Below, piece by piece: positions 1-60,547 of a DNA stretch of 60,547 nt. This stretch comes from a virus, in IMG/VR virus record IMGVR_UViG_3300009080_000013, positions 1-60,547 of that record. The stretch is one strand, 5' to 3'. Numbering within the stretch: position 1 is the stretch's first letter; every line of letters starts with the position of its first letter. Below the pieces are notes generated by a model, which searched no databases, was not told the DNA's origin, and saw only the letters and a list, made by a program, of their open reading frames with translations. A program made the translations under genes and the position numbers.

Positions 1-390
1 TAGTACCTTGAGTACCTGCTATTCCCTGACTTCCATTAGTACCTGAAGTACCTTGAGCTCCATTTGTACCATTAGTACCTGAAGTACCTTGACTTCCGTT
101 AGTACCTTGAGTACCTTGACTTCCGTTAGTACCTTGAGTACCTTGACTTCCGTTAGTACCAGTTGTACCTTGAGCTCCATTAGTACCAGTTGTACCTTGA
201 GCTCCGTTAGTACCTGAAGTACCTTGAGCTCCATTAGTACCAGTTGTACCTTGAGAACCATTAGCACCTGTAGTACCTTGAGCTCCATTAGTACCAGTTG
301 TACCTTGACTTCCCATTATTCCCTGAATACCAGTTGCGCCTTGACTTCCCATTATTCCCTGAATACCAGTTGCGCCTTGTGCTCCAATAG
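1..390 (-). repeat. Collagen-like coding repeats
   Basis: Direct repeats of 9, 18 and 27 bases encode Gly-X-Y triplets on the minus strand. Two adjacent 36-base copies, 309-344 and 345-380, differ only at the last base. Such arrays expand and contract by slippage, so copy number is likely variable between isolates and may be misassembled. Confidence 0.85.
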
Positions 391-1036
391 ACGTTGCTGC
401 TAGAGTAAATTCGCTTGCTGAATTATTCCAGACTAAAGAGTACCCGTCCTCCGAAGAAGTAGGATTTGCAACTAATGTATTAAATGCTTCTCCAACCATT
501 ACTGTTCCGTTTTCATCAGGCATGCGCCATGTTCTATTAGCAGTTAAATAATACGGAAATGCTCCTTGTGCTAAATCTATAGTTCCTGAAAAACCTGTTG
601 CTCCATTGCGACTTTGTATGAAAGGAGTATGAGTACCTTGTTCTACTCCAAACATTATACGATGACCTCCAATTGAAGTATCCTCTAGAAGCATTGATCT
701 AGAGAGCATCTCAATTGCTTCCGGAGCCTCTAAGTATAATTTTTCTAAAACAGAGCTTATATCTTCATGAATTTTAACAGGGCCTCCATTGAATAATATT
801 TCTGTTCCTGTTGAAATATCAATATTTCGAGTACCTGTTGTGTTTCCTATAATTAAAGTGTCTTCTAAACTTTGAGAAGCACCGGACGCATTTTCCCATG
901 TTACGTTCCCTGCTCCATCAGTTGCTAAAATTTGACCTAAACTTCCGTCGGTTATAGGTAGAGTAAATGCTCCATTTCCAATAGTTAATCTATCTACTGA
1001 TAGATTTATGTATTTTCTAGTTGTTTTGATTGGCAT
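1..1036 (-). CDS. Tail fibre with collagen-like C-terminal region (partial, 3' end outside window)
   Basis: The frame opens at an ATG at 1036 (MPIKTTRKYINLSVDRLTIG) and stays open to the window edge, so the C-terminus is missing. Residues 1 to about 210 form a non-repetitive region nearly identical in layout to the N-terminus of the next fibre gene (1079-3544). From about position 390 down to 1 it becomes Gly-X-Y triplets such as GTNGAQGTT and GSQGTQ, typical of phage collagen-like trimeric fibres. The shared N-terminus probably attaches to the virion and the variable C-terminus faces the host; this role is inferred. It is the downstream gene of a minus-strand fibre operon. The coding strand is certain from the Gly periodicity. 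The receptor specificity cannot be read. Confidence 0.8.
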   Translation of the reverse strand, partial: MPIKTTRKYINLSVDRLTIGNGAFTLPITDGSLGQILATDGAGNVTWENASGASQSLEDTLIIGNTTGTRNIDISTGTEILFNGGPVKIHEDISSVLEKLYLEAPEAIEMLSRSMLLEDTSIGGHRIMFGVEQGTHTPFIQSRNGATGFSGTIDLAQGAFPYYLTANRTWRMPDENGTVMVGEAFNTLVANPTSSEDGYSLVWNNSASEFTLAATSIGAQGATGIQGIMGSQGATGIQGIMGSQGTTGTNGAQGTTGANGSQGTTGTNGAQGTSGTNGAQGTTGTNGAQGTTGTNGSQGTQGTNGSQGTQGTNGSQGTSGTNGTNGAQGTSGTNGSQGIAGTQGT

Positions 1037-1078
1037 ATTTAAAATTCATTTAATTTATTTTTCTAATAACATTATTAT

Positions 1079-3544
1079 TTAAGCAAAAAATTGTATAACT
1101 GGCATTTCGTCTATTTCCCCATCTTGCTGTGAAGCTGTTGCTGGAAAAGATCCTCCACTAATTACTTCTGTTTCTTCAAACCATGCTACTGAAAGGGTAT
1201 CTGGACACTCTATACCATATGGCGTAGAAACATTTGAGTCTAATGAAACTGCTAATACCGCATCTTCTCCTCCGGTAAATGATAGGTTTTGTCCTACTTC
1301 AGCTGTCATTGTATATGATTGCACATCATTGGGATTAGTTACTTGATTGCTCTGTCCTACTAACACAGCAGTCGGTCCTGATCCTCTATATATTGCACAA
1401 CATGTGATACCATTTCCGGTAACTGCAAATGCCATTTTAGCAGTAGCGATCGTTATATCAGCGGGTATTGTGTAGTTTATAAAAAATATTCGACCAGTGC
1501 CTGCGTAACTTATCTTTTTTCCTTGCCATATTTCTATTCCTATCGTTGATATTAACCCTTTATTTCTTTCCCAACTAGCGTTACCCTGAGAATCTGACGT
1601 AAGAATTTTACCACTTCCTTCTTTTCCATCTTCTAATTTTAAAGAATAATTGTTAGATCCTCCTTGAACATTTATTTTCATTCCAATGTTAAGGGTAGAA
1701 TTTGTATTTATAGCAATATTTCCACCTAATACACTTGTTAAAGAAGCTCCGCTAGTGCTTACTAACTCAGTTTCAGTACCTGTCATATTAGTTCCAGTAG
1801 ACCCTGGGTTCATATAAATTCTAGATCCAGTGTTATTTACACCATCTCCGTTAACAGTAATAAGCGATCCAAATAAAGATGTTGTGTTTATATCGTTTAT
1901 TGCTGCTTGTATTCCGTATACTTTTGGTAAACTTCCACTTGTTACGTGAGTACCGCCTGATTGAATTATTGAACCTGATTTATTGCTTACATTAGTAGCA
2001 TTATTCATAATTGTCCAGTTTCCAGCGCTTGATGTTTTATTATTAGGATGATTTTGTATACAACTAAGTAAGCCTATATCGGAGTTATTAACATTTGCAT
2101 TTCCATGTAATCCAATTTTTATACCAGTCATTGACGTAGAACTAATTCCATTAGAAGATACGTTTAAACCTACACTATTCGCAGTGCTTATAGTAGAATT
2201 TTGACTTAGCTGCATGGTTGTGTCTACTTGTCCATTGTTTGCTATTAAAAAATAAATGTTACTGGCTAAACTGTTTATACCTAACGTTGATCCATTGTCC
2301 ATTAAACGGCCTACTGCTAGGTTATTGCTTGTATCTATTGTAAGGTTCCTTAATTGATTGCTTCCAGATACTAAATCTCCTATAGCAATTCCCGACGGTA
2401 TTGCTTGTGTTGAAAGAATACCGGTTGCATCTGCTGTTACCATTCTAGTTCCTATCCCTGAGAGCGCTGACATTTCAATTTCACTATCTTCATCTATTAC
2501 TAGCCCGGTACTTGTTGATCCTAAAGCATCTGTGCTAAGAAATTGAATTTTTCCTCCGTTTTCTTTATTAGCTATTACAAAATTATCGTTAACGGTACTT
2601 CCATACCCAATATATCCTTTTTCACCAACGTTATCATAAAAGTCTATGAAATTTTTACCTAACGTGCTCACTGTCTCTAATCTAAGTATGGCCGAATCCC
2701 CTTTTATATGAACTTCTTGTTGAGGCGTATTTGTTCCAACACCCAATCTATTTAAAGTATCGTTATATGCAAAATTAGCATTGTCTTGTTGCAGCTCTCC
2801 CATTGCTCCTACGAATAAAACAGAGTTAGCTGTACCACCTGTTATAGTGCTTCCTATAACTAATCCTCCACCTGAAACGTTCGCTAAAGTAAATTCACCT
2901 GCTGAATCATTCCAAATTAAAGAATATCCGTTTTCTGAAGAGGTTGGATTTGCAACTAGTGTATTAAAAGCTTCTCCAACCATCACTGTTCCGTTTTCGT
3001 CTGGCATGTACCATCTTCTATTAGCAGTTAGATCATAAGGAGATGTTGATTGTGCTAATTCAAGTCTTCCTTGAAAACCAGTGGTTCCATTAACACCTCT
3101 TATGAAAGGACCAGTAGCTCCTATCATTTCTAACATTATACGATGGCCTGTCGGTGAAGAATCATCTCTAAAATTAGCTTGAACGCCTAATACTAGAGAA
3201 ATCAATGATGTGGTCGCATTAATCTCTTTTGCTCCTTCTAAATTTAATATGTTTAATGCAGGGTCGGTGTCTCTATAAATTTTAACAGGGCCTCCGTCAA
3301 ATGATATTTCTGTTCCTAGTGATATGTCAATGTCTTGAGCACCAGTTATGTTTCCTATAGTTAATGTGTCTTCTAAACTTTGAAAAGAACTGGATGCATT
3401 TTCCCATGTTAAGTTTCCAACTCCGTCTGTTACCAAAATTTGACCTAAACTTCCATCAGTTATAGGCAAAGTAAATGCTCCATTTCCAATGGTTAGTTTA
3501 TCTACCGATAGATTTATGTATTTTCTAGTGATTTTAGCTGGCAT
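1079..3544 (-). CDS. Tail fibre, paralogue of the neighbouring collagen-like fibre
   Basis: This 821-residue protein starts MPAKITRKYINLSVDKLTIG. Its first ~220 residues align closely with those of the 1036-1 protein, including the shared stretches GQIL, WENAS and MPDENGTVMVGEAF. After that it has no collagen repeats. It carries instead a middle part with the phrase RLGVGTNTPQQEVHIKG, typical of beta-helical phage fibres with GxGTxxP repeats, Asn/Ser/Thr-rich beta segments, and a Cys-containing C-terminal domain. The pair looks like a tandem duplication followed by exchange of the receptor-binding part. It lies 42 bases upstream of its paralogue on the same strand. Function as a virion fibre is inferred from architecture. 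Confidence 0.75.
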   Translation of the reverse strand: MPAKITRKYINLSVDKLTIGNGAFTLPITDGSLGQILVTDGVGNLTWENASSSFQSLEDTLTIGNITGAQDIDISLGTEISFDGGPVKIYRDTDPALNILNLEGAKEINATTSLISLVLGVQANFRDDSSPTGHRIMLEMIGATGPFIRGVNGTTGFQGRLELAQSTSPYDLTANRRWYMPDENGTVMVGEAFNTLVANPTSSENGYSLIWNDSAGEFTLANVSGGGLVIGSTITGGTANSVLFVGAMGELQQDNANFAYNDTLNRLGVGTNTPQQEVHIKGDSAILRLETVSTLGKNFIDFYDNVGEKGYIGYGSTVNDNFVIANKENGGKIQFLSTDALGSTSTGLVIDEDSEIEMSALSGIGTRMVTADATGILSTQAIPSGIAIGDLVSGSNQLRNLTIDTSNNLAVGRLMDNGSTLGINSLASNIYFLIANNGQVDTTMQLSQNSTISTANSVGLNVSSNGISSTSMTGIKIGLHGNANVNNSDIGLLSCIQNHPNNKTSSAGNWTIMNNATNVSNKSGSIIQSGGTHVTSGSLPKVYGIQAAINDINTTSLFGSLITVNGDGVNNTGSRIYMNPGSTGTNMTGTETELVSTSGASLTSVLGGNIAINTNSTLNIGMKINVQGGSNNYSLKLEDGKEGSGKILTSDSQGNASWERNKGLISTIGIEIWQGKKISYAGTGRIFFINYTIPADITIATAKMAFAVTGNGITCCAIYRGSGPTAVLVGQSNQVTNPNDVQSYTMTAEVGQNLSFTGGEDAVLAVSLDSNVSTPYGIECPDTLSVAWFEETEVISGGSFPATASQQDGEIDEMPVIQFFA

Positions 3545-3638
3545 ACGTATAAGACTTATTTAGTTTATTTATCTAAATATGCCTTTAAAGTTTATGACAT
3601 AATACTAACGTTTAAATTAGATATAGTTTAAACTTTAT

Positions 3639-5381
3639 TTAAAATGTAATTGTATTGTAGCTAATTTTAATAACCAATTGCCCATCTCCTCCAGTACATG
3701 CAGTTCCTGGCCACATTTGAAACTGTAAAGCAGAACCTAAGTTATTCGTACCTGTAGCGTATCCTACTATTGCATCTGCACCTCCGCTTGACATGATTCC
3801 TGAAACAAAAACTTGTTGAGAACTAGGTACTTGAAAACCTCCAGCCCCAATTCCTCCACCTACAATATATGCAGTAGTTCCAAAATGGTATTCCCATGTA
3901 ATTTCGAATTCATAGTACTCATTTGATAAAGGAGCGGGTAGTAAATCTACTGTATTGTTTGCTAGTATATCGGCTGAATTATATGTATAAGTAGCACTAG
4001 GTGAAATAATAGAGCCTCCAGCAGATACTACAACTATTCTTACACTAGATAGTGTTTGAGTAAAAGTTATATCTATAGAGTTTACTCCATACGCATCTAT
4101 ATCACCATCTATTCTATCTCCGGTTACTGTATCTATTAAATCTACGACAACTGCATTTGTTCCTAATCCATGTGTTATAGTCTTAGTTATATTTGCGTTA
4201 AAATTTGTTATTTCTACATAAGATACGTTTTCAGTGCTTCCTCCTCCTCCTCCTGAATATGTTTTTTCATATTCTAAAGATACCATTATTTCTTCATTTG
4301 ATCCACCTGTACTGCTTCCTGCTAAAACGGTACCTTTCACTACAAGAATATCTCCGCTACTGACATCTATATCTAATCCACTTGTTTCTATAAGAAAGTG
4401 ATTTCCATCAACATTAGCCGTATTTAACGTTAAAACATTAGAACCACCTACTAAGTCAACATAATTAGTATCGTCAGCTACGCCATTTGGGTCGATTAAT
4501 TTACCTATACTTACGTCATAGTCAAATAAAGCATCTACACTAGCCGCTGTTGTATCTAAGTATTTTAAAACTATACCTTTTATTTTTAAATCAAAAGGAA
4601 TAGGCAGTACTGAATTATGTGTTCCGGTAGGACTTAAAGTACCTGCCCAATCTACATATTCAGGAACTGATCCAACTGCGAAATTAGTAATTAGTCCCCA
4701 TAGCATATCTTTGGTAGTTACCGAACCTCCTCCGCCACTTCCGTCGCAACATGTGAGTTTAAATATTTCACCACTTTCATCTGTAAAATATAAATCTTGT
4801 GTAGTTGGTGTATATGTAGTTGCTAAACCTGGGTCTCCAATCCATACAATGCCTGATCCAGTAGATGGCGTTGGCGGTAAACCTGGACTACCCGTGTTTT
4901 GTAATAACGTAAGAGCATATGAGGCTCCTCCTTCGCCTGTTAAGCTTACCCAGCCTTTTCCATCTAAGTAGCCTATGAAGTCTTCTCCAAACGCAGGCTT
5001 TTGATTTTGAATACCTGTGTATATTATTTCTCCAGGTATGCCTACATCGGGCCAGTTTATAAAGTCAGTATGTCTATACCGCTTAGCTTCAGCTATTTCC
5101 ACTAAAAAGGAATTACCCTCAGCTCTACCTTGAGAATCTATATTAAATGTAGTTGCTCCGTTTAATTTTAAACTAAAATTATTTTTAACATTGATTTGTT
5201 TAACATTAATACCATCTATGTCTTCTATAACATTAGTTTTTTCGTTATATGAAACGTTATTTAAAAACTCAAGTAACGCAAGTGACAAGTCATTAAAATT
5301 AAGGTTAGAAACCTCTACAATTGAACCTAAGCTTGAATTAGTTAATTTTCTTATATTTGAAAGTTTAGAATATATAGCCAT
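3639..5381 (-). CDS. Putative tail fibre/baseplate-associated structural protein
   Basis: 580 residues starting MAIYSKLSNIRKLTNSS. No family recognised. The N-terminal ~100 residues are mixed alpha/beta and repeat the SLKLNG/FNIDSQG type of segment seen in fibre necks. The rest is Gly/Ser/Thr-rich beta structure with polyglycine linkers (GGGGS at about residues 215 and 375). The domain order suggests several small beta domains joined by flexible linkers, as in host-contact proteins. It is the first of three consecutive minus-strand fibre-like genes, 94 bases before the 821-residue fibre. Structural role is inferred from composition and context. Confidence 0.6.
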   Translation of the reverse strand: MAIYSKLSNIRKLTNSSLGSIVEVSNLNFNDLSLALLEFLNNVSYNEKTNVIEDIDGINVKQINVKNNFSLKLNGATTFNIDSQGRAEGNSFLVEIAEAKRYRHTDFINWPDVGIPGEIIYTGIQNQKPAFGEDFIGYLDGKGWVSLTGEGGASYALTLLQNTGSPGLPPTPSTGSGIVWIGDPGLATTYTPTTQDLYFTDESGEIFKLTCCDGSGGGGSVTTKDMLWGLITNFAVGSVPEYVDWAGTLSPTGTHNSVLPIPFDLKIKGIVLKYLDTTAASVDALFDYDVSIGKLIDPNGVADDTNYVDLVGGSNVLTLNTANVDGNHFLIETSGLDIDVSSGDILVVKGTVLAGSSTGGSNEEIMVSLEYEKTYSGGGGGSTENVSYVEITNFNANITKTITHGLGTNAVVVDLIDTVTGDRIDGDIDAYGVNSIDITFTQTLSSVRIVVVSAGGSIISPSATYTYNSADILANNTVDLLPAPLSNEYYEFEITWEYHFGTTAYIVGGGIGAGGFQVPSSQQVFVSGIMSSGGADAIVGYATGTNNLGSALQFQMWPGTACTGGDGQLVIKISYNTITF

Positions 5382-5425
5382 TTATCAGTCCTACTATTTT
5401 TTTTTATTTATTATAATATACATAG

Positions 5426-6754
5426 TTAATTATTGCGAGACTTATTTATTAACTCTGTTTTATCGTCTATTCGAGACTCTTTAGAGAAATTGCCATCGAA
5501 AACTACACAATTCTCTAAATCGGCATTTATTATATTATCTAAATTACTATATATTGATGAAGACTTTATTTCATTTAAATATCCTCCATATGTGCAGTCG
5601 AATATTTTAGAATATTTTATATCGTTATTTGAATGTAAATTACTTTCTTTTATATTAGAATTCCTAATAATACACTGCTCAAATAAACAGTCTTCTAAAT
5701 CAGCTTCTATATGACAGTTAAAAAAGTCCATATTAGATAAAGAAAAACCTTTTTTTATCCTAGCATCTTTTACTTGGACTCTTTTTCTAGCTGTGTCAAA
5801 ATTTATGATAGCCTTATTCATTTCACAGCATGATATCAATTCAAATAACTTGTTTCTAATAACCGGATAATTAGATTCTACTAAAAAAGAATGTCTAGTC
5901 AAATCAACTACTAAATGTATGTCCGGATAATTATGTTTAAAAGTATCATACGTTTTAGTGTTGTCGATTACTCTTTGATATCTTTCAAGTAATTTCTGAA
6001 TTTTTCTCTTTTCATCTATGTTAAAAGAAAAGTTATTTTTTAAAGTTTCATATAAATGCTCAGCCGTGTAATTTATTAATTTAACAGACTCTTTCTTCTT
6101 TCTTTGGTAATTTTTTCCACCAGCATATTTTATTGACAGATAACCTTCTTGTATTTTAGAAAAATCTGTTCCAAAATTAGATGACCTTGGAAAGTTATAT
6201 TCCATAGGATTAGCTTTCTCTAAAAGAGATCCCGTCAGTCTACTTGCGTATAACTCCTTTGGATAAACAAAAATGGCTTTACTTTGATGAATCTTTTGCT
6301 TTTCAGATGAAGATTCTGGCCACATGTCAAATATGTTTTTTTCGTTTATGTTTAATATATATTTGAATTTATTTAATGTTTCTAATTTATTATCAAGATT
6401 TAAGTCCATTTCGTTTAATGAAACCTTGATATTCATATTAGATCTACTGTTTGTAAACCCATTCTCATTTATAAAATTAAGACATTTTAACATTATATGA
6501 ACGGCCTCATGATAAGGCATTAGATCTGTATCTATTCTATTCATCCTATGTCCTCCTTCAAAGTCAGGTGATATATAAATAGTCTCATCTACAAATCTTA
6601 TTTTAGATTTGTTATCTAAAGATATTACGTTCTTACCTAGATATTTTCCTAATTTAGAAGATATCTTTTTTCTAGATAAAGGTGAGAAAAATTGAAATGT
6701 AAATCCTACATTAGTATTATCAAAAAGAAACTTATTTTCTATATTATTATACAC
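5426..6754 (-). CDS. Amidoligase-like protein with pentapeptide-like C-terminus
   Basis: 442 residues with a GTG start at 6754. The N-terminal part carries phrases I associate with phage amidoligase_2-type proteins (carboxylate-amine ligases): GFTFQFFSPLSRKKI, PDFEGGHRMNRIDTDLMPYHEA, FINENGFTNSRSNMNIKVS and YLSIKYAGGKNYQRK. These ligases couple a carboxylate to an amine using ATP; the substrate here is unknown. The last ~130 residues are a different module with irregular five-residue spacing (NCHIEADLEDCLFEQCIIRN), like a short pentapeptide-repeat or right-handed helix. It lies immediately upstream of the fibre genes on the same strand, so modification of a virion or cell-wall component is conceivable. 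The family call is from memory and moderate. Confidence 0.5.
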   Translation of the reverse strand: MYNNIENKFLFDNTNVGFTFQFFSPLSRKKISSKLGKYLGKNVISLDNKSKIRFVDETIYISPDFEGGHRMNRIDTDLMPYHEAVHIMLKCLNFINENGFTNSRSNMNIKVSLNEMDLNLDNKLETLNKFKYILNINEKNIFDMWPESSSEKQKIHQSKAIFVYPKELYASRLTGSLLEKANPMEYNFPRSSNFGTDFSKIQEGYLSIKYAGGKNYQRKKKESVKLINYTAEHLYETLKNNFSFNIDEKRKIQKLLERYQRVIDNTKTYDTFKHNYPDIHLVVDLTRHSFLVESNYPVIRNKLFELISCCEMNKAIINFDTARKRVQVKDARIKKGFSLSNMDFFNCHIEADLEDCLFEQCIIRNSNIKESNLHSNNDIKYSKIFDCTYGGYLNEIKSSSIYSNLDNIINADLENCVVFDGNFSKESRIDDKTELINKSRNN

Positions 6755-6799
6755 GAGTAATGTTTTTTATTATTTATCCTATTCTCGTGATTTTTTTTG

Positions 6800-7024
6800 C
6801 TAATTAACTATTTGTATAGACACTTCATCTTTATGAATCCATACTTCTTTACCTGACACGAAAGCCTGTTCGTCTAGTATATCGTATAAATGTGTTTTTG
6901 TTGGATAGTTTGCTAACTGATAAACACCTGTTTCATATCTCCAAGCGAATTCAAATTCTTTCTTAACTATTAATTCAGGAAGCGTATCTAATTTATTAGA
7001 ATAATCTTTTATTATAATTTTCAT
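6800..7024 (-). CDS. Small hypothetical protein
   Basis: 74 residues (MKIIIKDYSNKLDTLPEL...). No family recognised. It has a compact alpha/beta composition with a Trp-rich middle and no membrane segment or signal peptide. It is transcribed divergently from the baseplate wedge gene and has a GTATAATATA motif just upstream on its strand. It may be the first gene of the minus-strand fibre operon. Confidence 0.6.
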   Translation of the reverse strand: MKIIIKDYSNKLDTLPELIVKKEFEFAWRYETGVYQLANYPTKTHLYDILDEQAFVSGKEVWIHKDEVSIQIVN

Positions 7025-7087
7025 TTTAAAACTTTTATATATTATACTAAATAAAAAATAAAGATAAATAAAAAAAAATACACTCTA
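7025..7087. promoter_or_regulatory. Divergent promoter region
   Basis: This 63-base AT-rich gap separates divergent genes. On the minus strand it reads TTTAGTATAATATATAAAAG about 15 bases before the ATG at 7024. That matches the recurrent TTTAGTATAATAT element found elsewhere in the window. On the plus strand an A-rich leader (AAATAAAAAAAAATACACTCTA) precedes the ATG at 7088, as is common in Bacteroidetes. Confidence 0.5.
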
Positions 7088-8749
7088 ATGGCTACAACGG
7101 CATCGAATTGGAAAATATTTAAATCATTAGATTATTCTGTACAGTTAATGCTTAAGCAAACTATAGAATATCTTTCTACTAAGTTTAGTCAAAGTCTACA
7201 GGTATTTACCGCGGCCAGTCCTTTTGGGCAGCTTCTTTTAGTTCTAGAAAATTTAAGTCAAATGATTTTTTATTACATAGAAGATGCTATAACTGAATTG
7301 AGTATGGAAGAAGCAACCAGGGTATCTTCCATTTATTCTTTAGCTACACTAGCTGGACATAGTCCAAGTAGAGCTATATCTGCAAGTGGACAGATAAGTA
7401 TATCTACTACCTCAGAATCAGCAACTGCCGATTTTGATACTGTGATAATTCCAAACTTAACAAAAATAAAGTCTAACAATAACGGGCTAATGTATGTATT
7501 AAGCCTTTCACAAGATGATATTAAGTTTTCAATGAAAGGAGTTAATAACGGTCTCTCCATGAAAATACTTCAAGGTAATATTGAAACACAAACATTAGTG
7601 GCTAAAGGCGAAGAAATAGAAAGTTTTTCTATTAACTCAGCTCAGAATTTTCTAGTTGATAATTACTTAGTTGACGTATATGTAAATGGAGAAAAGTGGA
7701 AAAAATTTAATTCTATATTAGATATACCTAGAGGTGAAAAAGGATATATTGTAAAAACAGGAATCACTACCGGAGTTGATGTATTCTTTGGAAACAATTT
7801 CTTTGGAAGAATTCCCGTAGAAGGCTCTGAGATAAAAGTTCAATATTTAGTAAACAGTGGAGCTTCTGGAAACATAACAACAGAACAAACTTCACAGGTC
7901 TTATTTGAATGGGCAGACACTGGTTTTACATTAGTAGGAAATGAAGTTGACTTAAATGAGTATATTGCAATTAATACGATTAACTCTCCACAGTTTGGAG
8001 CAAATCCTGAAGATTCAGAATTAACTAGACTTATTGCACCAAAGCAGTCTAAAAGTTTCGCTTTAGTTAATATAGATCATTATATAGCTGTTTTAACTAG
8101 GCTTAAAATATTTTCTATTATAAACGTATTTTTGGATACTAACGATAATCGATTATTAAATCTATTTTTAGTGCCTGATATCAATAATTTATTTAACACA
8201 GGTCAAGATTATTTTAACGTTAGCTCCTCTAAATTCATATTAAGCGATTTCAGAAAGAATGAAATATTAAGATATTTAAATATGACTGGCTCTAAACTAA
8301 TATCAACCGATACCAGAATAGTAGATCCGCTAATAAAAAAATACGTACTTAATATAAACACTATTGTATTTGATGATGTATCCACTGAAATAATAAAACG
8401 GGATATTTACAATAATCTAGGAAACTATTTTATTTCCAATAAAAGAAGGAACCGAATACCTAAAAGCGATTTAATAAGAACATTAGAAGACATTAATGGA
8501 ATAGATTCTGTTAATGTAAACATAGTTTCAGAAGCTAATGAAATTGCAGTTATGGATAATCCTAATTCTGAATTAATAGGACTAGACGAATTTAACGATA
8601 TAATAATAAAAGAATATGAACTCCCTATTATACAAGGAGGATTTAAAGACAGGTATGGAAATGAATATTCACAAGGTATATCTGATCAGGCATTGGGTTC
8701 GATTAATATACAAATTAAAAAAATAGTGCCTAGGCCCTTTGATAACTAA
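7088..8749 (+). CDS. Baseplate wedge protein (T4 gp6 / baseplate J-like)
   Basis: 553 residues. The central part reads GVDVFFGNNFFGRIPVEGSE followed by IKVQYLVNSGASGNI, the diagnostic baseplate-J/gp6 segment (usually FGDG..G..P..G..I.V.Y....G..GN). An N-terminal helical region with YIEDAI also fits gp6-like proteins. The role is a wedge subunit joining baseplate arms around the hub of a contractile tail. It starts the rightward virion block and its stop overlaps the ATG of the next gene by one base. T4 gp6 is about 660 residues, so this is somewhat shorter. The product is well supported; exact orthology to gp6 is inferred. Confidence 0.8.
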   Translation: MATTASNWKIFKSLDYSVQLMLKQTIEYLSTKFSQSLQVFTAASPFGQLLLVLENLSQMIFYYIEDAITELSMEEATRVSSIYSLATLAGHSPSRAISASGQISISTTSESATADFDTVIIPNLTKIKSNNNGLMYVLSLSQDDIKFSMKGVNNGLSMKILQGNIETQTLVAKGEEIESFSINSAQNFLVDNYLVDVYVNGEKWKKFNSILDIPRGEKGYIVKTGITTGVDVFFGNNFFGRIPVEGSEIKVQYLVNSGASGNITTEQTSQVLFEWADTGFTLVGNEVDLNEYIAINTINSPQFGANPEDSELTRLIAPKQSKSFALVNIDHYIAVLTRLKIFSIINVFLDTNDNRLLNLFLVPDINNLFNTGQDYFNVSSSKFILSDFRKNEILRYLNMTGSKLISTDTRIVDPLIKKYVLNINTIVFDDVSTEIIKRDIYNNLGNYFISNKRRNRIPKSDLIRTLEDINGIDSVNVNIVSEANEIAVMDNPNSELIGLDEFNDIIIKEYELPIIQGGFKDRYGNEYSQGISDQALGSINIQIKKIVPRPFDN

Positions 8750-8994
8750 TGACTAAAGATAGCATATATAGAGCAGCGTATAATAGAAAAAAGAAATTAA
8801 TTAATAAAGGGTATCAATACAAGGATACTATTTTAAAAAATACTTTATCTAGTCAAATGTATGGAGTAAACGATACTTTAGATACTTTTTTAGAAAACGT
8901 AAATGATATCGTGTATGAAAACATAGAAGCTGTAAAAACCATTAAAGTATTTGCAAATCCTGCCTTAGATAAGTACGATAGGGATATAAAATAA
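8749..8994 (+). CDS. Small hypothetical protein, translationally coupled to gp6-like gene
   Basis: 81 residues, start overlapping the stop of the gp6-like gene (TAATG). Lys-rich N-terminal half, then a helical acidic segment. No family recognised. Its position between a baseplate wedge gene and the terminase pair suggests a small virion or assembly factor. Confidence 0.6.
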   Translation: MTKDSIYRAAYNRKKKLINKGYQYKDTILKNTLSSQMYGVNDTLDTFLENVNDIVYENIEAVKTIKVFANPALDKYDRDIK

Positions 8995-9011
8995 AGTATT
9001 AAAATTTAAAT

Positions 9012-9719
9012 ATGCTCAAAGACAAAGAGAATAGAAAAGCTTTAAAAAGCGAAATAGAAAACTTGTTAAGTGGAATAAATCACGAAGAACATAATGATTT
9101 AAACGTAGATTCAGAATTACTTGAAGAAACTAAACCTGAAAGTCCTTACGATTTTGATGAAATGACTAGAGAGTTCAATAAAAAAGCAAAGGACATAACA
9201 GATTCTTTGTTTGAATATTATGTAGAACTAGGTGTATTAGAAGAAAACAATTACATAAAACTGAAAAAAGAAATGGACACAGTTAATATGTCAAACATTT
9301 TCTTTCAGATAAAAACTTTAAAGATTACTATAACTAAAATAATGGAGGAGATAACAACAGGTAACACTGCTCCTAGGTTAATGGAAGTATTTGGACAATT
9401 ACAGGATAAATTAAAAACCCTTGTTCAAACGCAGGCTAATCATATGTTATTTCTAGAAGAAACTTACAAAAAAATAAATAACGAAGATCCTAAAAACTCT
9501 AATAATACATTGAATAATTCAAATCAAGAAGGAGAATTCTTCATATCGGTTGGAACAAAAACAATGGTAGAAAGTTTGCCTGAATCCTCTGAAGAATATG
9601 AAATAGATACAGATTTAATAGACCCTTCTAAAAAGACAGAATTAATGAAAGAAAATAACATAGAAATAGAAGAAGAAAGTGGAGATTCAGATTTCATAGA
9701 TGTTACTGAAATAATTTAA
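9012..9719 (+). CDS. Candidate small terminase subunit (T4 gp16-like)
   Basis: 235 residues, ending five bases before the large terminase start. Predicted to be largely helical. The centre contains TAPRLMEVFGQLQDKLKTL, similar to the (P/A)R.YEV..QL phrase seen in T4-type gp16 small terminases, which form the DNA-recognition ring of the packaging motor. The flanks are low-complexity acidic (EIEEESGDSDFIDVTEII at the C-terminus). T4 gp16 is about 164 residues, so this protein has longer N- and C-terminal tails. The call rests on gene order and one motif. Confidence 0.5.
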   Translation: MLKDKENRKALKSEIENLLSGINHEEHNDLNVDSELLEETKPESPYDFDEMTREFNKKAKDITDSLFEYYVELGVLEENNYIKLKKEMDTVNMSNIFFQIKTLKITITKIMEEITTGNTAPRLMEVFGQLQDKLKTLVQTQANHMLFLEETYKKINNEDPKNSNNTLNNSNQEGEFFISVGTKTMVESLPESSEEYEIDTDLIDPSKKTELMKENNIEIEEESGDSDFIDVTEII

Positions 9720-9724
9720 TAACT

Positions 9725-11689
9725 ATGCAAAACCCATTATCAAAAGGAGGAGGTTTTACTTCCTTGAAACTATCTAGTCTCAATTCAGAAGGCAATAATA
9801 ATCATGTATGGAATTCTAAAAAAGTAAATGATATTATACATAAAGTTTCTCAAGAAGGAATGGACATACGTGGAATGCAAAATACTCCATTTAAAGAAAA
9901 CGATATTTTATTAAAAAGAGCAAATTTACCTTTTGAATACACTAAAGAAGAATGGCAAGAAATGCAAAAGTGCAAATCAGACCCAATGTATTTTTCTAAA
10001 AAGTTTGCATTCATTAGAACCCCGAAAGGTGACATGTCAGTCGAAGACGCAGGAGGGTTGCGAGATTTTCAAGAGCAATTAGTTAAGAATATGCACAACA
10101 ACAAGTTTAACATATTAATGGCTAGTAGACAGATAGGTAAAACAGTAACGACTGCTATATACATAGTATGGTTTTTATTGTTTAATAAAGAAAAGAACGT
10201 ACTAATGGTTGCCGATAATATGACAACCACTAAGGAGATAATGGAGAAACTAAGAATAGTTTTAGATAATCTGCCTTTCTTTATGAAACCTGGAATAGTT
10301 AAAATAAACGAGTCTTCTATTAGGCTAGATAATGATTGTAGATTAGTTCTTAGAACAACTACTAAAAAATCTGGTATTGGTATGACAGTAAACTTTTTGT
10401 ATATAGATGAATTTGCTCATATATCTGAATCTAACTTAGATAAGTTTTATAGAGCTATTTTACCTACTATAACGGAAGATCCTTACGCAAAAGTAGTCAT
10501 AACGTCTACTCCAAATGGAAGAAACAAATTCTGGGATATATGGTCAGATGCAGTGGATGGAGAAAATGACTACAGCCCCATGAGAGTAGATTGGTGGCAA
10601 GTACCCGGAAGAGACGAGGATTGGAAGAAAAAAACCATAGCGAATATGGGATCTGAAACAGACTTCAATCAGGAATATGGTTTACAGTTCTTTTCATCAG
10701 ATCAGCTTCTACTATCTTCAAATGATCTTCAAAAATTAGAAACATTTCAATCTAATTATGTCAATACTAGTCTAGACTTAGAAGAAGAAGATTTTTATAT
10801 AAATGATTTTCTAAGCTTTCATAAGAAATATAAAGATTTTACACTTAGTGATTTTAAAAATGATCCTTCATATTATGTGTTTTCAATAGATACAGCCGAT
10901 GGAATGGATCAAGATTACTCAGTGTTAAATATCTTTAAAATAGTAACATTACCTATTAAAGACCTAATCAAGCATAAAAATAATATTAAAAGTGAACTTG
11001 ATTGCGTGTCTATGGTTCAAGTAGGTAAATTTAGGTCTAACACATTAAACATTAATGATTTCTCTATAACATGTGAAAAAATAATATACGATATATTTAA
11101 TCCAGAAAAGGTGCGTATTGTTTTAGAACTAAATCATAAAGGTGATATTTTACATAATAGATTCTCTTTAAATGAACAGTATTGGTGGGGTCAAATGGTT
11201 CACACTAAACATACAGAACTTTCTAAAAACATAAAGGCCGGAGTAAGACTAGGACCAACTAACAAATTAAAGTACTGTGAAAAATTTAGATATTACGTAT
11301 CAATTAATAAAATATTGATTACTTGTTATGAAACTTATTTAGAACTATCTTCATTTGGAAGAACTAGAGGAGGTTCTTATAGATGCCAAAGCGGAAACGA
11401 TGACTTAGCTATGACATGCGTAAATACTTCCCCTCTTTTTGATTCACCTCAGTTTTGGGAAATAGGAGGAGAAGTATACGAAAATACATCAGAAGAGTAT
11501 AAAAATGAACTTTACGAAAAAGTATTAGACGTAAAAACAGAAAAAAAGGCTTTTGATTTTGACAGACTAAACGATCTAAATAATCAATTAAACCCTAAAG
11601 AATTTAAAGCTTCCGATAAAAAAAGTGTATTTGACGTAAATCATTTAAATAAAATTAATAAAATTTCAAAAAATTTTTATAATTCTTAG
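9725..11689 (+). CDS. Terminase large subunit (T4 gp17-like)
   Basis: 654 residues. ATPase domain: Walker A is MASRQIGKTVTTAIY (about residue 135), Walker B is VNFLYIDEFAHI, and the coupling motif is VITSTPNGRNKFWDIW. RNase H-fold nuclease: first catalytic Asp in FSIDTADGMDQDYSVL, a middle acidic position in IVLELNHKGD, and the third in GNDDLAMTC. Together these define the DNA-packaging motor that translocates and cuts concatemeric phage DNA. The C-terminal 70 residues are Lys/Asn-rich and may bind the portal. Length and motif spacing fit the gp17 family. It follows the candidate small terminase directly. Confidence 0.95.
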   Translation: MQNPLSKGGGFTSLKLSSLNSEGNNNHVWNSKKVNDIIHKVSQEGMDIRGMQNTPFKENDILLKRANLPFEYTKEEWQEMQKCKSDPMYFSKKFAFIRTPKGDMSVEDAGGLRDFQEQLVKNMHNNKFNILMASRQIGKTVTTAIYIVWFLLFNKEKNVLMVADNMTTTKEIMEKLRIVLDNLPFFMKPGIVKINESSIRLDNDCRLVLRTTTKKSGIGMTVNFLYIDEFAHISESNLDKFYRAILPTITEDPYAKVVITSTPNGRNKFWDIWSDAVDGENDYSPMRVDWWQVPGRDEDWKKKTIANMGSETDFNQEYGLQFFSSDQLLLSSNDLQKLETFQSNYVNTSLDLEEEDFYINDFLSFHKKYKDFTLSDFKNDPSYYVFSIDTADGMDQDYSVLNIFKIVTLPIKDLIKHKNNIKSELDCVSMVQVGKFRSNTLNINDFSITCEKIIYDIFNPEKVRIVLELNHKGDILHNRFSLNEQYWWGQMVHTKHTELSKNIKAGVRLGPTNKLKYCEKFRYYVSINKILITCYETYLELSSFGRTRGGSYRCQSGNDDLAMTCVNTSPLFDSPQFWEIGGEVYENTSEEYKNELYEKVLDVKTEKKAFDFDRLNDLNNQLNPKEFKASDKKSVFDVNHLNKINKISKNFYNS

Positions 11690-11696
11690 CGTTAAT

Positions 11697-11718
11697 TAAG
11701 TATAATATTCTTATATTT
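11697..11718 (+). promoter_or_regulatory. Putative phage promoter (GTATAATA class)
   Basis: AAGTATAATATTCTTATATT lies about 25-45 bases before the ATG at 11743, in the short gap after the terminase gene. It matches the recurrent TTWAGTATAATAT element. Assigned by recurrence only. Confidence 0.45.
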
Positions 11719-11742
11719 AAACATAATTAAAAATAAACCCAC

Positions 11743-12045
11743 ATGAAAGAAATAATTTTATCAGAATTAGATGAAACCCTAGGAGATTTCTTAGTACAAA
11801 ATAAAGATGTTGTTTACACGGCTCTTCTAGACTCTATAGAAAAAGAATATCTAAATAAAACTTCACTCGCAGTTGATATTCTACAAATAAACGCTACCGA
11901 AGATACAACACATATAACGTTAGCTAGAGAAGATTGGGTCAAAGGTCTTGAAAAAGCAATTAATTATTTTAAAAAACCTGAAATCGAAGAATATGAAAAA
12001 TGCCAACGATGTCTAAACATCATTAATGAACTTCTTAAACAGTAA
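11743..12045 (+). CDS. Hypothetical protein
   Basis: 100 residues, acidic and predominantly helical. The C-terminal half includes the pair CQRC (about residues 86-89), too little for a zinc site on its own. No family recognised. It is preceded by a GTATAATA element and followed by the sigma factor gene, so it may be co-transcribed with it. Confidence 0.6.
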   Translation: MKEIILSELDETLGDFLVQNKDVVYTALLDSIEKEYLNKTSLAVDILQINATEDTTHITLAREDWVKGLEKAINYFKKPEIEEYEKCQRCLNIINELLKQ

Positions 12046-12094
12046 ATAATACTTTTTACCTAACATAACAACAACAACAAAAATAAACATAAAT

Positions 12095-12760
12095 ATGCCT
12101 GCTTTTGATGAGATCAATAAAAAAATAAACAACCGAATACAAGAAATAGCTGTACTAATATATAGAAAAGAACATACTAATAGGGAATATGAAGAAATAG
12201 CCGAACTAGTATACCCAAAATTAAAATATCACATTTGGAAATTTTGCAAAAACGACTTAGATACAGAAGAAGCTCTTCATTTTACTCTAGTAAAGATATT
12301 CAATAACATGGAAAAATACAATCCAGGTTCAGGTAGATTTACCACATGGGCTTTTACAATAGCTAGAAATGAAACTTTGTATTACTTAGATAGAAAATAT
12401 AAAGATATCCCAAGATACATTGAAATATCTTCCTTATATGAAGACAATAATTATAACGATTCTCTATCGGTAACTGACAAAGTGAATAGTCAAAACGAAG
12501 TTACTGAAATCTTTAATAGAACTATAAATGAAATATTTAATTTAGAAGATGAACTTCTAAAGAACATAGCTATTGATAAAATGGTAAACAATACAAAGGT
12601 TAAAGAAATAGCTTTAAAATATGATATGCCAGAAAACACAGTAAAGACCAAACTTAGAAAAGCTAGGTTCGAAATAAGAAAATCAGTAATTAAAAAAGAT
12701 CCAGACGTAAACAGAAAATTATCAGATTCTTTACCTGACTTTAAAATAAAATCAAAATGA
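12095..12760 (+). CDS. RNA polymerase sigma factor, ECF-type, phage-encoded
   Basis: 221 residues. A region 2-like stretch around residues 75-110 contains GSGRFTTWAFTIARNETLYY, the helix that contacts the -10 element and core polymerase. Region 4 near residues 170-195 reads EIALKYDMPENTVKTKLRKA, a canonical helix-turn-helix for the -35 side. No region 1 or 3 is visible, so it is of the compact ECF/gp55-like kind. It sits in the middle of the virion gene block after the terminase, which suggests it redirects host polymerase to late promoters, as gp55 does in T4. Its stop overlaps the next start (ATGA). The recurrent GTATAATA elements are candidate targets; that link is inferred. Confidence 0.85.
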   Translation: MPAFDEINKKINNRIQEIAVLIYRKEHTNREYEEIAELVYPKLKYHIWKFCKNDLDTEEALHFTLVKIFNNMEKYNPGSGRFTTWAFTIARNETLYYLDRKYKDIPRYIEISSLYEDNNYNDSLSVTDKVNSQNEVTEIFNRTINEIFNLEDELLKNIAIDKMVNNTKVKEIALKYDMPENTVKTKLRKARFEIRKSVIKKDPDVNRKLSDSLPDFKIKSK

Positions 12761-13281
12761 AAAATATAATAATAAGCATAAGTCCGATTAATATAATACG
12801 TAGAATCATATACATGATTAAAGAATTCTATCTGTTTATATTCTACATAAGAAAGTTAAAGAAAATAGAAAGTGAACTCGTTAGTAATAAAATATTTAAG
12901 TACTCTTGGTTTTCTTATGTAAAAGCTATTAATTTGAAAGCAGAAACTCTATCACTAGTTAATAAACCATACGAAGAATTAGAAGAAGATCAAAAAAAAG
13001 AACTTGAAAAACTAGAATTAAGCTTTATCAGTAGAGAAATTTCTAAACATAATGATATTTTTATTAAAGCTGACATAATAGAATTAATAAAAACCAAAGC
13101 TGTTAGGGTAAAAGATAGCGATTTCTATGGATATATGGTAGAAATATCCTTTAATTGGAAAAACGCTTCATTATATAATTTTCTAAGAACATTTTTTCAT
13201 ATAATATTATGGACATTAATTCTTTTTATGCTTCCTTACAATTTTATCTATGAATACGTGATCTCTTTTTTTAATAAATAA
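12757..13281 (+). CDS. Membrane-anchored hypothetical protein
   Basis: 174 residues, coupled to the sigma gene by a four-base overlap. There is a hydrophobic, basic N-terminus, a charged helical middle (YEELEEDQKKELEKLEL) and a strong C-terminal hydrophobic pair (TFFHIILWTLILFMLPYNFI). No family recognised. It could be an inner-membrane protein of the lysis group that follows. Confidence 0.55.
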   Translation: MKNIIISISPINIIRRIIYMIKEFYLFIFYIRKLKKIESELVSNKIFKYSWFSYVKAINLKAETLSLVNKPYEELEEDQKKELEKLELSFISREISKHNDIFIKADIIELIKTKAVRVKDSDFYGYMVEISFNWKNASLYNFLRTFFHIILWTLILFMLPYNFIYEYVISFFNK

Positions 13282-13298
13282 AAATAAATAATATTAAT

Positions 13299-13622
13299 AT
13301 GAAAATTAAGGAAATTGTTTCTAAATGGATTTGGCAAATACTAACTATTTTATTTGTAATGTTATATTTAGGCAAAGGCTGTACTAGTAAAAAAATATCT
13401 AAAGTTAATTCTAAAATAGATAAAACTAATCTTGAATTGATAAACTCAGTAGACTCTTTAACTACTGAAATAGGAAATCTTAAGGGGTCATCTGCTACTA
13501 AAAAAGAAGTAACAAATATTATGGAAAGTGTAATGTTAGACTATTTGATATATGAAGATGATTTAGATAAAGGAAAAACAAGCCTATCTGAAATAAAAAA
13601 TAAGATAGAATTAAATGATTGA
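13299..13622 (+). CDS. Small membrane protein with coiled coil (possible lysis protein)
   Basis: 107 residues: short basic N-terminus, one transmembrane helix (IWQILTILFVMLYLG), then a coiled-coil ectodomain (KVNSKIDKTNLELINSVDSL). This is the topology of an inner-membrane spanin or similar envelope protein. The Cys after LGKG does not sit in a proper lipobox. Its 3' end overlaps the next gene by 8 bases. Function inferred from topology only. Confidence 0.5.
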   Translation: MKIKEIVSKWIWQILTILFVMLYLGKGCTSKKISKVNSKIDKTNLELINSVDSLTTEIGNLKGSSATKKEVTNIMESVMLDYLIYEDDLDKGKTSLSEIKNKIELND

Positions 13623-14343
13623 ATGGATTAAAAATAATAAAATTACGTTAATTAGAAATTCCTTTTTACTACCTATATTACTTGTAGTTATAATGTCTAT
13701 TAGTCATGTCGTAAGTTGGTATGACATAGGTAATCCTTTATCATGGGCCATTTATCTATCGGTTGCTATAGAAATTTTTGCGCTTGCGTCAGTATCTGCT
13801 GCGTCTATTAAGATTAGCAAAGGAAGCATATGGTTTTTGTTTATAATGGTTACATTAATTCAAATCATTGGAAATGTGTTTTATGAGTTTAAGGAAATAT
13901 CGTTAAATGAATCTGGTTTTCTATCATGGGTTGAATTAGTTTCTCCCTGGTTTGAGGATTGGGAATTACTAGATCATAGGAGACTTTTAGCTCTTATACA
14001 GGGCGGTACTTTACCTATAATGTCTCTTACCTCTTTGCATTTCTATATACAATTTAATGAAAACATTCAAGATAAAGACAATTTAATAGACGAAGAATCA
14101 AATCTGTCTAAAACAGAAGAATCAGAACCCGATGAAACCACAGATCTAGCGTCTGGCTCCAATTTGCATGCTGAAGTTACAGAAAAAGTTTCATCTAAAA
14201 AACAATATGAAGATACTTTATTTGAAACTAGCAATGTATCGGATCCAAACAGATATATAAATAAAACGGATCATGATTTAAAAGTATCTAAAGGTACTCA
14301 TAAAAAATCAGATGAACGTCCTCAAAAGAATTGGGGAAAATAA
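13615..14343 (+). CDS. Polytopic membrane protein
   Basis: 242 residues with about four hydrophobic segments (NSFLLPILLVVIMSISHVV; PLSWAIYLSVAIEIFALASV; IWFLFIMVTLIQIIGNVFY; LIQGGTLPIMSLTSLHFYI), followed by a ~90-residue charged cytoplasmic or periplasmic tail rich in Glu, Ser and Lys. No family recognised. Similar four-helix membrane proteins with long tails occur in Bacteroidetes phages with unknown role. It is coupled to the preceding small membrane protein. Confidence 0.6.
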   Translation: MIEWIKNNKITLIRNSFLLPILLVVIMSISHVVSWYDIGNPLSWAIYLSVAIEIFALASVSAASIKISKGSIWFLFIMVTLIQIIGNVFYEFKEISLNESGFLSWVELVSPWFEDWELLDHRRLLALIQGGTLPIMSLTSLHFYIQFNENIQDKDNLIDEESNLSKTEESEPDETTDLASGSNLHAEVTEKVSSKKQYEDTLFETSNVSDPNRYINKTDHDLKVSKGTHKKSDERPQKNWGK

Positions 14344-14354
14344 AATAGTAACTA

Positions 14355-14915
14355 ATGGGTAACTGTAAAGGAGATTGTGTCAATGGTTTATGTGCATGTT
14401 CAACTGTTGCAACTAAGGCTTTACTTACATTAAAGGATAGTTGTTTTGCAATAGGAGATTGTGAAAAAACAATAGGTAAAATATGCTTAGATGATTTTGC
14501 ATATCCAGTAGATGGAAAACAGTGCATGCAACTTGAAATACCTAAAGCTGAAGTTGGAGCTGAGTGGAATTCGTTAACTTTATTTGATAATAAAATAATA
14601 CTAGCATCTCCTTCTGAAGATTTAGATCCTAATATTTCTTACGTAAGAGGTATTGTATTAAAAGTAATGTATGAACATGAAGATGAAAATTTAGAAGAAG
14701 TGCCTTTGAAATATAAAAAGTCATATATAACTATTACAGATGCATCTGGTAAAGAATCTACGTACCCTTTATATAATTTCTTTAGTATCTTTACTAACCC
14801 TGTTACTAATGACCCTTCTGATTTTATAAATAAAATAGTTATTAGTAACCCTAGTACTAGATATAGCTTTAAAGTAGACGCTCTTTTAATCTATACTAAA
14901 ACAAGTACGTTATAA
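14355..14915 (+). CDS. Putative structural protein with Cys-rich N-terminus
   Basis: 186 residues. The first 60 residues hold nine cysteines (CKGDC, CACS, C-AIGDC, C-LDD, C-MQ), suggestive of metal binding or disulfides. The remainder is beta-rich (ISYVRGIVLKVMYEH, KKSYITITDASG). No family recognised. It opens a run of tail/neck-like genes and is 15 bases ahead of the next. Confidence 0.55.
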   Translation: MGNCKGDCVNGLCACSTVATKALLTLKDSCFAIGDCEKTIGKICLDDFAYPVDGKQCMQLEIPKAEVGAEWNSLTLFDNKIILASPSEDLDPNISYVRGIVLKVMYEHEDENLEEVPLKYKKSYITITDASGKESTYPLYNFFSIFTNPVTNDPSDFINKIVISNPSTRYSFKVDALLIYTKTSTL

Positions 14916-14930
14916 AAAAATATTAAGTAA

Positions 14931-15368
14931 ATGGTATCTATAGAAAGCGCAACAGAATTAATACAATTAGAACACTATAGTTCAGGAGGAGCAAATGTTG
15001 ATTATATCCCAACCTGGATAAGCACAGATAAAAGAGGTCACAGTACATCGATTGGCTATTGGCAGATAGGTTCAACAAACCAACAAGGTCTCACATATTC
15101 TCCAGTGTACAAGGTTATATTTGCTGATTTATCATTAGTCACTGCGACTCATGTAAAAGTATGGGGAATAAGTAATACCACTGACGATGCCGCTATTTTT
15201 CCAATAAACTTTTTTAAAGGATCAGTAGCGCCTAATCATGGTAATCCTGTTCTTGATATTTACTTAAATAAATTTGAATTTACAGACGCAACGGGAAATG
15301 TGGTAGTTCCTGGAGGAACTTATTCTATCATAGGCTGTAAGAAAAAGTCAATGCCTATCAGCTATTAA
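14931..15368 (+). CDS. Virion protein, short paralogue of the lamin-tail protein
   Basis: 145 residues. N-terminal tag MVSIESATELIQLE, then a ~120-residue domain beginning YIPTWISTDKRGHSTSIGYW and ending KKKSMPISY. The next gene repeats both parts (tag SKSASELISL; domain YIPTWISTDKRGESTSIGYW). The domain has an immunoglobulin-like beta pattern, with HVKVWGISN and LDIYLNKFEF. I do not recognise its family; a neck, whisker or tail decoration role is inferred from context. The two genes are a tandem duplication. Confidence 0.6.
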   Translation: MVSIESATELIQLEHYSSGGANVDYIPTWISTDKRGHSTSIGYWQIGSTNQQGLTYSPVYKVIFADLSLVTATHVKVWGISNTTDDAAIFPINFFKGSVAPNHGNPVLDIYLNKFEFTDATGNVVVPGGTYSIIGCKKKSMPISY

Positions 15369-15383
15369 AATAAGATTAATAAT

Positions 15384-16367
15384 ATGATAAGCAAATCTGC
15401 CTCTGAGTTAATTAGTTTAAACCCAATCCCTGCGAACCAGGGTACTTCTTCTAATTTAGTTATTGCGGAAGTATTATATGATGCAGTAGGTACTGATACT
15501 AATTTAGAATGGATAGTTTTATACAACCCAACTAACACAACAGTTGATATATCTAATTATAAAGTTCAAACTGCCGGATCTTCTTTTAATACTCAAAGTA
15601 TCATATCTTCTAATAATTCAATAAAACCCTATTCTTATTTTTTAATAGCAGAGACTTTAACAGGTTCCGGAATCAATGCAGATTTTGTAACAGGAGCAAT
15701 GGACTTTCAAAACGGAGGATCCTCAACTGATGGTATTAGAATATTAGATTCATCTGATCAAATAGTAGATACATTATTATATGATTCTCCTAATACTAAT
15801 AACTTACCTGATAATACTGGAAACCCTGGGACTAGCTTTGCTATTGATGTATCGGCTGGGCGATCTTTAAAAAGAAAAAGTAATTCTTCGGGATATGTAG
15901 AAGGACAAGGAAATGGCTATCAAACTGATAAATCTGGAGATGACTTCTTAAGCAACGCTGTTCCTACTCCTAAAAATTCTAATAGTTCTATTGAAAGAAT
16001 AGATACCATAGATTATATTCCAACATGGATAAGCACGGATAAACGAGGAGAAAGTACTTCAATTGGGTACTGGCAAACGGGATCAACTATACAGCATGGA
16101 GTTACTTACTCTCCCGTCTATCGAGTTTCCTTCGATAACATATCCGACTTATCAACTGACGGCATAACGGGTATAAAAATATGGGGAATAAGTAATGAAG
16201 GCGAAGATGCTCCAATATTTCCACTAACATACCTTTTAGAGCATCCTATTCTAGATATATATTTAAAACAGCTTCAATTTGTTGATATCAACGGTGAAGG
16301 AGTAGATACACGTCAGTTTTACAATATAACTGGATATAAAAAAATAAAACATCCTATTAATTACTAA
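15384..16367 (+). CDS. Virion protein with inserted lamin-tail (LTD) domain
   Basis: 327 residues in three parts. Residues 1-15 match the N-terminal tag of the preceding gene. Residues ~20-200 look like a lamin-tail domain: LVIAEVLYDAVGTDTNLEWI, VLYNPTNTTVDISNYKV, YFLIAETL, GIRILDSSDQIVDTLLYDS and a terminal GRSLKRKS. Residues ~205-327 match the whole domain of the 145-residue paralogue. LTD domains are found in secreted and surface bacterial proteins, often as Ig-like adhesion or DNA-binding modules. Here it is placed between the anchor tag and the shared domain, so it probably projects from the virion. The stop overlaps the next ATG. Confidence 0.7.
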   Translation: MISKSASELISLNPIPANQGTSSNLVIAEVLYDAVGTDTNLEWIVLYNPTNTTVDISNYKVQTAGSSFNTQSIISSNNSIKPYSYFLIAETLTGSGINADFVTGAMDFQNGGSSTDGIRILDSSDQIVDTLLYDSPNTNNLPDNTGNPGTSFAIDVSAGRSLKRKSNSSGYVEGQGNGYQTDKSGDDFLSNAVPTPKNSNSSIERIDTIDYIPTWISTDKRGESTSIGYWQTGSTIQHGVTYSPVYRVSFDNISDLSTDGITGIKIWGISNEGEDAPIFPLTYLLEHPILDIYLKQLQFVDINGEGVDTRQFYNITGYKKIKHPINY

Positions 16368-16864
16368 TGGACTTTATATACGAAAATAACATAGTGATGA
16401 CTGCTGCACAGCACAGAAACTTCTCAAAAGGTTTACCTTTTTACGGAGAAAAGGGAGACTTTAATTTTGTAATGGGTAGAAGCCAGTTTACGCCAGGTAT
16501 ATCTATTAAAATACTTCCTCTTAGCGATCTATCTAGAAACGCAGATGTAGGTGTAACTGATTTTAGACAGTATGTAAATACTATTAATAATATGTTTAAA
16601 CCGGGAGATAGAATAAGAGGTATTGAGATGAATTCTATGCTAAGCGATAGGAATGAAGATGGAACTCAAGTAGTAGGAAAATTTGATAAGATTAAAGTAG
16701 ATTATAAAAACGAACAAATTAGAGCTTTTGTAAAAGATCCGTCTACATTAAAGACTAAAGAAGTGTATCCAGATACAATGGAACGTTTAATGGAAAATTC
16801 AAAATACACACCTACTTATTCTAGATTAATACCTGATTTCGAATCTTTTATATCTAATATTTAG
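16367..16864 (+). CDS. Putative virion/assembly protein
   Basis: 165 residues, start overlapping the preceding stop (TAATG). Mixed alpha/beta with an OB-like middle section (FKPGDRIRGIEMNSML ... VVGKFDKIKVDYKNEQIRAF). No family recognised. Coupling to the lamin-tail protein suggests the two work together. It ends convergently with the next gene, sharing four bases. Confidence 0.55.
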   Translation: MDFIYENNIVMTAAQHRNFSKGLPFYGEKGDFNFVMGRSQFTPGISIKILPLSDLSRNADVGVTDFRQYVNTINNMFKPGDRIRGIEMNSMLSDRNEDGTQVVGKFDKIKVDYKNEQIRAFVKDPSTLKTKEVYPDTMERLMENSKYTPTYSRLIPDFESFISNI

Positions 16865-17670
16865 CCTATTACTTTTTTAATTTGATCAGCGTTTAAAGGA
16901 ACTGTTGATATTCTTAACGATTCTCTAGGGATTACAAAACTTATATCCGAACCTGCCACTTTTTTCAATTCACTTAAGGGTTTTATAGTATAGATGACAC
17001 TGCTTCCTAAAGGGTTGTTCATATAGGTTCCCCAATGAATCTTTACCTTATTATTAACTATTTGTATTCTGACTCTTGCTCCTATTTTATAAGAAGGGCT
17101 ATTTAGAACGATAGATTTTGGAACTATATTAATCACTGCTTCTTTATCATTCAAGGAAATAGTATAGTTTGCTACAAATTTAGCATTTACATTAATACTT
17201 AATGATGCTCCATCGAATACACCGTCCGGTATAGAACATGAAATTTTAAAATTAGCTTCTCCTTTTACGTTTTTTTCTCCAAAGGATAAAAGCTTAGCCT
17301 TTGTTAAAATAGCTTTATAATCTATATTTAGATAACCAGCGTCGAAGCCTGCCACGTTTACTTTCTTACTATGTCTATTACTAACAACAGTTTTAGGAGT
17401 TTTTTTACTTAATAATATATTAGTATTGTTTTTAACAGATTCCATTAGCCCAGGATTGTTTTGTAAATATCTACCAACATCGGATGGTTTAAAGTTACTA
17501 AAATTAGGATCTGCCATTGGAAAATGTTTCAATATAACATCTCTTTTACCCATCTTAGATAATTCTCCTGAATCTACTGTATCTCCTCTTTTTAAAAACT
17601 TAATACAATTTGTTTTCCAAGCATTAGAAAGCGGTTTACTTTCTTCAAATATTTTTCTAATATATTTCAT
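16861..17670 (-). CDS. Hypothetical protein (isolated minus-strand gene)
   Basis: 269 residues. The N-terminal third is helical and basic (MKYIRKIFEESKPLSNAWK). The C-terminal two thirds are a beta-rich domain (VNAKFVANYTISL, YKIGARVRIQIVNNKVKIHW). No family recognised. It is the only minus-strand gene in the 7-29.7 kb block, wedged between rightward operons with a promoter-sized gap upstream, which suggests separate regulation or later insertion. The first eleven residues include FEES, a weak resemblance to the capsid-targeting leaders found further right. Confidence 0.6.
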   Translation of the reverse strand: MKYIRKIFEESKPLSNAWKTNCIKFLKRGDTVDSGELSKMGKRDVILKHFPMADPNFSNFKPSDVGRYLQNNPGLMESVKNNTNILLSKKTPKTVVSNRHSKKVNVAGFDAGYLNIDYKAILTKAKLLSFGEKNVKGEANFKISCSIPDGVFDGASLSINVNAKFVANYTISLNDKEAVINIVPKSIVLNSPSYKIGARVRIQIVNNKVKIHWGTYMNNPLGSSVIYTIKPLSELKKVAGSDISFVIPRESLRISTVPLNADQIKKVIG

Positions 17671-17715
17671 GTAATGTATATGTTTATATATCTTAGCAAA
17701 AACTTTACCTAATCA

Positions 17716-17737
17716 TTTTTGTATAATATCTTTATAG
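17716..17737 (+). promoter_or_regulatory. Putative phage promoter (GTATAATA class)
   Basis: ATTTTTGTATAATATCTTTA in the divergent gap 17671-17758, about 25-40 bases before the ATG at 17759. It matches the recurrent element. Confidence 0.45.
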
Positions 17738-17758
17738 ATAATAAAAAAACGCTTAAAT

Positions 17759-18760
17759 ATGAACAATCAAGATGAAGCATTTAAAGATGCGTTAAATCAC
17801 ATTGAATCTAATAGTGAAATAGAATATGATAAATCTGAAGAACAAACAGAAGAACAAACAGAAGAACCTAAGAAGAAAACTAGTTTAGGAAAAGCTTCTA
17901 CTTCAAAAACCGTGGATACAATGGCTAATGAATCTGGTTGGAAATTAGTGGCTCTTAATACGCTACCTTCTAACGGTTTATTATACGACGATAATATTGA
18001 AATTTTAATAAAATCAGCCAAAACAAAAGAAATACGTCATTGGTCTACTATAGATGAATATGATCCAATAGATGTTTCCGATAAAATAGCATTTATAACA
18101 GACTCTTGTTGTAGATTAAACGTAAAAGGTGTAATTAAAAATTTAAACTCTAATGACATATTAGAGATTGATAAATATCAAATATTATTTAAAATACACA
18201 GGTTGACTTTTCCAAATAACGAAAACACTTTAAAAGCAAATATTAAATGTTCAAATAAAAAGTGTGGTCATGTTAATCATGTTCCAGTAAGCGACACTAA
18301 CCTTAAAGGGTTTGATTTTCCAGAAGAGTTAATGGAATGGTACTCTCAAGAAGAAAAATGTTTTGTAATTGCTTCTGAAAAATTAATGGAAACATTTAAA
18401 ATATATCTTCCAACTATTGGAACTACTAAAATAATGAATGATTACAATGCTCTCTGTAAAAGAAGAGGTATAGGTGAGGATAAAGCATTTAATAAAATAG
18501 CCCCGTACCTTGTACCTAATTGGAGAGAATTTGGAGCAAACGACCTTATAGACTTAAGAAGTCAAGCTTCTAGATGGCATGAAAATAAATTTATTTTTTT
18601 ACATAAAGCATGCGAAATGCTTGAAAAAAATTCAAAGAATAAAGTCTTAGGAATTTGTGAAAAATGTAGTACTAAAATGGCTTCTTCAATTTTTTTGGGA
18701 GGAAGCTTCACTGCAAAAGATATTTTCATTGTTTCAACTAGACTTAGAGATCTTATTTGA
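17759..18760 (+). CDS. T4-type baseplate protein (gp26/gp51-like family)
   Basis: 333 residues. After an acidic, low-complexity N-terminus with an EEQTEEQTEE repeat (residues 24-36), the core reads ALNTLPSNGLLYDDNIEILI, the phrase typical of T4-like baseplate hub or hub-chaperone proteins (LPS.G.LY). A four-Cys/His ribbon follows (CSNKKCGHVNHVP), with a late Cys pair CEKCS. In T4 this family acts in baseplate hub assembly. The stop is TGA at 18758-18760, showing that TGA is a stop codon in this phage. The next small gene starts seven bases later. Confidence 0.65.
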   Translation: MNNQDEAFKDALNHIESNSEIEYDKSEEQTEEQTEEPKKKTSLGKASTSKTVDTMANESGWKLVALNTLPSNGLLYDDNIEILIKSAKTKEIRHWSTIDEYDPIDVSDKIAFITDSCCRLNVKGVIKNLNSNDILEIDKYQILFKIHRLTFPNNENTLKANIKCSNKKCGHVNHVPVSDTNLKGFDFPEELMEWYSQEEKCFVIASEKLMETFKIYLPTIGTTKIMNDYNALCKRRGIGEDKAFNKIAPYLVPNWREFGANDLIDLRSQASRWHENKFIFLHKACEMLEKNSKNKVLGICEKCSTKMASSIFLGGSFTAKDIFIVSTRLRDLI

Positions 18761-18767
18761 TATAAAC

Positions 18768-18971
18768 ATGGAATTAGCGGTGAAGCTTAACCAAAGCTTT
18801 GATACCCTTTATGAATTAGACTTTTTAGAATATTCTATGCTAGTCGCTTCTATAAAAAGAAAAATTATAAAGAAAAACGAAGAAAATGCCAAAGCTACTG
18901 ATACTATACATTTTGACAATAGTAAACCTACTAAACTTGGAATACCCGATAATCTAAAACAAGGTAGATAA
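18768..18971 (+). CDS. Small hypothetical protein
   Basis: 67 residues when started at the ATG at 18768 (MELAVKLNQSFDTLYELDFL), just after the previous stop. An upstream start at 18657 would lie inside the preceding gene and read an unlikely sequence. Helical and basic. In T4-like phages a small helical protein often follows the gp26-like gene; whether this one is related cannot be told. Confidence 0.6.
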   Translation: MELAVKLNQSFDTLYELDFLEYSMLVASIKRKIIKKNEENAKATDTIHFDNSKPTKLGIPDNLKQGR

Positions 18972-18994
18972 ATAATAAAAACACGCGTAGTGCA

Positions 18995-20728
18995 ATGGCT
19001 TCCGAATATTTAAACTCATTTATCTCTTTATACAAGGAAAAGGCGCAATTATCACTGGATAAAGCAGCTAAAAACCTTGAAAAAAGACAGGGCCAACTTG
19101 AATCATTTAATGCGCTGAGACCTCCTCTTTTAGAAGAGCTCAAAACTCTTGGTTTTCTAGAAGACTTCGAAAGACTTTTTCCAGAAAATGGCGAAGGTCC
19201 AATCTTTTCTCAAGCTGATATAATGACTTATTCTAGTATGCTTGAATCTGTAGATGATTCAAAGCAACTTAAAGCATTTAATAAGATAGATAGGGCACCT
19301 AGCAGGTTAAAAGTAGCAGAGGAATATTTAGAATATGCAGAAGCTGATTTATATGTTAGAGATCCTGAAGAGTATTTAGGTGAACTTTATATGGCACTAA
19401 TGAGTAGACTTTCTAAAGCATCTAGCTTAGGTGCAGGTGCTATAAAAGCTTTTGAAGATCAGGACACATATGATGAGTTAATAGAGTATGCCGCTGTTGA
19501 AGTAGATGGGCCTAGCGGGCTTAAAACTAATCCCATTACGTTTGCGGTTTTAAAAGAGATGGTAGACGGCAAGGTTTCAGAAGATGCCGAATCATCTGAA
19601 AGCGATGATTCAGAAGAAACTTCTCCCATAAATAAAGAAACTGAGGATAAAACCCAAGAAGAAGAATCTTCTGAGTTAGCTGAGCCCATCGAACAGGATG
19701 AAGACTTTTCTGAAATAGAAGTAGAAACATCAAATGCTTTAGAAATTCCAGAAAAAGATCCGTTAGCTTCTCTTTCAATAAATAAAGAAGTTGAAGAAGA
19801 ACCGGCTGAACCGGAAGAAGAAACAACAGCAACATCAACTGTAAACACAGTTAGCGAAAGTAAAGATGAAATAGAAAAACCTAATGTTACCGAAGACACT
19901 ATTTCTATTGAATCTAATCAGGATATTTTAGATGAAGAGTCTTCTAGTGAAAATGATATTCAAGATAACCAATCAGCTAGTGTAGTAAATAATATAACTA
20001 ACACGAGTGAAAGTGTTAACGATAATACATCTACTGAAAACAACAATTCTATAAATAACCAGGTAGCTGGTTCTAAAGGTGTTGCCAATAGCGGTGGTAA
20101 AAAAAGCCAAGGTGATAGTTTTATAACAAGCTTTTTAAGTAGCATGACGGGTTTAAGTACAGATGAACTTAACACTTTAACAAACAGTTCGCAAGAATCT
20201 ACTATAAATAATGTCAATAATACTGGAGATATTAGTAATCAAGCCAATACACAACTTGGAGATGCTCTAGGGGACGTTAGTACTGATCTTAATGTAACTA
20301 ATATAAGTCAAATAAATGATATACCTGGTGTACCCTCAGGCCTGTCTAAAGGCTTAGATAAAGTTAAAAATGTGACTAATGACTTACAGACTAGTTCTAA
20401 CTTTAGTTCTTTTGAAAAATCTTCTTTAATAAAACCTGATCCTATAACAAAAAAGGATATAGATTCTGTTGGAAAAAACATATCAGATGATTTTTCTTCT
20501 ACTATGGAAGCAACAACTACTTCTCAAGAAAACAATATGCCAGAATCTTCTTATTCAGGCGATATTTCTTCTTCTAGTTCAAGCGAATCTCCTGTTTCAC
20601 AAAGCGGTTCTAAAAATGAAAAACAAGGCAGCGTAAGTGTAAATAACGATACTGCTGCATTAGAAAAAAGACTTAAAAACATTGAAATATTACTAATGGG
20701 ACCCTTAGAGGTTAAAATTAAAAATTAA
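18995..20728 (+). CDS. Large low-complexity structural protein
   Basis: 577 residues. The N-terminal ~190 residues are helical and well ordered (SFISLYKEKAQLSLDKAAKN ... YLGELYMALMSRLSKASSLG). The remaining two thirds are a disordered linker rich in Glu, Ser, Asn and Thr (EEEPAEPEEETTATS, SSSSSESPVS), closed by a C-terminal coiled coil (ALEKRLKNIEILLMGPLEVK). No family recognised. The long flexible linker between two folded ends suggests a tether or scaffold-like tail component. It lies one base upstream of the next gene. Confidence 0.6.
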   Translation: MASEYLNSFISLYKEKAQLSLDKAAKNLEKRQGQLESFNALRPPLLEELKTLGFLEDFERLFPENGEGPIFSQADIMTYSSMLESVDDSKQLKAFNKIDRAPSRLKVAEEYLEYAEADLYVRDPEEYLGELYMALMSRLSKASSLGAGAIKAFEDQDTYDELIEYAAVEVDGPSGLKTNPITFAVLKEMVDGKVSEDAESSESDDSEETSPINKETEDKTQEEESSELAEPIEQDEDFSEIEVETSNALEIPEKDPLASLSINKEVEEEPAEPEEETTATSTVNTVSESKDEIEKPNVTEDTISIESNQDILDEESSSENDIQDNQSASVVNNITNTSESVNDNTSTENNNSINNQVAGSKGVANSGGKKSQGDSFITSFLSSMTGLSTDELNTLTNSSQESTINNVNNTGDISNQANTQLGDALGDVSTDLNVTNISQINDIPGVPSGLSKGLDKVKNVTNDLQTSSNFSSFEKSSLIKPDPITKKDIDSVGKNISDDFSSTMEATTTSQENNMPESSYSGDISSSSSSESPVSQSGSKNEKQGSVSVNNDTAALEKRLKNIEILLMGPLEVKIKN

Positions 20729-20729
20729 A

Positions 20730-20945
20730 ATGAAAGATTTAAAAATAGAATTAAGCACATTATTAAAAGAATACTCAGAAGTTCATCATGGTTTAAATGT
20801 TCTTGAAAAACAAATAGTCCAACAGATGTCTATACATAATGATTTGAAAAATAAATTAGATTCAATTCGAGAAAGAGAAAAACAAATAATAAATAATATA
20901 GAGCAAGAAACTGGAGAAAAACTAAATATAACAGATTATATATGA
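20730..20945 (+). CDS. Small coiled-coil protein
   Basis: 71 residues, almost entirely heptad-like helix (LSTLLKEYSEVHHGLNVLEK). Overlaps the next start by four bases (ATGA). No family recognised. Its coupling to the spanin-like gene suggests they act together. Confidence 0.55.
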   Translation: MKDLKIELSTLLKEYSEVHHGLNVLEKQIVQQMSIHNDLKNKLDSIREREKQIINNIEQETGEKLNITDYI

Positions 20946-21781
20946 TAAATATAATGAACATATTAGGTAGTGTAATAAAATTCATAACCGATCCTAAAAA
21001 TACAAGAATGTTGTTGTTGGGGTCAATAGTTATATTAATACTATTATTATTTAGACAATGTGGTAAAACCAGCGAGGCAAAAATAGAAACAAAGAAAGTT
21101 AAAGAGCAAGTTGTCAGGGTAAAGAACAATTATGAAGCGTCTAATGATTCTATAAAAACTTATGCCTTAGATAATAAAACAATGAGGTCTGAAAAACAGG
21201 GTTATGAATTGACAATAAGTGAACTTAAGACAGAATATAATAGTTTACTAGGAAAATTAACAATTGAAAAAAATAAACTGCCAAAGGTAATTATTAAAAC
21301 AGAATATGTAGTTAAAGAAATTTTAACACAAGTACCTGTATTAGTAATAGCTGATAGTTCTGGAAATAAATTATCCTTTTTAGATAGTTTGAATCATAGT
21401 AAAAATAATTACAGAATATTATCAGGTATTATTCCATTTACAGTAGACACCACTGATACTATTCCTAAAGTTATTCCAGGTATGGGTAATTTTTCTTTAG
21501 AATTAGCTATGAATTTAGATTTAGCACTAGTTAAAGATAGAGAAACTAAAAAGATAAATATACTAGTAGATACAGATTACCCAGGAGTTAGTTTTACTCA
21601 AATAGAAGGAGCTAGCATATTGGATAATCCTAAGAATAAAAAAGCATTAAGAGAACTTAGAAAAAATTGGAGTCTAGGCTTTCAAGTTGGGTATGGCATA
21701 AGTGTAAGTGGTAATAATATATCTACTTCACCATACTTCGGATTGGGCTTAAATTATTCTCCTAAATTTTTGCAATGGTAA
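20942..21781 (+). CDS. Envelope-spanning, spanin-like protein
   Basis: 279 residues. One N-terminal transmembrane helix (MLLLGSIVILILLLFRQCGK) is followed by a long coiled coil (residues ~45-110), a beta/mixed region, and a C-terminal segment SLGFQVGYGISVSGNN...PYFGLGLNYSPKFLQW. That segment looks like amphipathic outer-membrane beta strands ending in an aromatic residue. The arrangement would bridge inner and outer membranes in one polypeptide, as unimolecular spanins do in lysis, but anchoring the outer end by beta strands rather than a lipid. This is my inference from topology. It lies inside the virion block, so an envelope-penetrating tail factor is an alternative. Confidence 0.5.
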   Translation: MINIMNILGSVIKFITDPKNTRMLLLGSIVILILLLFRQCGKTSEAKIETKKVKEQVVRVKNNYEASNDSIKTYALDNKTMRSEKQGYELTISELKTEYNSLLGKLTIEKNKLPKVIIKTEYVVKEILTQVPVLVIADSSGNKLSFLDSLNHSKNNYRILSGIIPFTVDTTDTIPKVIPGMGNFSLELAMNLDLALVKDRETKKINILVDTDYPGVSFTQIEGASILDNPKNKKALRELRKNWSLGFQVGYGISVSGNNISTSPYFGLGLNYSPKFLQW

Positions 21782-21798
21782 AAAACATTAAACATTAA

Positions 21799-23790
21799 AT
21801 GAGAGAAAGTAGATTTGTAAACTTAACCAATTATTGCATAGTTGAGTATATGCTAGAAGACCTAGGATCTTTAGACTATACAAATGATGATTTTAAATTG
21901 TTACAAAACGATCATATAGATGCTCATCAGATATTCAACAACGATGGTTCGTTTAGTGAAACTAGGAATATACAAGATATAACCGTTACTTCAATAGATG
22001 GAAACAGGTATGTATACTTAGATAGTGAAAAGGTTCCTAATTATATAGACTACGATGATAAAATAACTGAAACCACTATATCAGGAAATAATGTAACTTT
22101 AGACAAAGTAAGATTTCATTTTATTTCTGGGTTTGATTTTGATAGTTTTAGAGCACTTGTTCTTAGTGTAAGAAATATAGAAAATGATCAAAAAACAAAT
22201 ATATTCGCAAACATTCTTTTTAGTAAAGATACTGAATCAACTATACTTTCATTTAATCCGAAACCATTGTACATAACCAATGCCATGTACGATAGATACA
22301 TAGACGTATATGTTCCTTCTATAAAAAATATAAATGAAGAATTTGACACTTCTCCTACTCCAGCTTCTACTTTTGCAGCAGATATTACTCCTAACAATGG
22401 TTCATATACAGGTTTTATAACAAATAATCCTATTATAGTATCTTTAGATGAATGTGGAACTCAAGATAAATTAGATACACCAGTTGGCGTAGAATATGAT
22501 ACTTTTGAAATTACAGAACATTACGAAGCGGTTGTATCTCAAAGTAATGAGTTTGATTCAGTAGGAGCATATGTACAAGAATCTAGTCAAGGTGACTTTA
22601 TTGAATTCTTTTTAACATACAATGGAGGTTTTCCAGAAGAATTAATATCTATATTAAATAGAAGGAACCCATTGAATGACTATATCATAGCACATGAACT
22701 AACTATTTTTGAACAAATAGGATCTTCCTTTGTTGAAAGCTCAAGATTAGCCTTTTTTCAAGATAAAGATTATGATGAACCTAATTTGTTTAGGCCGGTC
22801 TTAAAAAATGCGAATACTGCAATAACAATGTCAATTGATTATATTGTTAGACTTATTAATAGATTAAATGGAGATCAAGTTATTAGAGAAGGTTCTTTGA
22901 TAGTAACTTCACCTAAGAAATATGGAAAAACACTTCTAAAGTTAGAATTGGAAGATAAGCCTCAATCTCAAAATATAATAAATAAAATATATAAAAATAA
23001 TTTTGAAGCAACTGAATTATTCATAGACCCTGCTCAAAACGTAACTAAGTCTATAGGTAGTATAGTTACATCATCTACCATGTCTAGTTCAACTCAATAT
23101 GTTCCAATCTTTTTTACTAAGTCAAACATATCAGTCTCAAAGAAAAGCTCAATTGTCAAAGAAAATAACGATCAAGATGAGGTTGTATTTAAAGATGGCA
23201 AATTAAAATTTGTAATATCTCCATTCGATAATTATTTAAAGTTTAAATTTTACACTGAAGTTAAAAATAAAACAACGGCATTGGATTTAAATATAGGCGA
23301 TGCCATTTATCGAGCTGTTTTTCAAACGTCTAGCGGAAAAATAAAAATAGACAACTTAAACGATCAGTCTAAAGAAAATTTATCATCTGGTGAAATTGTG
23401 TTTAATATACCCACTGAAAGTAGCGAAAGTATATTACAATCAACTGATAAAAGTTTTTATATAACATCGGTTGCTAAAGACGGAACAGAAACACTGATGT
23501 ACAATGGAGAATGGAGGAAGACATCTGAACAATCTGATGTAGATGCAGCTATTGCTGAGGCTAAAGCGGAGGCTGAAGCTCAGAATAAAACTACTTCTAA
23601 AATAAATGAAATAGTAGACAAATATAAAGGGCTAGCTGAAAAGCAAGCTAGAAAAAGACCTCGCCTTGTATCTAAAAAAGCTAGAATACCAGGATATGTA
23701 AATAGAAAAGAATCTAAATCCGTATCTACTGTTAATACGTTTGGTGTGAAAGACTCCACTAAAATAACAACAAATAGAAATAATAGCTAA
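21799..23790 (+). CDS. Large structural protein, unrecognised
   Basis: 663 residues starting MRESRFVNLTNYCIVEYMLE. The body is beta-rich, with several SIDYIVRLINRLNG/FKFYTEVKNKTTALD-like segments. The last ~110 residues are a helical Ala/Glu/Lys stretch (AIAEAKAEAEAQNK) followed by a basic tail. No family recognised. Size and position suggest a baseplate or tail protein. 17 bases follow the spanin-like gene without a clear promoter, so it is probably in the same operon. Confidence 0.55.
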   Translation: MRESRFVNLTNYCIVEYMLEDLGSLDYTNDDFKLLQNDHIDAHQIFNNDGSFSETRNIQDITVTSIDGNRYVYLDSEKVPNYIDYDDKITETTISGNNVTLDKVRFHFISGFDFDSFRALVLSVRNIENDQKTNIFANILFSKDTESTILSFNPKPLYITNAMYDRYIDVYVPSIKNINEEFDTSPTPASTFAADITPNNGSYTGFITNNPIIVSLDECGTQDKLDTPVGVEYDTFEITEHYEAVVSQSNEFDSVGAYVQESSQGDFIEFFLTYNGGFPEELISILNRRNPLNDYIIAHELTIFEQIGSSFVESSRLAFFQDKDYDEPNLFRPVLKNANTAITMSIDYIVRLINRLNGDQVIREGSLIVTSPKKYGKTLLKLELEDKPQSQNIINKIYKNNFEATELFIDPAQNVTKSIGSIVTSSTMSSSTQYVPIFFTKSNISVSKKSSIVKENNDQDEVVFKDGKLKFVISPFDNYLKFKFYTEVKNKTTALDLNIGDAIYRAVFQTSSGKIKIDNLNDQSKENLSSGEIVFNIPTESSESILQSTDKSFYITSVAKDGTETLMYNGEWRKTSEQSDVDAAIAEAKAEAEAQNKTTSKINEIVDKYKGLAEKQARKRPRLVSKKARIPGYVNRKESKSVSTVNTFGVKDSTKITTNRNNS

Positions 23791-23860
23791 CTAATACTCT
23801 AAAATTGTAGAATTTAAATACATATTTTAAGATAAATAAAAAAAAATAATTATCTAATAG

Positions 23861-25438
23861 ATGAAGACTTTTATAAATAAAACACTTGACACGTTATCTA
23901 ATAGTGACGTTTCTAATAATTCATTAGTAAAAATACTAACTGAATCCACTAAAAATGCTTTGAAAGCAAATACTGGTGTATCTTCGACATATAACTCACT
24001 AAAAAGTGGATTGGTTGAACTAAACAACCATTTACAAAATGAAACTATAATAAATATACTAGAACAGTTTGAAAAATTTGAATATTCAGATAGTAATTTA
24101 ATAGACGAGATGAATAAAGAAGCTAATCTTTTATCTGAATTAAATAACATCAAAGAAAGCAATTCTTATTCTAATCCAGTAGTTCTCCAAAGAGTAATAG
24201 TTTTAGAAGAATCATTACGTAATAATCCTGAATTTGTGTTATATGGAAAATTTGTAGATTCATTTAAAGAATTTAATTACGACAGTGTAGTTAAAGAGTC
24301 AGTTGATAGGATATTAAACTACATCAATAATAATACTGAAAAATTAATGGTATTAGATTCTATAAATTCAATGAAAAGCGCTAAAGGCTATGAAAAAGAT
24401 ATAGAAGGCCTTAGTAAAATGTTAATTTCAGAATCTTATTCAAGCGAGGCTATTAAACATAGATTAAATGGAGAATTGCCTATTCTTAAGAATCTTTATA
24501 CTAGATTATCAGTAGTTGAGTCTAGAAATTCTTCTTCTTTTACTTTAGGACAAGGCGGAGCTACATGTACTATTGATAATACAATCACTCCTACTTTAAA
24601 AACCGGTAAGAATACAGTATTAAGTTTTATAGATAACAAGTTTATAGCAATTAGTACTAAGGACTTGAATAAAGGATCTTTATTATCTGAATCTGAATCT
24701 TCCAAATTGTATGAAATGGATTCTAATTATGTTAAAGAAAAATATAACTCGTATTACACGCTATGTGAATCTTTTTATAAATTAGGATTTGTTAAATCTC
24801 AACATGGTATTAAATCAACATCCCTTAGGAATCTAGTATTAGAGTTTAGATCAGATGAATTTGGAAAATTAGATATATACATAAATGAAAGTTTAATTAA
24901 AGAGCCTTCTAAATTTAATTTTAGTGAAATACTTACTTTAGAAAGCAACACTGTTAAAACAGACGTTAGTAAAGTTTTAAATGAAACATCTAGTATTTTT
25001 AATTTAGAATTTGCGAAAACTTTAACAAATGACCATACCGGAAAAAAAGTAATGGTAATAGAATTAGAAGGAGATTATCATATCTGTGAAATGTTGAATC
25101 AAGTAGAAAGAGTTTGGAAGAATGATATAAACGAATACAAATTACATAATTATATTTTAGAAAACTTTAATTATGATATTAGCTCTATTTTTCAAGTTAA
25201 GATTGATGAACAAACTGCATCTATTGCCGCTCTAGATTCAAGAAAGTCTGAAATAGAAACAAATATCACTAAGTTAGAAAATGAAGTAACTAAAATAAAT
25301 ACAAACTTAGAATCAGGAGATATAGACTCCAAGTTTTTCAGCCAACTAGAAGATATTAAAGAACAATTAGAAATTAAAATAAACTCGTTAAGAGAGGAAT
25401 TTGTAGAAAAAGATCTTAAAAAAAAAGAAATAGCTTAA
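23861..25438 (+). CDS. Structural protein, 0-frame product (possible -1 frameshift gene)
   Basis: 525 residues, helical N-terminal third, mixed alpha/beta middle and a C-terminal coiled coil (IAALDSRKSEIETNITKLEN). No family recognised. The end of the gene is unusual. A run of nine A at 25418-25426 (codons AAA AAA AAA) is followed within four codons by the 0-frame stop at 25436. The -1 frame opens exactly in that run and stays open to 25692. The first residues (MKTFINKTLDTL) weakly resemble the leaders found on putative internal proteins. Confidence 0.6.
   Translation: MKTFINKTLDTLSNSDVSNNSLVKILTESTKNALKANTGVSSTYNSLKSGLVELNNHLQNETIINILEQFEKFEYSDSNLIDEMNKEANLLSELNNIKESNSYSNPVVLQRVIVLEESLRNNPEFVLYGKFVDSFKEFNYDSVVKESVDRILNYINNNTEKLMVLDSINSMKSAKGYEKDIEGLSKMLISESYSSEAIKHRLNGELPILKNLYTRLSVVESRNSSSFTLGQGGATCTIDNTITPTLKTGKNTVLSFIDNKFIAISTKDLNKGSLLSESESSKLYEMDSNYVKEKYNSYYTLCESFYKLGFVKSQHGIKSTSLRNLVLEFRSDEFGKLDIYINESLIKEPSKFNFSEILTLESNTVKTDVSKVLNETSSIFNLEFAKTLTNDHTGKKVMVIELEGDYHICEMLNQVERVWKNDINEYKLHNYILENFNYDISSIFQVKIDEQTASIAALDSRKSEIETNITKLENEVTKINTNLESGDIDSKFFSQLEDIKEQLEIKINSLREEFVEKDLKKKEIA
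25418..25427 (+). other. Candidate -1 frameshift slippery site (A9-G)
   Basis: Nine consecutive A then G, in 0-frame register CTT AAA AAA AAA GAA, giving A_AAA_AAA for tandem lysyl-tRNA slippage. The -1 frame has a stop (TAA, 25417-25419) at the start of the run and none afterwards until 25693. Slippage must therefore happen within the run. An assembly or sequencing error in the homopolymer would look the same. Confidence 0.5.
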
Positions 25439-25695
25439 TACGCGAAAGCTTTGATGGAAATTATAAGAATACCCGCTCCTATAAAATAGGTCAGCGGGTT
25501 TCTATTAAGGAAAAAATAGGAACTATAATAGGTATAAACACCGCTATCAACGAGTATCAAATAATGATAAATGGAATATCTAAGTCATATAAAGCAGACG
25601 ATATATCAGAAATCAAACAACTTAAAAAGAAAAGAATTAATACTAAACTTAAAAAGAAGATTAAAAAGAAATCTTTTCTAGGTAAAGCCAAATAA
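25426..25695 (+). CDS. -1 frame extension of the preceding protein (about 89 residues)
   Basis: This frame has no ATG, GTG or TTG near its beginning, yet reads like protein. It runs NSLIRESFDGNYKNTR, then YKIGQRVSIKEKIGTIIGIN, then YQIMINGISKSYKADDISEI, and ends in a Lys-rich tail. The middle resembles a small SH3/KOW-like beta barrel. The simplest reading is that it is made as a fusion to the 525-residue protein by -1 slippage on the A-run, giving a product of about 611 residues. Alternatives are a homopolymer error that splits one gene, or reinitiation at a non-standard codon next to the stop. Confidence 0.5.
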   Translation, partial: RNSLIRESFDGNYKNTRSYKIGQRVSIKEKIGTIIGINTAINEYQIMINGISKSYKADDISEIKQLKKKRINTKLKKKIKKKSFLGKAK

Positions 25696-25716
25696 TAAAT
25701 ATATTTTTAAATTTTA

Positions 25717-25757
25717 AAATCCATTAGGTCATTTAGTGAACTTAATGGATTTTTTTA
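25717..25757 (+). terminator. Intrinsic terminator
   Basis: Perfect 10-base inverted repeat AAATCCATTA (25717-25726) / TAATGGATTT (25743-25752) followed by a T-run to 25756. It closes the virion operon. Confidence 0.8.
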
Positions 25758-25772
25758 GTATAATATATTAGA
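25753..25772 (+). promoter_or_regulatory. Putative phage promoter (GTATAATA class)
   Basis: TTTTAGTATAATATATTAGA immediately after the terminator and 22-40 bases before the ATG at 25794. It is one of the two best copies of the recurrent element, the other being at 52213-52231. Confidence 0.5.
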
Positions 25773-25793
25773 ATAATCTTAAACTTAACCGCA

Positions 25794-25925
25794 ATGCGCA
25801 GTATAATAAAATGGATGGATTTAAAAGTAGGCTGGTTTTTTGTAAATGGAAGAAAACAAAAACACTGGATAAAATACCTTAAAAACAAATATCCAAATGA
25901 ATTTAAAAAGTCTAATCATGAATAA
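25794..25925 (+). CDS. Small basic protein
   Basis: 43 residues, Trp- and Lys-rich (MRSIIKWMDLKVGWFFVNGR). First gene after the terminator-promoter pair; overlaps the next start (ATGAATAA). No family recognised. Short but well placed, with good codon continuity. Confidence 0.5.
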   Translation: MRSIIKWMDLKVGWFFVNGRKQKHWIKYLKNKYPNEFKKSNHE

Positions 25926-26202
25926 AAATAAAAAATCTATTTCTCAAGAAGCTCACTCTATAGTAAATGAAAGAGATGAGGAAAAAGAAAGAATGTATGG
26001 ACCCTTTAGCGAAGGTATGGATAGAGCAGCTAGTATATTCAACGGAATGTCTGGTTTAAACATATCAGGTAAAGAAATGTTTATAGCAATGATAGCTTTA
26101 AAGTTTTCAAGAGAGTCTTATAACCATAAAAAAGATAACTTATTAGATGCTATATCTTACATACAGGGGTTAGAAAACTATATGAATGAAAGAAAAGATT
26201 AA
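25918..26202 (+). CDS. DUF6378-like phage protein
   Basis: 94 residues from the ATG at 25918, which overlaps the previous stop. An ATG at 25897 would add seven residues. The core ERMYGPFSEGMDRAASIFNG, ISGKEMFIAMIALKFSRES and DAISYIQGLENYM follows the pattern I associate with DUF6378. That is a short helical phage protein of unknown function with a conserved (ER..YG ... LK.aR ... D...Y) layout. It is followed 28 bases later by the glucosyltransferase. Confidence 0.6.
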   Translation: MNKNKKSISQEAHSIVNERDEEKERMYGPFSEGMDRAASIFNGMSGLNISGKEMFIAMIALKFSRESYNHKKDNLLDAISYIQGLENYMNERKD

Positions 26203-26230
26203 ATACAAAACAAAAATTTAAAAATAAAAT

Positions 26231-27655
26231 ATGAAAAAGATAGCTATAATATTAGGCAGAGGAGTAGAAGGCTGTGGCGTAACAAGATGTGCTGTAGAAT
26301 TTCAAAAAGCAACACCTAATACTAAAATATTTGCAACTTTAGATAAGAAATGGGCTCGTAGAGACACTATGGTCTTTGATAAAGATGAGTTTACTTGTGG
26401 AAAATCTGAAGAAATGACCAGAGTTTTGGATGAAGTAAATGAAAACTTTGATATGGTTCTTGTCTATTCTGTTCCTTCTAAAAAGCATCCAGAAGATTGT
26501 CAAATCAACTTTGTTAAGCTTGTACAAGGTATTACTTTACCCAAAGCTATTGTTCAATTAGATCATAAAATGCAATCTCTAAGTAGAAATGGTAAATTTG
26601 ATGAAATATGTAATAGTGTAGATGTATTGATGACTCATTCATTAGAATCAGACTTTACTAGATGGGCTAAAAGAGAGAATGTAAATACTCCTTTCAAGAA
26701 AATGGCGTTAGGTTTTACATATGATGATCATCGTGAAAAATATTGGTTGCCTATAGACGAACAGGATCATAAAACAGTTAGATGGATAGGTAGACTATCA
26801 GGTTGGAAAGGTCCTAATTTAATGATGGATTTCCATGCTCAACAATTGATGGAAGAAAATTACATAACTATTCTTGAAGGATTAGAAGCAAGCATAGGAT
26901 GGGCAGGTATCTTATATGAAAAAGGAGATAATAAAAATGGAAAGCCTTTCTATAAAGATCATGAAATAGTAAATCATTTTAGACCTAGAAAAGAATTAAA
27001 TGAGGTAAAATTTACAGAAGATTTACATGGAAAAGAAACTCCTGGATCAGGTTCTTATTTGTATCCACCTTACACTAACGTAGACTGTATGGAAAGAATG
27101 GCTAAAAGTGCTTTTGGTTCTGATCTATATCACTTAAAGGCTCATATGTATGGTAATAATATAGAAAACTGTCACGCCGAAGTTGTTGCTTCAGGTACCA
27201 TTCCTATTTTTCATAAACACTTTTGTGATAATGTAATTCATAGAATAACAGGTAATCCTGTGACTAAGGATTCCCATAGCGGAACTATTGGTTTAGATCA
27301 TACTAACTTTGAAGAAACTAAAAAATTAATGGTCAAATTGTCAAATGACCCAGTAATGAGAGACGAATGGAGAGAAATGGCATTTACATATTGGAAAAAG
27401 CATTCAAATGCCGATATATGTACAAATGAAATAATTACAAATTTAGAAAATATAATTATTGAGAACGGAAAGATAGGTGCACAAGCATCATCTAATGCAA
27501 TAGTAGATGATAATCAATTGAGTATTTTCGATGAAATAGAAGATACACCTGAAGTAAAGGAAAAACCAAAGGAGACAACACAAGACGAACTTAGAAAAAC
27601 AGATAATGATAGTGCAGACTATGAGTCATTAATGAATCAATTAAAAAACATATAA
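26231..27655 (+). CDS. DNA alpha-glucosyltransferase (T4 a-gt-like)
   Basis: 474 residues. It matches the T4 alpha-glucosyltransferase pattern step by step: N-terminal LGRGVEGCGVTRCAVE (T4 ARGLEGCGVT), VRWIGRLSGWKGPNLMMDFH (T4 RWIGRTTTWKG..Q.FDFH), ITILEGLEAS, MERMAKSAFGSDLYHL and VASGTIPIFHK, then a late SGTIGL. The enzyme transfers glucose from UDP-glucose to hydroxymethylated cytosine in phage DNA, protecting it from nucleases. T4 AGT is about 400 residues. The extra ~70 residues here are an acidic tail (FDEIEDTPEVKEKPKE). Its partner DNA-binding gene DUF3127 starts three bases after its stop. A modified pyrimidine substrate must be made by genes outside the window. Confidence 0.85.
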   Translation: MKKIAIILGRGVEGCGVTRCAVEFQKATPNTKIFATLDKKWARRDTMVFDKDEFTCGKSEEMTRVLDEVNENFDMVLVYSVPSKKHPEDCQINFVKLVQGITLPKAIVQLDHKMQSLSRNGKFDEICNSVDVLMTHSLESDFTRWAKRENVNTPFKKMALGFTYDDHREKYWLPIDEQDHKTVRWIGRLSGWKGPNLMMDFHAQQLMEENYITILEGLEASIGWAGILYEKGDNKNGKPFYKDHEIVNHFRPRKELNEVKFTEDLHGKETPGSGSYLYPPYTNVDCMERMAKSAFGSDLYHLKAHMYGNNIENCHAEVVASGTIPIFHKHFCDNVIHRITGNPVTKDSHSGTIGLDHTNFEETKKLMVKLSNDPVMRDEWREMAFTYWKKHSNADICTNEIITNLENIIIENGKIGAQASSNAIVDDNQLSIFDEIEDTPEVKEKPKETTQDELRKTDNDSADYESLMNQLKNI

Positions 27656-27658
27656 TAT

Positions 27659-28003
27659 ATGAATACTCAGTTAGGAAAATTAGTAAAGAAATACGACACC
27701 ATTCAAATAACAGATAAGTTTAAAAAAAGAGAATTCGTAATAGAACTTTCATCTAAAGGATATTCTGGAGCCAATGAATATTTAAAATTCTCTTTGGTTC
27801 AAGAAGGGTGTTCTAAAATAGATTCATTTGAAATAAATGATAATTTAAATGTTTCATATGAAGTAAAAGCTAGGGAATGGGTTAATCCTGAAAACGAAAC
27901 AGTTTATATCAATGATGTTAGAGCAATATCAGTCAAGATAAATACTGAGGAAGTAAAAGAACCTATTGACATGACAGGCGATGGCTCAGACCTACCCTTT
28001 TAA
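27659..28003 (+). CDS. DUF3127-like OB-fold protein with SSB-type acidic tail
   Basis: 114 residues. FKKREFVIELSSKGY, YLKFSLVQEGC, NLNVSYEVKAREWVNPENET and INDVRAISVKI follow the Bacteroidetes DUF3127 pattern (KREFVIE ... V.V.F....RE), an OB-like fold. The C-terminus TGDGSDLPF resembles the D-(D/L)-(I/L)-P-F tip by which single-strand DNA-binding proteins recruit replication partners. A role in phage DNA replication or as a single-strand binder is inferred from that tail. It is coupled to the glucosyltransferase. Confidence 0.65.
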   Translation: MNTQLGKLVKKYDTIQITDKFKKREFVIELSSKGYSGANEYLKFSLVQEGCSKIDSFEINDNLNVSYEVKAREWVNPENETVYINDVRAISVKINTEEVKEPIDMTGDGSDLPF

Positions 28004-28064
28004 ATAGTACGTAAACATAAGCTATATTTTGTAGATATATAAAAAAAAGAAACATCTATAAATA

Positions 28065-29744
28065 ATGGATTTATCAATACAATATGAAAATGATTTAAGA
28101 TCTAAAGAAGGTTTAATGATCTTAGAAGCTTTAAAAAACAAAATGCATGTTTTAGAAGAAGCTTTAGATTTCGATAATCTAATACCTGATATACGATCTT
28201 TAACCGAAAAAGAATTTTTTCAAAGCCCTCTACTTAGAAGAGAAGTGGCAGTTATAAATGAACAGGCCGAAGCCGCTATTGCTTCCGATGCTTCGGCAAT
28301 CGATAGTGTAGTAGATGGAGCAGGTATCCTACCGGCCCCGGATGGAGGTATATTAGGCATGTTGAAAAGTCTATTAAGTTCATTAACAGAAGGAGGTTCG
28401 CCTATTGGAATACTTCAGTTGGTTTTAGATTTCATAGGTATTGTTGGAGATGCTTTTTTAGTAGTAGGTATTCCTCTTGGGATGGCTGCCGATTTAATAA
28501 ACGGTATCATATACATGTTCAGAGGAAAGTACATATTAGGTTTGATATCTTTGATTGCAATGATTCCTTTTGGAGGAGACGTTGCAAAAGGCTTTAAAGG
28601 TGTGGCTCATAATTTTTCAAAACCATTTTCAAAAATAGCAACAAAAGGAGCTGGTAAAACAATAGCAAAAGAGTCAGCTGAGGTTTTAATGAAACAGGAA
28701 GGAAAAACATTCAGTAAAAGTAAAAGGTTTCTAGAATTTATCAAGAAATCAGCTGCCAAAATAGCAGCTTCTATAACTGGTGTAATTTCTTTTCTATTGA
28801 AAGACGTTGTAGGTAAAGCAGTTGGTTGGGTTCCTTTTATCGGAAAACCTTTACGAAAGTTTTTGACTAAAATAGCTGACATGGCAAAAAACGTAGCTGA
28901 CAACTTATTAGTATTCGCTAAAGAAGTAGATAAACCTATAGCTCAAGCTATTTCTAAAAAGGCAGCTAAGAATTTTAAGTTAATGGAAGAAACTTTACAA
29001 GCAGGTGGAAAAGTTGTTAAAAAAGGAGATAAGTTAATAATTAAAAAAGGAGGAAAGGTAATTAAAGAAATACCAATAGCAGATTTATCTACGTTTTCTA
29101 ATATATCTGCAAAATTTCCAAATGGGCCAATGAAGTCCGTTCTAAAAAATTCAGATGATTTAGCTACGTACTACACGTTTATATCTAAAAGAGGAGGGCA
29201 GGCTAGAAAATTCCTAAAGAAGAATTCTGGTGTTGTTATAATGAGAGGGCTTGTTCTCGGTAAATTCAGTTCTTTCATAGCTAAACAAATAATTAAATTA
29301 CTAGGATCTTCAGCTGATGCTCTCTCGGATTTCGAAAAAGAAGGCATAGAAGATCTCATATCTACTCAAGAACTAAATGACAGAATGGAAGAACATTCGT
29401 CTAATGAAAGGAAAAGAAAAGGTTCAGTTATAGACGTACCTTATATAGATCAACAGTTAAAGGATAGGCCTGAAACTGAATTAAAAGAAGACGAGTTAGT
29501 GTACGATTTACAAAGACATTTAAATTACAACGCTGAACGAATGGGTCTTCCTAGTTTTCCTGCATATGTATATGCTAGAGCTAAAGAAGAAAATGAAAGG
29601 GAAATTCAAGAATTATACACTAATCATCAAATATCAGATGAAAAGTATAATGAAATAATGGGAATACAAGGATCAGGTTCTTCTGCTTTAGAAAGCATTT
29701 CTTATTCAAATAAACTAAAGTACATTAAGCCTTTTCATACATAA
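28065..29744 (+). CDS. Membrane-active protein with pre-toxin-like region
   Basis: 559 residues. After ~100 residues of helical N-terminus comes a hydrophobic pair (LQLVLDFIGIVGDAFLVVGI and LGLISLIAMIPFGGDVAKGF). Its IxGxGD...P.GGD..K layout resembles pre-toxin TG regions in front of polymorphic toxin domains. Then come several Lys-rich amphipathic helices and further hydrophobic helices. A Lys-Gly stretch (KKGDKLIIKKGGKVIKEIPI) and a helical C-terminus end it. No enzyme motif is visible. It could be an ejection or pore-forming protein carried in the virion. It ends seven bases from a convergent gene. Confidence 0.5.
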   Translation: MDLSIQYENDLRSKEGLMILEALKNKMHVLEEALDFDNLIPDIRSLTEKEFFQSPLLRREVAVINEQAEAAIASDASAIDSVVDGAGILPAPDGGILGMLKSLLSSLTEGGSPIGILQLVLDFIGIVGDAFLVVGIPLGMAADLINGIIYMFRGKYILGLISLIAMIPFGGDVAKGFKGVAHNFSKPFSKIATKGAGKTIAKESAEVLMKQEGKTFSKSKRFLEFIKKSAAKIAASITGVISFLLKDVVGKAVGWVPFIGKPLRKFLTKIADMAKNVADNLLVFAKEVDKPIAQAISKKAAKNFKLMEETLQAGGKVVKKGDKLIIKKGGKVIKEIPIADLSTFSNISAKFPNGPMKSVLKNSDDLATYYTFISKRGGQARKFLKKNSGVVIMRGLVLGKFSSFIAKQIIKLLGSSADALSDFEKEGIEDLISTQELNDRMEEHSSNERKRKGSVIDVPYIDQQLKDRPETELKEDELVYDLQRHLNYNAERMGLPSFPAYVYARAKEENEREIQELYTNHQISDEKYNEIMGIQGSGSSALESISYSNKLKYIKPFHT

Positions 29745-29750
29745 GCTTTA

Positions 29751-31727
29751 CTAAGCCATTTCTGAATAGACAGTGTTTGCGAAATTTGCTCTTTTATCCA
29801 AGGCTCTTTCAGATTGATCAGCAGGTCTTTCATATTTAGTTAAAAAATAATTAGTTGCGTTTCTAACATCAGATTGCGATTTTAGCGTAGAGAATTTACT
29901 GCTGTTTTTAGATATCCAATGTTTCAAATATTCATAATTTAATTCATCTGTCATCGGTTGGGTATTTAGATCTACTCCTTTTTTCTTAGCAAACGCTATT
30001 AAGTCAGTCTTTAAACTAGGATGAGTATATTGAGCCCATCCGTAACCTCCATTATTTGCTTGAGGAAGAGTTCCTCTTTTTACGCCGGATCCTTGTATTC
30101 TATCCGGTATTAGTCCGCTTTCTGCCCATAAATTTCCAACCACACCTGCTGCAACTTCTTTAGTAACATTTAAGTCTTTTACTAAAGCATTGGCTATAGC
30201 CGCTCCTTTAATTGTTTTTTCTCTATCGTTCATTGGAATAGACTTAACGCTCGATAATGTAGAATTTACATTAGCAGTTAGTGTATTTGCTTCAGGACTA
30301 GGTGTCTGCGTTTTATTAGGTGCCGCATCTTTAAATGCGATTTGTAATTCTTTAAAATCCTTAGGCTCCATTTTAATAATATCAGCTGTTCCTAAAGCCT
30401 CTATTGCGCTTGAATTAAAGGCTTTTAGATAAAAAACGTTTAATTCTTTGTTATAAATTATATCAACTTCAGGTTTAGAACTAACTATGTTCTTGATATC
30501 AGCCGTGTTAGATGGTCCAGTCCCATCTATTGGACTGGTTTTTACTCTACCATCTCTGTAATAATCGGCTAATTTTGTATCATTTGCTCTTTTAGCATCT
30601 CGTATTCTCTTAAATATGTTCCTTTCAAGAATCAAATCAGAAAATTTACTAGCCGTTCCTGTATTCTCTATAATAGCTCGTTTTATTACGAGGTCTGGAT
30701 CCTTTGAAACATTGGTAGCATCAACTGTTATTATTTTATTTGGAAATAAACCCGGCATTATCACTTTGATAGGTTTATTAACCATTTTTTGCACTGGGCT
30801 TGTATAATTATCTAATCCTATGTCAATTTGTCTATTTCCACCTGATGTTAACTTATCTTTAAATTTACTATCCTTAGTCATTAAAGTGTATAAATCTTTG
30901 TCTATGATAGAATCAGCTTTCATGTTATTTTTTAATTTCCAATCATTAACTGCATCAGTTGTTTTAGTACCTATCTCACCATCGACTCCATCCTTATTAG
31001 GTCCAAAGGTGCCTAAATCGTAGTTTAATTTTATTAAGACTAATTGTATCTTTTTAATATCGTTTTTAGAAAGACCTCCGATGTATTCTTCACTAGAATA
31101 ATCAGTAGGAGCATCTGCAACAACAGTAGATATTGTCTTTTCAAATTTTTCACTTCTATGTCCTTTAAAATAATCTATGAAACCTATTAAACTTCCCTGT
31201 GAAAGTTTTCTGGTATTTCTACCTACACGATGACCTTCTCCTGAAAGTTTATCGTTTGTATTTCCTTCTATTGTGGTAAAAGTTTTATTTTTTGAGTCCA
31301 CCGCGGTTACTATACCAGTATGACCTCCGCCATCTCTGCTTTGAATAAAAACCTGTCCAGGTTTTACTAAACCAGGGTTATTTCTAGCCTTAGCAATGGG
31401 TATTTTTAAAGAAGAATCTGCCTTATTCCAGTGTTTCATTACACCGGCTGTTTTAATAACTGGATTTTTTAATCCTAGTTTTTTACAAAAATCATCAAAC
31501 ATTGCGTAAACAAAAGCAGCACACCATGGATAACCATTCTTTCCTTTTTTTCTATTGTTCAATCCTACTAAATCAAAATATCTGTCTATTTCAGGGCTTC
31601 TATTTGATCCGGCCGGTATTTCTCTTACATTTACATTTTGTGCGAGAGTATCTGCATACGGAACAGCCATTTGATCTGGTTTTCCTTCAATTGAGTCTTC
31701 GTTTAATATGTCCTTAAAAGATTTCAT
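29751..31727 (-). CDS. Peptidoglycan hydrolase: CHAP/NlpC-like, peptidoglycan-binding and tail-lysozyme domains
   Basis: 658 residues from the ATG at 31727; an upstream ATG at 31781 would overlap the previous gene. The N-terminus MKSFKDILNE|D resembles a T4 capsid-targeting leader with a gp21-like site. Domain 1 (~60-190) is CHAP/NlpC-like, with catalytic Cys in YPWCAAFVYAMF and His in GGGHTGIVTA. Domain 2 (~215-270) is PG-binding type 1 (IQLVLIKLNYDLGTFG ... DGVDGEIGTKTTDAVNDWK). The C-terminal ~130 residues look like a phage tail lysozyme (GVVGNLWAESGLIPDRI, GGYGWAQYT). It would cut cell wall during entry or lysis. Last gene of an eight-gene minus-strand operon. Confidence 0.8.
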   Translation of the reverse strand: MKSFKDILNEDSIEGKPDQMAVPYADTLAQNVNVREIPAGSNRSPEIDRYFDLVGLNNRKKGKNGYPWCAAFVYAMFDDFCKKLGLKNPVIKTAGVMKHWNKADSSLKIPIAKARNNPGLVKPGQVFIQSRDGGGHTGIVTAVDSKNKTFTTIEGNTNDKLSGEGHRVGRNTRKLSQGSLIGFIDYFKGHRSEKFEKTISTVVADAPTDYSSEEYIGGLSKNDIKKIQLVLIKLNYDLGTFGPNKDGVDGEIGTKTTDAVNDWKLKNNMKADSIIDKDLYTLMTKDSKFKDKLTSGGNRQIDIGLDNYTSPVQKMVNKPIKVIMPGLFPNKIITVDATNVSKDPDLVIKRAIIENTGTASKFSDLILERNIFKRIRDAKRANDTKLADYYRDGRVKTSPIDGTGPSNTADIKNIVSSKPEVDIIYNKELNVFYLKAFNSSAIEALGTADIIKMEPKDFKELQIAFKDAAPNKTQTPSPEANTLTANVNSTLSSVKSIPMNDREKTIKGAAIANALVKDLNVTKEVAAGVVGNLWAESGLIPDRIQGSGVKRGTLPQANNGGYGWAQYTHPSLKTDLIAFAKKKGVDLNTQPMTDELNYEYLKHWISKNSSKFSTLKSQSDVRNATNYFLTKYERPADQSERALDKRANFANTVYSEMA

Positions 31728-31741
31728 AATATTATAGTTAT

Positions 31742-32242
31742 TTATTTGTTCAGGTGACGATCTAAAACTATTAACTGCCACTTACTTATTTTTGGATAGG
31801 CCTCATCTGCACTTAAGAAACCTGCCCAATCTATTTCTTCTTTTTGTAAGTTATCATTTGATATTCTTAAACTCGTCATTCCTATTTCAGACAGACTTGT
31901 TACTTCATGTAAAAAATAAATAAGTTGCTTTTCTATATCTCCTTTTTTATTATAGGTGTTACATACATATGGCTCAGATCTAGATAGAATAGAAGGATTC
32001 AGTGATATTCCAGTTTCCTCTTTCAATTCTCTAATTGCTCCTGTTAAAACATCTTCTCCAGTTTCTACTTTTCCTTTAGGTATGCCTAACGTTCTTTTTT
32101 GCCAGCTCGCGTTTGTTGGGTGAACTAATAATATTTTATTTTCATATATTATACACACGCCCGCTACCTTTTTTTCTAATGAATCAATGACATCTTTCCA
32201 TTCTTCGTTCAATATAGATTTTAAATTTTTGAAGGTTTTCAC
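31742..32242 (-). CDS. Nudix hydrolase with capsid-targeting-like leader
   Basis: 166 residues; GTG start at 32242 overlapping the previous stop (GTGA). A perfect Nudix box (GX5EX7REUXEEXGU) runs from GKVETGEDV to EETGI, with all metal-binding Glu present, so it should hydrolyse a nucleoside diphosphate linked to another group. Upstream GVCIIYENKILLV is the usual first strand. The N-terminus MKTFKNLKSILNE|E is like the leaders of its neighbours and precedes the Nudix fold, suggesting packaging and processing in the capsid. Substrate cannot be predicted; dNTP, NADH or RNA-cap type activities are all possible. Confidence 0.85.
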   Translation of the reverse strand: MKTFKNLKSILNEEWKDVIDSLEKKVAGVCIIYENKILLVHPTNASWQKRTLGIPKGKVETGEDVLTGAIRELKEETGISLNPSILSRSEPYVCNTYNKKGDIEKQLIYFLHEVTSLSEIGMTSLRISNDNLQKEEIDWAGFLSADEAYPKISKWQLIVLDRHLNK

Positions 32243-33009
32243 TTTTTAGATTTACTTTTTTTAACGTTTGCCCATGGTTTACTAGGTGTTGCTTTATTTA
32301 CTCTAGCCATTGCCCATCCATGTGCAGTCATGCCTGGTCTTGACCCAGAACTGTAAAATGCTCCAAGGCCCTTAATGTACTCTGCTCTTAAACTACCAAA
32401 GGTATATCCTTTTTTATTTGCGACTTTTCTTATTTTTGCTTCAGTTGCTTTACTTAAAGTCTTTTTCTTTTTCTTTGCTTTTTTAGCTTCATTAATAGGT
32501 TCAGTGTCTTTATTTCTTATACAAAGTTCTCCTAATACTTCTATTTTACCTACTATTTCTTGAAATTTCTTTTGGGTAATGTTCATATCTTTAGAAGTAG
32601 CTTCTATTAGTTCGTTCAATAATTCATCATATTCATCTTTAAAATCTGACATATCAAATTTTCCACTAGCTGCTTTTTTATAATATGGAAGTTTAACTTT
32701 AAAATGATCATATGAAAGCATTGAAAGGCCTCCTTTTTCTTTAGAGCTATCCACTGTGCTTTTTGCTCCGTCTCCTCTTTTTTCAGCGAATTCTTTTAAA
32801 TCCACCTTAGGGTCTATTGTTTCATTTGTTCTCTCTTCAGCTTCCATCTCATCTCTAAGTTTATAAGCTTTTTTCTTATCGGCTTCAGATCCCTTTAATA
32901 GTTTCTTAGCTTTATTTAATTTAGCATCCCTGGAGCTTCCTTTAGGGGCCTTGTATTCAGTTGGGTGTGCTTCTTTTAAGTACTCATTATAATCTTTAAT
33001 TCGTTCCAT
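32239..33009 (-). CDS. DUF5824-like protein with internal processing-like site
   Basis: 256 residues, Lys/Glu-rich. N-terminus MERIKDYNEYLKE|A is leader-like. Residues ~170-256 form a basic domain with YIKGLGAFYSSGSRPGMTAH and GWAMARVNKA, the hallmark (SGSRPG...WAMARV) of DUF5824, a family found in large phages with unknown function. Just before it stands EPINE|AKKAKKKKK, which repeats the leader-type cleavage signal inside the protein, so the domain may be released by the head protease. Overlaps the Nudix gene by four bases. Confidence 0.65.
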   Translation of the reverse strand: MERIKDYNEYLKEAHPTEYKAPKGSSRDAKLNKAKKLLKGSEADKKKAYKLRDEMEAEERTNETIDPKVDLKEFAEKRGDGAKSTVDSSKEKGGLSMLSYDHFKVKLPYYKKAASGKFDMSDFKDEYDELLNELIEATSKDMNITQKKFQEIVGKIEVLGELCIRNKDTEPINEAKKAKKKKKTLSKATEAKIRKVANKKGYTFGSLRAEYIKGLGAFYSSGSRPGMTAHGWAMARVNKATPSKPWANVKKSKSKK

Positions 33010-33013
33010 ATCT

Positions 33014-33574
33014 TTAATCTTTATCTTTTTTTAATAAAATCAAGACTTTATCTCTAACTTTTTCCATCTTTTTAGCATATGCTGGATCTGACTTTTTATT
33101 AAAGTTTATTTGTTGATTAAGACTTCCGGTTATTTTTCTCATGTCACCTTTTCTTGTTTTAATCAACCATTCAGCTAATGCTTTTATTCCTAGTTTTTTA
33201 AATTTTCCATTGGCATCCGGAGCATCAGAATGATGAAATTCTAGTTTTTTTTTCTCATTTACTTTTATAAAATCGTTAAAGCCAACTACTACACTTTCAG
33301 ATGCCATAAAATCAAAATCTAAATTTTTTGAAATACTATCAGTTTGCATATCATTATTTGGTACAGGAACCTCCTTTGTTGTATTCATAATAAAATCAAA
33401 TACTTGATCCATATTTTCTTTAGCTACCGATACATGATCATCTGCCCAATCATGGCCTTGTTGTAATATATCATCTAACATATCAGGATCCATTTGATAA
33501 AGCAAAGTTGCTTGTCTCATTATTTGTTGCAAATTCTTAAAAAACATATAGTTTTTTTGTTTATGATGTCCCAT
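33014..33574 (-). CDS. Hypothetical two-part protein with internal leader-like peptide
   Basis: 186 residues; an alternative ATG at 33547 would avoid overlap with the preceding gene. The first ~75 residues are a helical unit (QIMRQATLLYQMDPDMLDDI, HDWADDHVSVAKENMDQV) of a type seen in other large phages. Then VVGFNDFIKVNE|KKK, a leader-like peptide with a cleavage-type ending, introduces a basic C-terminal domain (FHHSDAPDANGKFKKLGIKA, WLIKTRKGDMRKITGSLNQQ). It looks like a fusion of a cytosolic gene with a packaged-protein gene. Function unknown. Confidence 0.6.
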   Translation of the reverse strand: MGHHKQKNYMFFKNLQQIMRQATLLYQMDPDMLDDILQQGHDWADDHVSVAKENMDQVFDFIMNTTKEVPVPNNDMQTDSISKNLDFDFMASESVVVGFNDFIKVNEKKKLEFHHSDAPDANGKFKKLGIKALAEWLIKTRKGDMRKITGSLNQQINFNKKSDPAYAKKMEKVRDKVLILLKKDKD

Positions 33575-33851
33575 TATAATTCTTTTTTATTTTATATATC
33601 GCGATTCCTGTTCCTTTTATGACCCTATGCCACTTTCCATTTGGAATTTTGATAGTTTGCCCAGGATCTATATTCTTTGGTAATTCATTCTCTAATTGAA
33701 TTTGCCAATTGTTCTTGTTAAGGGATTCTATTTCCCTGTCTTCTAAATCCCTATGCCACATAAAATCCTCTGAATCGGTAGATTCTTTAAACGTTCTAAT
33801 GACTACGTCATTGTCGATTTCATGCTCAATATATGGGTCAGTGTTTACCAA
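33561..33851 (-). CDS. Cupin-like small protein
   Basis: 96 residues from a TTG at 33851 that overlaps the preceding stop (TTGGTAA). An earlier TTG at 33878 is possible; there is no ATG upstream before the in-frame stop at 33894-33896. The core FMWHRDLEDREIES, NNWQIQLENELP and IKIPNGKWHRVIKGTGIAIY has the paired His positions and Pro-x-Gly-x-x-His turn of a small cupin barrel, possibly metal-binding. It overlaps the next gene by 14 bases. Function unknown. Confidence 0.5.
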   Translation of the reverse strand: MVNTDPYIEHEIDNDVVIRTFKESTDSEDFMWHRDLEDREIESLNKNNWQIQLENELPKNIDPGQTIKIPNGKWHRVIKGTGIAIYKIKKNYNGTS

Positions 33852-34426
33852 TATCCTGGATACGTTTTTCCTCCCCAAAGATGAGCATATTTGTTAATTC
33901 TACAGGACCAATATCCAGCTGTTGTTTTATCTTTCTTTAAGTGACATTTATGTCTTGCAGCAAAACTCTTTCTAGCTTTAGGGTTACTTACTTTCGCTTT
34001 TAAACCTGTGGTATCACCTATTTGTAACATCTTAACATTTCCAGTCTTAGGATTTTTAACATATACTTTGAACTTTTTGGATCCTCCTCTAGTAGGATAG
34101 TTAAGTTTAACTTCTCGTCCTTTATATTTTGCTTCATTTAAAATAAAATCTTCAAGTGGTAAGTCAAGTGGAACCACAACTCCTTCATAGATTCCTGTTC
34201 TACCTAGATCTGTTGTATCAAAAAGAAAAGCATCATCTCCGCTCAGTTGTAATTCTCCTGATTTATATAATGATCTAGCTTCATTAAGAAGTTCTATGTG
34301 AGAAACACTGCCTGGTCTAAATACTGTCTCTACTATAGATATTGAATTAGATATGTGATATTGTAGATTTTCAGATATCAAAGAGCTACCTATATATTGA
34401 CTAAATGATTTGATTCTATTTTTCAT
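33845..34426 (-). CDS. Phage protein with leader and conserved basic Cys/His C-terminal domain
   Basis: 193 residues. N-terminus MKNRIKSFSQYIGSSLISE|N is leader-like. The first half has a small alpha/beta region (FRPGSVSHIELLNEARSLYK, TDLGRTGIYEGVVVPLDLP). Then LEDFILNE|AKYKG repeats a cleavage-like site before a basic domain, KKFKVYVKNPKTGNVKMLQI, NPKARKSFAARHKC and TAGYWSCRINKYAHLWGG. I recognise this Cys/His-containing domain as widespread in T4-like marine phages, unnamed to my knowledge. Its start overlaps the bS21 gene by 11 bases. Confidence 0.6.
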   Translation of the reverse strand: MKNRIKSFSQYIGSSLISENLQYHISNSISIVETVFRPGSVSHIELLNEARSLYKSGELQLSGDDAFLFDTTDLGRTGIYEGVVVPLDLPLEDFILNEAKYKGREVKLNYPTRGGSKKFKVYVKNPKTGNVKMLQIGDTTGLKAKVSNPKARKSFAARHKCHLKKDKTTAGYWSCRINKYAHLWGGKTYPGYW

Positions 34427-34595
34427 AATTGTTTTTTCGTATAGCTTTATTTTTAATATTTCGTTTATATTCAGACTTTTTAGTATACGTCATCCTATCT
34501 CGTAGTTGTTTTAAAACTTGAGTATCTCTATTTTTCTTTTTATACTTCTTTAAAGCATATTCTATTTTTCCATCAATGACTTTAATTATCAGCAT
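34416..34595 (-). CDS. rpsU: Ribosomal protein bS21 homologue
   Basis: 59 residues, ATG at 34595 inside the end of the preceding gene, stop TAG at 34416-34418. The sequence MLIIKVIDGKIEYALKKYKK, then VLKQLRDRMTYTKKSEYKR and a basic tail aligns without gaps in the core to bacterial S21 (I.KV....E.ALRRFKR ... VL.E.RRR..Y.K...KRKRK). bS21 sits on the 30S platform near the 16S 3' end and influences start-site selection. Phage-encoded copies are known from environmental phages. In Bacteroidetes the anti-Shine-Dalgarno sequence is reported to be masked with bS21 taking part, so a phage version could bias translation. It is in the middle of an operon of putative packaged proteins. Confidence 0.8.
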   Translation of the reverse strand: MLIIKVIDGKIEYALKKYKKKNRDTQVLKQLRDRMTYTKKSEYKRNIKNKAIRKNNYEK

Positions 34596-35349
34596 CTATA
34601 TCTTTTATTTTATTTTTAAACCATGTAGGTATCTTATATCCATAGTGATGTTCATATACTTTTACATACAATTGATATGATTGTTTTTCATTAAAAGATT
34701 TACATTTCTTTATTTTATTTAAATAATATCTTCCATCAGTAGACTCGTATATACTAAGATAGTAGGCATTGAAACCGTGACTTTCAGATACTTTATTAGT
34801 TATGTTTTCAATAGCCTTTTTTAAATTACCTAAATTATTTTTTTCGTAAAGCTTATCGTTTATTTTTTCATAAACTGAAACAAGTTCATTATTGAACATC
34901 AACGCTTCATACTTAGTTTTAGGTATTATTTTTTCTTGAAATTTACTATAATCATTTTCCGACTTATTGAATTTGTATAATGAATTATATGTAGTGGATC
35001 TACTTTTACTAGAAGCTACTATAGGAAATTTTAATCTTTTTACATTATTTCTGTTGTTAACTGCTTTAGGTATAAAAGATTCTCCTATATGTTTCTTAAT
35101 GTAATTACTACCCTTTTTAAAATTAAATGAATTATATACATTAGAAACATTAGACTCGTTTAAATTAGATATTTTAAAATCATTACATATTAATACAGGC
35201 ATATCAGCTGCTTCCTGTACTGAATTTATTTTTATAAAAGGAGACGTATAATTAAAGTTTCCTTCTTTCAAAATGTGTATTTTATTGACAATATCTTTGT
35301 CGTTTCCATTTATATATTGTTCATATTCATTAAATGATCTAATATTCAT
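34582..35349 (-). CDS. Hypothetical protein with leader-like N-terminus
   Basis: 255 residues, Asn/Lys/Tyr-rich. First gene of the minus-strand operon 35349-29751. N-terminus MNIRSFNEYEQYING resembles the neighbouring leaders (aromatic pair, acidic positions) but has no clear L/I-x-E site in the first 20 residues; HILKE|G occurs at about residue 29. No family recognised. Its last 14 bases overlap the bS21 gene, so the two are translationally coupled. Confidence 0.55.
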   Translation of the reverse strand: MNIRSFNEYEQYINGNDKDIVNKIHILKEGNFNYTSPFIKINSVQEAADMPVLICNDFKISNLNESNVSNVYNSFNFKKGSNYIKKHIGESFIPKAVNNRNNVKRLKFPIVASSKSRSTTYNSLYKFNKSENDYSKFQEKIIPKTKYEALMFNNELVSVYEKINDKLYEKNNLGNLKKAIENITNKVSESHGFNAYYLSIYESTDGRYYLNKIKKCKSFNEKQSYQLYVKVYEHHYGYKIPTWFKNKIKDIDADN

Positions 35350-35415
35350 TTTACAAGTAAAGGCTATTTTTTTTATTTATTTGTCATATATATAAAATAA
35401 AATACATTTCACTAC

Positions 35416-35604
35416 ATGAAGACTATTAAAAGCTTTAGTGATTTTGACAAATCATCTAATCACGTAGACGAACAACTTTTTAAAAAGGCTCGTGAAAAAA
35501 GAAAAGAAAAAAAGGCTTTAAAGAAAGCCGGCTCTTCGTTAGGGCAAGGTAGCGATAAGATAACAGGAGTAAGAGGAAAGGAAGTATATAGAGATGCAAC
35601 TTGA
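35416..35604 (+). CDS. N-terminal part of a gene interrupted by in-frame TGA
   Basis: 62 codons from ATG to TGA at 35602-35604. The N-terminus MKTIKSFSDFDKSSNH is leader-like and the rest is strongly basic (KAREKRKEKKALKKAGSSLG). The same reading frame continues past the TGA, with no further stop, through 35605-36525. The TGA therefore splits one long gene of about 368 sense codons. The codons around it are GCA ACT TGA GTA. It is either a nonsense mutation, a programmed readthrough site, or a sequence error. Confidence 0.6.
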   Translation: MKTIKSFSDFDKSSNHVDEQLFKKAREKRKEKKALKKAGSSLGQGSDKITGVRGKEVYRDAT

Positions 35605-36525
35605 GTAAAACATAAAGTAGTATGGAAAGCTCAAGATACCTCTAATTTTATAGTAAAACTAGTAAATGATTATAACTGGTTAGATAAAAACTCAAATTTA
35701 AATGCTGAAGGGCAAAATGCTCTAACTCAATTTTTAAATGGTGAAAATTCATTCGTAAATCAATATGGTAAATTAGACCAATTATTTTTTCAGAATAAAA
35801 TCATAGCCTACTCTGTTAGAATAGACAATGACAGAAAACAAAAAATACAGTTTACTATACTAAATAGGGCTGAGCTTTTGAAAAAACAGGATGCTATCGC
35901 AACAGACGGTACTGAATTAGTTTCAATAGATGGAGTAAATTACATAAATATAAAAGCTATAATGGCAATCGATAACCAACTAGCTATAAATCAGCAAGCT
36001 CTTTCAAATACAATTATTAAGGTTGAAGATGAAACTGAAGTAGTAGATGATGTAGTAGTAGATGATGATGTAGAAGTAGAAGAAATTGAAGATGAGATAG
36101 TGGATGATATACCTTTACCTGATGATTCTTTAATAGGTAAGAAATTTGAATATCAAAGTGGAGCAGACGGTCTTTTATATACGATTACAATTGACGAAGG
36201 AGAAAAAGGAGAATTAAAATTCTGGGCAGTAAGTAGAGATGGTTCCAATGAAGGTTGGATATCTTTAAAAGATGGAGAACCATTTTGGATTAATAAAAAC
36301 GGTTCAACTACTGCGATAACTAATGCTAAGGATAGGGAATTCTTTAAAAGAATATATACTGATACTGAATACCTTAAACAATTAATTGCTGCTTATGAAG
36401 CAAAATACCCTAATGGAGGAGATTGGACCGTAAAGGATATATTATTCTACACAGATGGTAATCAAATATATCAAGCTGAAAAACAAGATCCAGCAGATAG
36501 AACCTCAGTAGATGCGGGTTTATAA
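35605..36525 (+). CDS. C-terminal part of the TGA-interrupted gene
   Basis: Continuous frame of 306 codons after the TGA. There is no ATG in the first ~110 codons. The only common start near is a TTG at 35878, in the middle of apparently coding sequence (QFLNGENSFVNQYGKLDQLF, IAYSVRIDNDRKQKIQFTIL precede it). The rest contains an acidic linker (VVDDVVVDDDVEVEEIEDE), then a folded beta domain (KFEYQSGADGLLYTITIDEG, LKFWAVSRDGSNEGWISLKD) and a helical end. No family recognised. Most likely it is made as one protein with the 62-residue upstream part, so the translated start given by TTG is doubtful. Confidence 0.55.
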   Translation, partial: VKHKVVWKAQDTSNFIVKLVNDYNWLDKNSNLNAEGQNALTQFLNGENSFVNQYGKLDQLFFQNKIIAYSVRIDNDRKQKIQFTILNRAELLKKQDAIATDGTELVSIDGVNYINIKAIMAIDNQLAINQQALSNTIIKVEDETEVVDDVVVDDDVEVEEIEDEIVDDIPLPDDSLIGKKFEYQSGADGLLYTITIDEGEKGELKFWAVSRDGSNEGWISLKDGEPFWINKNGSTTAITNAKDREFFKRIYTDTEYLKQLIAAYEAKYPNGGDWTVKDILFYTDGNQIYQAEKQDPADRTSVDAGL

Positions 36526-36550
36526 TTTAAAAAAATAAAAGCTATTTAAA

Positions 36551-38164
36551 ATGTCAAATAAAAATAATTCACTTCCAACTTGGTATAGTAACTATGGAAA
36601 AATGATAGTTGAGCAAAATACCACAATTGCTGTTTTTTCAGAAGATGCTAATGAGAGATTAAAACAATATCTAGATTCAAACGAAAATTTATTAGAAGAA
36701 ATAAATACAGCATATCAAAAAGTAGCCGATGGTTCGATATCCGAAGCATCTATTATTCTCGATGGCTCTAAATTCAAAGTAAAACCCGGAGATGAAATGG
36801 CCCTAACAATAGATAGATCTAATTCAGGTGAACCTAGAATAATGGTATCTTTAGAAAATGAAAAAACATTAGTTGGTGATTTAAATCTTTCGACTATTGC
36901 CGGTTATGTATATAAATCAATGGACGGTATGGGAACAGATGAACTTCAATATGCTTCTGCCGTTGCAGCTATTCATATGGATTTATGTGAAAGGAATGTA
37001 TCAGAAAGAGGTACACAAAGAGTTTTTGATATTTTTAATGCTGATGCTTTTGGAACTAAGTACGAAGGATATACATTAGATGAATGGATTGATGGAGATT
37101 TTGACGGGAGAGATGAAGCATGTGCAATGGCACTTGCTAAAAGACCTATACCTAAATCTATTATTAGAGGAATTAGTTGGGGAACTATTTTTACCGATTT
37201 AGGATTATTAATCCTTGCCGTTCCTACTTTAGGAGCATCTTTAGCAGCAACTTCTGCAGGCCGAGCTGCTATTGGAGCAGGAAAAGCTGCCACTAAAATA
37301 GGGAAAGCTGTTTCTAAGTCTAAAAAATTAGCTAAAGCCGCTAATACTGCAAAGGCTGCCGGTAAAGCTTTAAAAGCAGGTAAGGTTTTCGCTAGAGTAA
37401 CTCCAACTATGACAAAGGCCTGGAAAGCATTGGGCGCAGCAGGTAGACTTGCTAAAGCCAAAGCTTTTATGCCAGTTGGTAAAACAGTTGAATGGTTATC
37501 AAAAGCTAAAAACGTTTCAAATGTAAAAATTACTAAATACTTTACAAACGCAGCCGGTAAAAGCATGGTAAAACTTCAACAGGTAACCAGTACCGGAACA
37601 GGTACACTCGTATTCAATGTTGGCGTAGATAGTCTTTTACTTAACGCAGGTAAAGCAGGTGGAATGAGCATGAAAACTGCTACTAAACTAGCAGTAGCTG
37701 CTGGATTAACAGGAGCAATTAGTAAAGCTGAAACTGGAAATCTAGAAGGTATAGCGGGATCAGATGAACAAATGGACGATATGTTCAATCCATATAACCC
37801 AGCTGAATTGATGGGATATTATGATCAAACTAACGCTGATCCAGCAAAAGCAATGAGCCAATATAAACAATTAGCAGCCGCTGAATTAGCAGCTATGTTA
37901 TACGATGCAATGGATGGATGGACAGATAATTCAGACGAAATGGCTATTGCTTTGATGATACTAAGTATGGATAAAGAAACTGCTATTGCTACTAAAAAAG
38001 AATATGAAAGTGCTTACGCAGGAAGTAATTTTTACGAAGATGTTATTGCGAGTGAATTAGAAGCAACAATGGAAGAAATAGTAGGATGCTATTGGGCAGC
38101 CATGACTGGAACAGGTCCTTATGTAAACCAAGTTAAAACAAAACTAGCAGCAGCTAAGAAATAA
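36551..38164 (+). CDS. Protein with annexin-like repeats flanking an amphipathic helical region
   Basis: 537 residues. Near residues 120-200 the sequence GYVYKSMDGMGTDELQYASA, RGTQRVFDIFNADAF and LDEWIDGDFDGRDEACAMAL follows the annexin repeat: (A)M.G.GTDE, a helical middle, then L...I.GDF...A.AL. A second copy near 440-520 reads LYDAMDGWTDNSDEMAIALM, KKEYESAYAGSNFYEDVIAS, ELEATMEE. Between them lies a hydrophobic turn (GLLILAVPTLGASLAATSAG) and a long Ala/Gly/Lys amphipathic stretch with many KA(A/G) repeats. Annexin repeats bind membranes through calcium. A virion-borne membrane-interacting protein is inferred. N-terminus lacks a leader. Confidence 0.5.
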   Translation: MSNKNNSLPTWYSNYGKMIVEQNTTIAVFSEDANERLKQYLDSNENLLEEINTAYQKVADGSISEASIILDGSKFKVKPGDEMALTIDRSNSGEPRIMVSLENEKTLVGDLNLSTIAGYVYKSMDGMGTDELQYASAVAAIHMDLCERNVSERGTQRVFDIFNADAFGTKYEGYTLDEWIDGDFDGRDEACAMALAKRPIPKSIIRGISWGTIFTDLGLLILAVPTLGASLAATSAGRAAIGAGKAATKIGKAVSKSKKLAKAANTAKAAGKALKAGKVFARVTPTMTKAWKALGAAGRLAKAKAFMPVGKTVEWLSKAKNVSNVKITKYFTNAAGKSMVKLQQVTSTGTGTLVFNVGVDSLLLNAGKAGGMSMKTATKLAVAAGLTGAISKAETGNLEGIAGSDEQMDDMFNPYNPAELMGYYDQTNADPAKAMSQYKQLAAAELAAMLYDAMDGWTDNSDEMAIALMILSMDKETAIATKKEYESAYAGSNFYEDVIASELEATMEEIVGCYWAAMTGTGPYVNQVKTKLAAAKK

Positions 38165-38186
38165 AATTTTAAAACTACTTAAAAGT

Positions 38187-38202
38187 AATAGGTATAATAA
38201 TA
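38187..38202 (+). promoter_or_regulatory. Putative phage promoter (GTATAATA class)
   Basis: AATAGGTATAATAATA about 15-30 bases before the ATG at 38217. Matches the recurrent element weakly at its 3' part. Confidence 0.35.
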
Positions 38203-38216
38203 ATAAAATTTTAGCT

Positions 38217-38723
38217 ATGATGGAATTAAATTCAAATCAACAAACTGAAACGGTAGAAGAAAAAGAAAATACCGCGAAAGAAACAATAACAGAAACACCG
38301 GATGTACCTGAAAAGGAACTAACGGATGACGAAAGATTAACTCAATTAAAGGAATTTAGAAAAAATGGAAGTGTTACTTTAGATGCAACATATGATGTAT
38401 TTAAAAGAATTAGAAATACTTTTAAGAATGATACTCCTTGGTCTGGTCCTAATCAAGCTTATTTATTAAGTATCCTTATGCTTACATTAGAAGCATCTTT
38501 AGCTTCACTAGATAGTAAATCTACAGAATCACAGAAAATGAGCGTTAGGAATGATGCAATAGAAGCAATGAGTGTATTTATAGGATCAATGAATGGTAAA
38601 AATTCTCATTCTGCTCAAAGTCAATTGGGAATGTTTCTAGTATTACAAAATGGAATACAACAATTGCAAATGATAGATAGTCAAATATCTGAATTAGAAA
38701 ATAAATTAAATAATTCTAAATAA
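38217..38723 (+). CDS. Hypothetical helical protein
   Basis: 168 residues; either of two adjacent ATG (38217, 38220) could start it. Acidic disordered N-terminus of ~45 residues (TVEEKENTAKETITETPDVP), then an all-helical domain (QAYLLSILMLTLEASLASLD, DAIEAMSVFIGSMNG) and a C-terminal coil. No family recognised. Its position between the annexin-like and the acidic core-like proteins suggests a head-internal or structural role. Confidence 0.55.
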   Translation: MMELNSNQQTETVEEKENTAKETITETPDVPEKELTDDERLTQLKEFRKNGSVTLDATYDVFKRIRNTFKNDTPWSGPNQAYLLSILMLTLEASLASLDSKSTESQKMSVRNDAIEAMSVFIGSMNGKNSHSAQSQLGMFLVLQNGIQQLQMIDSQISELENKLNNSK

Positions 38724-38781
38724 TTTTTTTAGTTTTTTATTTGTTTAAAGCAGATATATAAATAAAATAAACATTAGTAAA

Positions 38782-39135
38782 ATGAAAAGAAAAATTGCTA
38801 ACTTTAATTCCTTCATGAAGAATAGACTGAATGAAATGGAAGAAACTGATAACCAATTCGCTATGAGCATGGATAATTATTCAGAAGCACCTGAAGAAGA
38901 TATGGATGAAATGGATGAAGATCCAGATCTAGATATGGAAGAAGGCGAAGACGAAGAAGAACTTACCATGGAAGATCTTAAAGCTGTAGTTGATGACCTC
39001 GAAGAAAGATTATCTGCATTAGAAGGTGGAGAAGACGAAGAGGAAGAAGACGAGGACGAAGAAGTCGAAGAAGAAGACGAAGACGAGGACGAAGAAGTTG
39101 AAGAAGACGAAGAAGAGGAAGAAGAAGAAATTTAA
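38782..39135 (+). CDS. Highly acidic internal head protein candidate with leader
   Basis: 117 residues. N-terminus MKRKIANFNSFMKNRLNE|M is one of the clearest leader-like peptides with a gp21-type L-N-E site. After it the protein is almost wholly acidic, with a short coiled coil (LKAVVDDLEERLSALEGG) and a C-terminal run of Glu/Asp from about residue 80. T4 has small acidic internal core proteins (gp67, PIP) that are cut in the prohead; this looks analogous. The GAA/GAC-rich coding repeats occupy 39024-39132. Confidence 0.6.
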   Translation: MKRKIANFNSFMKNRLNEMEETDNQFAMSMDNYSEAPEEDMDEMDEDPDLDMEEGEDEEELTMEDLKAVVDDLEERLSALEGGEDEEEEDEDEEVEEEDEDEDEEVEEDEEEEEEEI

Positions 39136-39161
39136 AATTCAACCTTGCTAAAAATATATTA

Positions 39162-39203
39162 AAGCATAGGTAACTGTTATTTTAATAATAGATATCTATG
39201 CTT
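39162..39203. other. Inverted repeat in leader of DUF192 gene
   Basis: AAGCATAG (39162-39169) and CTATGCTT (39196-39203) are perfect complements separated by 26 bases. They lie between the acidic protein gene and the ATG at 39217. It lacks a following T-run, so a translational control hairpin or operator is more likely than a terminator. Function unknown. Confidence 0.35.
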
Positions 39204-39216
39204 ATTCAGCTTTTAA

Positions 39217-39633
39217 ATGGACTCTAATTACAAAAGATCAATTCTTCTATTTGAAAACTACTGTAAACAGGATACAGTAGACAACAAGACAATTGATTGT
39301 AATTTAGGAAAATGTCCAATGAAGCTAAAAATAGCGTCTACTCCTCAATCTCAACTTAAAGGATATCAAGATGAAAAAGAGCCTTCTGATAATGAAGGTA
39401 TTCTATTCGTGTATCCTTCAGAGATACAGGCATCTTTTTGGATGAAAGATGTTAGTTTTCCCTTAGACATACTTTTTTTTAATTCAAATAAAGAATTAAT
39501 AGATTCCATGACAATGTCTCCTGATAGTTACCCAAAAATTTTTACATGCAAAAAGCCTGCACAATACGCAGTTGAGACTAGATCAGGATGGTATGCTAGG
39601 CATGGAAATAAAAGTATTAAACTTTCAATATGA
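39217..39633 (+). CDS. DUF192 protein with leader-like N-terminus
   Basis: 138 residues. SQLKGYQDEKEPSDNEGILF, ASFWMKDVSFPLDILFF and QYAVETRSGWYARHGNKSI follow DUF192 closely (GL..R..L....GMLF ... FWMKNT..PLDI.F ... LE..AGW...HGI). DUF192 is a small beta-rich fold of unknown activity, usually secreted in bacteria. Here the signal peptide is replaced by MDSNYKRSILLFE|N, a leader-like peptide. Two extra Cys (CNLGKC) precede the domain. The TGA stop overlaps the next ATG. Confidence 0.8.
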   Translation: MDSNYKRSILLFENYCKQDTVDNKTIDCNLGKCPMKLKIASTPQSQLKGYQDEKEPSDNEGILFVYPSEIQASFWMKDVSFPLDILFFNSNKELIDSMTMSPDSYPKIFTCKKPAQYAVETRSGWYARHGNKSIKLSI

Positions 39634-39806
39634 AAAAATCATACAGTAGAAAAGATTTAGATTGTAAAATATGCGAAGAAACCGTAAAAAACGTTAGCTC
39701 TGAAGCAACGGCTGTTACTTGTTGGAAATGCGTAAACGATCAACTAAAAGGAATGCCCATTTCTATTTCAGAAGACGATATTGATCACAAAGAAAATGAA
39801 GAATAA
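39630..39806 (+). CDS. Small zinc-ribbon protein
   Basis: 58 residues starting at the ATG in ATGA at 39630. Two CxxC knuckles (CKIC and CWKC, about 16 residues apart) predict a small zinc ribbon. The C-terminus is acidic (SEDDIDHKENEE). No family recognised. Overlaps DUF192 by four bases and the next gene by eleven. Confidence 0.65.
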   Translation: MKKSYSRKDLDCKICEETVKNVSSEATAVTCWKCVNDQLKGMPISISEDDIDHKENEE

Positions 39807-40260
39807 TAAACATATAGAATTGTATAAATCATTTACTAATGACTATTATGAATTATTATTAGAGGAATATTCTAAACAATCCGAACACAAAACATTTAAA
39901 AAATTTATTCTAAATAAAGCAAGCAGAGTAAAGGAAATATCCAAAAATGTAATTGTTGCATTTAAAAAAGAAGGATCTGAAACTTCCAATATGTTAAATG
40001 TATTTAATAGGCGCTTACGTAACAAGTTGAATTTAAAAACTAGAAGTGATATGCCAACCAAGCAGGAGTTAGACGAAGCATTACATCAATTAAAAGATGT
40101 TCCTAAGATGTTACCATTTGTTTTAGTTATGTTAACTACTCCGATACCTGGTTCCTCTACTATGTATACTGTCTTTGCTTATTTTCTCAAAAAGAAATCC
40201 AACGGTAAAATAAATTTACTTCCTGATTCTTTTGATAACATACTAGATAAAAGGAATTAA
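39796..40260 (+). CDS. Helical protein with LETM1-like C-terminal phrase
   Basis: 154 residues from the ATG at 39796; a TTG at 39781 would add five residues. Helical and basic. The end KDVPKMLPFVLVMLTTPIPG, then NGKINLLPDSF resembles the LETM1-like segment found in some phage proteins (hydrophobic helix, PGGS, LPSSF). The N-terminus contains HIELYKSF, faintly leader-like. Function unknown. Confidence 0.45.
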   Translation: MKNNKHIELYKSFTNDYYELLLEEYSKQSEHKTFKKFILNKASRVKEISKNVIVAFKKEGSETSNMLNVFNRRLRNKLNLKTRSDMPTKQELDEALHQLKDVPKMLPFVLVMLTTPIPGSSTMYTVFAYFLKKKSNGKINLLPDSFDNILDKRN

Positions 40261-40295
40261 ATATTTTTTATTCTTTTTTAAAACCGTTAACTGAA

Positions 40296-40315
40296 TCCCG
40301 GTATAATAAATTATA
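40296..40315 (+). promoter_or_regulatory. Putative phage promoter (GTATAATA class)
   Basis: TCCCGGTATAATAAATTATA about 20-40 bases ahead of the ATG at 40335, in a 74-base gap. Confidence 0.4.
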
Positions 40316-40334
40316 TTATAAAATATTTATTTAA

Positions 40335-41294
40335 ATGGAATTACGGGATATGAATGTAGGAATAATAGGTCAAGGCTTTGTTGGCACCGCCGTCAGGGAA
40401 AAATTTAAACAAACTCATAATGTTTACACATGTGATTTAGATGAATCTAAATGTGGATTATTCACTAAGGATAATTACGTTATTGAGAAATTAGAAATTT
40501 CTAATATAGTAGAAAAATGTGATATTGTATTTGTATGTGTACCTACACCCATGTTTAAAAGTGGTAAATGCGATCTCAATATAGTAGAAGATGTTATTTG
40601 TCAAATAGATGACGCAAGCATAGGCTTAGATAAAAATACAATAGCTGTACTTAAGTCAACTGTTCCTCCTGGAACAACCGAGTCCTTAAATAGAAAGTAT
40701 AGACGAGTTGGCATTAGTTTTAGTCCAGAATTTTTAACTGAAGCCAATTCAGTAGAAGATTTTGAAAACCAAGATAGAATAATATTAGGAATAGACTGGG
40801 CAGAACACATTAAACCTATTACTGATCTTTTCAAAAAGGTTTTTCCAAAGGCCAATATATCAGTATTAAATACAGCAGAAGCTGAATTAACTAAATACAT
40901 GACTAATTTATTTTTAGCTACTAAAGTTAGTTTTTTCAATGATATGTACGTATTAACTAATTCAATTAATAAAGATAAAACAGTTTCTCATGATATAGAT
41001 TTTAATTCAGTAGTATCAGCGACATTACTTGATCCTAGAATAGGAAATACTCATACTATGGTACCGGGTCCAGATGGAGATTTTGGTTACGGAGGCCATT
41101 GTTTTCCTAAAGATATGGCAGCTATATTAAATGTTGCAGATGAATTAAGTACATCATTACCTACTTTATTTGGAGCGTCTACTACGAACGCTATTGTTAG
41201 ACAAAACAGAGACTGGGAAGAAATGAAAGGAAGAGCAGTTTCTGAAAACGAAAACTTAGAAAAAACAGAAAATACTATTTCAAGTGAGCTTTAA
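40335..41294 (+). CDS. UDP-glucose/GDP-mannose dehydrogenase-like protein, C-terminally short
   Basis: 319 residues. N-terminal NAD-binding motif VGIIGQGFVGTAV, then VFVCVPTPM, KSTVPPGTTE and FSPEFLTEA, with catalytic Cys in YGGHCFPKDM: all hallmarks of nucleotide-sugar 6-dehydrogenases. Family members are usually 390-450 residues. Here the C-terminal nucleotide-sugar-binding domain is missing after the central dimer domain, and the tail is charged. The ATG at 40350 (MNVGIIG) is an equally good start. Together with the epimerase at 49181 it could divert host sugar nucleotides. Activity on its own is uncertain. Confidence 0.8.
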   Translation: MELRDMNVGIIGQGFVGTAVREKFKQTHNVYTCDLDESKCGLFTKDNYVIEKLEISNIVEKCDIVFVCVPTPMFKSGKCDLNIVEDVICQIDDASIGLDKNTIAVLKSTVPPGTTESLNRKYRRVGISFSPEFLTEANSVEDFENQDRIILGIDWAEHIKPITDLFKKVFPKANISVLNTAEAELTKYMTNLFLATKVSFFNDMYVLTNSINKDKTVSHDIDFNSVVSATLLDPRIGNTHTMVPGPDGDFGYGGHCFPKDMAAILNVADELSTSLPTLFGASTTNAIVRQNRDWEEMKGRAVSENENLEKTENTISSEL

Positions 41295-41586
41295 TAAGAA
41301 GATAATACCTAATAAAAAGAACTACTTAAAAAAAGAGTATCTTGAAATAGGACACGATAAATTTGTTAAAAAATATAGTTCATACGATGCTTATTTCGTA
41401 GGTAATTATACTAACTCATATTTTATAAATTGGGTAATGTATAATGAAAAACCTTATAAATTAGGTATATATGAAATAAATCAATTCATCTATAGACTCA
41501 AAGAGCTTGGTGTAAAAGGAATAATAAGTAATATAAATTATAAACTAAAAAAAAATATAAAATATGTATTGGGTAGCAAAAGTTAA
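41284..41586 (+). CDS. Hypothetical protein
   Basis: 100 residues, GTG start at 41284 overlapping the dehydrogenase stop. Basic and Tyr/Lys-rich (SYDAYFVGNYTNSYFINWVM). No family recognised. Overlaps the next start by 23 bases. Confidence 0.5.
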   Translation: MSFNKKIIPNKKNYLKKEYLEIGHDKFVKKYSSYDAYFVGNYTNSYFINWVMYNEKPYKLGIYEINQFIYRLKELGVKGIISNINYKLKKNIKYVLGSKS

Positions 41587-41764
41587 ATTCGAATCAATAA
41601 ACGACAACAACGGTAAAGTACAAACGACTAAGGAAGAATATCTAGTTTCAGCGGAATCTGTCACTGAAGTAGAAGAAAAGCTAAACACTAAATTTGGAGA
41701 AGGTATGTCTGAATTTTCAGTATCAAGTGTATCTGAATCTAAAATAATGGGAATTGTGGATTAA
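41564..41764 (+). CDS. DUF4494-like small protein
   Basis: 66 residues: MYWVAKVKFESINDNNGKVQ, EEYLVSAESVTEVEEKL and SEFSVSSVSESKI. This follows the Bacteroidetes DUF4494 pattern (WYE.KV.Y.K..E.G...K..E.YLV.A.SFTEAE). It is a short protein of unknown function common in that phylum, so it supports the host assignment. Confidence 0.6.
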   Translation: MYWVAKVKFESINDNNGKVQTTKEEYLVSAESVTEVEEKLNTKFGEGMSEFSVSSVSESKIMGIVD

Positions 41765-42063
41765 TGCAGCATTTCATAAGCAATATCGAAATTAATAATA
41801 TAGACATTGACCTAAATCAAAAAGAATTGGCTGATAAAGATGTAATTTCAAAAAGGGTTTCCGAAATAAGAAGTACCCTACAGGAACTTTTAAAAGAATT
41901 AGACGAATTAGTAGCATCATGTGGTCATCAAAATGGATACGATATAAAGCTATTAAACGCAACTAACCTGAATACAGGAGGGTTAAGAAAAGTGTGTAAA
42001 ACATGCGGTTCTCCTATAGGATATGCAAGTCAAGCTGAAATAGATGAATGGAAAGAAAGTTAA
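41764..42063 (+). CDS. Zinc-binding hypothetical protein
   Basis: 99 residues with a helical N-terminal half (KRVSEIRSTLQELLKELDEL) and a C-terminal Cys/His set: CGHQ, then VCKTCGSPIGYAS. C, H, C and C could form one zinc site. The start overlaps the DUF4494-like stop by one base. Function unknown. Confidence 0.55.
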   Translation: MQHFISNIEINNIDIDLNQKELADKDVISKRVSEIRSTLQELLKELDELVASCGHQNGYDIKLLNATNLNTGGLRKVCKTCGSPIGYASQAEIDEWKES

Positions 42064-42361
42064 AATAAAATCTTCTAAATCAGAGGCAATATATGATGTA
42101 CTTGTAAAATTGCTAAAATGCTCTTCTAATTTTTATGAAAAAGAATCATTTATATATCATCATTCTGTAGTATCTCATGAAATTAGAAATTATAACCTTA
42201 AAACGCACGATTCCCTTAAAGTAAATTGGAAATTTTCAATATACGAAGACGAAATACTACAATTCAATTGTAAAGAAGGTGCTTCTATGGATGTTTTTTT
42301 AAAATCAATAGCCATTCAAAATAAAGCAAATAGTTTAATAGCTTATATATTAAAAGAGTAA
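42044..42361 (+). CDS. Hypothetical protein
   Basis: 105 residues, overlapping the previous gene by 20 bases. Lys/Ser-rich alpha/beta (YDVLVKLLKCSSNFYEKESF). No family recognised. It shares general size and layout with the following gene, but no clear homology is visible. Confidence 0.5.
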   Translation: MNGKKVKIKSSKSEAIYDVLVKLLKCSSNFYEKESFIYHHSVVSHEIRNYNLKTHDSLKVNWKFSIYEDEILQFNCKEGASMDVFLKSIAIQNKANSLIAYILKE

Positions 42362-42363
42362 AT

Positions 42364-42795
42364 ATGCAAGTTGTTAAAGTTCCTTTAGTAGAAGATATTT
42401 TTTTTAATATACAATTTAAAAAATTTATTTTATCCAAGATAAATTCCCTATATGTTGAATATAACGAAATACCTAACGAATTAATATTCAAGGGGGCTCT
42501 CGGGAGACGTCTATTTAATCTTATAAATGATAACAGTTGGAAATTTGGTAAAACTAAAATATTTCACGAGAAGGGACCTAATGAAATAGAAATTAAATAT
42601 ACCAGGAACATAACGGTTAAGAAAAATTCAGACTTAGCCTCTCATGTAAAATCAAGCCTAGATGGAAAAATAGTAGATGGATGGATGAATTCAAAAAGTC
42701 AATCTTCTATAGTAAATTCAAATATTGATACTAATTTTAATATAGAAAAAACAGTTACTCCTAATCTAATAATAAAACTAGAAAAGCTAGTGTAA
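42364..42795 (+). CDS. Hypothetical protein
   Basis: 143 residues. Alpha/beta with a Trp in DNSWKFGKTKIFH and a Ser/Asn-rich C-terminus. No family recognised. It follows the previous gene by two bases and ends before the secreted protein gene. Confidence 0.5.
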   Translation: MQVVKVPLVEDIFFNIQFKKFILSKINSLYVEYNEIPNELIFKGALGRRLFNLINDNSWKFGKTKIFHEKGPNEIEIKYTRNITVKKNSDLASHVKSSLDGKIVDGWMNSKSQSSIVNSNIDTNFNIEKTVTPNLIIKLEKLV

Positions 42796-42821
42796 TATAT
42801 AAAATAAACTTTTAATATATT

Positions 42822-43889
42822 ATGAATAAGTTAGTTTTACTTTTAACCTTATCACTATCTCAATTTTTTTATTCCCAATCATATACTGATACTGTTAAAT
42901 TTGATCGTATGGAAGATTTTGATTGGAATGGAAATTGGTACTTTTCAGAACCGACTACTGGATTTTTTACAAACGCTTCAAAATCAGCACCTACATCAGC
43001 TGTTATTTATGGAACTGGCGGCGGTACAGACGAATATGATTGGTATTCTTTACCAAACATAACAGGATTAGATCCATTTAAGGAATATAAAATACAAATT
43101 AATTTAGGAGCATATAGATTTACATCAACGGGAGGATCGTCTGGCGTAGATGCTAGCGATTATGTAGAAGTACAAATATCTACCGATGGAGGTTCTAACT
43201 ATTCTTCTGAACTAAGAGTCACTGGTTTTAACAATGCTTATTGGGATTATAATTCACAAATTGCTTCAGTAAATGTAGATGGAAATTTAGATATATTTAC
43301 ACCAGCTGGAGGAGGAAATAGAACGCTAACGGGGGATGGATATTCCGTTTTAGAATTAATTCTACCTTTTGGAACTACTCAAGTGGCTGTTGATATTTTA
43401 TCATTGGTAGATAGGCCAGGCGAAGAATGGTGGATAGACGACATATATCTGTTAGGATCAGTTAACAATCCTTTACCGGTTGAATTAATATATTTTAGAG
43501 GTGAACAAAAAAATGATTATAATATTTTAAGTTGGTCGACTATGTCTGAATCTAACAGTGATGCATTTGATGTAGAATGGAGTATAGATGCATATGAATG
43601 GAATTTAATAGATTCACAAACGGCCGCAGGTAATTCAAATACACAACAGTATTATTCATGTGTTCAAATGAATCCACTTCATGAAATAAACTATTACAGA
43701 CTAATTCAAAGAGATTGGGACGGTAACTTTGAAATATTCGGTCCAATATACGTAGATAATAGACAAAGAGAAAAAGAAGTAGTTAGGTACTTAAACATTA
43801 GTGGGCAAGAAATAAACCCTAGTTATTTTTCTGGAATAGTAATAATACTATATAAAGATGGTACTTTTTCTAGAGAGTACTTAAAATAA
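42822..43889 (+). CDS. Secreted protein with type IX secretion-like C-terminus
   Basis: 355 residues. The N-terminal signal peptide is MNKLVLLLTLSLSQFFYSQS. A beta-sandwich-like region (~20-215) is rich in Asp/Gly/Thr. Then PLPVELIYFRGEQKNDYNIL followed by SWSTMSESNSDAFDVEWSID and YYRLIQRDWDGNFEIF is the module preceding the sorting domain in many Bacteroidetes T9SS substrates. The last ~45 residues (VVRYLNISGQEINPSYF ... IILYKDGTFSREYLK) look like a T9SS C-terminal sorting domain. A host-derived surface protein gene captured by the phage is the likely origin. A terminator follows. Confidence 0.7.
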   Translation: MNKLVLLLTLSLSQFFYSQSYTDTVKFDRMEDFDWNGNWYFSEPTTGFFTNASKSAPTSAVIYGTGGGTDEYDWYSLPNITGLDPFKEYKIQINLGAYRFTSTGGSSGVDASDYVEVQISTDGGSNYSSELRVTGFNNAYWDYNSQIASVNVDGNLDIFTPAGGGNRTLTGDGYSVLELILPFGTTQVAVDILSLVDRPGEEWWIDDIYLLGSVNNPLPVELIYFRGEQKNDYNILSWSTMSESNSDAFDVEWSIDAYEWNLIDSQTAAGNSNTQQYYSCVQMNPLHEINYYRLIQRDWDGNFEIFGPIYVDNRQREKEVVRYLNISGQEINPSYFSGIVIILYKDGTFSREYLK

Positions 43890-43921
43890 TATATCTAAAA
43901 ACATGTAATAAAAGGAGCACT

Positions 43922-43946
43922 GTACTATACTCATATAGTACTTTTT
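43922..43946 (+). terminator. Intrinsic terminator
   Basis: Perfect 8-base stem GTACTATA (43922-43929) / TATAGTAC (43934-43941) with a 4-base loop and five T. It isolates the secreted protein gene from the cyclase gene. Confidence 0.8.
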
Positions 43947-44013
43947 GACTATATAGACTTAGTACCATATTACTATAAAAGTATTTTTATAAATAATATA
44001 AATTATATTTTAT

Positions 44014-44721
44014 ATGTATAATAGCCTAATTACTCAGTTTGAATTATTTGAAAGCGTATCTGATTTAGATAAACTACAACAGAAAAATCAAGCCATACTA
44101 TTTACAGATGTAAAGTCTAGTTCTAAATTATGGAATTTACACAAAGACGGAATGTTTGACGCGTTAGAAGAACATGAAAAAAGAATGGAAAAGATAGTTC
44201 CAAAAAATGGAGGTGACATAATAAAAACAATAGGCGATAGTTATATGCTTGGATGGGATGGAACAGATTCGTTATACAAAGCTATTTTAACAGGTATTGA
44301 AATACAAAAAGATTTAGTTAAGAATCCAATTAAAATAAAAGGTCAAATCATGTCTATTAGAATGGGGATATCATGGGGACCTTTGTATAAAAAGAAGGTT
44401 AATATTCAAAATAAAAAATTATGGGATTATTTTGGAAACACTGTCAATACTGCTTCTCGAATGGAATCAACTGTTTCAAAGGCCGGTGAACTAGCTTTTA
44501 GTTTTACAGATTCTTTAGATAAACCTCAGGAAGAAAAAATAGTAAAATATTTAGAAGATAATAAATTTAAAATAGATATAACTGACTATAGTCATAAGTG
44601 TTATTCAGGTAAAAGAAAGAGATCTGGAAGAATGTTATCTGAATTACAACTACATACATGTGAACCTTTAACTAAATTGAAAGGCATTGGTAAGGTTACT
44701 GCGTATACTATAAAAATATAA
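44014..44721 (+). CDS. Class III nucleotidyl cyclase with leader-like N-terminus
   Basis: 235 residues. The catalytic domain (~26-165) reads QAILFTDVKSSSKLW (metal Asp at about 32), GDIIKTIGDSYMLGW (Lys ~71, metal Asp ~75), IRMGISWGPLY and LWDYFGNTVNTASRME (Asp ~138, Asn ~145, Arg ~149). These are the metal, base-selecting and transition-state residues of class III cyclases. The Lys/Asp pair favours ATP, giving cAMP. The N-terminus MYNSLITQFELFE|S is leader-like. The C-terminal ~65 residues are basic with a helix-hairpin-like LKGIGKVTAYTI. If packaged, it could alter host cyclic-nucleotide signalling at entry; that is inference. Confidence 0.8.
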   Translation: MYNSLITQFELFESVSDLDKLQQKNQAILFTDVKSSSKLWNLHKDGMFDALEEHEKRMEKIVPKNGGDIIKTIGDSYMLGWDGTDSLYKAILTGIEIQKDLVKNPIKIKGQIMSIRMGISWGPLYKKKVNIQNKKLWDYFGNTVNTASRMESTVSKAGELAFSFTDSLDKPQEEKIVKYLEDNKFKIDITDYSHKCYSGKRKRSGRMLSELQLHTCEPLTKLKGIGKVTAYTIKI

Positions 44722-44761
44722 CTATTTCTGGTTATAAATAATAAAAAGAATTTTTTTACAA

Positions 44762-46036
44762 ATGAAGAACTATTTAAAAGGATTTAGTGAGTTTTCAATA
44801 AACGAAATGGCAAGCACTCTCAGTAAGTTAGGCGTGCCTAAAAAACTAATAAAGGTAATACATAATTTACCAGATGCGATAGAAAAAATAAAACCATTTA
44901 CGTTTAAAGGAGGGTCGCAAAGACAAGCTGAACTTCCTCCTATTGCACAAAATAGACCTACACACGCTGTAGACGTACTAGATCATTTTAGAATGAAAAA
45001 AACAGAATTACTAGGTAACAATTATGGAGTTCATCCATATAAACAACCTGGTTACTTAGCAGATCTTGAAAAACTTCCTTGGGGAGATTGTAGAATATTA
45101 CTCGCTGTGCCTGAACCAGGTGGTAAATATGCTGGTCATGCTCCTCGTTTCGATTATATTTATAGTAAAGAAAGCGCATGGGGTAAAAAAGCTCAAGGTG
45201 GAGGTAAAAAATACAGAGTACTTACAATGGACGCAGAAGGAAGAATCTTGAGAGACTGGCAAGCTTATCAAGGAGATTTGACATATCCAGTAGATCCTAA
45301 CAATAGAGATGCGCCTAGAAGAAAAAGAAATGACTTTAAGAATTTTCCAACAGCAGCTGATGGAAAAATAGACGTTTATATACTAGATCCTGAAATAGAG
45401 GATTACGAAACTACTTATCAAGATATGGGAGGTAGAGAGGTACCTGTTCCAAGAAGAGTTGGAGTTGGTAAAGCAAGAGCTCTTAAAAGAAAAAGAGTAA
45501 AATCTAGAGAAATTACAGGTGGAAATTTCATTGCCGATTTTTCAGATAGATTTACTAAAATATTAAATGAACTTTTTGGAAAAAGAAAACAAAAAGCTGC
45601 AGAGAAATATGCCCAGTTAATAATAAGAGATGACGCAGATCCTAGTGAAATAGCTGATTTGTCTAATATCATATCATCTAACCCCGATGTTGCTGAAACT
45701 GTTAATAAGTACTATAAAGCATTTTTAACATACCTTAAAGCTAACGGAGATTATGAAGATGCTGACTTAAACGAAATAGGTGATATTTTTAATATATATG
45801 GAGGAAATTTAAGCCAATATGCATCTATTGCTGATGTAATTAAAATACACGGTAAATCGAAAGCTTTATATAGTTTTGCAGAATTTATCTTAACAGGAGA
45901 TGTCAATGATATCAACAAAGAAATGGAAAAAGCTATTGAAGCACCTGAAGAAGAATTAGGAGATGACTTTGAAGATATGTTAGATTTCGATTTTGATTTA
46001 GAAAATCCATTCGACGAAGATGAATCTGAAGCATAA
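44762..46036 (+). CDS. Putative internal head protein with leader
   Basis: 424 residues. MKNYLKGFSEFSINE|M is one of the clearest leader-like N-termini. The folded part has PTHAVDVLDHFRMKKTELLG, LPWGDCRILLAVPEPGGKYA and VLTMDAEGRILRDWQAYQGD, then a Lys/Arg-rich stretch (RRKRNDFKNFP; KARALKRKRVKSRE), a helical region and a very acidic C-terminus (DFDFDLENPFDEDESEA). No family recognised. Strong charge asymmetry, basic middle and acidic end, is usual for proteins stored with DNA in heads. Confidence 0.6.
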   Translation: MKNYLKGFSEFSINEMASTLSKLGVPKKLIKVIHNLPDAIEKIKPFTFKGGSQRQAELPPIAQNRPTHAVDVLDHFRMKKTELLGNNYGVHPYKQPGYLADLEKLPWGDCRILLAVPEPGGKYAGHAPRFDYIYSKESAWGKKAQGGGKKYRVLTMDAEGRILRDWQAYQGDLTYPVDPNNRDAPRRKRNDFKNFPTAADGKIDVYILDPEIEDYETTYQDMGGREVPVPRRVGVGKARALKRKRVKSREITGGNFIADFSDRFTKILNELFGKRKQKAAEKYAQLIIRDDADPSEIADLSNIISSNPDVAETVNKYYKAFLTYLKANGDYEDADLNEIGDIFNIYGGNLSQYASIADVIKIHGKSKALYSFAEFILTGDVNDINKEMEKAIEAPEEELGDDFEDMLDFDFDLENPFDEDESEA

Positions 46037-46394
46037 ACATATAGAGATATTTGAATCTAATGAAGATTCAAATAGTATACTAATTCCATTAATAAGTCTT
46101 AAGAAGATAGCTATTCAAGCTGCTACTATGGATAATTACGTAGACGGAGCTAGGTTAATAAATGATTTTCTCCAAAAAAATCATAATGACATAGTAAATT
46201 CAATGAAACTTGTAAAAACAGACAATACACGTTCTTTGTACATTGAAGATTTACTATATCCCTTTTATAATAGGTTCGGTAAAGATATATTAGATTCAAC
46301 ACTGGATGATTTAGATACAGGGAATGACAACTATGTTGATGATATTCCATCAGATGACGCGCAGGAATATGATGATTTAGAAATAGATTTCTAA
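46020..46394 (+). CDS. Small protein with leader-like N-terminus
   Basis: 124 residues. MNLKHKHIEIFE|S is leader-like (I-F-E site). Helical body and an acidic C-terminus (DDIPSDDAQEYDDLEIDF). Overlaps the previous gene by 17 bases and converges with the next, sharing four bases. No family recognised. Confidence 0.5.
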   Translation: MNLKHKHIEIFESNEDSNSILIPLISLKKIAIQAATMDNYVDGARLINDFLQKNHNDIVNSMKLVKTDNTRSLYIEDLLYPFYNRFGKDILDSTLDDLDTGNDNYVDDIPSDDAQEYDDLEIDF

Positions 46395-46969
46395 TCGTAT
46401 TTCTGTGAAGACTTTCTATTTTCACCAGTAGCGTATTTGACTCCCATAATAGTTCCTATTATGCTAAATGCGTTAGTTAATAATATACCAAACATGTTAC
46501 TCCAGGTATTTCCTATTAATTGAGTTTCTTTTCCATAGTATATAGAAAACATATACAAAGCAGTTGTAAAAACGCCAACTCCTATTATGATAGCTAATGA
46601 TATTTTTACAATAACTGTAACTAATTCAAATTGAGTTTTTTTCTGAAGAATATCTAAATCTTTTAAAGCGCTTTCTTTAGAATGTTCAGCGTTGGTTAAA
46701 GCTGCTTCTAATTTAGAGTTTGCTTCTTGAATTTCTTCCTTGACAATTATCAATTGCTTATTTTGAGTTTGAACCTGTTTAGTTACATCTAAGCGCTTTC
46801 GTTGTTTTTCCTTTTGTAACTTAGTCGCTTTTTTCACATACGCCTCTACTTCCTCATCGCCTTCGAACTCTATTAACTTTAAGATATTTCCCTCGATATA
46901 TATGCCCTTTTCACTGCCTATTTCTAAAAGCCTATTTTTAGTTTCTTTACAAAAAGTTATTTTCATCAT
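46391..46969 (-). CDS. Coiled-coil membrane protein of the two-component operon
   Basis: 192 residues; ATG overlaps the response-regulator stop (ATGA). The N-terminal ~45 residues are a small folded part (GIYIEGNILKLIEFEGDEEV), then a long coiled coil (~50-115). Two transmembrane helices follow (ELVTVIVKISLAIIIGVGVF; MFGILLTNAFSIIGTIMGVK). No family recognised. Its coupling to a histidine kinase and receiver protein suggests it is the effector or partner of that signalling pathway at the membrane. Confidence 0.6.
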   Translation of the reverse strand: MMKITFCKETKNRLLEIGSEKGIYIEGNILKLIEFEGDEEVEAYVKKATKLQKEKQRKRLDVTKQVQTQNKQLIIVKEEIQEANSKLEAALTNAEHSKESALKDLDILQKKTQFELVTVIVKISLAIIIGVGVFTTALYMFSIYYGKETQLIGNTWSNMFGILLTNAFSIIGTIMGVKYATGENRKSSQKYD

Positions 46970-47403
46970 TTGTATATCTTAAAAGAATTCGATCTATCTA
47001 CATATCCTGGATAATCCTTTAGAAAAACTTCCAGCCTAGGTTCTATTTCATCTGATTTAATTATCCAGAATTGTGCACCTGCGCTTATTGCTCTTGCTTG
47101 TTCTTCTTCTTCATCGCTAGATGATATTATTCCAATAACCACATGATTACCGTAATTAAAATTTATTCTTCTAATTAGTTCTATTCCATCGAAAGAAGAA
47201 CCTATCATATTTAAGTCTACGAAAACACATGATGGTTTTTCATGTTTTTCTATTCCATCGAACCATTTTTTAAACATTTTTTCAGCACTATCAGCACTGT
47301 TAATTGCACGTAAAGATAATGTTATATCTAATAAACTGCATGCATCTTCAAATACTAGGTGAAATAGATCTTCATCGTCTATTAACATTATTGAGTCAAT
47401 CAT
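46966..47403 (-). CDS. Response regulator receiver-domain protein
   Basis: 145 residues. A stand-alone receiver domain: acidic pair in IMLIDDEDLFHLVF, phospho-acceptor Asp in SCVFVDLNMIGS, conserved Ser/Thr in GIISSSDEEEEQA and Lys in FWIIKSDE. There is no output domain, so it signals by protein contact, as CheY does. It lies directly downstream of a histidine kinase on the same strand and upstream of a membrane protein, forming a three-gene phage two-component unit. Confidence 0.85.
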   Translation of the reverse strand: MIDSIMLIDDEDLFHLVFEDACSLLDITLSLRAINSADSAEKMFKKWFDGIEKHEKPSCVFVDLNMIGSSFDGIELIRRINFNYGNHVVIGIISSSDEEEEQARAISAGAQFWIIKSDEIEPRLEVFLKDYPGYVDRSNSFKIYK

Positions 47404-47442
47404 ATGGATTTAAATATTATTGTTTGTTATTGTTTGTTATGT

Positions 47443-49104
47443 TTATTTATCTAGAGATATTTCCAGTTTAGTTCCTTTTCGCGCTTTTAAGAGGTTTAAT
47501 TTCCATCCATGTTCTTTCATAATAGCTATACATATATTTAATCCCAGTCCACTTCCAGATTCAGTATTATTGCGCTTTCTAGTATATGGCTTTGAATATT
47601 CTTCAAATTCTGATTTCGTCATTCCTCTTCCATTATCTTCTACTATTATATTTTCTTTTTTTCTATACACTTTAACTAATTTAGTATTACTATCGTTATA
47701 TTTTAATCCATTTCTTATTAAGTTATCTACTGCCGTGCAGAATAATGAAACATTTACAATTTCGTTTCCTAATTCAGATATTGAAACACTGCTTGAATAT
47801 GCAGTGTTTTTTAAATAAATTTTAAGTATATGTGTTAAATCTGCCTTTTCTATTTCCATAGTAGATTCTTTTTTTACTAAGTTAGTAAATTCTTTAACTC
47901 CGTTGTATACTTTTTGAGAATGAGCTAAACCACCTTTAAGTAATTTCATAGGTCCTTCAAACATTTTTTCTAAAGCCTCAGGGTGTATATCGTTTTCTTC
48001 AGAAAACTTGATAAGCCTTCTTTCAAATGAAGATATGCCTCGAGGAATATATGTATTTATACCACTATGCATATCATGTCTTAATATTTTAGATGCATGT
48101 TCTAAATATGAATTTTTTCTTTCTAATTCTATTTTTTGATTTATTGAGCCTGTAATGTCGTTCGCTATCTTAAGAATTTTAACAGTTTTACCTTTAGAAT
48201 CTATTATAGGCGTATACGTACCTGCTACCCAAATAATAGAGCCATCTTTTCGTATTCTCATATATTCTCCATATTTAATGACTCCTTCTTTTATGCTTTT
48301 CCAAAACATTTCATACTCGTTATTATTATCATATTCTCTCTCATCCATGAATATAGTATGATGCTTTCCCTGTATTTCATGAAGAGTAGGATAACCTGTC
48401 ATTTCTAAAAACTTGTTATTTGCATCTATAACAAATCCATTTGTGCAAAATTCTACAGTAGCGCTAGATTGATTTATTGCATTCATGATACCTGTCATTT
48501 CATCTTCTTTATTCTTTAGTTTTTCTAAAGACTCGTACAATCCAGTTAAATTATGCCTGACTGCCATAAAGCCTATATGATTTCCCTTGTTATCAAATTC
48601 TGCCATTATCCATGAATCTACTGTATAAGTTTTTCCATTTTTTCTTTTATTTGTCACTATTTCATTCCATATTGTTTTGTGGTCAACCGTGGCATTATAC
48701 ATTTTTTTCCAAAAGTTAATGTCGTGCTTACCTGAACTTAACATAGAATGATTCTTACCTAGTAACTCATGGGGTTTATATCCAGATGAATCACAGAACA
48801 ATTTATTGACGTGAGTTATCGTTCCTTCTTTATCTGTTTTTGAAATCAAAGATGACTCGTTTAATATGTTTTCAATTGTATTTCTTTTAACCGCTTCTAG
48901 TCTTTGGTTTTTTAAAGCATCCTTGATTATAATAAGTATAAACGGTATTGATAATAGCATGCATATAAAACACATTGAAGAAGTCATATAAGTAACTTCT
49001 ATTAATTCAAATATCAAAGTGATATTTAGTACAAATATAAATGTCATTAATAAAAAAAGTAAAACTATTGATATTTTCGATAATAAAGTTAGCCTCTTAA
49101 GCAT
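47443..49104 (-). CDS. Membrane PAS sensor histidine kinase
   Basis: 553 residues. Two N-terminal transmembrane helices (SIVLLFLLMTFIFVLNITLI; MCFICMLLSIPFILIIIKDA). First PAS from TITHVNKLFCDSSGYKPHEL to about 200, second PAS around 205-325 (VIDANNKFLEMTGYPTLHEI, RIRKDGSIIWVAGTYTPI). H-box: ILRHDMHSGIN near residue 345. ATPase part: N-box VDNLIRNGLKYND, G1 VEDNGRGMT and G2 ESGSGLGLNI. All motifs needed for autophosphorylation are present. It heads the operon with the receiver protein. PAS ligands cannot be predicted. Full-length, apparently functional histidine kinases are unusual in phages. Confidence 0.9.
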   Translation of the reverse strand: MLKRLTLLSKISIVLLFLLMTFIFVLNITLIFELIEVTYMTSSMCFICMLLSIPFILIIIKDALKNQRLEAVKRNTIENILNESSLISKTDKEGTITHVNKLFCDSSGYKPHELLGKNHSMLSSGKHDINFWKKMYNATVDHKTIWNEIVTNKRKNGKTYTVDSWIMAEFDNKGNHIGFMAVRHNLTGLYESLEKLKNKEDEMTGIMNAINQSSATVEFCTNGFVIDANNKFLEMTGYPTLHEIQGKHHTIFMDEREYDNNNEYEMFWKSIKEGVIKYGEYMRIRKDGSIIWVAGTYTPIIDSKGKTVKILKIANDITGSINQKIELERKNSYLEHASKILRHDMHSGINTYIPRGISSFERRLIKFSEENDIHPEALEKMFEGPMKLLKGGLAHSQKVYNGVKEFTNLVKKESTMEIEKADLTHILKIYLKNTAYSSSVSISELGNEIVNVSLFCTAVDNLIRNGLKYNDSNTKLVKVYRKKENIIVEDNGRGMTKSEFEEYSKPYTRKRNNTESGSGLGLNICIAIMKEHGWKLNLLKARKGTKLEISLDK

Positions 49105-49149
49105 AGCGTATGATATTTTAATTATTTATTTAAAACCCTATTTTGTTTA

Positions 49150-49165
49150 TTTCGTATAATAGTTA
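49150..49165 (+). promoter_or_regulatory. Putative phage promoter (GTATAATA class)
   Basis: ATTTCGTATAATAGTT in the divergent gap between the histidine kinase and the epimerase, about 16-30 bases before the ATG at 49181. Confidence 0.4.
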
Positions 49166-49180
49166 AAATAGTTAACATAT

Positions 49181-50074
49181 ATGAAAAGTGTACTAATAAC
49201 AGGCGGAGCAGGTTTCGTTGGCTCTAATTTAATTAACCAATTACTAAAAGATCATCTTGAAATAGAAAAGATTGTAGTGTTAGATAATTACTTTACAGGT
49301 AAAAAAGAAAACGAAATAGATAATTTTAAAGTAAAGTACATCACGGGTTCTACATGGGACGTAGAAGAAATATTTTCAGATAAAGAAGATTTCGATACAG
49401 TTTTTCATTTTGGTGAATACTCCAGGATAGTTAAATCGTTTGATGATGTTAATTATGTAATGAAAACAAATTTACATGGAACAACTAGAATATTAGAAAT
49501 GTGTAGATTATGGGGAGCTAAATTAATATACTCAGCAAGTAGTTCAAAATTTGGAAACGAAGGAAAAGATGAAAATCTAAGCCCATATTCATGGGCCAAA
49601 TCAAAAATAGTAGAATTAATTAAAAACTACAATAGTTGGTATGATCTACAATATGAAATATGTTACTTTTTTAATGTATATGGACCAGGTCAAATAACAT
49701 CCGGAGATTACGCAACGGTTATTGGAATATTTCAAAATCAGTATTTAAATGGAGAAACCATGACCGTAGTAAGCCCAGGTACTCAGACTAGAGATTTTAC
49801 TCATGTACGTGATGTAGTTAGAGGAGTAAGTAAAGCCGCATGTATAGGAATGAATAAAGAATGGCACCTAAGGTCTGGTAAAAACGTATCTATAATAGAT
49901 GTTGCAAACTTATATAATAAAGGAGATTGGCACTTAATACCTGAACGCAGAGGTGAAAGGTTTACATCTGAGGAGTTTCCATCTGATACTAATGAAGTAC
50001 TTCAATGGGAACCCCAAGAGAGCCTAGAAGAGTGGATAGAATCAATACGCAAAACAAAAAACATGTTAGTTTAA
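49181..50074 (+). CDS. NAD-dependent nucleotide-sugar epimerase/dehydratase
   Basis: 297 residues, extended short-chain dehydrogenase. N-terminal GGAGFVGSNL Rossmann motif, VFHFGEYSRI, IYSASSSKFG and the catalytic pair in SPYSWAKSK (Tyr-x3-Lys), then FFNVYGPGQ and TRDFTHVRDVV. These fit UDP-glucose 4-epimerase and dTDP-glucose dehydratase relatives. Substrate not decided. It could act with the dehydrogenase at 40335 in sugar nucleotide conversion, possibly for DNA or surface glycosylation. Confidence 0.8.
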   Translation: MKSVLITGGAGFVGSNLINQLLKDHLEIEKIVVLDNYFTGKKENEIDNFKVKYITGSTWDVEEIFSDKEDFDTVFHFGEYSRIVKSFDDVNYVMKTNLHGTTRILEMCRLWGAKLIYSASSSKFGNEGKDENLSPYSWAKSKIVELIKNYNSWYDLQYEICYFFNVYGPGQITSGDYATVIGIFQNQYLNGETMTVVSPGTQTRDFTHVRDVVRGVSKAACIGMNKEWHLRSGKNVSIIDVANLYNKGDWHLIPERRGERFTSEEFPSDTNEVLQWEPQESLEEWIESIRKTKNMLV

Positions 50075-50086
50075 TTACATAAAACA

Positions 50087-50365
50087 ATGGATTGGAAAGT
50101 ATACATATTGTCTTGTTCAGATGGAACATATTACACTGGAATAACCACTGATATTGAAAGAAGATTAAATGAACATAATAGTGGAAAAGGTGCTAAATAT
50201 ACTAGAAGCAGAACTCCTGTTAGATTAGAAGAATATACATACTTTGAAAATAGATCATTAGCAACTAAAGAAGAATTAAGTATAAAAAAATTATCCAGAG
50301 GTAAGAAAGAAAAGCTCATACATAAATGGAGAGCTAATCGTCTTGCAAAATACAACTCAAACTAG
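50087..50365 (+). CDS. GIY-YIG nuclease-domain protein
   Basis: 92 residues, single GIY-YIG domain: KVYILSCSDGTYYTGITTDI, ERRLNEHNSGKGAKYTRSR and a basic C-terminus (KKLSRGKKEKLIHKW). It matches the short YhbQ/UPF0213-type rather than homing endonucleases, which carry DNA-binding extensions. A nuclease in DNA repair or host DNA degradation is possible. Three-prime end overlaps the convergent lipoprotein gene by four bases. Confidence 0.85.
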   Translation: MDWKVYILSCSDGTYYTGITTDIERRLNEHNSGKGAKYTRSRTPVRLEEYTYFENRSLATKEELSIKKLSRGKKEKLIHKWRANRLAKYNSN

Positions 50366-51078
50366 CAATCACCAAACCCTGCTAGAAATATATTTAAATC
50401 TGACACATTAACGGATCCATCGTTATTTAAGTCCCATTCTAAACCCTGTACCAAAAACTCGTAAGATTCGAATTCAATAGGACATAAGCAATCAAAGTCA
50501 AATATATTCAAGTCAGAGGCTTCGTAGCTTTCTGAACCTAATTCGCAAAGAGAGACTGGTGCATTGTTTACTTGTCCGTACGCCGTTCCATTTCTACTAT
50601 AAATAGTGCCGTCTGCAAATTCCATCGTAATTTGTAGTTCATGAAAACCGTTACATGTAGGTTGAAAGATTCCAGGACAATCGGTATTAATTTCCTCGTT
50701 TACGTATGTATAGAAAGGAAGCGTCCAGTCTTCAGTTACAATAGGAATGTCATCATCTAACGTCCAATTAATAGAAATAGGTTGAAGGTCGGTTGCAATA
50801 AGTGTACCGCTAGTATCAAGTATTCGCACATCTGCCTTCCACTTAGCTACACCGCAATTAGCGTCTTGAAAATAGTCGCTTGGTACTAATGGAACTATAT
50901 CAGCTGCATGTGTTCCATACTGAGTCAAAAAGCTATTGAGATCAGTTGATGTATAACATGGTGGAGACTGAGCAACAACAGCAGCAGCTGGTTCAATAGG
51001 CAGTAATTCCTCTTTTTGACAACTCAAGAGGCATATGCATATGAAGAAAAGTAATATGTTTTTTGTATAAAAAATCAT
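50362..51078 (-). CDS. Lipoprotein with dockerin-like repeat
   Basis: 238 residues. Signal with lipobox: ILLFFICICLLSC|QKEE. The acidic QKEE after the Cys resembles the Bacteroidetes lipoprotein export signal that sends lipoproteins to the cell surface. Body with six or more Cys. The C-terminus LEWDLNNDGSVNVSDLNIFL is a dockerin type I/EF-hand-like repeat (DxNxDGxVxxxDL). A second, weaker DLN..L pattern is near the N-terminus (TDLNSFLTQYG). Lipoproteins made by phages can block superinfection; here this is only a possibility. Start codon directly follows the previous stop. Confidence 0.7.
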   Translation of the reverse strand: MIFYTKNILLFFICICLLSCQKEELLPIEPAAAVVAQSPPCYTSTDLNSFLTQYGTHAADIVPLVPSDYFQDANCGVAKWKADVRILDTSGTLIATDLQPISINWTLDDDIPIVTEDWTLPFYTYVNEEINTDCPGIFQPTCNGFHELQITMEFADGTIYSRNGTAYGQVNNAPVSLCELGSESYEASDLNIFDFDCLCPIEFESYEFLVQGLEWDLNNDGSVNVSDLNIFLAGFGDC

Positions 51079-51369
51079 TTATCGCTCTCTATCACCTTCT
51101 CCAGAAGAATTTATATATTGAGTTGGATAATTAATGCTTAAATCTTTTAATATATCCAAAGCGCCTGCATTGCCAACATTTCTGCGAAAAGATGAGTTAG
51201 ACGCATTAACATATTTTCCATATTTAGGTACACCTGACATTTCTTTAAGAAAAATTTCTTTTAGAAAAGCCTCGCTGTTTTCTCGTTCTTTTTCGTGTTT
51301 TTTAGCCGCTTCTAGTGATGAAAACAATGTTCCATCTTCTGTTTTAAATCCTTTTATTTTTTCTGCCAT
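51079..51369 (-). CDS. Hypothetical protein
   Basis: 96 residues. The N-terminus IKGFKTEDGTLFSSLEAAKK shares the layout (Y/F-x-(T/S)-x-x-G-x-L-F-x-S-x-x-A) with the N-terminus of the gene at 52136-51435, suggesting a common short domain. C-terminus contains NASNSSFRRNVG. No family recognised. Abuts the lipoprotein gene. Confidence 0.5.
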   Translation of the reverse strand: MAEKIKGFKTEDGTLFSSLEAAKKHEKERENSEAFLKEIFLKEMSGVPKYGKYVNASNSSFRRNVGNAGALDILKDLSINYPTQYINSSGEGDRER

Positions 51370-51434
51370 TTTTATAATATTATTTTTTATCTTTTAACGT
51401 TAATTAAATAACACATTACCTCTTATTGCAAAAG

Positions 51435-52136
51435 CTACTTTGTTCCAAATAATGCTGCTTGATAAGCTAGATTAAAAGTTACTATACCTCCTTTTGAATT
51501 TTGGAATGAAAATACTGCAGTTTCTGCTGAATCCCATCGTATTTCTGCTGTATCCTCTTCATCTATGATAAACTCATCAGTTGCGTTAGCTTTACCTACT
51601 ACTTCTACTCCATCAAGTGCTATTAGAATATCACCATCCATGCTATTTTTAAAAGACTGAGCCGGTCCGCCAGTTATGGATGTAGCTGTCCATTCAAATC
51701 CTTTTTCTACCAACCAGTTCACTGGCTGATCAAAGCCACCGCCTGCATTATCTTTTGCCCATGCTTGTGCTGCGTGTTTATAGTCAAAGTAAGATTTATT
51801 AGTTCCTTGAGAAATTTCTGAATTAAATGAATAGACATATTCCATTTGCCAAATTATTTCAAAAGGATTTACATTGTAAAATCTATTATTTACATCTGCT
51901 TTACTATATAGAGCATCATAAAGATCTTTTGCTAATTTAGCATTATCGCTTTTAGGATCCTTGATTTCGCTTAATAATACTTTTCTTATATATGAATTGG
52001 CATATCCCCAGTTTTCTTCAAGTAAAACGCCGTTATATTCTTTAAGAAGCATATTATCTCTATTAGTGGCAGCACTTTGTGATTCAAATAATTCTCCAGT
52101 AACTTCCGATCTATAAAGGGTTATTTCTTGTATCAT
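51435..52136 (-). CDS. Hypothetical protein
   Basis: 233 residues. N-terminus LYRSEVTGELFESQSAATNR resembles that of the downstream gene. The middle is helical and Tyr/Asn-rich, and the last ~70 residues are beta (GDILIALDGVEVVGKA, AEIRWDSAETAVFSFQNS) with a PDZ-like ILIALDGVEV phrase. No family recognised. First gene of a minus-strand set with the lipoprotein. Confidence 0.55.
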   Translation of the reverse strand: MIQEITLYRSEVTGELFESQSAATNRDNMLLKEYNGVLLEENWGYANSYIRKVLLSEIKDPKSDNAKLAKDLYDALYSKADVNNRFYNVNPFEIIWQMEYVYSFNSEISQGTNKSYFDYKHAAQAWAKDNAGGGFDQPVNWLVEKGFEWTATSITGGPAQSFKNSMDGDILIALDGVEVVGKANATDEFIIDEEDTAEIRWDSAETAVFSFQNSKGGIVTFNLAYQAALFGTK

Positions 52137-52212
52137 AGCTTTTTATTTTTATTTATAAAAATTTACCAATTAATATTATGTAAACGTAGTAATATGTAAT
52201 GTTATCGATATT

Positions 52213-52231
52213 ATTTAGTATAATATATTTA
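52213..52231 (+). promoter_or_regulatory. Putative phage promoter (GTATAATA class)
   Basis: TATTTAGTATAATATATTT in the 121-base divergent gap, about 27-45 bases before the ATG at 52258. It closely matches the copy at 25753-25772. Confidence 0.5.
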
Positions 52232-52257
52232 ATATTGAAAAACTAAAAAATTAATAT

Positions 52258-52698
52258 ATGAAAACTTTACTTGAAAAGATATCTAAAAATGAATATGAGT
52301 CCTTTGAAAATAAAAAATTTAAAACCATAGCCCAAGGTCGTAATATTATAGAAAAGACTACTGAATATACTTCTAATATGAAAGACAAAGATAAAACATA
52401 TATGGGAAGAGGTTCTAAAGCAGGTTTTGTATGTAAAAATGAAATATACAACCAATTTATAGATTTAGCTAAAGATGATGGAAAATGGAGTAATATATTT
52501 GTAGATGATAAATTTATAGAGACATGGAAAGATATTTCAAAAAAAGAAGAAATACTTCAATGGAAAAAGAGTAAAAAAGGTTTAATAATTAGATTATTTG
52601 TTAAAGAAGAAAAAGAGCCTCATTATTTAGGGTATGGAATATATTATTATATAGGTGCTTCAGAAAATGGAGTCCTCTGGAAAAAAATAAAATCATGA
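52258..52698 (+). CDS. Hypothetical protein
   Basis: 146 residues, Lys-rich alpha/beta (MKTLLEKISKNEYESFENKK ... LGYGIYYYIGASENG). No family recognised. It heads a run of nine or ten overlapping small genes (52258-54874) behind a promoter; its stop overlaps the next start. Confidence 0.55.
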   Translation: MKTLLEKISKNEYESFENKKFKTIAQGRNIIEKTTEYTSNMKDKDKTYMGRGSKAGFVCKNEIYNQFIDLAKDDGKWSNIFVDDKFIETWKDISKKEEILQWKKSKKGLIIRLFVKEEKEPHYLGYGIYYYIGASENGVLWKKIKS

Positions 52699-52952
52699 AA
52701 ACACCGAGTTGGTTTACAGGAGAGTTATACGAAAAAGGCAGTATTGTAAAAAACCCATATAGTGGAATGCAATTTGAACTAAACGCATTAGAACTTAGCA
52801 TTTACGACTACGTATTAGGGTTAAATACTATTATACAAGAAATGGGAGGAGTAATGGATCCTAGAACTGTTAAGTTTCAAGGTGAAATGGCAAAAGGAAT
52901 ATCTTGGTTTAGAAATAATAACGCGAAAGCATATATGATATTATTAGATTAA
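52695..52952 (+). CDS. Conserved small phage protein
   Basis: 85 residues: MKTPSWFTGELYEKGSIVKN, PYSGMQFELNALELSIYDYV. The WF.G..Y..G..V.NP.SG....L...E...YD...G pattern is one I recall from other large marine phages. No function known. ATGA overlap with the previous gene. Confidence 0.6.
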   Translation: MKTPSWFTGELYEKGSIVKNPYSGMQFELNALELSIYDYVLGLNTIIQEMGGVMDPRTVKFQGEMAKGISWFRNNNAKAYMILLD

Positions 52953-52953
52953 A

Positions 52954-53154
52954 ATGAATTTAACAGATCAATTTAAATATGTAAATAAAATAGTGATGAG
53001 CTGTAAAACTAAAGAACAAAAAAACAGCGCTCACAAATGGGCATGGGAATGGTCAAAAAGAACCAAATCTATTTTTCCAAATACCGTTCATAGTCACACT
53101 GACCTTTTTTTAGATGTAGTCAGTACTTGGCATATGATAAATAAAAAAATATAA
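52954..53154 (+). CDS. Small hypothetical protein
   Basis: 66 residues, helical and basic, with several Trp and His (HKWAWEWSKR, HSHTDLFLDV). No family recognised. One base after the previous stop. Confidence 0.5.
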   Translation: MNLTDQFKYVNKIVMSCKTKEQKNSAHKWAWEWSKRTKSIFPNTVHSHTDLFLDVVSTWHMINKKI

Positions 53155-53157
53155 AAT

Positions 53158-53316
53158 ATGAAAAATAAAATTTTTAAAAAATTTGATATATCACATAGAG
53201 GATATGAGATCATTAAAGAAAATAATTGTTATGTAGCAATTATTGGACCTCTTAAATTAAGAGCTATGGAAATAGAAGACTTAAAAAAGAAGATAGACAA
53301 AATTAAAGATTTTTAA
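53158..53316 (+). CDS. Small hypothetical protein
   Basis: 52 residues (MKNKIFKKFDISHRGYEIIK ...). Lys-rich with a short strand-helix end (IGPLKLRAMEIEDLKKKI). No family recognised. Starts three bases after the preceding stop with an A-rich leader. Confidence 0.45.
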   Translation: MKNKIFKKFDISHRGYEIIKENNCYVAIIGPLKLRAMEIEDLKKKIDKIKDF

Positions 53317-53343
53317 ATTTAAATTCAGACGATACTAGTAAAT

Positions 53344-53475
53344 ATGAAATTATTAAAAAAGTTTATTAAATTAGCTATATTATTTTTTGAAAAGACTTAT
53401 GAAATGGATACCCTTGCATACAGGAAAAGGGAATGGGATTGGATGAATAATATAGATCAAAATAAAAATGAGTAG
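53344..53475 (+). CDS. Small hypothetical protein
   Basis: 43 residues (MKLLKKFIKLAILFFEKTYE ...). Amphipathic, basic N-terminus that may associate with membrane. Ends in an ATGAGTAG overlap with the next start. No family recognised. Confidence 0.45.
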   Translation: MKLLKKFIKLAILFFEKTYEMDTLAYRKREWDWMNNIDQNKNE

Positions 53476-53653
53476 AATAGAAGATTTAGTATACAGTGCT
53501 TATGATTTAAATAAACACAAAGAATTATTTAACAATGTTTCATTAATTAGAATTGAAAAACCTAATATGTTACTGTTGGATATCTATGAACTAGCATACC
53601 AAAGAACCATTAAAAAAAATGATTTTAGTTACCAAAATGCTAAAAATAAATAA
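53468..53653 (+). CDS. Small hypothetical protein
   Basis: 61 residues, helical (SRIEDLVYSAYDLNKHKELF, LLLDIYELAYQRTIKKND). No family recognised. Overlaps both neighbours. Confidence 0.45.
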   Translation: MSRIEDLVYSAYDLNKHKELFNNVSLIRIEKPNMLLLDIYELAYQRTIKKNDFSYQNAKNK

Positions 53654-53894
53654 GCGTAACAATATGTTACTTAGAAATACAATATTCACCGCATTTATAA
53701 TTATATTGTTTAGTTGTAAAACTAAAGATAGTATGTGTGATTCATATTCTGTAATTCAATTTATAGAGCGAGATACTATTTGTATAGAATCTCAACACGT
53801 TCATATTGAAGAAGAACATATTTGTTCTTACTTTAATGACATTGAAACTATTATTGTTGATACGTTTGAGATTAAAATACCAAAACAAAGATGA
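53637..53894 (+). CDS. Small lipoprotein
   Basis: 85 residues from the ATG at 53637; an ATG at 53664 would give a shorter signal. Basic n-region, hydrophobic core and lipobox LRNTIFTAFIIILFSC|KTKD. Four more Cys in a short acidic ectodomain. Small lipoproteins followed by a membrane protein can be an outer-membrane spanin or an exclusion protein; neither can be shown. ATGA overlap with the next gene. Confidence 0.5.
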   Translation: MLKINKRNNMLLRNTIFTAFIIILFSCKTKDSMCDSYSVIQFIERDTICIESQHVHIEEEHICSYFNDIETIIVDTFEIKIPKQR

Positions 53895-54193
53895 GTCTTA
53901 AAAAAATACAAAAAGAGTTTAGACAAACTAGTAGTAAGGAGTTAATTTCAGCTGTAGTTGACAACTTTTTATTTGGACTACTTGGGGCAGTTTTAGTAGT
54001 GTTTATAGCAGAGCGAGTAGACATTTTAGTATTATTAGGTTACATGGTCTATTACTTTTTTCTAGGGCGAGTTGTTAACCGACCCAAGTATGTAACAAGT
54101 TTAGGAAAGTTCATAGTGTTTCCGGTACCAACTGCACTTGGTGCATTTATGGGATATAAGTTGGCTTTTTTATTAACACAATTAATGCAATGA
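53891..54193 (+). CDS. Small membrane protein (holin-like topology)
   Basis: 100 residues with about three hydrophobic segments (FLFGLLGAVLVVFIAERV; ILVLLGYMVYYFFLG; PVPTALGAFMGYKLAFLLTQ) after a charged N-terminus. The size and topology would suit a holin, but nothing specific is visible. It sits next to a small lipoprotein, which would suit a lysis module. Overlaps the next gene by four bases. Confidence 0.5.
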   Translation: MSLKKIQKEFRQTSSKELISAVVDNFLFGLLGAVLVVFIAERVDILVLLGYMVYYFFLGRVVNRPKYVTSLGKFIVFPVPTALGAFMGYKLAFLLTQLMQ

Positions 54194-54690
54194 TTAAAGA
54201 TTTTTGCCCAGCACTAAGTCCTATACAAATGCTTAAAGAAGGTGTTTTTGGAGGTTCTTATTTTGGTATAGAGGCTCTAGAAGGGGACAGCGACTATTCT
54301 ACTCTATTTAAGAGAGCCTTGCCGGATGTGCCTATAGATTTATACCTAAATAAAACCTATATTACTAAACTTAATAAATTCAAGGTTAAAAGCGGAACTT
54401 CATATGAATATTGGAGAGAAATGAAATGGATACACGATGATGACCCGTATGGCTGGTTTGAATGGTATATAAAATATTACAACGGAAGGCGTCACCCAGA
54501 CGACAGTAGGCAAATAAAGAGGTGGAATGATTTTTGTGGAGAAAACGGCAGGTGGAGAAGAAGAATATATAAAATGATACACCAAACCGGCGATTGGGAT
54601 ATATCTCCTAGAATACAACAAAGTCTATTACATTGGGGTTATTTAGTTAACAGCAAAGACTTTCAACAATACAAAGAAAAATATGATTAA
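54190..54690 (+). CDS. Conserved phage hypothetical protein
   Basis: 166 residues. MLKEGVFGGSYFG, WIHDDDPYGWFEWYIKYYNG, RRHPDDSRQIKRWNDFCGEN and a terminal SPRIQQSLLHWGYLV form a recognisable conserved protein found in phages and bacteria (DP.GWF.WY..YY.GRR..DD.RQI.RW). I know of no assigned function. Aromatic- and Arg-rich, likely a nucleic acid or sugar binder. Overlaps the next gene by eight bases. Confidence 0.6.
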   Translation: MIKDFCPALSPIQMLKEGVFGGSYFGIEALEGDSDYSTLFKRALPDVPIDLYLNKTYITKLNKFKVKSGTSYEYWREMKWIHDDDPYGWFEWYIKYYNGRRHPDDSRQIKRWNDFCGENGRWRRRIYKMIHQTGDWDISPRIQQSLLHWGYLVNSKDFQQYKEKYD

Positions 54691-54874
54691 TTTAATAAAA
54701 AGGCTATTTAGATCCAAGTCACTTCGAGAAAAACTAGATGAAAAGTACAAGAAAACTCTTCATGAAGCGTTTACGCTTTCGAAAGTAAACAGAACGGCCA
54801 GCGATGCAAAATACGCAGAGGCACTTCGTATAGCAGATCAAATAGAAGCGTTAACTGGAGCTGAGGCAGAATAA
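54683..54874 (+). CDS. Lacal_2735-like small protein
   Basis: 63 residues: MINLIKRLFRSKSLREKLDE, KYKKTLHEAFTLSKVNRTAS and DAKYAEALRIADQIE. This matches the short helical Flavobacteriia family called Lacal_2735 (F.KK....KL..KY..LL.EA..LSK.NR..SD.K.AEA), of unknown function. It points to a flavobacterial gene pool. Last gene before the GC-richer region. Confidence 0.65.
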   Translation: MINLIKRLFRSKSLREKLDEKYKKTLHEAFTLSKVNRTASDAKYAEALRIADQIEALTGAEAE

Positions 54875-55084
54875 AGCCGGTTTTGCGCGATTCAGATTGT
54901 CATTTTTGGGTTTTCTACAGCGGGGTTTAGGGTATACCTCGGTACTATTGATATGACTACTCTCTGAATCCACACGCGCCTTGCGCCGAAAAAAAATTTC
55001 TCATTGCACATTTTTGACTTATTAGGGTTAACTCCCTGAGTATTTTTAGTATTATATCTGTATAATCATTAAAATTTAAAAAAG
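54875..55084. other. GC-richer intergenic region with inverted repeat
   Basis: 210 bases without a gene. It holds GCGCGATTCAGA (54885-54896) and TCTGAATC with CGCGC (54963-54979), an 8-base perfect inverted repeat extended by GC-rich ends, separated by about 66 bases. A structured RNA or operator is possible. Its 3' end (55045-55070) carries a promoter-like TTATATCTGTATAAT. Confidence 0.4.
55045..55070 (+). promoter_or_regulatory. Putative early promoter
   Basis: AGTATTATATCTGTATAATC, 15-40 bases before the ATG at 55085. It is similar to the TTATATTTATAGTATAAC module found five times further right. Confidence 0.4.
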
Positions 55085-55492
55085 ATGAAAGAAGTACTAC
55101 AGCAGTTAATGCAAAAAGAAACAGAATTGACACAACAGTTAGAAGAACTAAGAGGAGCCCGTATAACTATTGAAAGGGTACTGGGACCAGCAGCCAGTCA
55201 GGTAACAATAAAACCCACAACAGGGGAAAACTCCGTAATCACAGAGCAGGCTATACAGAGGCCGGTTACAAAAGACCCAAACCTAAATGCAGCTTTTGAC
55301 TCTATCATACCTGTGTTACAAGCTAGTGCTGGAACCGGGTGTACCTTTAAACAGATACATAATCGTACCCAACCTATTAGAGAGTCTATAAAGCAATATA
55401 AACAAATAACTATACTGAATTACCTAAGTTCTCTTAGAACAAACGGGTTTATCCGTAAGAGTGGTAAAAAATACTTTATTAATAGAGACTAA
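55085..55492 (+). CDS. Putative winged-helix DNA-binding protein
   Basis: 135 residues. N-terminal coiled coil (LMQKETELTQQLEELRGARI), a Thr/Pro linker, then a C-terminal ~70-residue unit (IIPVLQASAGTGCTFKQIHN ... TILNYLSSLRTNGFIRKSGK) with the helix-turn-helix plus wing order of winged-helix domains. A regulator or early DNA-binding protein is likely. Codons are visibly GC-richer than in the virion genes (CCC, GGG, CTG used). Confidence 0.55.
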   Translation: MKEVLQQLMQKETELTQQLEELRGARITIERVLGPAASQVTIKPTTGENSVITEQAIQRPVTKDPNLNAAFDSIIPVLQASAGTGCTFKQIHNRTQPIRESIKQYKQITILNYLSSLRTNGFIRKSGKKYFINRD

Positions 55493-55493
55493 C

Positions 55494-55817
55494 ATGATTG
55501 AAGCAATAGCAGACATAACGCAGAGATCAAAAGGAAACCCGGGTGCAATGAAGTGCCTGATTGAAATGATAAGCAGACCGCCAGAGGAGCTAATAGGTTC
55601 TATAAAGATAATCCAAACACTTGACCATTTAGATATCACAGGGAGCGACATATATGTTTTCTGGAATGATCTAGCCGGCAAAGACTGGGAAATAATGGAA
55701 TATCTAGCTGGATATGTACCAGGCAAAACCTTAAAAGAAGCATGCAGTAGACAGGATTACAGTGGCAGGGAACTGGTAAAAGAGTGGTTGCAAAAACCCA
55801 AGACAACAAAAACTTAA
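55494..55817 (+). CDS. Conserved phage hypothetical protein
   Basis: 107 residues from the ATG at 55494, one base after the previous stop; an ATG at 55461 would lie inside that gene. RSKGNPGAMKCLIEMI, LDITGSDIYVFWNDLAGKDW and EACSRQDYSGRELVKEWL form a conserved phrase I recall from other phage genomes (KGNPGA ... GSDIY.L.ND...D ... ACSRQDYSGR). Function unknown. GC-richer codon use. Confidence 0.6.
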   Translation: MIEAIADITQRSKGNPGAMKCLIEMISRPPEELIGSIKIIQTLDHLDITGSDIYVFWNDLAGKDWEIMEYLAGYVPGKTLKEACSRQDYSGRELVKEWLQKPKTTKT

Positions 55818-55834
55818 AACTTAAATAATTAATT

Positions 55835-56365
55835 ATGGAAACATACCAGCAAGAAGAAATAGCCCAAATCTTAATAGAACAGTACCAAACCCCAGAGGAG
55901 AGGGAAAGACTGTTTAGCCTAGCCTTTGAAGTGAAATGTAATAGTCCAGAATATACCCGATTGGAATGTTTAGAAACAGCCAGTTTAAATATAAGTAATA
56001 ATGACCTAATAGACGGGCAGGATCCAGAGTATACCAGATTCTATGCCATAGAATGTGATCATGGTTATTTCCGGTTTTTTGTACTGTTAAACCCGGAAGG
56101 CCAAGTTTGGCCAGGGACCCAGGTAGTAGAATGGTACCCAAGAGGTGGAATGGACCCGGCTGGCAGAGAAATATGGGATAATCAAAGGTTTATTCTAGAT
56201 TGCTTGGCAGCCCCTACTCAGGATATTGACCCAGAACGTAGGCGCCAAGTTGAATATACCCGGTTAGAACTTGGTGAGAACTGGCCTAGACTAGTAAAGA
56301 TACTCCTGGCGGCACGGGCAGAGGGCTGGCTGATACAAGAGTCGCGTGACCCTGAGACCACTTAG
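55835..56365 (+). CDS. Hypothetical protein
   Basis: 176 residues, acidic, Glu/Pro/Trp-rich (YAIECDHGYFRFFVLLNPEG, VVEWYPRGGMDPAGREIW). EYTRL occurs twice and EYTRF once, so a repeat of the phrase EYTR is visible. No family recognised. Its codon use is clearly more GC-rich than most of the window. Last gene before the long GC-rich gap. Confidence 0.55.
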   Translation: METYQQEEIAQILIEQYQTPEERERLFSLAFEVKCNSPEYTRLECLETASLNISNNDLIDGQDPEYTRFYAIECDHGYFRFFVLLNPEGQVWPGTQVVEWYPRGGMDPAGREIWDNQRFILDCLAAPTQDIDPERRRQVEYTRLELGENWPRLVKILLAARAEGWLIQESRDPETT

Positions 56366-57041
56366 AAATTTTCCCGTGTTTTTTCCCTGAGGAGATTTAC
56401 ATTTTTTTGGGCCAGGTGAATTCCTGGCTCGAGGGGGATAGTCTTAATTTATTTTACTCCATTTTTCCTATATAGTCTATATATACCTATCCAGGGCTAT
56501 ATACTACTAGACGCCCAGGGCCCCCTCGAGAGGCCCCCGAGACGCCCCAGGACAGGCTGGTCATGCTACCACGAGAGGCCCCCTCGAGGGGCAGTTATTT
56601 AGCTGTTATTCCGCTATATAGCTATAATACCTCTGTGTAGTTTATACTGGCTAGACGTGAAACAGCCTGTTTTAGCCGGTTATATCAGTACCTTTGTATT
56701 CTATAGAGTACCTATGTCTCAGCTGGTTGTGCGTTTAGCCGGTTATATCAGTACCTTTGTATCTAGTCTACTGGCAATAATCACCAGGGTTAGCCGAGGG
56801 GCTATTGGAAAAAGTAGCAGAAAGTGGGTTTTTTCCTGCAAATGGCTAAAGATCCTAGGGAGGTAAAGCTACTGTATTGCATGTCAACCAGTTACATAAT
56901 ATGATTTAATCCATATCCGGCACGTGTAACCTTTTTGTACCATTTAGCAACGGTAGTATAAACCCGTTTTACCGCCAGGTTCCAGAGTCAGATAGAGCAT
57001 ACTGCTGCATGGCTGACTGGGGTTGAGCGCGATTAAGGAAG
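56366..57041. other. Long GC-rich gap with palindromes and direct repeats
   Basis: About 680 bases with no convincing gene. Three CTCGAG sites (56428, 56525, 56583) sit in GC-rich surroundings, including the perfect 12-base palindrome CCCCTCGAGGGG at 56580-56591. A 29-base direct repeat follows (56671, 56734). The contrast with the AT-rich phage is striking. Possibilities are an origin, a structured RNA or acquired DNA; the sequence does not decide. Confidence 0.5.
56671..56762 (+). repeat. 29-base direct repeat, two copies
   Basis: Identical 29-base copies at 56671-56699 and 56734-56762 (beginning TTTAGCCGGTTATATC), 63 bases apart start to start. Both are followed by a similar CTA-containing sequence. 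Iteron-like spacing, but only two copies. Confidence 0.8.
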
Positions 57042-57092
57042 GTTAACTTTATTTTATAGACCCAGATAAAATGCTTATATTTATAGTATAAC
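57042..57092 (+). promoter_or_regulatory. Early promoter module, copy 1
   Basis: TTATATTTATAGTATAAC at 57075-57092, with a T-rich block (ACTTTATTTTATAG) upstream, 15 bases before the ATG at 57107. The TATATTTA core resembles the Bacteroidetes -7 box (TAnnTTTG). Confidence 0.6.
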
Positions 57093-57106
57093 AAAAAACA
57101 AAAATA

Positions 57107-57610
57107 ATGAATATAGGAACAATGGGTGCAGCAGCAATTTTAATGAGAAACAATACTAATATGATGAAGGGCGGAGGATCCGGACCTCAGGAACAGGATG
57201 ATAAACCTAAGGGTTTAGGAAAATTATTACTTATAGTAACTGTACTTGTAATTGGGGCTTGGTGTTTTCATGTTAAGCCAGCTTTCTGGTATGTAGAAGT
57301 GGAACAGCAAGTTGTTGCAAAGAAGATGCTACAGGAGGAGGGAAGCAAAGGCAAGGTATATAACTCTTGTTTTATTCAGGTTGAAACCGGTTATGTGGAA
57401 CAGGATAATCAATGGGTAAAACAAGATTCCTGTTTATGGATCCACTGTAGCCAGCAGAATTATTTAAATTACAATACTGGTCATGTGATTAAGCAGCAGA
57501 TAGTTAAACCTCATCTACAGGGTTGGAGTAGTGTAATGACCGGGATTGTACTTGTATTGGGTTTAATATGGACGTTCACGCTTGCTGCTATTATGGCCAA
57601 TAACCTTTAA
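57107..57610 (+). CDS. Membrane protein, two helices
   Basis: 167 residues. Gly/Met-rich N-terminus (MKGGGSGPQEQDDKPKG), transmembrane helix 1 (LLLIVTVLVIGAWCFHV), a ~90-residue soluble loop with three Cys, and helix 2 (MTGIVLVLGLIWTFTLAAIM). No family recognised. It has its own promoter module and terminator, so it is a single-gene early unit. Confidence 0.65.
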   Translation: MNIGTMGAAAILMRNNTNMMKGGGSGPQEQDDKPKGLGKLLLIVTVLVIGAWCFHVKPAFWYVEVEQQVVAKKMLQEEGSKGKVYNSCFIQVETGYVEQDNQWVKQDSCLWIHCSQQNYLNYNTGHVIKQQIVKPHLQGWSSVMTGIVLVLGLIWTFTLAAIMANNL

Positions 57611-57626
57611 CAGGAGAGACGGACAG

Positions 57627-57652
57627 AAAGCCGGCTTCTATGCCGGCTTTTT
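57627..57652 (+). terminator. Intrinsic terminator
   Basis: AAAGCCGGC (57627-57635) / GCCGGCTTT (57642-57650), 6-base loop, T-run to 57652. Strong GC stem. Confidence 0.9.
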
Positions 57653-57817
57653 GGGGGAAGGGGCTCTGTGTCTAGACGAGTGAAAAAATACCCTCTCCCA
57701 TGTAGCACTGACCCGCTTTAAAAAGGTTAGCTGTTAAATAAGTACAACAGGCCCGGTCTAGACTGTGTTGGTATCCAGAACAGAAGGGTAAACTTTATCA
57801 AGAATAATTACACAGAA
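57653..57817. other. Intergenic region without recognised gene
   Basis: 165 bases between a terminator and the next promoter module. GC-richer than the flanking genes; I see no gene or clear structure. Confidence 0.4.
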
Positions 57818-57857
57818 TTTTTATTTTATGTAATAAATAGTTATATTTACTTATAAC
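57818..57857 (+). promoter_or_regulatory. Early promoter module, copy 2
   Basis: TTTTTATTTTATG (57818-57830) and TTATATTTACTTATAAC (57841-57857), 23 bases start to start, preceded by ACACAGAA. 18 bases before the ATG at 57876. Confidence 0.6.
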
Positions 57858-57875
57858 AATTAAAACAAAATAATT

Positions 57876-58010
57876 ATGAACGCAAGAGCAAGAAAAAGAA
57901 ACAGCAGAATCGCTGTAATTGGAAAATCAGTATTAGTATTACAAGGTGTAGTATTGAGTTATGCTATAGGATTTATGGTATTTAAACTTATAGAAACTAT
58001 AGTTAGTTAA
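57876..58010 (+). CDS. Small single-helix membrane protein
   Basis: 44 residues. Basic N-terminus (MNARARKRNSRIAVIGK), then one hydrophobic helix (VLVLQGVVLSYAIGFMVFKL). A positive-inside single-pass peptide. Promoter module upstream, terminator downstream: a complete single-gene unit. No family recognised. Confidence 0.6.
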   Translation: MNARARKRNSRIAVIGKSVLVLQGVVLSYAIGFMVFKLIETIVS

Positions 58011-58035
58011 TAACCAAGAATTAATTAAGTTAACG

Positions 58036-58063
58036 AGAGGCCACCTAAACAGTTGGCCTTTTG
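58036..58063 (+). terminator. Intrinsic terminator, first copy of a duplicated cassette
   Basis: AGGCCA (58038-58043) / TGGCCT (58054-58059) followed by TTTTGTTT. It lies in a 59-base segment (58008-58066) that recurs at 58331-58389 with one mismatch. Confidence 0.75.
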
Positions 58064-58110
58064 TTTATTAACGAGGGAAGAAAACAATTTAATCAAAAAA
58101 AAGGAAGATT

Positions 58111-58311
58111 ATGAAAAATTTAAAATACGCAGAAAAAAGAATGGAATTTCTTAGATCTGAAATGGGAGAAATAAAAAGAGTATTTCAAAGCGAACAAGGT
58201 TTATTTATAGAACTTGAAAACGGAATGAATTTACAACTACACGATGAAGAAATAAACTACCAAGCTACAGAATATCTTGAAAGCGAGATAGAACAACTAA
58301 GAAGCGTTTAA
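58111..58311 (+). CDS. Small hypothetical protein
   Basis: 66 residues, helix-strand-strand-helix look (AEKRMEFLRSEMGEIKRVFQ, GLFIELENGMNLQLHDEEIN). Preceded by AAGGAAGA, one of the few Shine-Dalgarno-like sites. Followed by the second terminator cassette. No family recognised. Confidence 0.6.
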   Translation: MKNLKYAEKRMEFLRSEMGEIKRVFQSEQGLFIELENGMNLQLHDEEINYQATEYLESEIEQLRSV

Positions 58312-58330
58312 TTGTAGATAACGATTTGGA

Positions 58331-58389
58331 TAATAACCAAGAATTAATTAAGTTAACGAGAGGCCACTTAAACAGTTGGCCTTTTGTTT
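58331..58389 (+). repeat. Duplicated terminator cassette, second copy
   Basis: 59 bases matching 58008-58066 except one base in the hairpin loop side. Contains the terminator stem AGGCCA (58361-58366) / TGGCCT (58377-58382) and TTTTG. Each copy follows one small gene. Confidence 0.85.
58359..58386 (+). terminator. Intrinsic terminator, second copy
   Basis: Same 6-base stem and T-run as at 58036-58063, downstream of the 66-residue gene. Confidence 0.75.
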
Positions 58390-58405
58390 TAATAAATAAC
58401 TAGAG

Positions 58406-58534
58406 ATGAAAAAAGAATCTAAAAAACTGGAACGGGTAACACTTACCTTACAAGAATGGTGGCAGGCTACACGCCAGCAAGTGCAACGTAACCGTAAAAA
58501 ATATACCAGAAAAACCAAGCACCGGAACGGGTAA
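58406..58534 (+). CDS. Small basic peptide
   Basis: 42 residues (MKKESKKLERVTLTLQEWWQ ...), strongly basic C-terminus with many Arg/Lys. GC-richer than its neighbours. It starts shortly after the terminator and has no clear promoter, so expression is uncertain. Confidence 0.4.
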   Translation: MKKESKKLERVTLTLQEWWQATRQQVQRNRKKYTRKTKHRNG

Positions 58535-58570
58535 CCGGATAAAGGTATACTCGCTACATAAATATTTCCT

Positions 58571-58605
58571 ATTGTGTATAGTTATGATTATATTTATACT
58601 ATAAC
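58571..58605 (+). promoter_or_regulatory. Early promoter module, copy 3
   Basis: TTATATTTATACTATAAC at 58588-58605, 14 bases before the ATG at 58620. The upstream block differs (ATTGTGTATAGTTATGA) from the TTTTTATTTTATG of other copies. Confidence 0.55.
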
Positions 58606-58619
58606 AAATTAAAACTAAG

Positions 58620-58784
58620 ATGAGTATAATAGAACCACCAAAAACATTAGAAGATTTTGAAAAAGTATTAGAGTCTATCATAGAGTTACAAAACAATCCT
58701 TGGTTGGATGGTACTATGTCTGATAGTTTACTTGAAAAAGAATACCAAGTAAGAAAAAAGATTAAAGAACTAAAAACAAAATAA
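58620..58784 (+). CDS. Small acidic helical protein
   Basis: 54 residues (MSIIEPPKTLEDFEKVLESI ... EYQVRKKIKELKTK), mostly helix. No family recognised. First of four small genes behind promoter copy 3, two bases before the next. Confidence 0.55.
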   Translation: MSIIEPPKTLEDFEKVLESIIELQNNPWLDGTMSDSLLEKEYQVRKKIKELKTK

Positions 58785-58786
58785 AA

Positions 58787-58981
58787 ATGAAAAACATTTT
58801 AAAATACAAATTATCTATACTAGTACAAATAATCGCTTTATTCAGTCTTCCAGTAATTATATACGCAAAATGGATCGAACCTTACAGCCTTGAAAACAAC
58901 ATTTGGATAGGAATTAATGGGGCAGTATGGTTACACTTTTTAGACCGAGCACGAAATGGTCTACCATCGAAAAAAGTTTAG
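58787..58981 (+). CDS. Small membrane protein
   Basis: 64 residues, hydrophobic helix LSILVQIIALFSLPVIIYAK, then WIEPYSLENN and a second moderately hydrophobic part. No family recognised. Two bases before the next start. Confidence 0.55.
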   Translation: MKNILKYKLSILVQIIALFSLPVIIYAKWIEPYSLENNIWIGINGAVWLHFLDRARNGLPSKKV

Positions 58982-58983
58982 AA

Positions 58984-59136
58984 ATGAAAAAGCACGAAAT
59001 TCATATAAGTAGAAATAAAGTAAATCTCCATGGTATATGGGCTTGGCTTTTTATAGGTCTCGGTATACTAAAGTTTATTACATTAATACTATGGGCTATT
59101 TCAGCACTATTGAAAATGATAATATTATTTATTTAA
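58984..59136 (+). CDS. Small membrane protein
   Basis: 50 residues from the ATG at 58984, directly after the previous stop. Basic N-terminus (MKKHEIHISRNKVNLHG) and one or two helices (IWAWLFIGLGILKFITLILW; ALLKMIILFI). No family recognised. Confidence 0.5.
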   Translation: MKKHEIHISRNKVNLHGIWAWLFIGLGILKFITLILWAISALLKMIILFI

Positions 59137-59145
59137 AAAACAAAG

Positions 59146-59355
59146 ATGATGAATGAAGGATTATTAACAACAATTTTTATGTTGGCACTTGCTACAAGTG
59201 TTTATTTTTTAGGACATTTAATGTCATGGATGGTGTATAAGATTGCACCTCACAATTGTAGAATAGAATTTACAAAAGCACGTATATTAAGAACTAATTT
59301 AGTTATGACGTTTAGCATCTTATTATGGGGTATAGTATTTTATAATTTAATTTAA
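59146..59355 (+). CDS. Small membrane protein
   Basis: 69 residues, two transmembrane helices (TIFMLALATSVYFLGHLMSW; LVMTFSILLWGIVFYNLI). Two adjacent ATG (59146, 59149) could start it. AAAACAAAGATG leader as in its neighbours. Last of four genes before a terminator. Confidence 0.55.
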   Translation: MMNEGLLTTIFMLALATSVYFLGHLMSWMVYKIAPHNCRIEFTKARILRTNLVMTFSILLWGIVFYNLI

Positions 59356-59373
59356 AAAACAAAGAAGATGAGT

Positions 59374-59405
59374 ACCCGTTACAATTAAGATGTAACGGGT
59401 TTTTT
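59374..59405 (+). terminator. Intrinsic terminator over a six-codon open frame
   Basis: ACCCGTTACA (59374-59383) / TGTAACGGGT (59391-59400) perfect 10-base stem, then T-run to 59405. An ATG at 59369, with leader AAAACAAAGAAG as for real genes, reads MSTRYN and stops inside the stem. Confidence 0.9.
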
Positions 59406-59653
59406 AGGGTTTAATAAGTAGAAATGGATTAAGTAATAGTAATACCGCTGTTACCTCTGTGATGTATGGATTTAACAAATGGACACGTGCCAGAAATTGG
59501 ATTATATTATATAACACAACTTATTGATTATCAATATACTAAAAATACCTCCATGGTTTGTATGAAAATTCAGGTCTCATTATAAGTTTTTCCGTACACC
59601 GTGGATCTAAAGAATTGTTAAAGGTTATTTAAATCGAAACTTTTTACACAGAG
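59406..59653. other. Intergenic region without convincing gene
   Basis: About 250 bases between a terminator and the next promoter module. A 39-codon frame from 59467 is open but lacks a leader and reads unconvincingly. Nothing else recognised. Confidence 0.4.
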
Positions 59654-59694
59654 TTTTTATTTTATGTAATAAAGTATTATATTTATAGTATAAC
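59654..59694 (+). promoter_or_regulatory. Early promoter module, copy 4
   Basis: TTTTTATTTTATG (59654-59666) and TTATATTTATAGTATAAC (59677-59694), 23 bases start to start, preceded by ACACAGAG. 15 bases before the ATG at 59710. Confidence 0.65.
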
Positions 59695-59709
59695 AAAAAA
59701 CAAAAATAT

Positions 59710-59871
59710 ATGTATAGTTTAAAATGTAATTATTACGAAAAAGAATTCGACTCGCTCGATGAATTATTAAATAATATTCTTGAATCAGGAATGGACCCGA
59801 ACTACGAGGTAACTCGAAACGGAAATGGAACTGGCGAAACTGCGTGGGATTTAATTGGACCACAGGCTTAA
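59710..59871 (+). CDS. Small hypothetical protein
   Basis: 53 residues (MYSLKCNYYEKEFDSLDELL ... NGTGETAWDLIGPQA), acidic. It has the look of short conserved phage proteins with an F.S.DEL..I...GMDPN..V...G phrase. Function unknown. Shares an operon with the next gene, nine bases away. Confidence 0.6.
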   Translation: MYSLKCNYYEKEFDSLDELLNNILESGMDPNYEVTRNGNGTGETAWDLIGPQA

Positions 59872-59880
59872 ATTAAAAAA

Positions 59881-60249
59881 ATGAAAAAGGATATACTATA
59901 CACAATGGTTAAGATAGATAAGGAAAGGTTACTAAAACTTTTTCCTCCTATCCATGTAAATGTATTTACTCACCACTCAACTATTGAATGGAAACCAGAG
60001 GAATTAACAGTTCCACTGGGGAAAGAGGTAAACTTAACTATACTTGGAAGATTAACTAATGATAAAGTAGATGTTCTCCTGGTTAATAATCCATGGAGTA
60101 AAAACAAGTATCCTCACATTACCCTTTCAACTGCAGACGGCGTTGCCGCAAAGCAGAGTAATTATTATTTAGAAAAAGATTTCTATAAAATAAAAGAGGT
60201 TCAGGAAAAATCAGTAACTGGTATTATCACAGCAGCTTGGATTAAATAA
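59881..60249 (+). CDS. Possible 2H phosphoesterase-like protein
   Basis: 122 residues. Two H-x-T motifs, HST in NVFTHHSTIEW (His ~32) and HIT in NKYPHITLSTADG (His ~79), sit on beta strands about 47 residues apart, as in small 2H phosphoesterases and tRNA-ligase-type cyclic phosphodiesterase domains. The sequence EWKPEELTVPLGKEVNLTIL links them. Such enzymes open 2',3'-cyclic phosphates in RNA repair or cleave cyclic dinucleotides (anti-CBASS Acb1 of T4 has this fold). An ATG at 59905 is an alternative start. The call is tentative. Confidence 0.5.
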   Translation: MKKDILYTMVKIDKERLLKLFPPIHVNVFTHHSTIEWKPEELTVPLGKEVNLTILGRLTNDKVDVLLVNNPWSKNKYPHITLSTADGVAAKQSNYYLEKDFYKIKEVQEKSVTGIITAAWIK

Positions 60250-60277
60250 TGACAAGGGTATATTAGTTACACAGAAG

Positions 60278-60318
60278 TTTTTATTTGTGAAGAATTATTA
60301 TTATATTTATAGTATAAC
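60278..60318 (+). promoter_or_regulatory. Early promoter module, copy 5
   Basis: TTTTTATTTGTG (60278-60289) and TTATATTTATAGTATAAC (60301-60318), 23 bases start to start, preceded by ACACAGAA. 15 bases before the ATG at 60334. Confidence 0.65.
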
Positions 60319-60333
60319 AAAAACAAAATAATT

Positions 60334-60537
60334 ATGACTAATTGCGAAAGATGTAATAAAGAAACTAGGGTATTTACAATGTCTTGGTTTAATACTGAAA
60401 TGATATGTAAAGATTGTGATTATAAAGAATCACAGATGAAGGAGCTAAAGCATGCGAAAGAGGTAGAGCTAGAAGAATGTTTAAAAGGAAACTTTAATTT
60501 TAAAGGTATAGGTTTTCCAAAAGGTAATAACAATTAA
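60334..60537 (+). CDS. Small zinc-finger phage protein
   Basis: 67 residues with two CxxC pairs: TNCERCNKETRVFTMSWFNT and MICKDCDYKES, then ELEECLKGNFNFKGIGFPKG. This C..C...MS.FN...IC..C ... G..NF.GIG pattern is common in small zinc-binding proteins of large phages; function unknown. Driven by promoter copy 5. Confidence 0.7.
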   Translation: MTNCERCNKETRVFTMSWFNTEMICKDCDYKESQMKELKHAKEVELEECLKGNFNFKGIGFPKGNNN

Positions 60538-60547
60538 AATAAAATAA

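Follow-up and report, generated by a model that had tools for sequence, protein, structure and literature searches.

A virus represented by a 60,547-nucleotide stretch of DNA (the window; IMG/VR record IMGVR_UViG_3300009080_000013, positions 1 to 60,547) very probably directs unrelated proteins to its prohead by short N-terminal leaders of the bacteriophage T4 type, as judged from their sequences. Mutants of T4 IPIII have shown that residues 4 and 7 matter for targeting and residues 8 and 10 for processing, and the reported T4 gp21 cleavage motif is L/I-x-E. The spacing of the leader motif found here, [FY]-x-x-[FY]-[LIV]-x-E, equals these key residues, which bears out the resemblance to T4 capsid-targeting sequences proposed in a preliminary description of the window. 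Short leaders with this spacing that end in L/I-x-E were found on unrelated proteins of the virus and its relatives, with a weak signal in the window alone. As a gp21-type protease and gp23 are present and the spacing is that of IPIII, we assign the leaders to the T4 capsid-targeting system rather than to the new delivery system that had been suggested; a T4 review already proposes that the leader may be a route by which T4-like phages load varied proteins. The part that looks new is a protease fused to a putative scaffold that carries copies of the leader motif.

Head genes and the putative protease-scaffold fusion

A 125.6-kb contig (G001) aligned to the window over 60,574 bp at 99.93% identity, and an 88.9-kb contig (G015) overlaps G001 by 15,505 bp at 99.97% identity. 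By its sequence, G015 is the other part of the virus, with an estimated genome of roughly 199 kb. Both T4-type head genes gp20 and gp23 are present, the former as a Portal_T4 match in G001 (PF07230, 3.5e-62) and the latter as a Gp23 capsid protein in G015 (PF07068, 1e-38) whose gene adjoins that of the protease. The window gene at 36551-38164 was considered as the major capsid protein and rejected, as PHROG and tblastn searches and Pfam (PF07068 included) gave no match for it and the Gp23 protein is encoded in G015.

A gp21-like protease elsewhere in the genome had been set beforehand as a check, and G015 38403-40400 encodes such a gp21-type S77 prohead protease (PF03420, 5e-12, 46.1 bits against a cut-off of 27; phrog_207, gp21 type, 1.8e-37). 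Its residues H87 and S142 fall within the DHPP/NHPP and SSR motifs that in T4 hold H85 and S140, which we take to be the catalytic residues. The profile search found no such protease in the window or G001, since both contigs are fragments. Among 14 records, phrog_207 was positive in seven: five relatives plus T4 and PAU, which served as positive controls. A further 6 of 10 records were positive, G015 among them.

In G015 and its clade, and likewise in four 635-735-kb phages, the C-terminal part of the protease protein is a repeat region with 7-12 motif copies in a 14-residue register (INYTEYLAEKLNKG), which we infer to be the scaffold from its place before gp23; it belongs to the protease protein, and a separate gp22 scaffold was not found. 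Repeat arrays were found in G006-G009, G015, LR756501, G011, LR756502, LR756504 and LR745206, and no such array in the stretches searched of T4, S-PM2, SCTP-2, PAU and Lak-A2. A structure model drew the repeat region as one helix (299-451) at low confidence, and the models of the protease-scaffold protein and of a 424-aa leader protein were too poor for use (mean pLDDT 44.5 and 37.5, respectively).

Because the protease-fused scaffold holds 7-12 copies of the leader motif, the leader may be a detached scaffold repeat, and docking through scaffold-repeat mimicry is a hypothesis to which we give a slight preference. The leaders could instead be truly T4-type and match the repeats only through a common cleavage site, with no docking, an explanation that we rate as less probable and still serious: leaders and repeats both end in L/I/V-x-E, near the T4 gp21 motif, and T4 has leaders and no array in the stretches searched, so that an array is not required for leaders. 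Against this, the match includes two aromatics, which in T4 serve targeting and not cutting, and the array conserves both of these positions, one as Y/F/H in 39/39 units and the other as Y/H in 39/39 units.

Leaders and their cargo

All nine N-termini listed in the preliminary description are present in the sequence, and the predicted window leaders comprise 10-19 residues ending in L/I/F/V-x-E. An aromatic pair (at most four residues apart), described as common to all nine, is absent from the hydrolase, Nudix and 124-aa leaders, which have a single aromatic each, and from the weak DUF192 leader, in which two aromatics lie seven apart; several of the nine are weak leaders.

According to the ORF calls, the leader MKSFKDILNE (31698..31727, minus strand) begins with an ATG (31727) that lies 18 codons into the longest ORF, and belongs to a 658-aa cell-wall hydrolase (29751..31727, minus) with CHAP, PG_binding_1 and Phage_lysozyme2 domains, each above its own cut-off in a Pfam scan of the 676-aa ORF; its G003 ortholog carries the leader MRSFREILSE. 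The 166-aa Nudix hydrolase (31742..32242, minus; PF00293, 1.8e-13, 51.1 bits against a cut-off of 21.1, domain from residue 27) begins from a GTG start with the leader MKTFKNLKSILNE (32204..32242, minus, from the ORF calls). Its G006 ortholog has a more canonical leader, MLIKKFSDFVNE, in G003 the ortholog was called with a start further downstream (MLNEEWKD), and relatives were found at two loci, on G001 and G002. The leader MERIKDYNEYLKE (32971..33009, minus) of a 256-aa protein with DUF5824 (32239..33009, minus; PF19141, 1.5e-6) is the window's best match to the scaffold repeat (matrix score 15.5). Comparison with orthologs revealed an internal leader-like site, GFNDFIKVNE-KKKLEFHHSDAP, in a 186-aa protein (33014..33574, minus), the halves of which are separate genes in G003, the second beginning MKLLNFKNFVLNE-KKRLKFHHSDAP.

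The 193-aa protein (33845..34426, minus) has the leader MKNRIKSFSQYIGSSLISE (34370..34426, minus; METRLKGFTQFVNE in the G006 ortholog) and a possible second cleavage site that precedes a basic domain at the C-terminus (phrog_7595), the C-terminal part having a net charge of +20. This domain occurs in at least 599 viral-contig stretches (599 of the 600 listed). The family was considered as proof of cleavage and set aside as partial: in a sample of 80 of the at least 599 relatives, the second site is Glu in 49 of 78 readable loci and Asp in 26 of 78, and 46 of the 49 Glu loci carry L/I/V/F two residues before.

On the plus strand lie an acidic 117-aa protein (38782..39135; leader MKRKIANFNSFMKNRLNE at 38782-38835) and a DUF192 protein (39217..39633), whose extension MDSNYKRSILLFE (39217-39255) ends in LLFE and whose G006 ortholog was called without one. 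The protein at 44014..44721 (plus) is a predicted class III nucleotidyl cyclase (PF00211, 1.4e-21, 77.3 bits against a cut-off of 21.9, from residue 23) with the leader MYNSLITQFELFE (44014-44052); the G003 ortholog starts MNMITSFKLFE. It is followed by the 424-aa protein (44762..46036, plus; leader MKNYLKGFSEFSINE at 44762-44806 from the ORF calls), which has relatives at two loci, on G001 and G003, and by a 124-aa protein (46020..46394, plus) with the extension MNLKHKHIEIFE (46020-46055), for which the G003 ortholog has MKHIKLFE. By Pfam, the cargo thus comprises class III cyclase, Nudix, DUF192 and CHAP/tail-lysozyme domains, among others. The cargo had also been called unrelated, which holds for the mature parts of the nine in general, apart from a weak 38-residue match between the proteins at 29751 and 44762 (E 7e-5 to 3e-4).

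Rather than forming one local cluster at 29751-46394, as had been proposed, leader-type N-termini are spread over the whole genome. The ORF calls place the leader-like MKYIRKIFEE (17641-17670) on a 269-aa protein (16861..17670, minus) that matched no Pfam family, and the leader MKTIKSFSDFDKSSNHVDE on a gene (35416..36525, plus) with an in-frame stop in the window copy and an intact 369-aa copy in G001. No leader is present on the presumed lysis amidase (G001 3242), whereas two other wall hydrolases carry one. Distant orthologs (36-40% identity) keep the motif with other residues (MVKSYKEYIKE, MLLSFSEYVNE, MRAKNFDQYLNE, MSVKSYISFLKE). Pfam scans of ten leader proteins, five from G001/G015 and five from G006, gave matches above the cut-off for DUF6576 and PG-binding domains only. 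LR756501, a 735-kb phage, has 21 strict-motif proteins, and the 10 that were scanned yielded no convincing family, with UPF0227 barely above the cut-off.

Some of these proteins are core-like, such as the acidic 117-aa protein and the 193-aa protein with its basic C-terminal part, and T4 core proteins are also cut; the leader proteins might thus belong to the prohead core or the head structure and, once processed, remain in the head. We consider this unlikely, as no structural role is obvious for cyclase, Nudix or wall-hydrolase domains, and in T4 leaders of this kind are found on ejected proteins, namely Alt and many IP proteins.

Enrichment of the motif at N-termini

Enrichment at N-termini was assessed with 300 shuffles of residues 2-26 of proteins of at least 50 aa. 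The loose motif of the preliminary description was not significantly enriched in the window alone, at about twofold (14/80; shuffle mean 7.5, max 17), but was enriched in the 125-kb G001 contig (34/184; mean 16.8, max 26); over the virus and its relatives as a set, the enrichment of leader motifs is real. Only 2/80 window proteins have the strict T4 spacing (mean 0.7, max 4). The loose motif yields many false positives. Of 166 ortholog pairs, 28 had it at both N-termini, where aligned internal windows would lead one to expect 12.2 (binomial p=3e-5), so that roughly 12 of the 28 may be due to chance; some orthologs, e.g. of G001 24675 and 17270, have no motif. The 28 pairs include a helicase and, as judged by eye, a topoisomerase-like protein.

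A core motif, [FYW]xx[FYW][LIVM]xE starting within the first 18 residues, was observed (expected) 5 (0.32) times in G001 and 4 (0.36) in G015, two counts that overlap in the first 15.5 kb of G015, which repeat G001 sequence. The corresponding values were 2 (0.39) in G003, 10 (1.2) in G006, 6 (0.49) in G007, 6 (0.56) in G008, 9 (0.56) in G009, 18 (1.43) in the first 200 kb of LR756501, 2 (0.37) in the T4 part and 7 (0.25) in the distant T4-like G005, and the motif was absent from phi38:1 (0.10 expected), crAss001 (0.13) and the 90 kb of PAU called (0.68).

An unsupervised search of 471 dereplicated N-termini from three relatives returned FSEFLKE, or F/Y-x-E/D-F/Y-L/V-K/N-E, with a likelihood gain of 265 (60 restarts) versus 164-178 in six shuffled sets (25 restarts). 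This motif transferred to G007 (9/104, p 7e-6), G001 (6/175, p 0.011) and G003 (4/104, p 0.03), with 1/62 in phi38:1, 1/43 in crAss001 and 0/75 above the 99th percentile in the window. A matrix built from the scaffold repeats only found 9/175 N-termini in G001 (1.8 expected, p 3e-4), 7/104 in G007, 7/145 in G009 and 4/75 in the window (p 0.013), compared with 1/62 in phi38:1 and 0/43 in crAss001; the G008 tail was not significant (4/151, p 0.09), nor was the own-repeat matrix of LR756501 on its N-termini (4/214, p 0.15). With this repeat matrix, enrichment was confined to the top tail: when the complete sets of N-termini were compared by rank, none of the window, G001, G003 and G006-G009 gave a significant result (p 0.12-0.48).

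That the likeness merely reflects AT-rich coding starts (K, N, I, F and Y codons) together with selective reading of N-termini is very improbable. The window result would fit this, as would a first motif search, rejected because it included the start Met, locked on it and matched control phages too. The motif is, however, spacing-specific and retained in distant orthologs, and it was reproduced neither by shuffles that preserve composition, nor by internal windows, nor by two control phages unrelated to the virus.

Comparison with known systems and proposed mechanism

As in T4 IPI-IPIII and Alt, the leaders comprise 10-20 N-terminal residues with Y/F-x-x-F/Y-I/L-x-E spacing, and T4 likewise has an S77 protease, a gp20/gp23 head module and a leader common to unrelated proteins. 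T4, however, has a handful of leaders, an Alt-type enzyme and separate gp21 and gp22, whereas here candidates lie all over the genome, cargo includes a cyclase, a Nudix protein and a wall hydrolase, and protease and putative repeat scaffold form a single protein. T-even internal protein loci also encode non-homologous cargo with only the leader in common; their products are directed against Type IV restriction, which attacks modified DNA, and a DNA alpha-glucosyltransferase family gene, found here by Pfam/profile match, makes a similar anti-restriction need plausible, although T-even internal proteins are small inhibitors and the cargo here goes beyond these.

In phiKZ and SPN3US, as predicted here, many head proteins are cut after Glu by a related protease and a protein mass is ejected, but their propeptides are mostly much longer; such long propeptides at the phiKZ motif, S/A/G-x-E, were not found among the predicted window leaders. 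Sphingomonas phage PAU shares a gp21-type protease and has leaders, e.g. MKTISKLYEA, on two of three annotated internal capsid proteins examined (gp154 and gp142, not gp70). It differs in leader form, with no core motif at the N-termini of the 90 kb called, and in its separate protease, with no repeat array in those 90 kb.

Taken as a whole, T4-type capsid-targeting leaders combined with repeat-scaffold docking, cleavage and ejection are the best explanation and a probable one, the ejection of each named enzyme being less certain. During prohead assembly, each leader would fold into a short helix and take its place in the scaffold core as a detached repeat copy. After completion of the shell, the protease half would cut after Glu in leaders and scaffold repeats alike, which would free the cargo and turn the scaffold into small peptides, and the freed enzymes would stay with the DNA and then be ejected into the host. 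Whether the leader is indeed a detached copy of a scaffold self-assembly repeat, with cargo occupying a 14-residue helical lattice and the fused protease dissolving both, we judge to be evenly balanced.

A leader of this origin would address a point called mysterious in a T4 review, and a scaffold built of targeting-motif copies makes recognition a direct binding experiment. If the explanation is true, the code can be read from sequence, and scanning N-termini would reveal candidates for packaging in T4-like and huge phages; each genome would probably yield dozens, signalling and nucleotide enzymes among them. This would provide a sequence rule for predicting head-carried proteins of large uncultured phages.

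The virus and its relatives

The window, a viral contig of 60,547 bp, encodes a T4-type large terminase (PF03237, 8e-19) with approximately 31% identity to the terminases of Sphingomonas phage PAU and cyanophages. Over 60,574 bp it matched, at 99.93%, the viral contig G001 (IMGVR_UViG_3300024346_000014, 125,649 bp), which overlaps a second contig, G015 (IMGVR_UViG_3300027751_001479, 88,921 bp), by 15,505 bp at 99.97%. Together, G001 and G015 hold 254 called proteins of at least 60 aa on, by arithmetic, approximately 199 kb; as they originate from different metagenomes, they represent one virus type and not a single assembled genome. The relatives compared were G006 (207 kb), G008 and G009, two contigs that share a metagenome (G003 and G007), and G005, which is distant.

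A sigma-70 region 2 protein is encoded at 12095-12760 of the window (4.8e-11), and two further sigma-like N-termini were assigned by eye at 31075 and 57573 of G001, as were GroEL-like and ribonucleotide-reductase-like genes at the ends of G003 and G015. The 355-aa protein at 42822-43889, without a match in Pfam, looks secreted and has, by eye, a C-terminus like a Bacteroidota sorting tail, which hints at a flavobacterial host. At 26231-27655 (plus strand), a gene of the DNA alpha-glucosyltransferase family (PF11440, 2.1e-29) suggests that the DNA may be modified as in T4, for which internal proteins are described as opposing the restriction of modified DNA (PMC12373910).

Leader sequences occur genome-wide

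The preliminary description cited nine N-termini with an aromatic pair followed by (L/I/F)-x-E within 12-20 residues, likened to the T4 capsid-targeting sequence cut by the gp21 protease. All nine are present in the sequence, but they are uneven in strength. The motif was found in 14 of 80 N-termini of the window (shuffle mean 7.5, maximum 17), and as this count lies below the shuffle maximum, enrichment is not provable from the window alone. G001 yielded 34 of 184 N-termini against a shuffle mean of 16.8 and a maximum of 26, and in comparisons with G003/G007 both members of 28 of the 166 ortholog pairs carried the motif, with 12.2 expected. The leaders do not form the local cluster originally proposed for 29751-46394 but are distributed genome-wide, with leader-like starts elsewhere in the window (MKYIRKIFEE), in G001 (MVKSYKEYIKE, 351 aa; MKNYIKNFKGFVSE, 74 aa; MIVKHFNDWQVLNE, 635 aa; MKYLLKLNEYVQEIVE, 1383 aa) and in G015 (MVKGYTDYLKE, 141 aa; MKNLISYSNYVLE, 252 aa). 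By eye, we judge that this virus has approximately 20 to 30 true leaders, a figure that is not a test count.

When residues 4-24 of 471 dereplicated N-termini (G006, G008 and G009) were submitted to unguided expectation-maximisation, the motif [F/Y]-x-[E/D]-[F/Y]-[L/V]-[K/N]-E emerged with a likelihood gain of 265, compared with 164-178 in six shuffled sets (60 restarts for real and 25 for shuffled data). The motif has the same spacing as T4 IPIII (MKTYQEFIAE), in which mutants connect residues 4 and 7 with targeting and residues 8 and 10 with processing (PMC9026906, section 10). Transferred to other genomes and scored against internal windows, the motif marked 9/104 N-termini in G007, 6/175 in G001, 4/104 in G003 and 5/110 in G005, none in the window (0/75), 2/82 in T4, 2/115 in PAU, and 1/62 and 1/43 in the unrelated control phages phi38:1 and crAss001.

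A gp21-like protease fused to putative scaffold repeats

The Pfam S77 profile gave no match in the window or G001-G005, a search that included no true gp21 genome as control. The profile phrog_207 matched the controls T4 and PAU as well as G006, G007, G008, G009 and G011, with no match in G000, G001, G003, G005, G010, G012 and G013; within a second set of ten it matched G015, G018, LR756501, LR756500, Lak-A2 and S-PM2, and not G002, G014, G016 or G017. The protease sought outside the window was located in G015, where it also exceeds the Pfam cut-off (46.1 bits vs 27) and its gene immediately precedes that of the Gp23 protein.

In a protein of 653-667 aa, the gp21-like part occupies the N-terminal third, and the C-terminal part carries copies of [FYW]xx[FYW][LIVM]xE at multiples of 14 residues. 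Nine copies each were counted in G015, G007 and G011, eight in G006 and G008, seven in G009, and 11 in each of the huge phages LR756502, LR756504 and LR745206. The LR756501 array has 12, and one further, outlying copy lies out of register. Where units have lost a key residue, gaps of 28, 42 or 56 residues result. The 39 units of G006-G009 have the consensus INYTEYLAEKLNKG. A matrix built from these units only marked the top tail of N-termini above chance (p 0.0003 to 0.03) in the window and in five contigs (G001, G003, G006, G007 and G009), but not in G008 (p 0.09), G005, T4, PAU, phi38:1 or crAss001. In LR756500 the array is decayed, with 4 leader matches in 100 kb vs 1.3 expected; Lak-A2 showed neither array nor leader match in 100 kb, and no array was present within the stretches searched of T4, S-PM2, SCTP-2 and PAU.

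Leader-bearing proteins

According to Pfam, leader-bearing proteins include a CHAP, PG-binding and tail lysozyme protein, a Nudix protein, a DUF5824 protein, a class III cyclase, a DUF192 protein and a SleB-type wall hydrolase (Hydrolase_2). Only weak leaders precede a DOT1-like methyltransferase and, with a match at cut-off, a DnaJ domain. Domain matches begin at residue 23 (cyclase), 27 (Nudix) and 36 (DUF192), so that the leader is an added extension on these three proteins. Among the G006 orthologs, those of the Nudix protein and the 193-aa protein have more canonical leaders (MLIKKFSDFVNE and METRLKGFTQFVNE, respectively), and that of the DUF192 protein was called without one. A 186-aa gene of the window retains the leader-like stretch internally and corresponds to two genes in G003.

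The C-terminal half of the product of 33845-34426 is a very widespread basic domain (phrog_7595, function unknown), present in at least 599 confirmed viral stretches. The gene at 35416-36525 is broken by an in-frame stop, either a natural variant or an assembly error, and is intact in the near-identical G001. At 46966-49104 (minus strand), a PAS-histidine-kinase protein (HATPase_c 2.7e-13) adjoins a response-regulator receiver (7.5e-10), directly beside the leader-bearing genes. The 735-kb phage LR756501 encodes four leader-bearing paralogs of 341-398 aa (L261 and L264; at 1103 and 62965-66169 of that record); the three of them compared with Pfam matched no family.

Relation to the T4 core

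The T4 core is described as containing gp21, gp22, gp67, gp68, Alt and IPs, with cutting after L/I-x-E and conversion of the scaffold into fragments (PMC9026906). The claim of a new delivery system is not supported, as varied cargo with a common leader is already known in T-evens (PMC3012670, PMC12373910, PMC9026906). Long propeptides have been described in giant phages (PMC5694885, PMC13282480). A search of the open-licence literature returned no paper linking leader and scaffold repeat. Judging from the array in the relatives, the leader may represent one unit of the scaffold repeat lattice, which would address a point that a T4 review calls mysterious; T4 has no such array, and the leader partner would there have to be recognised otherwise or have diverged. 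By analogy with T4 Alt and IPs, the leader-bearing cargo may be ejected.
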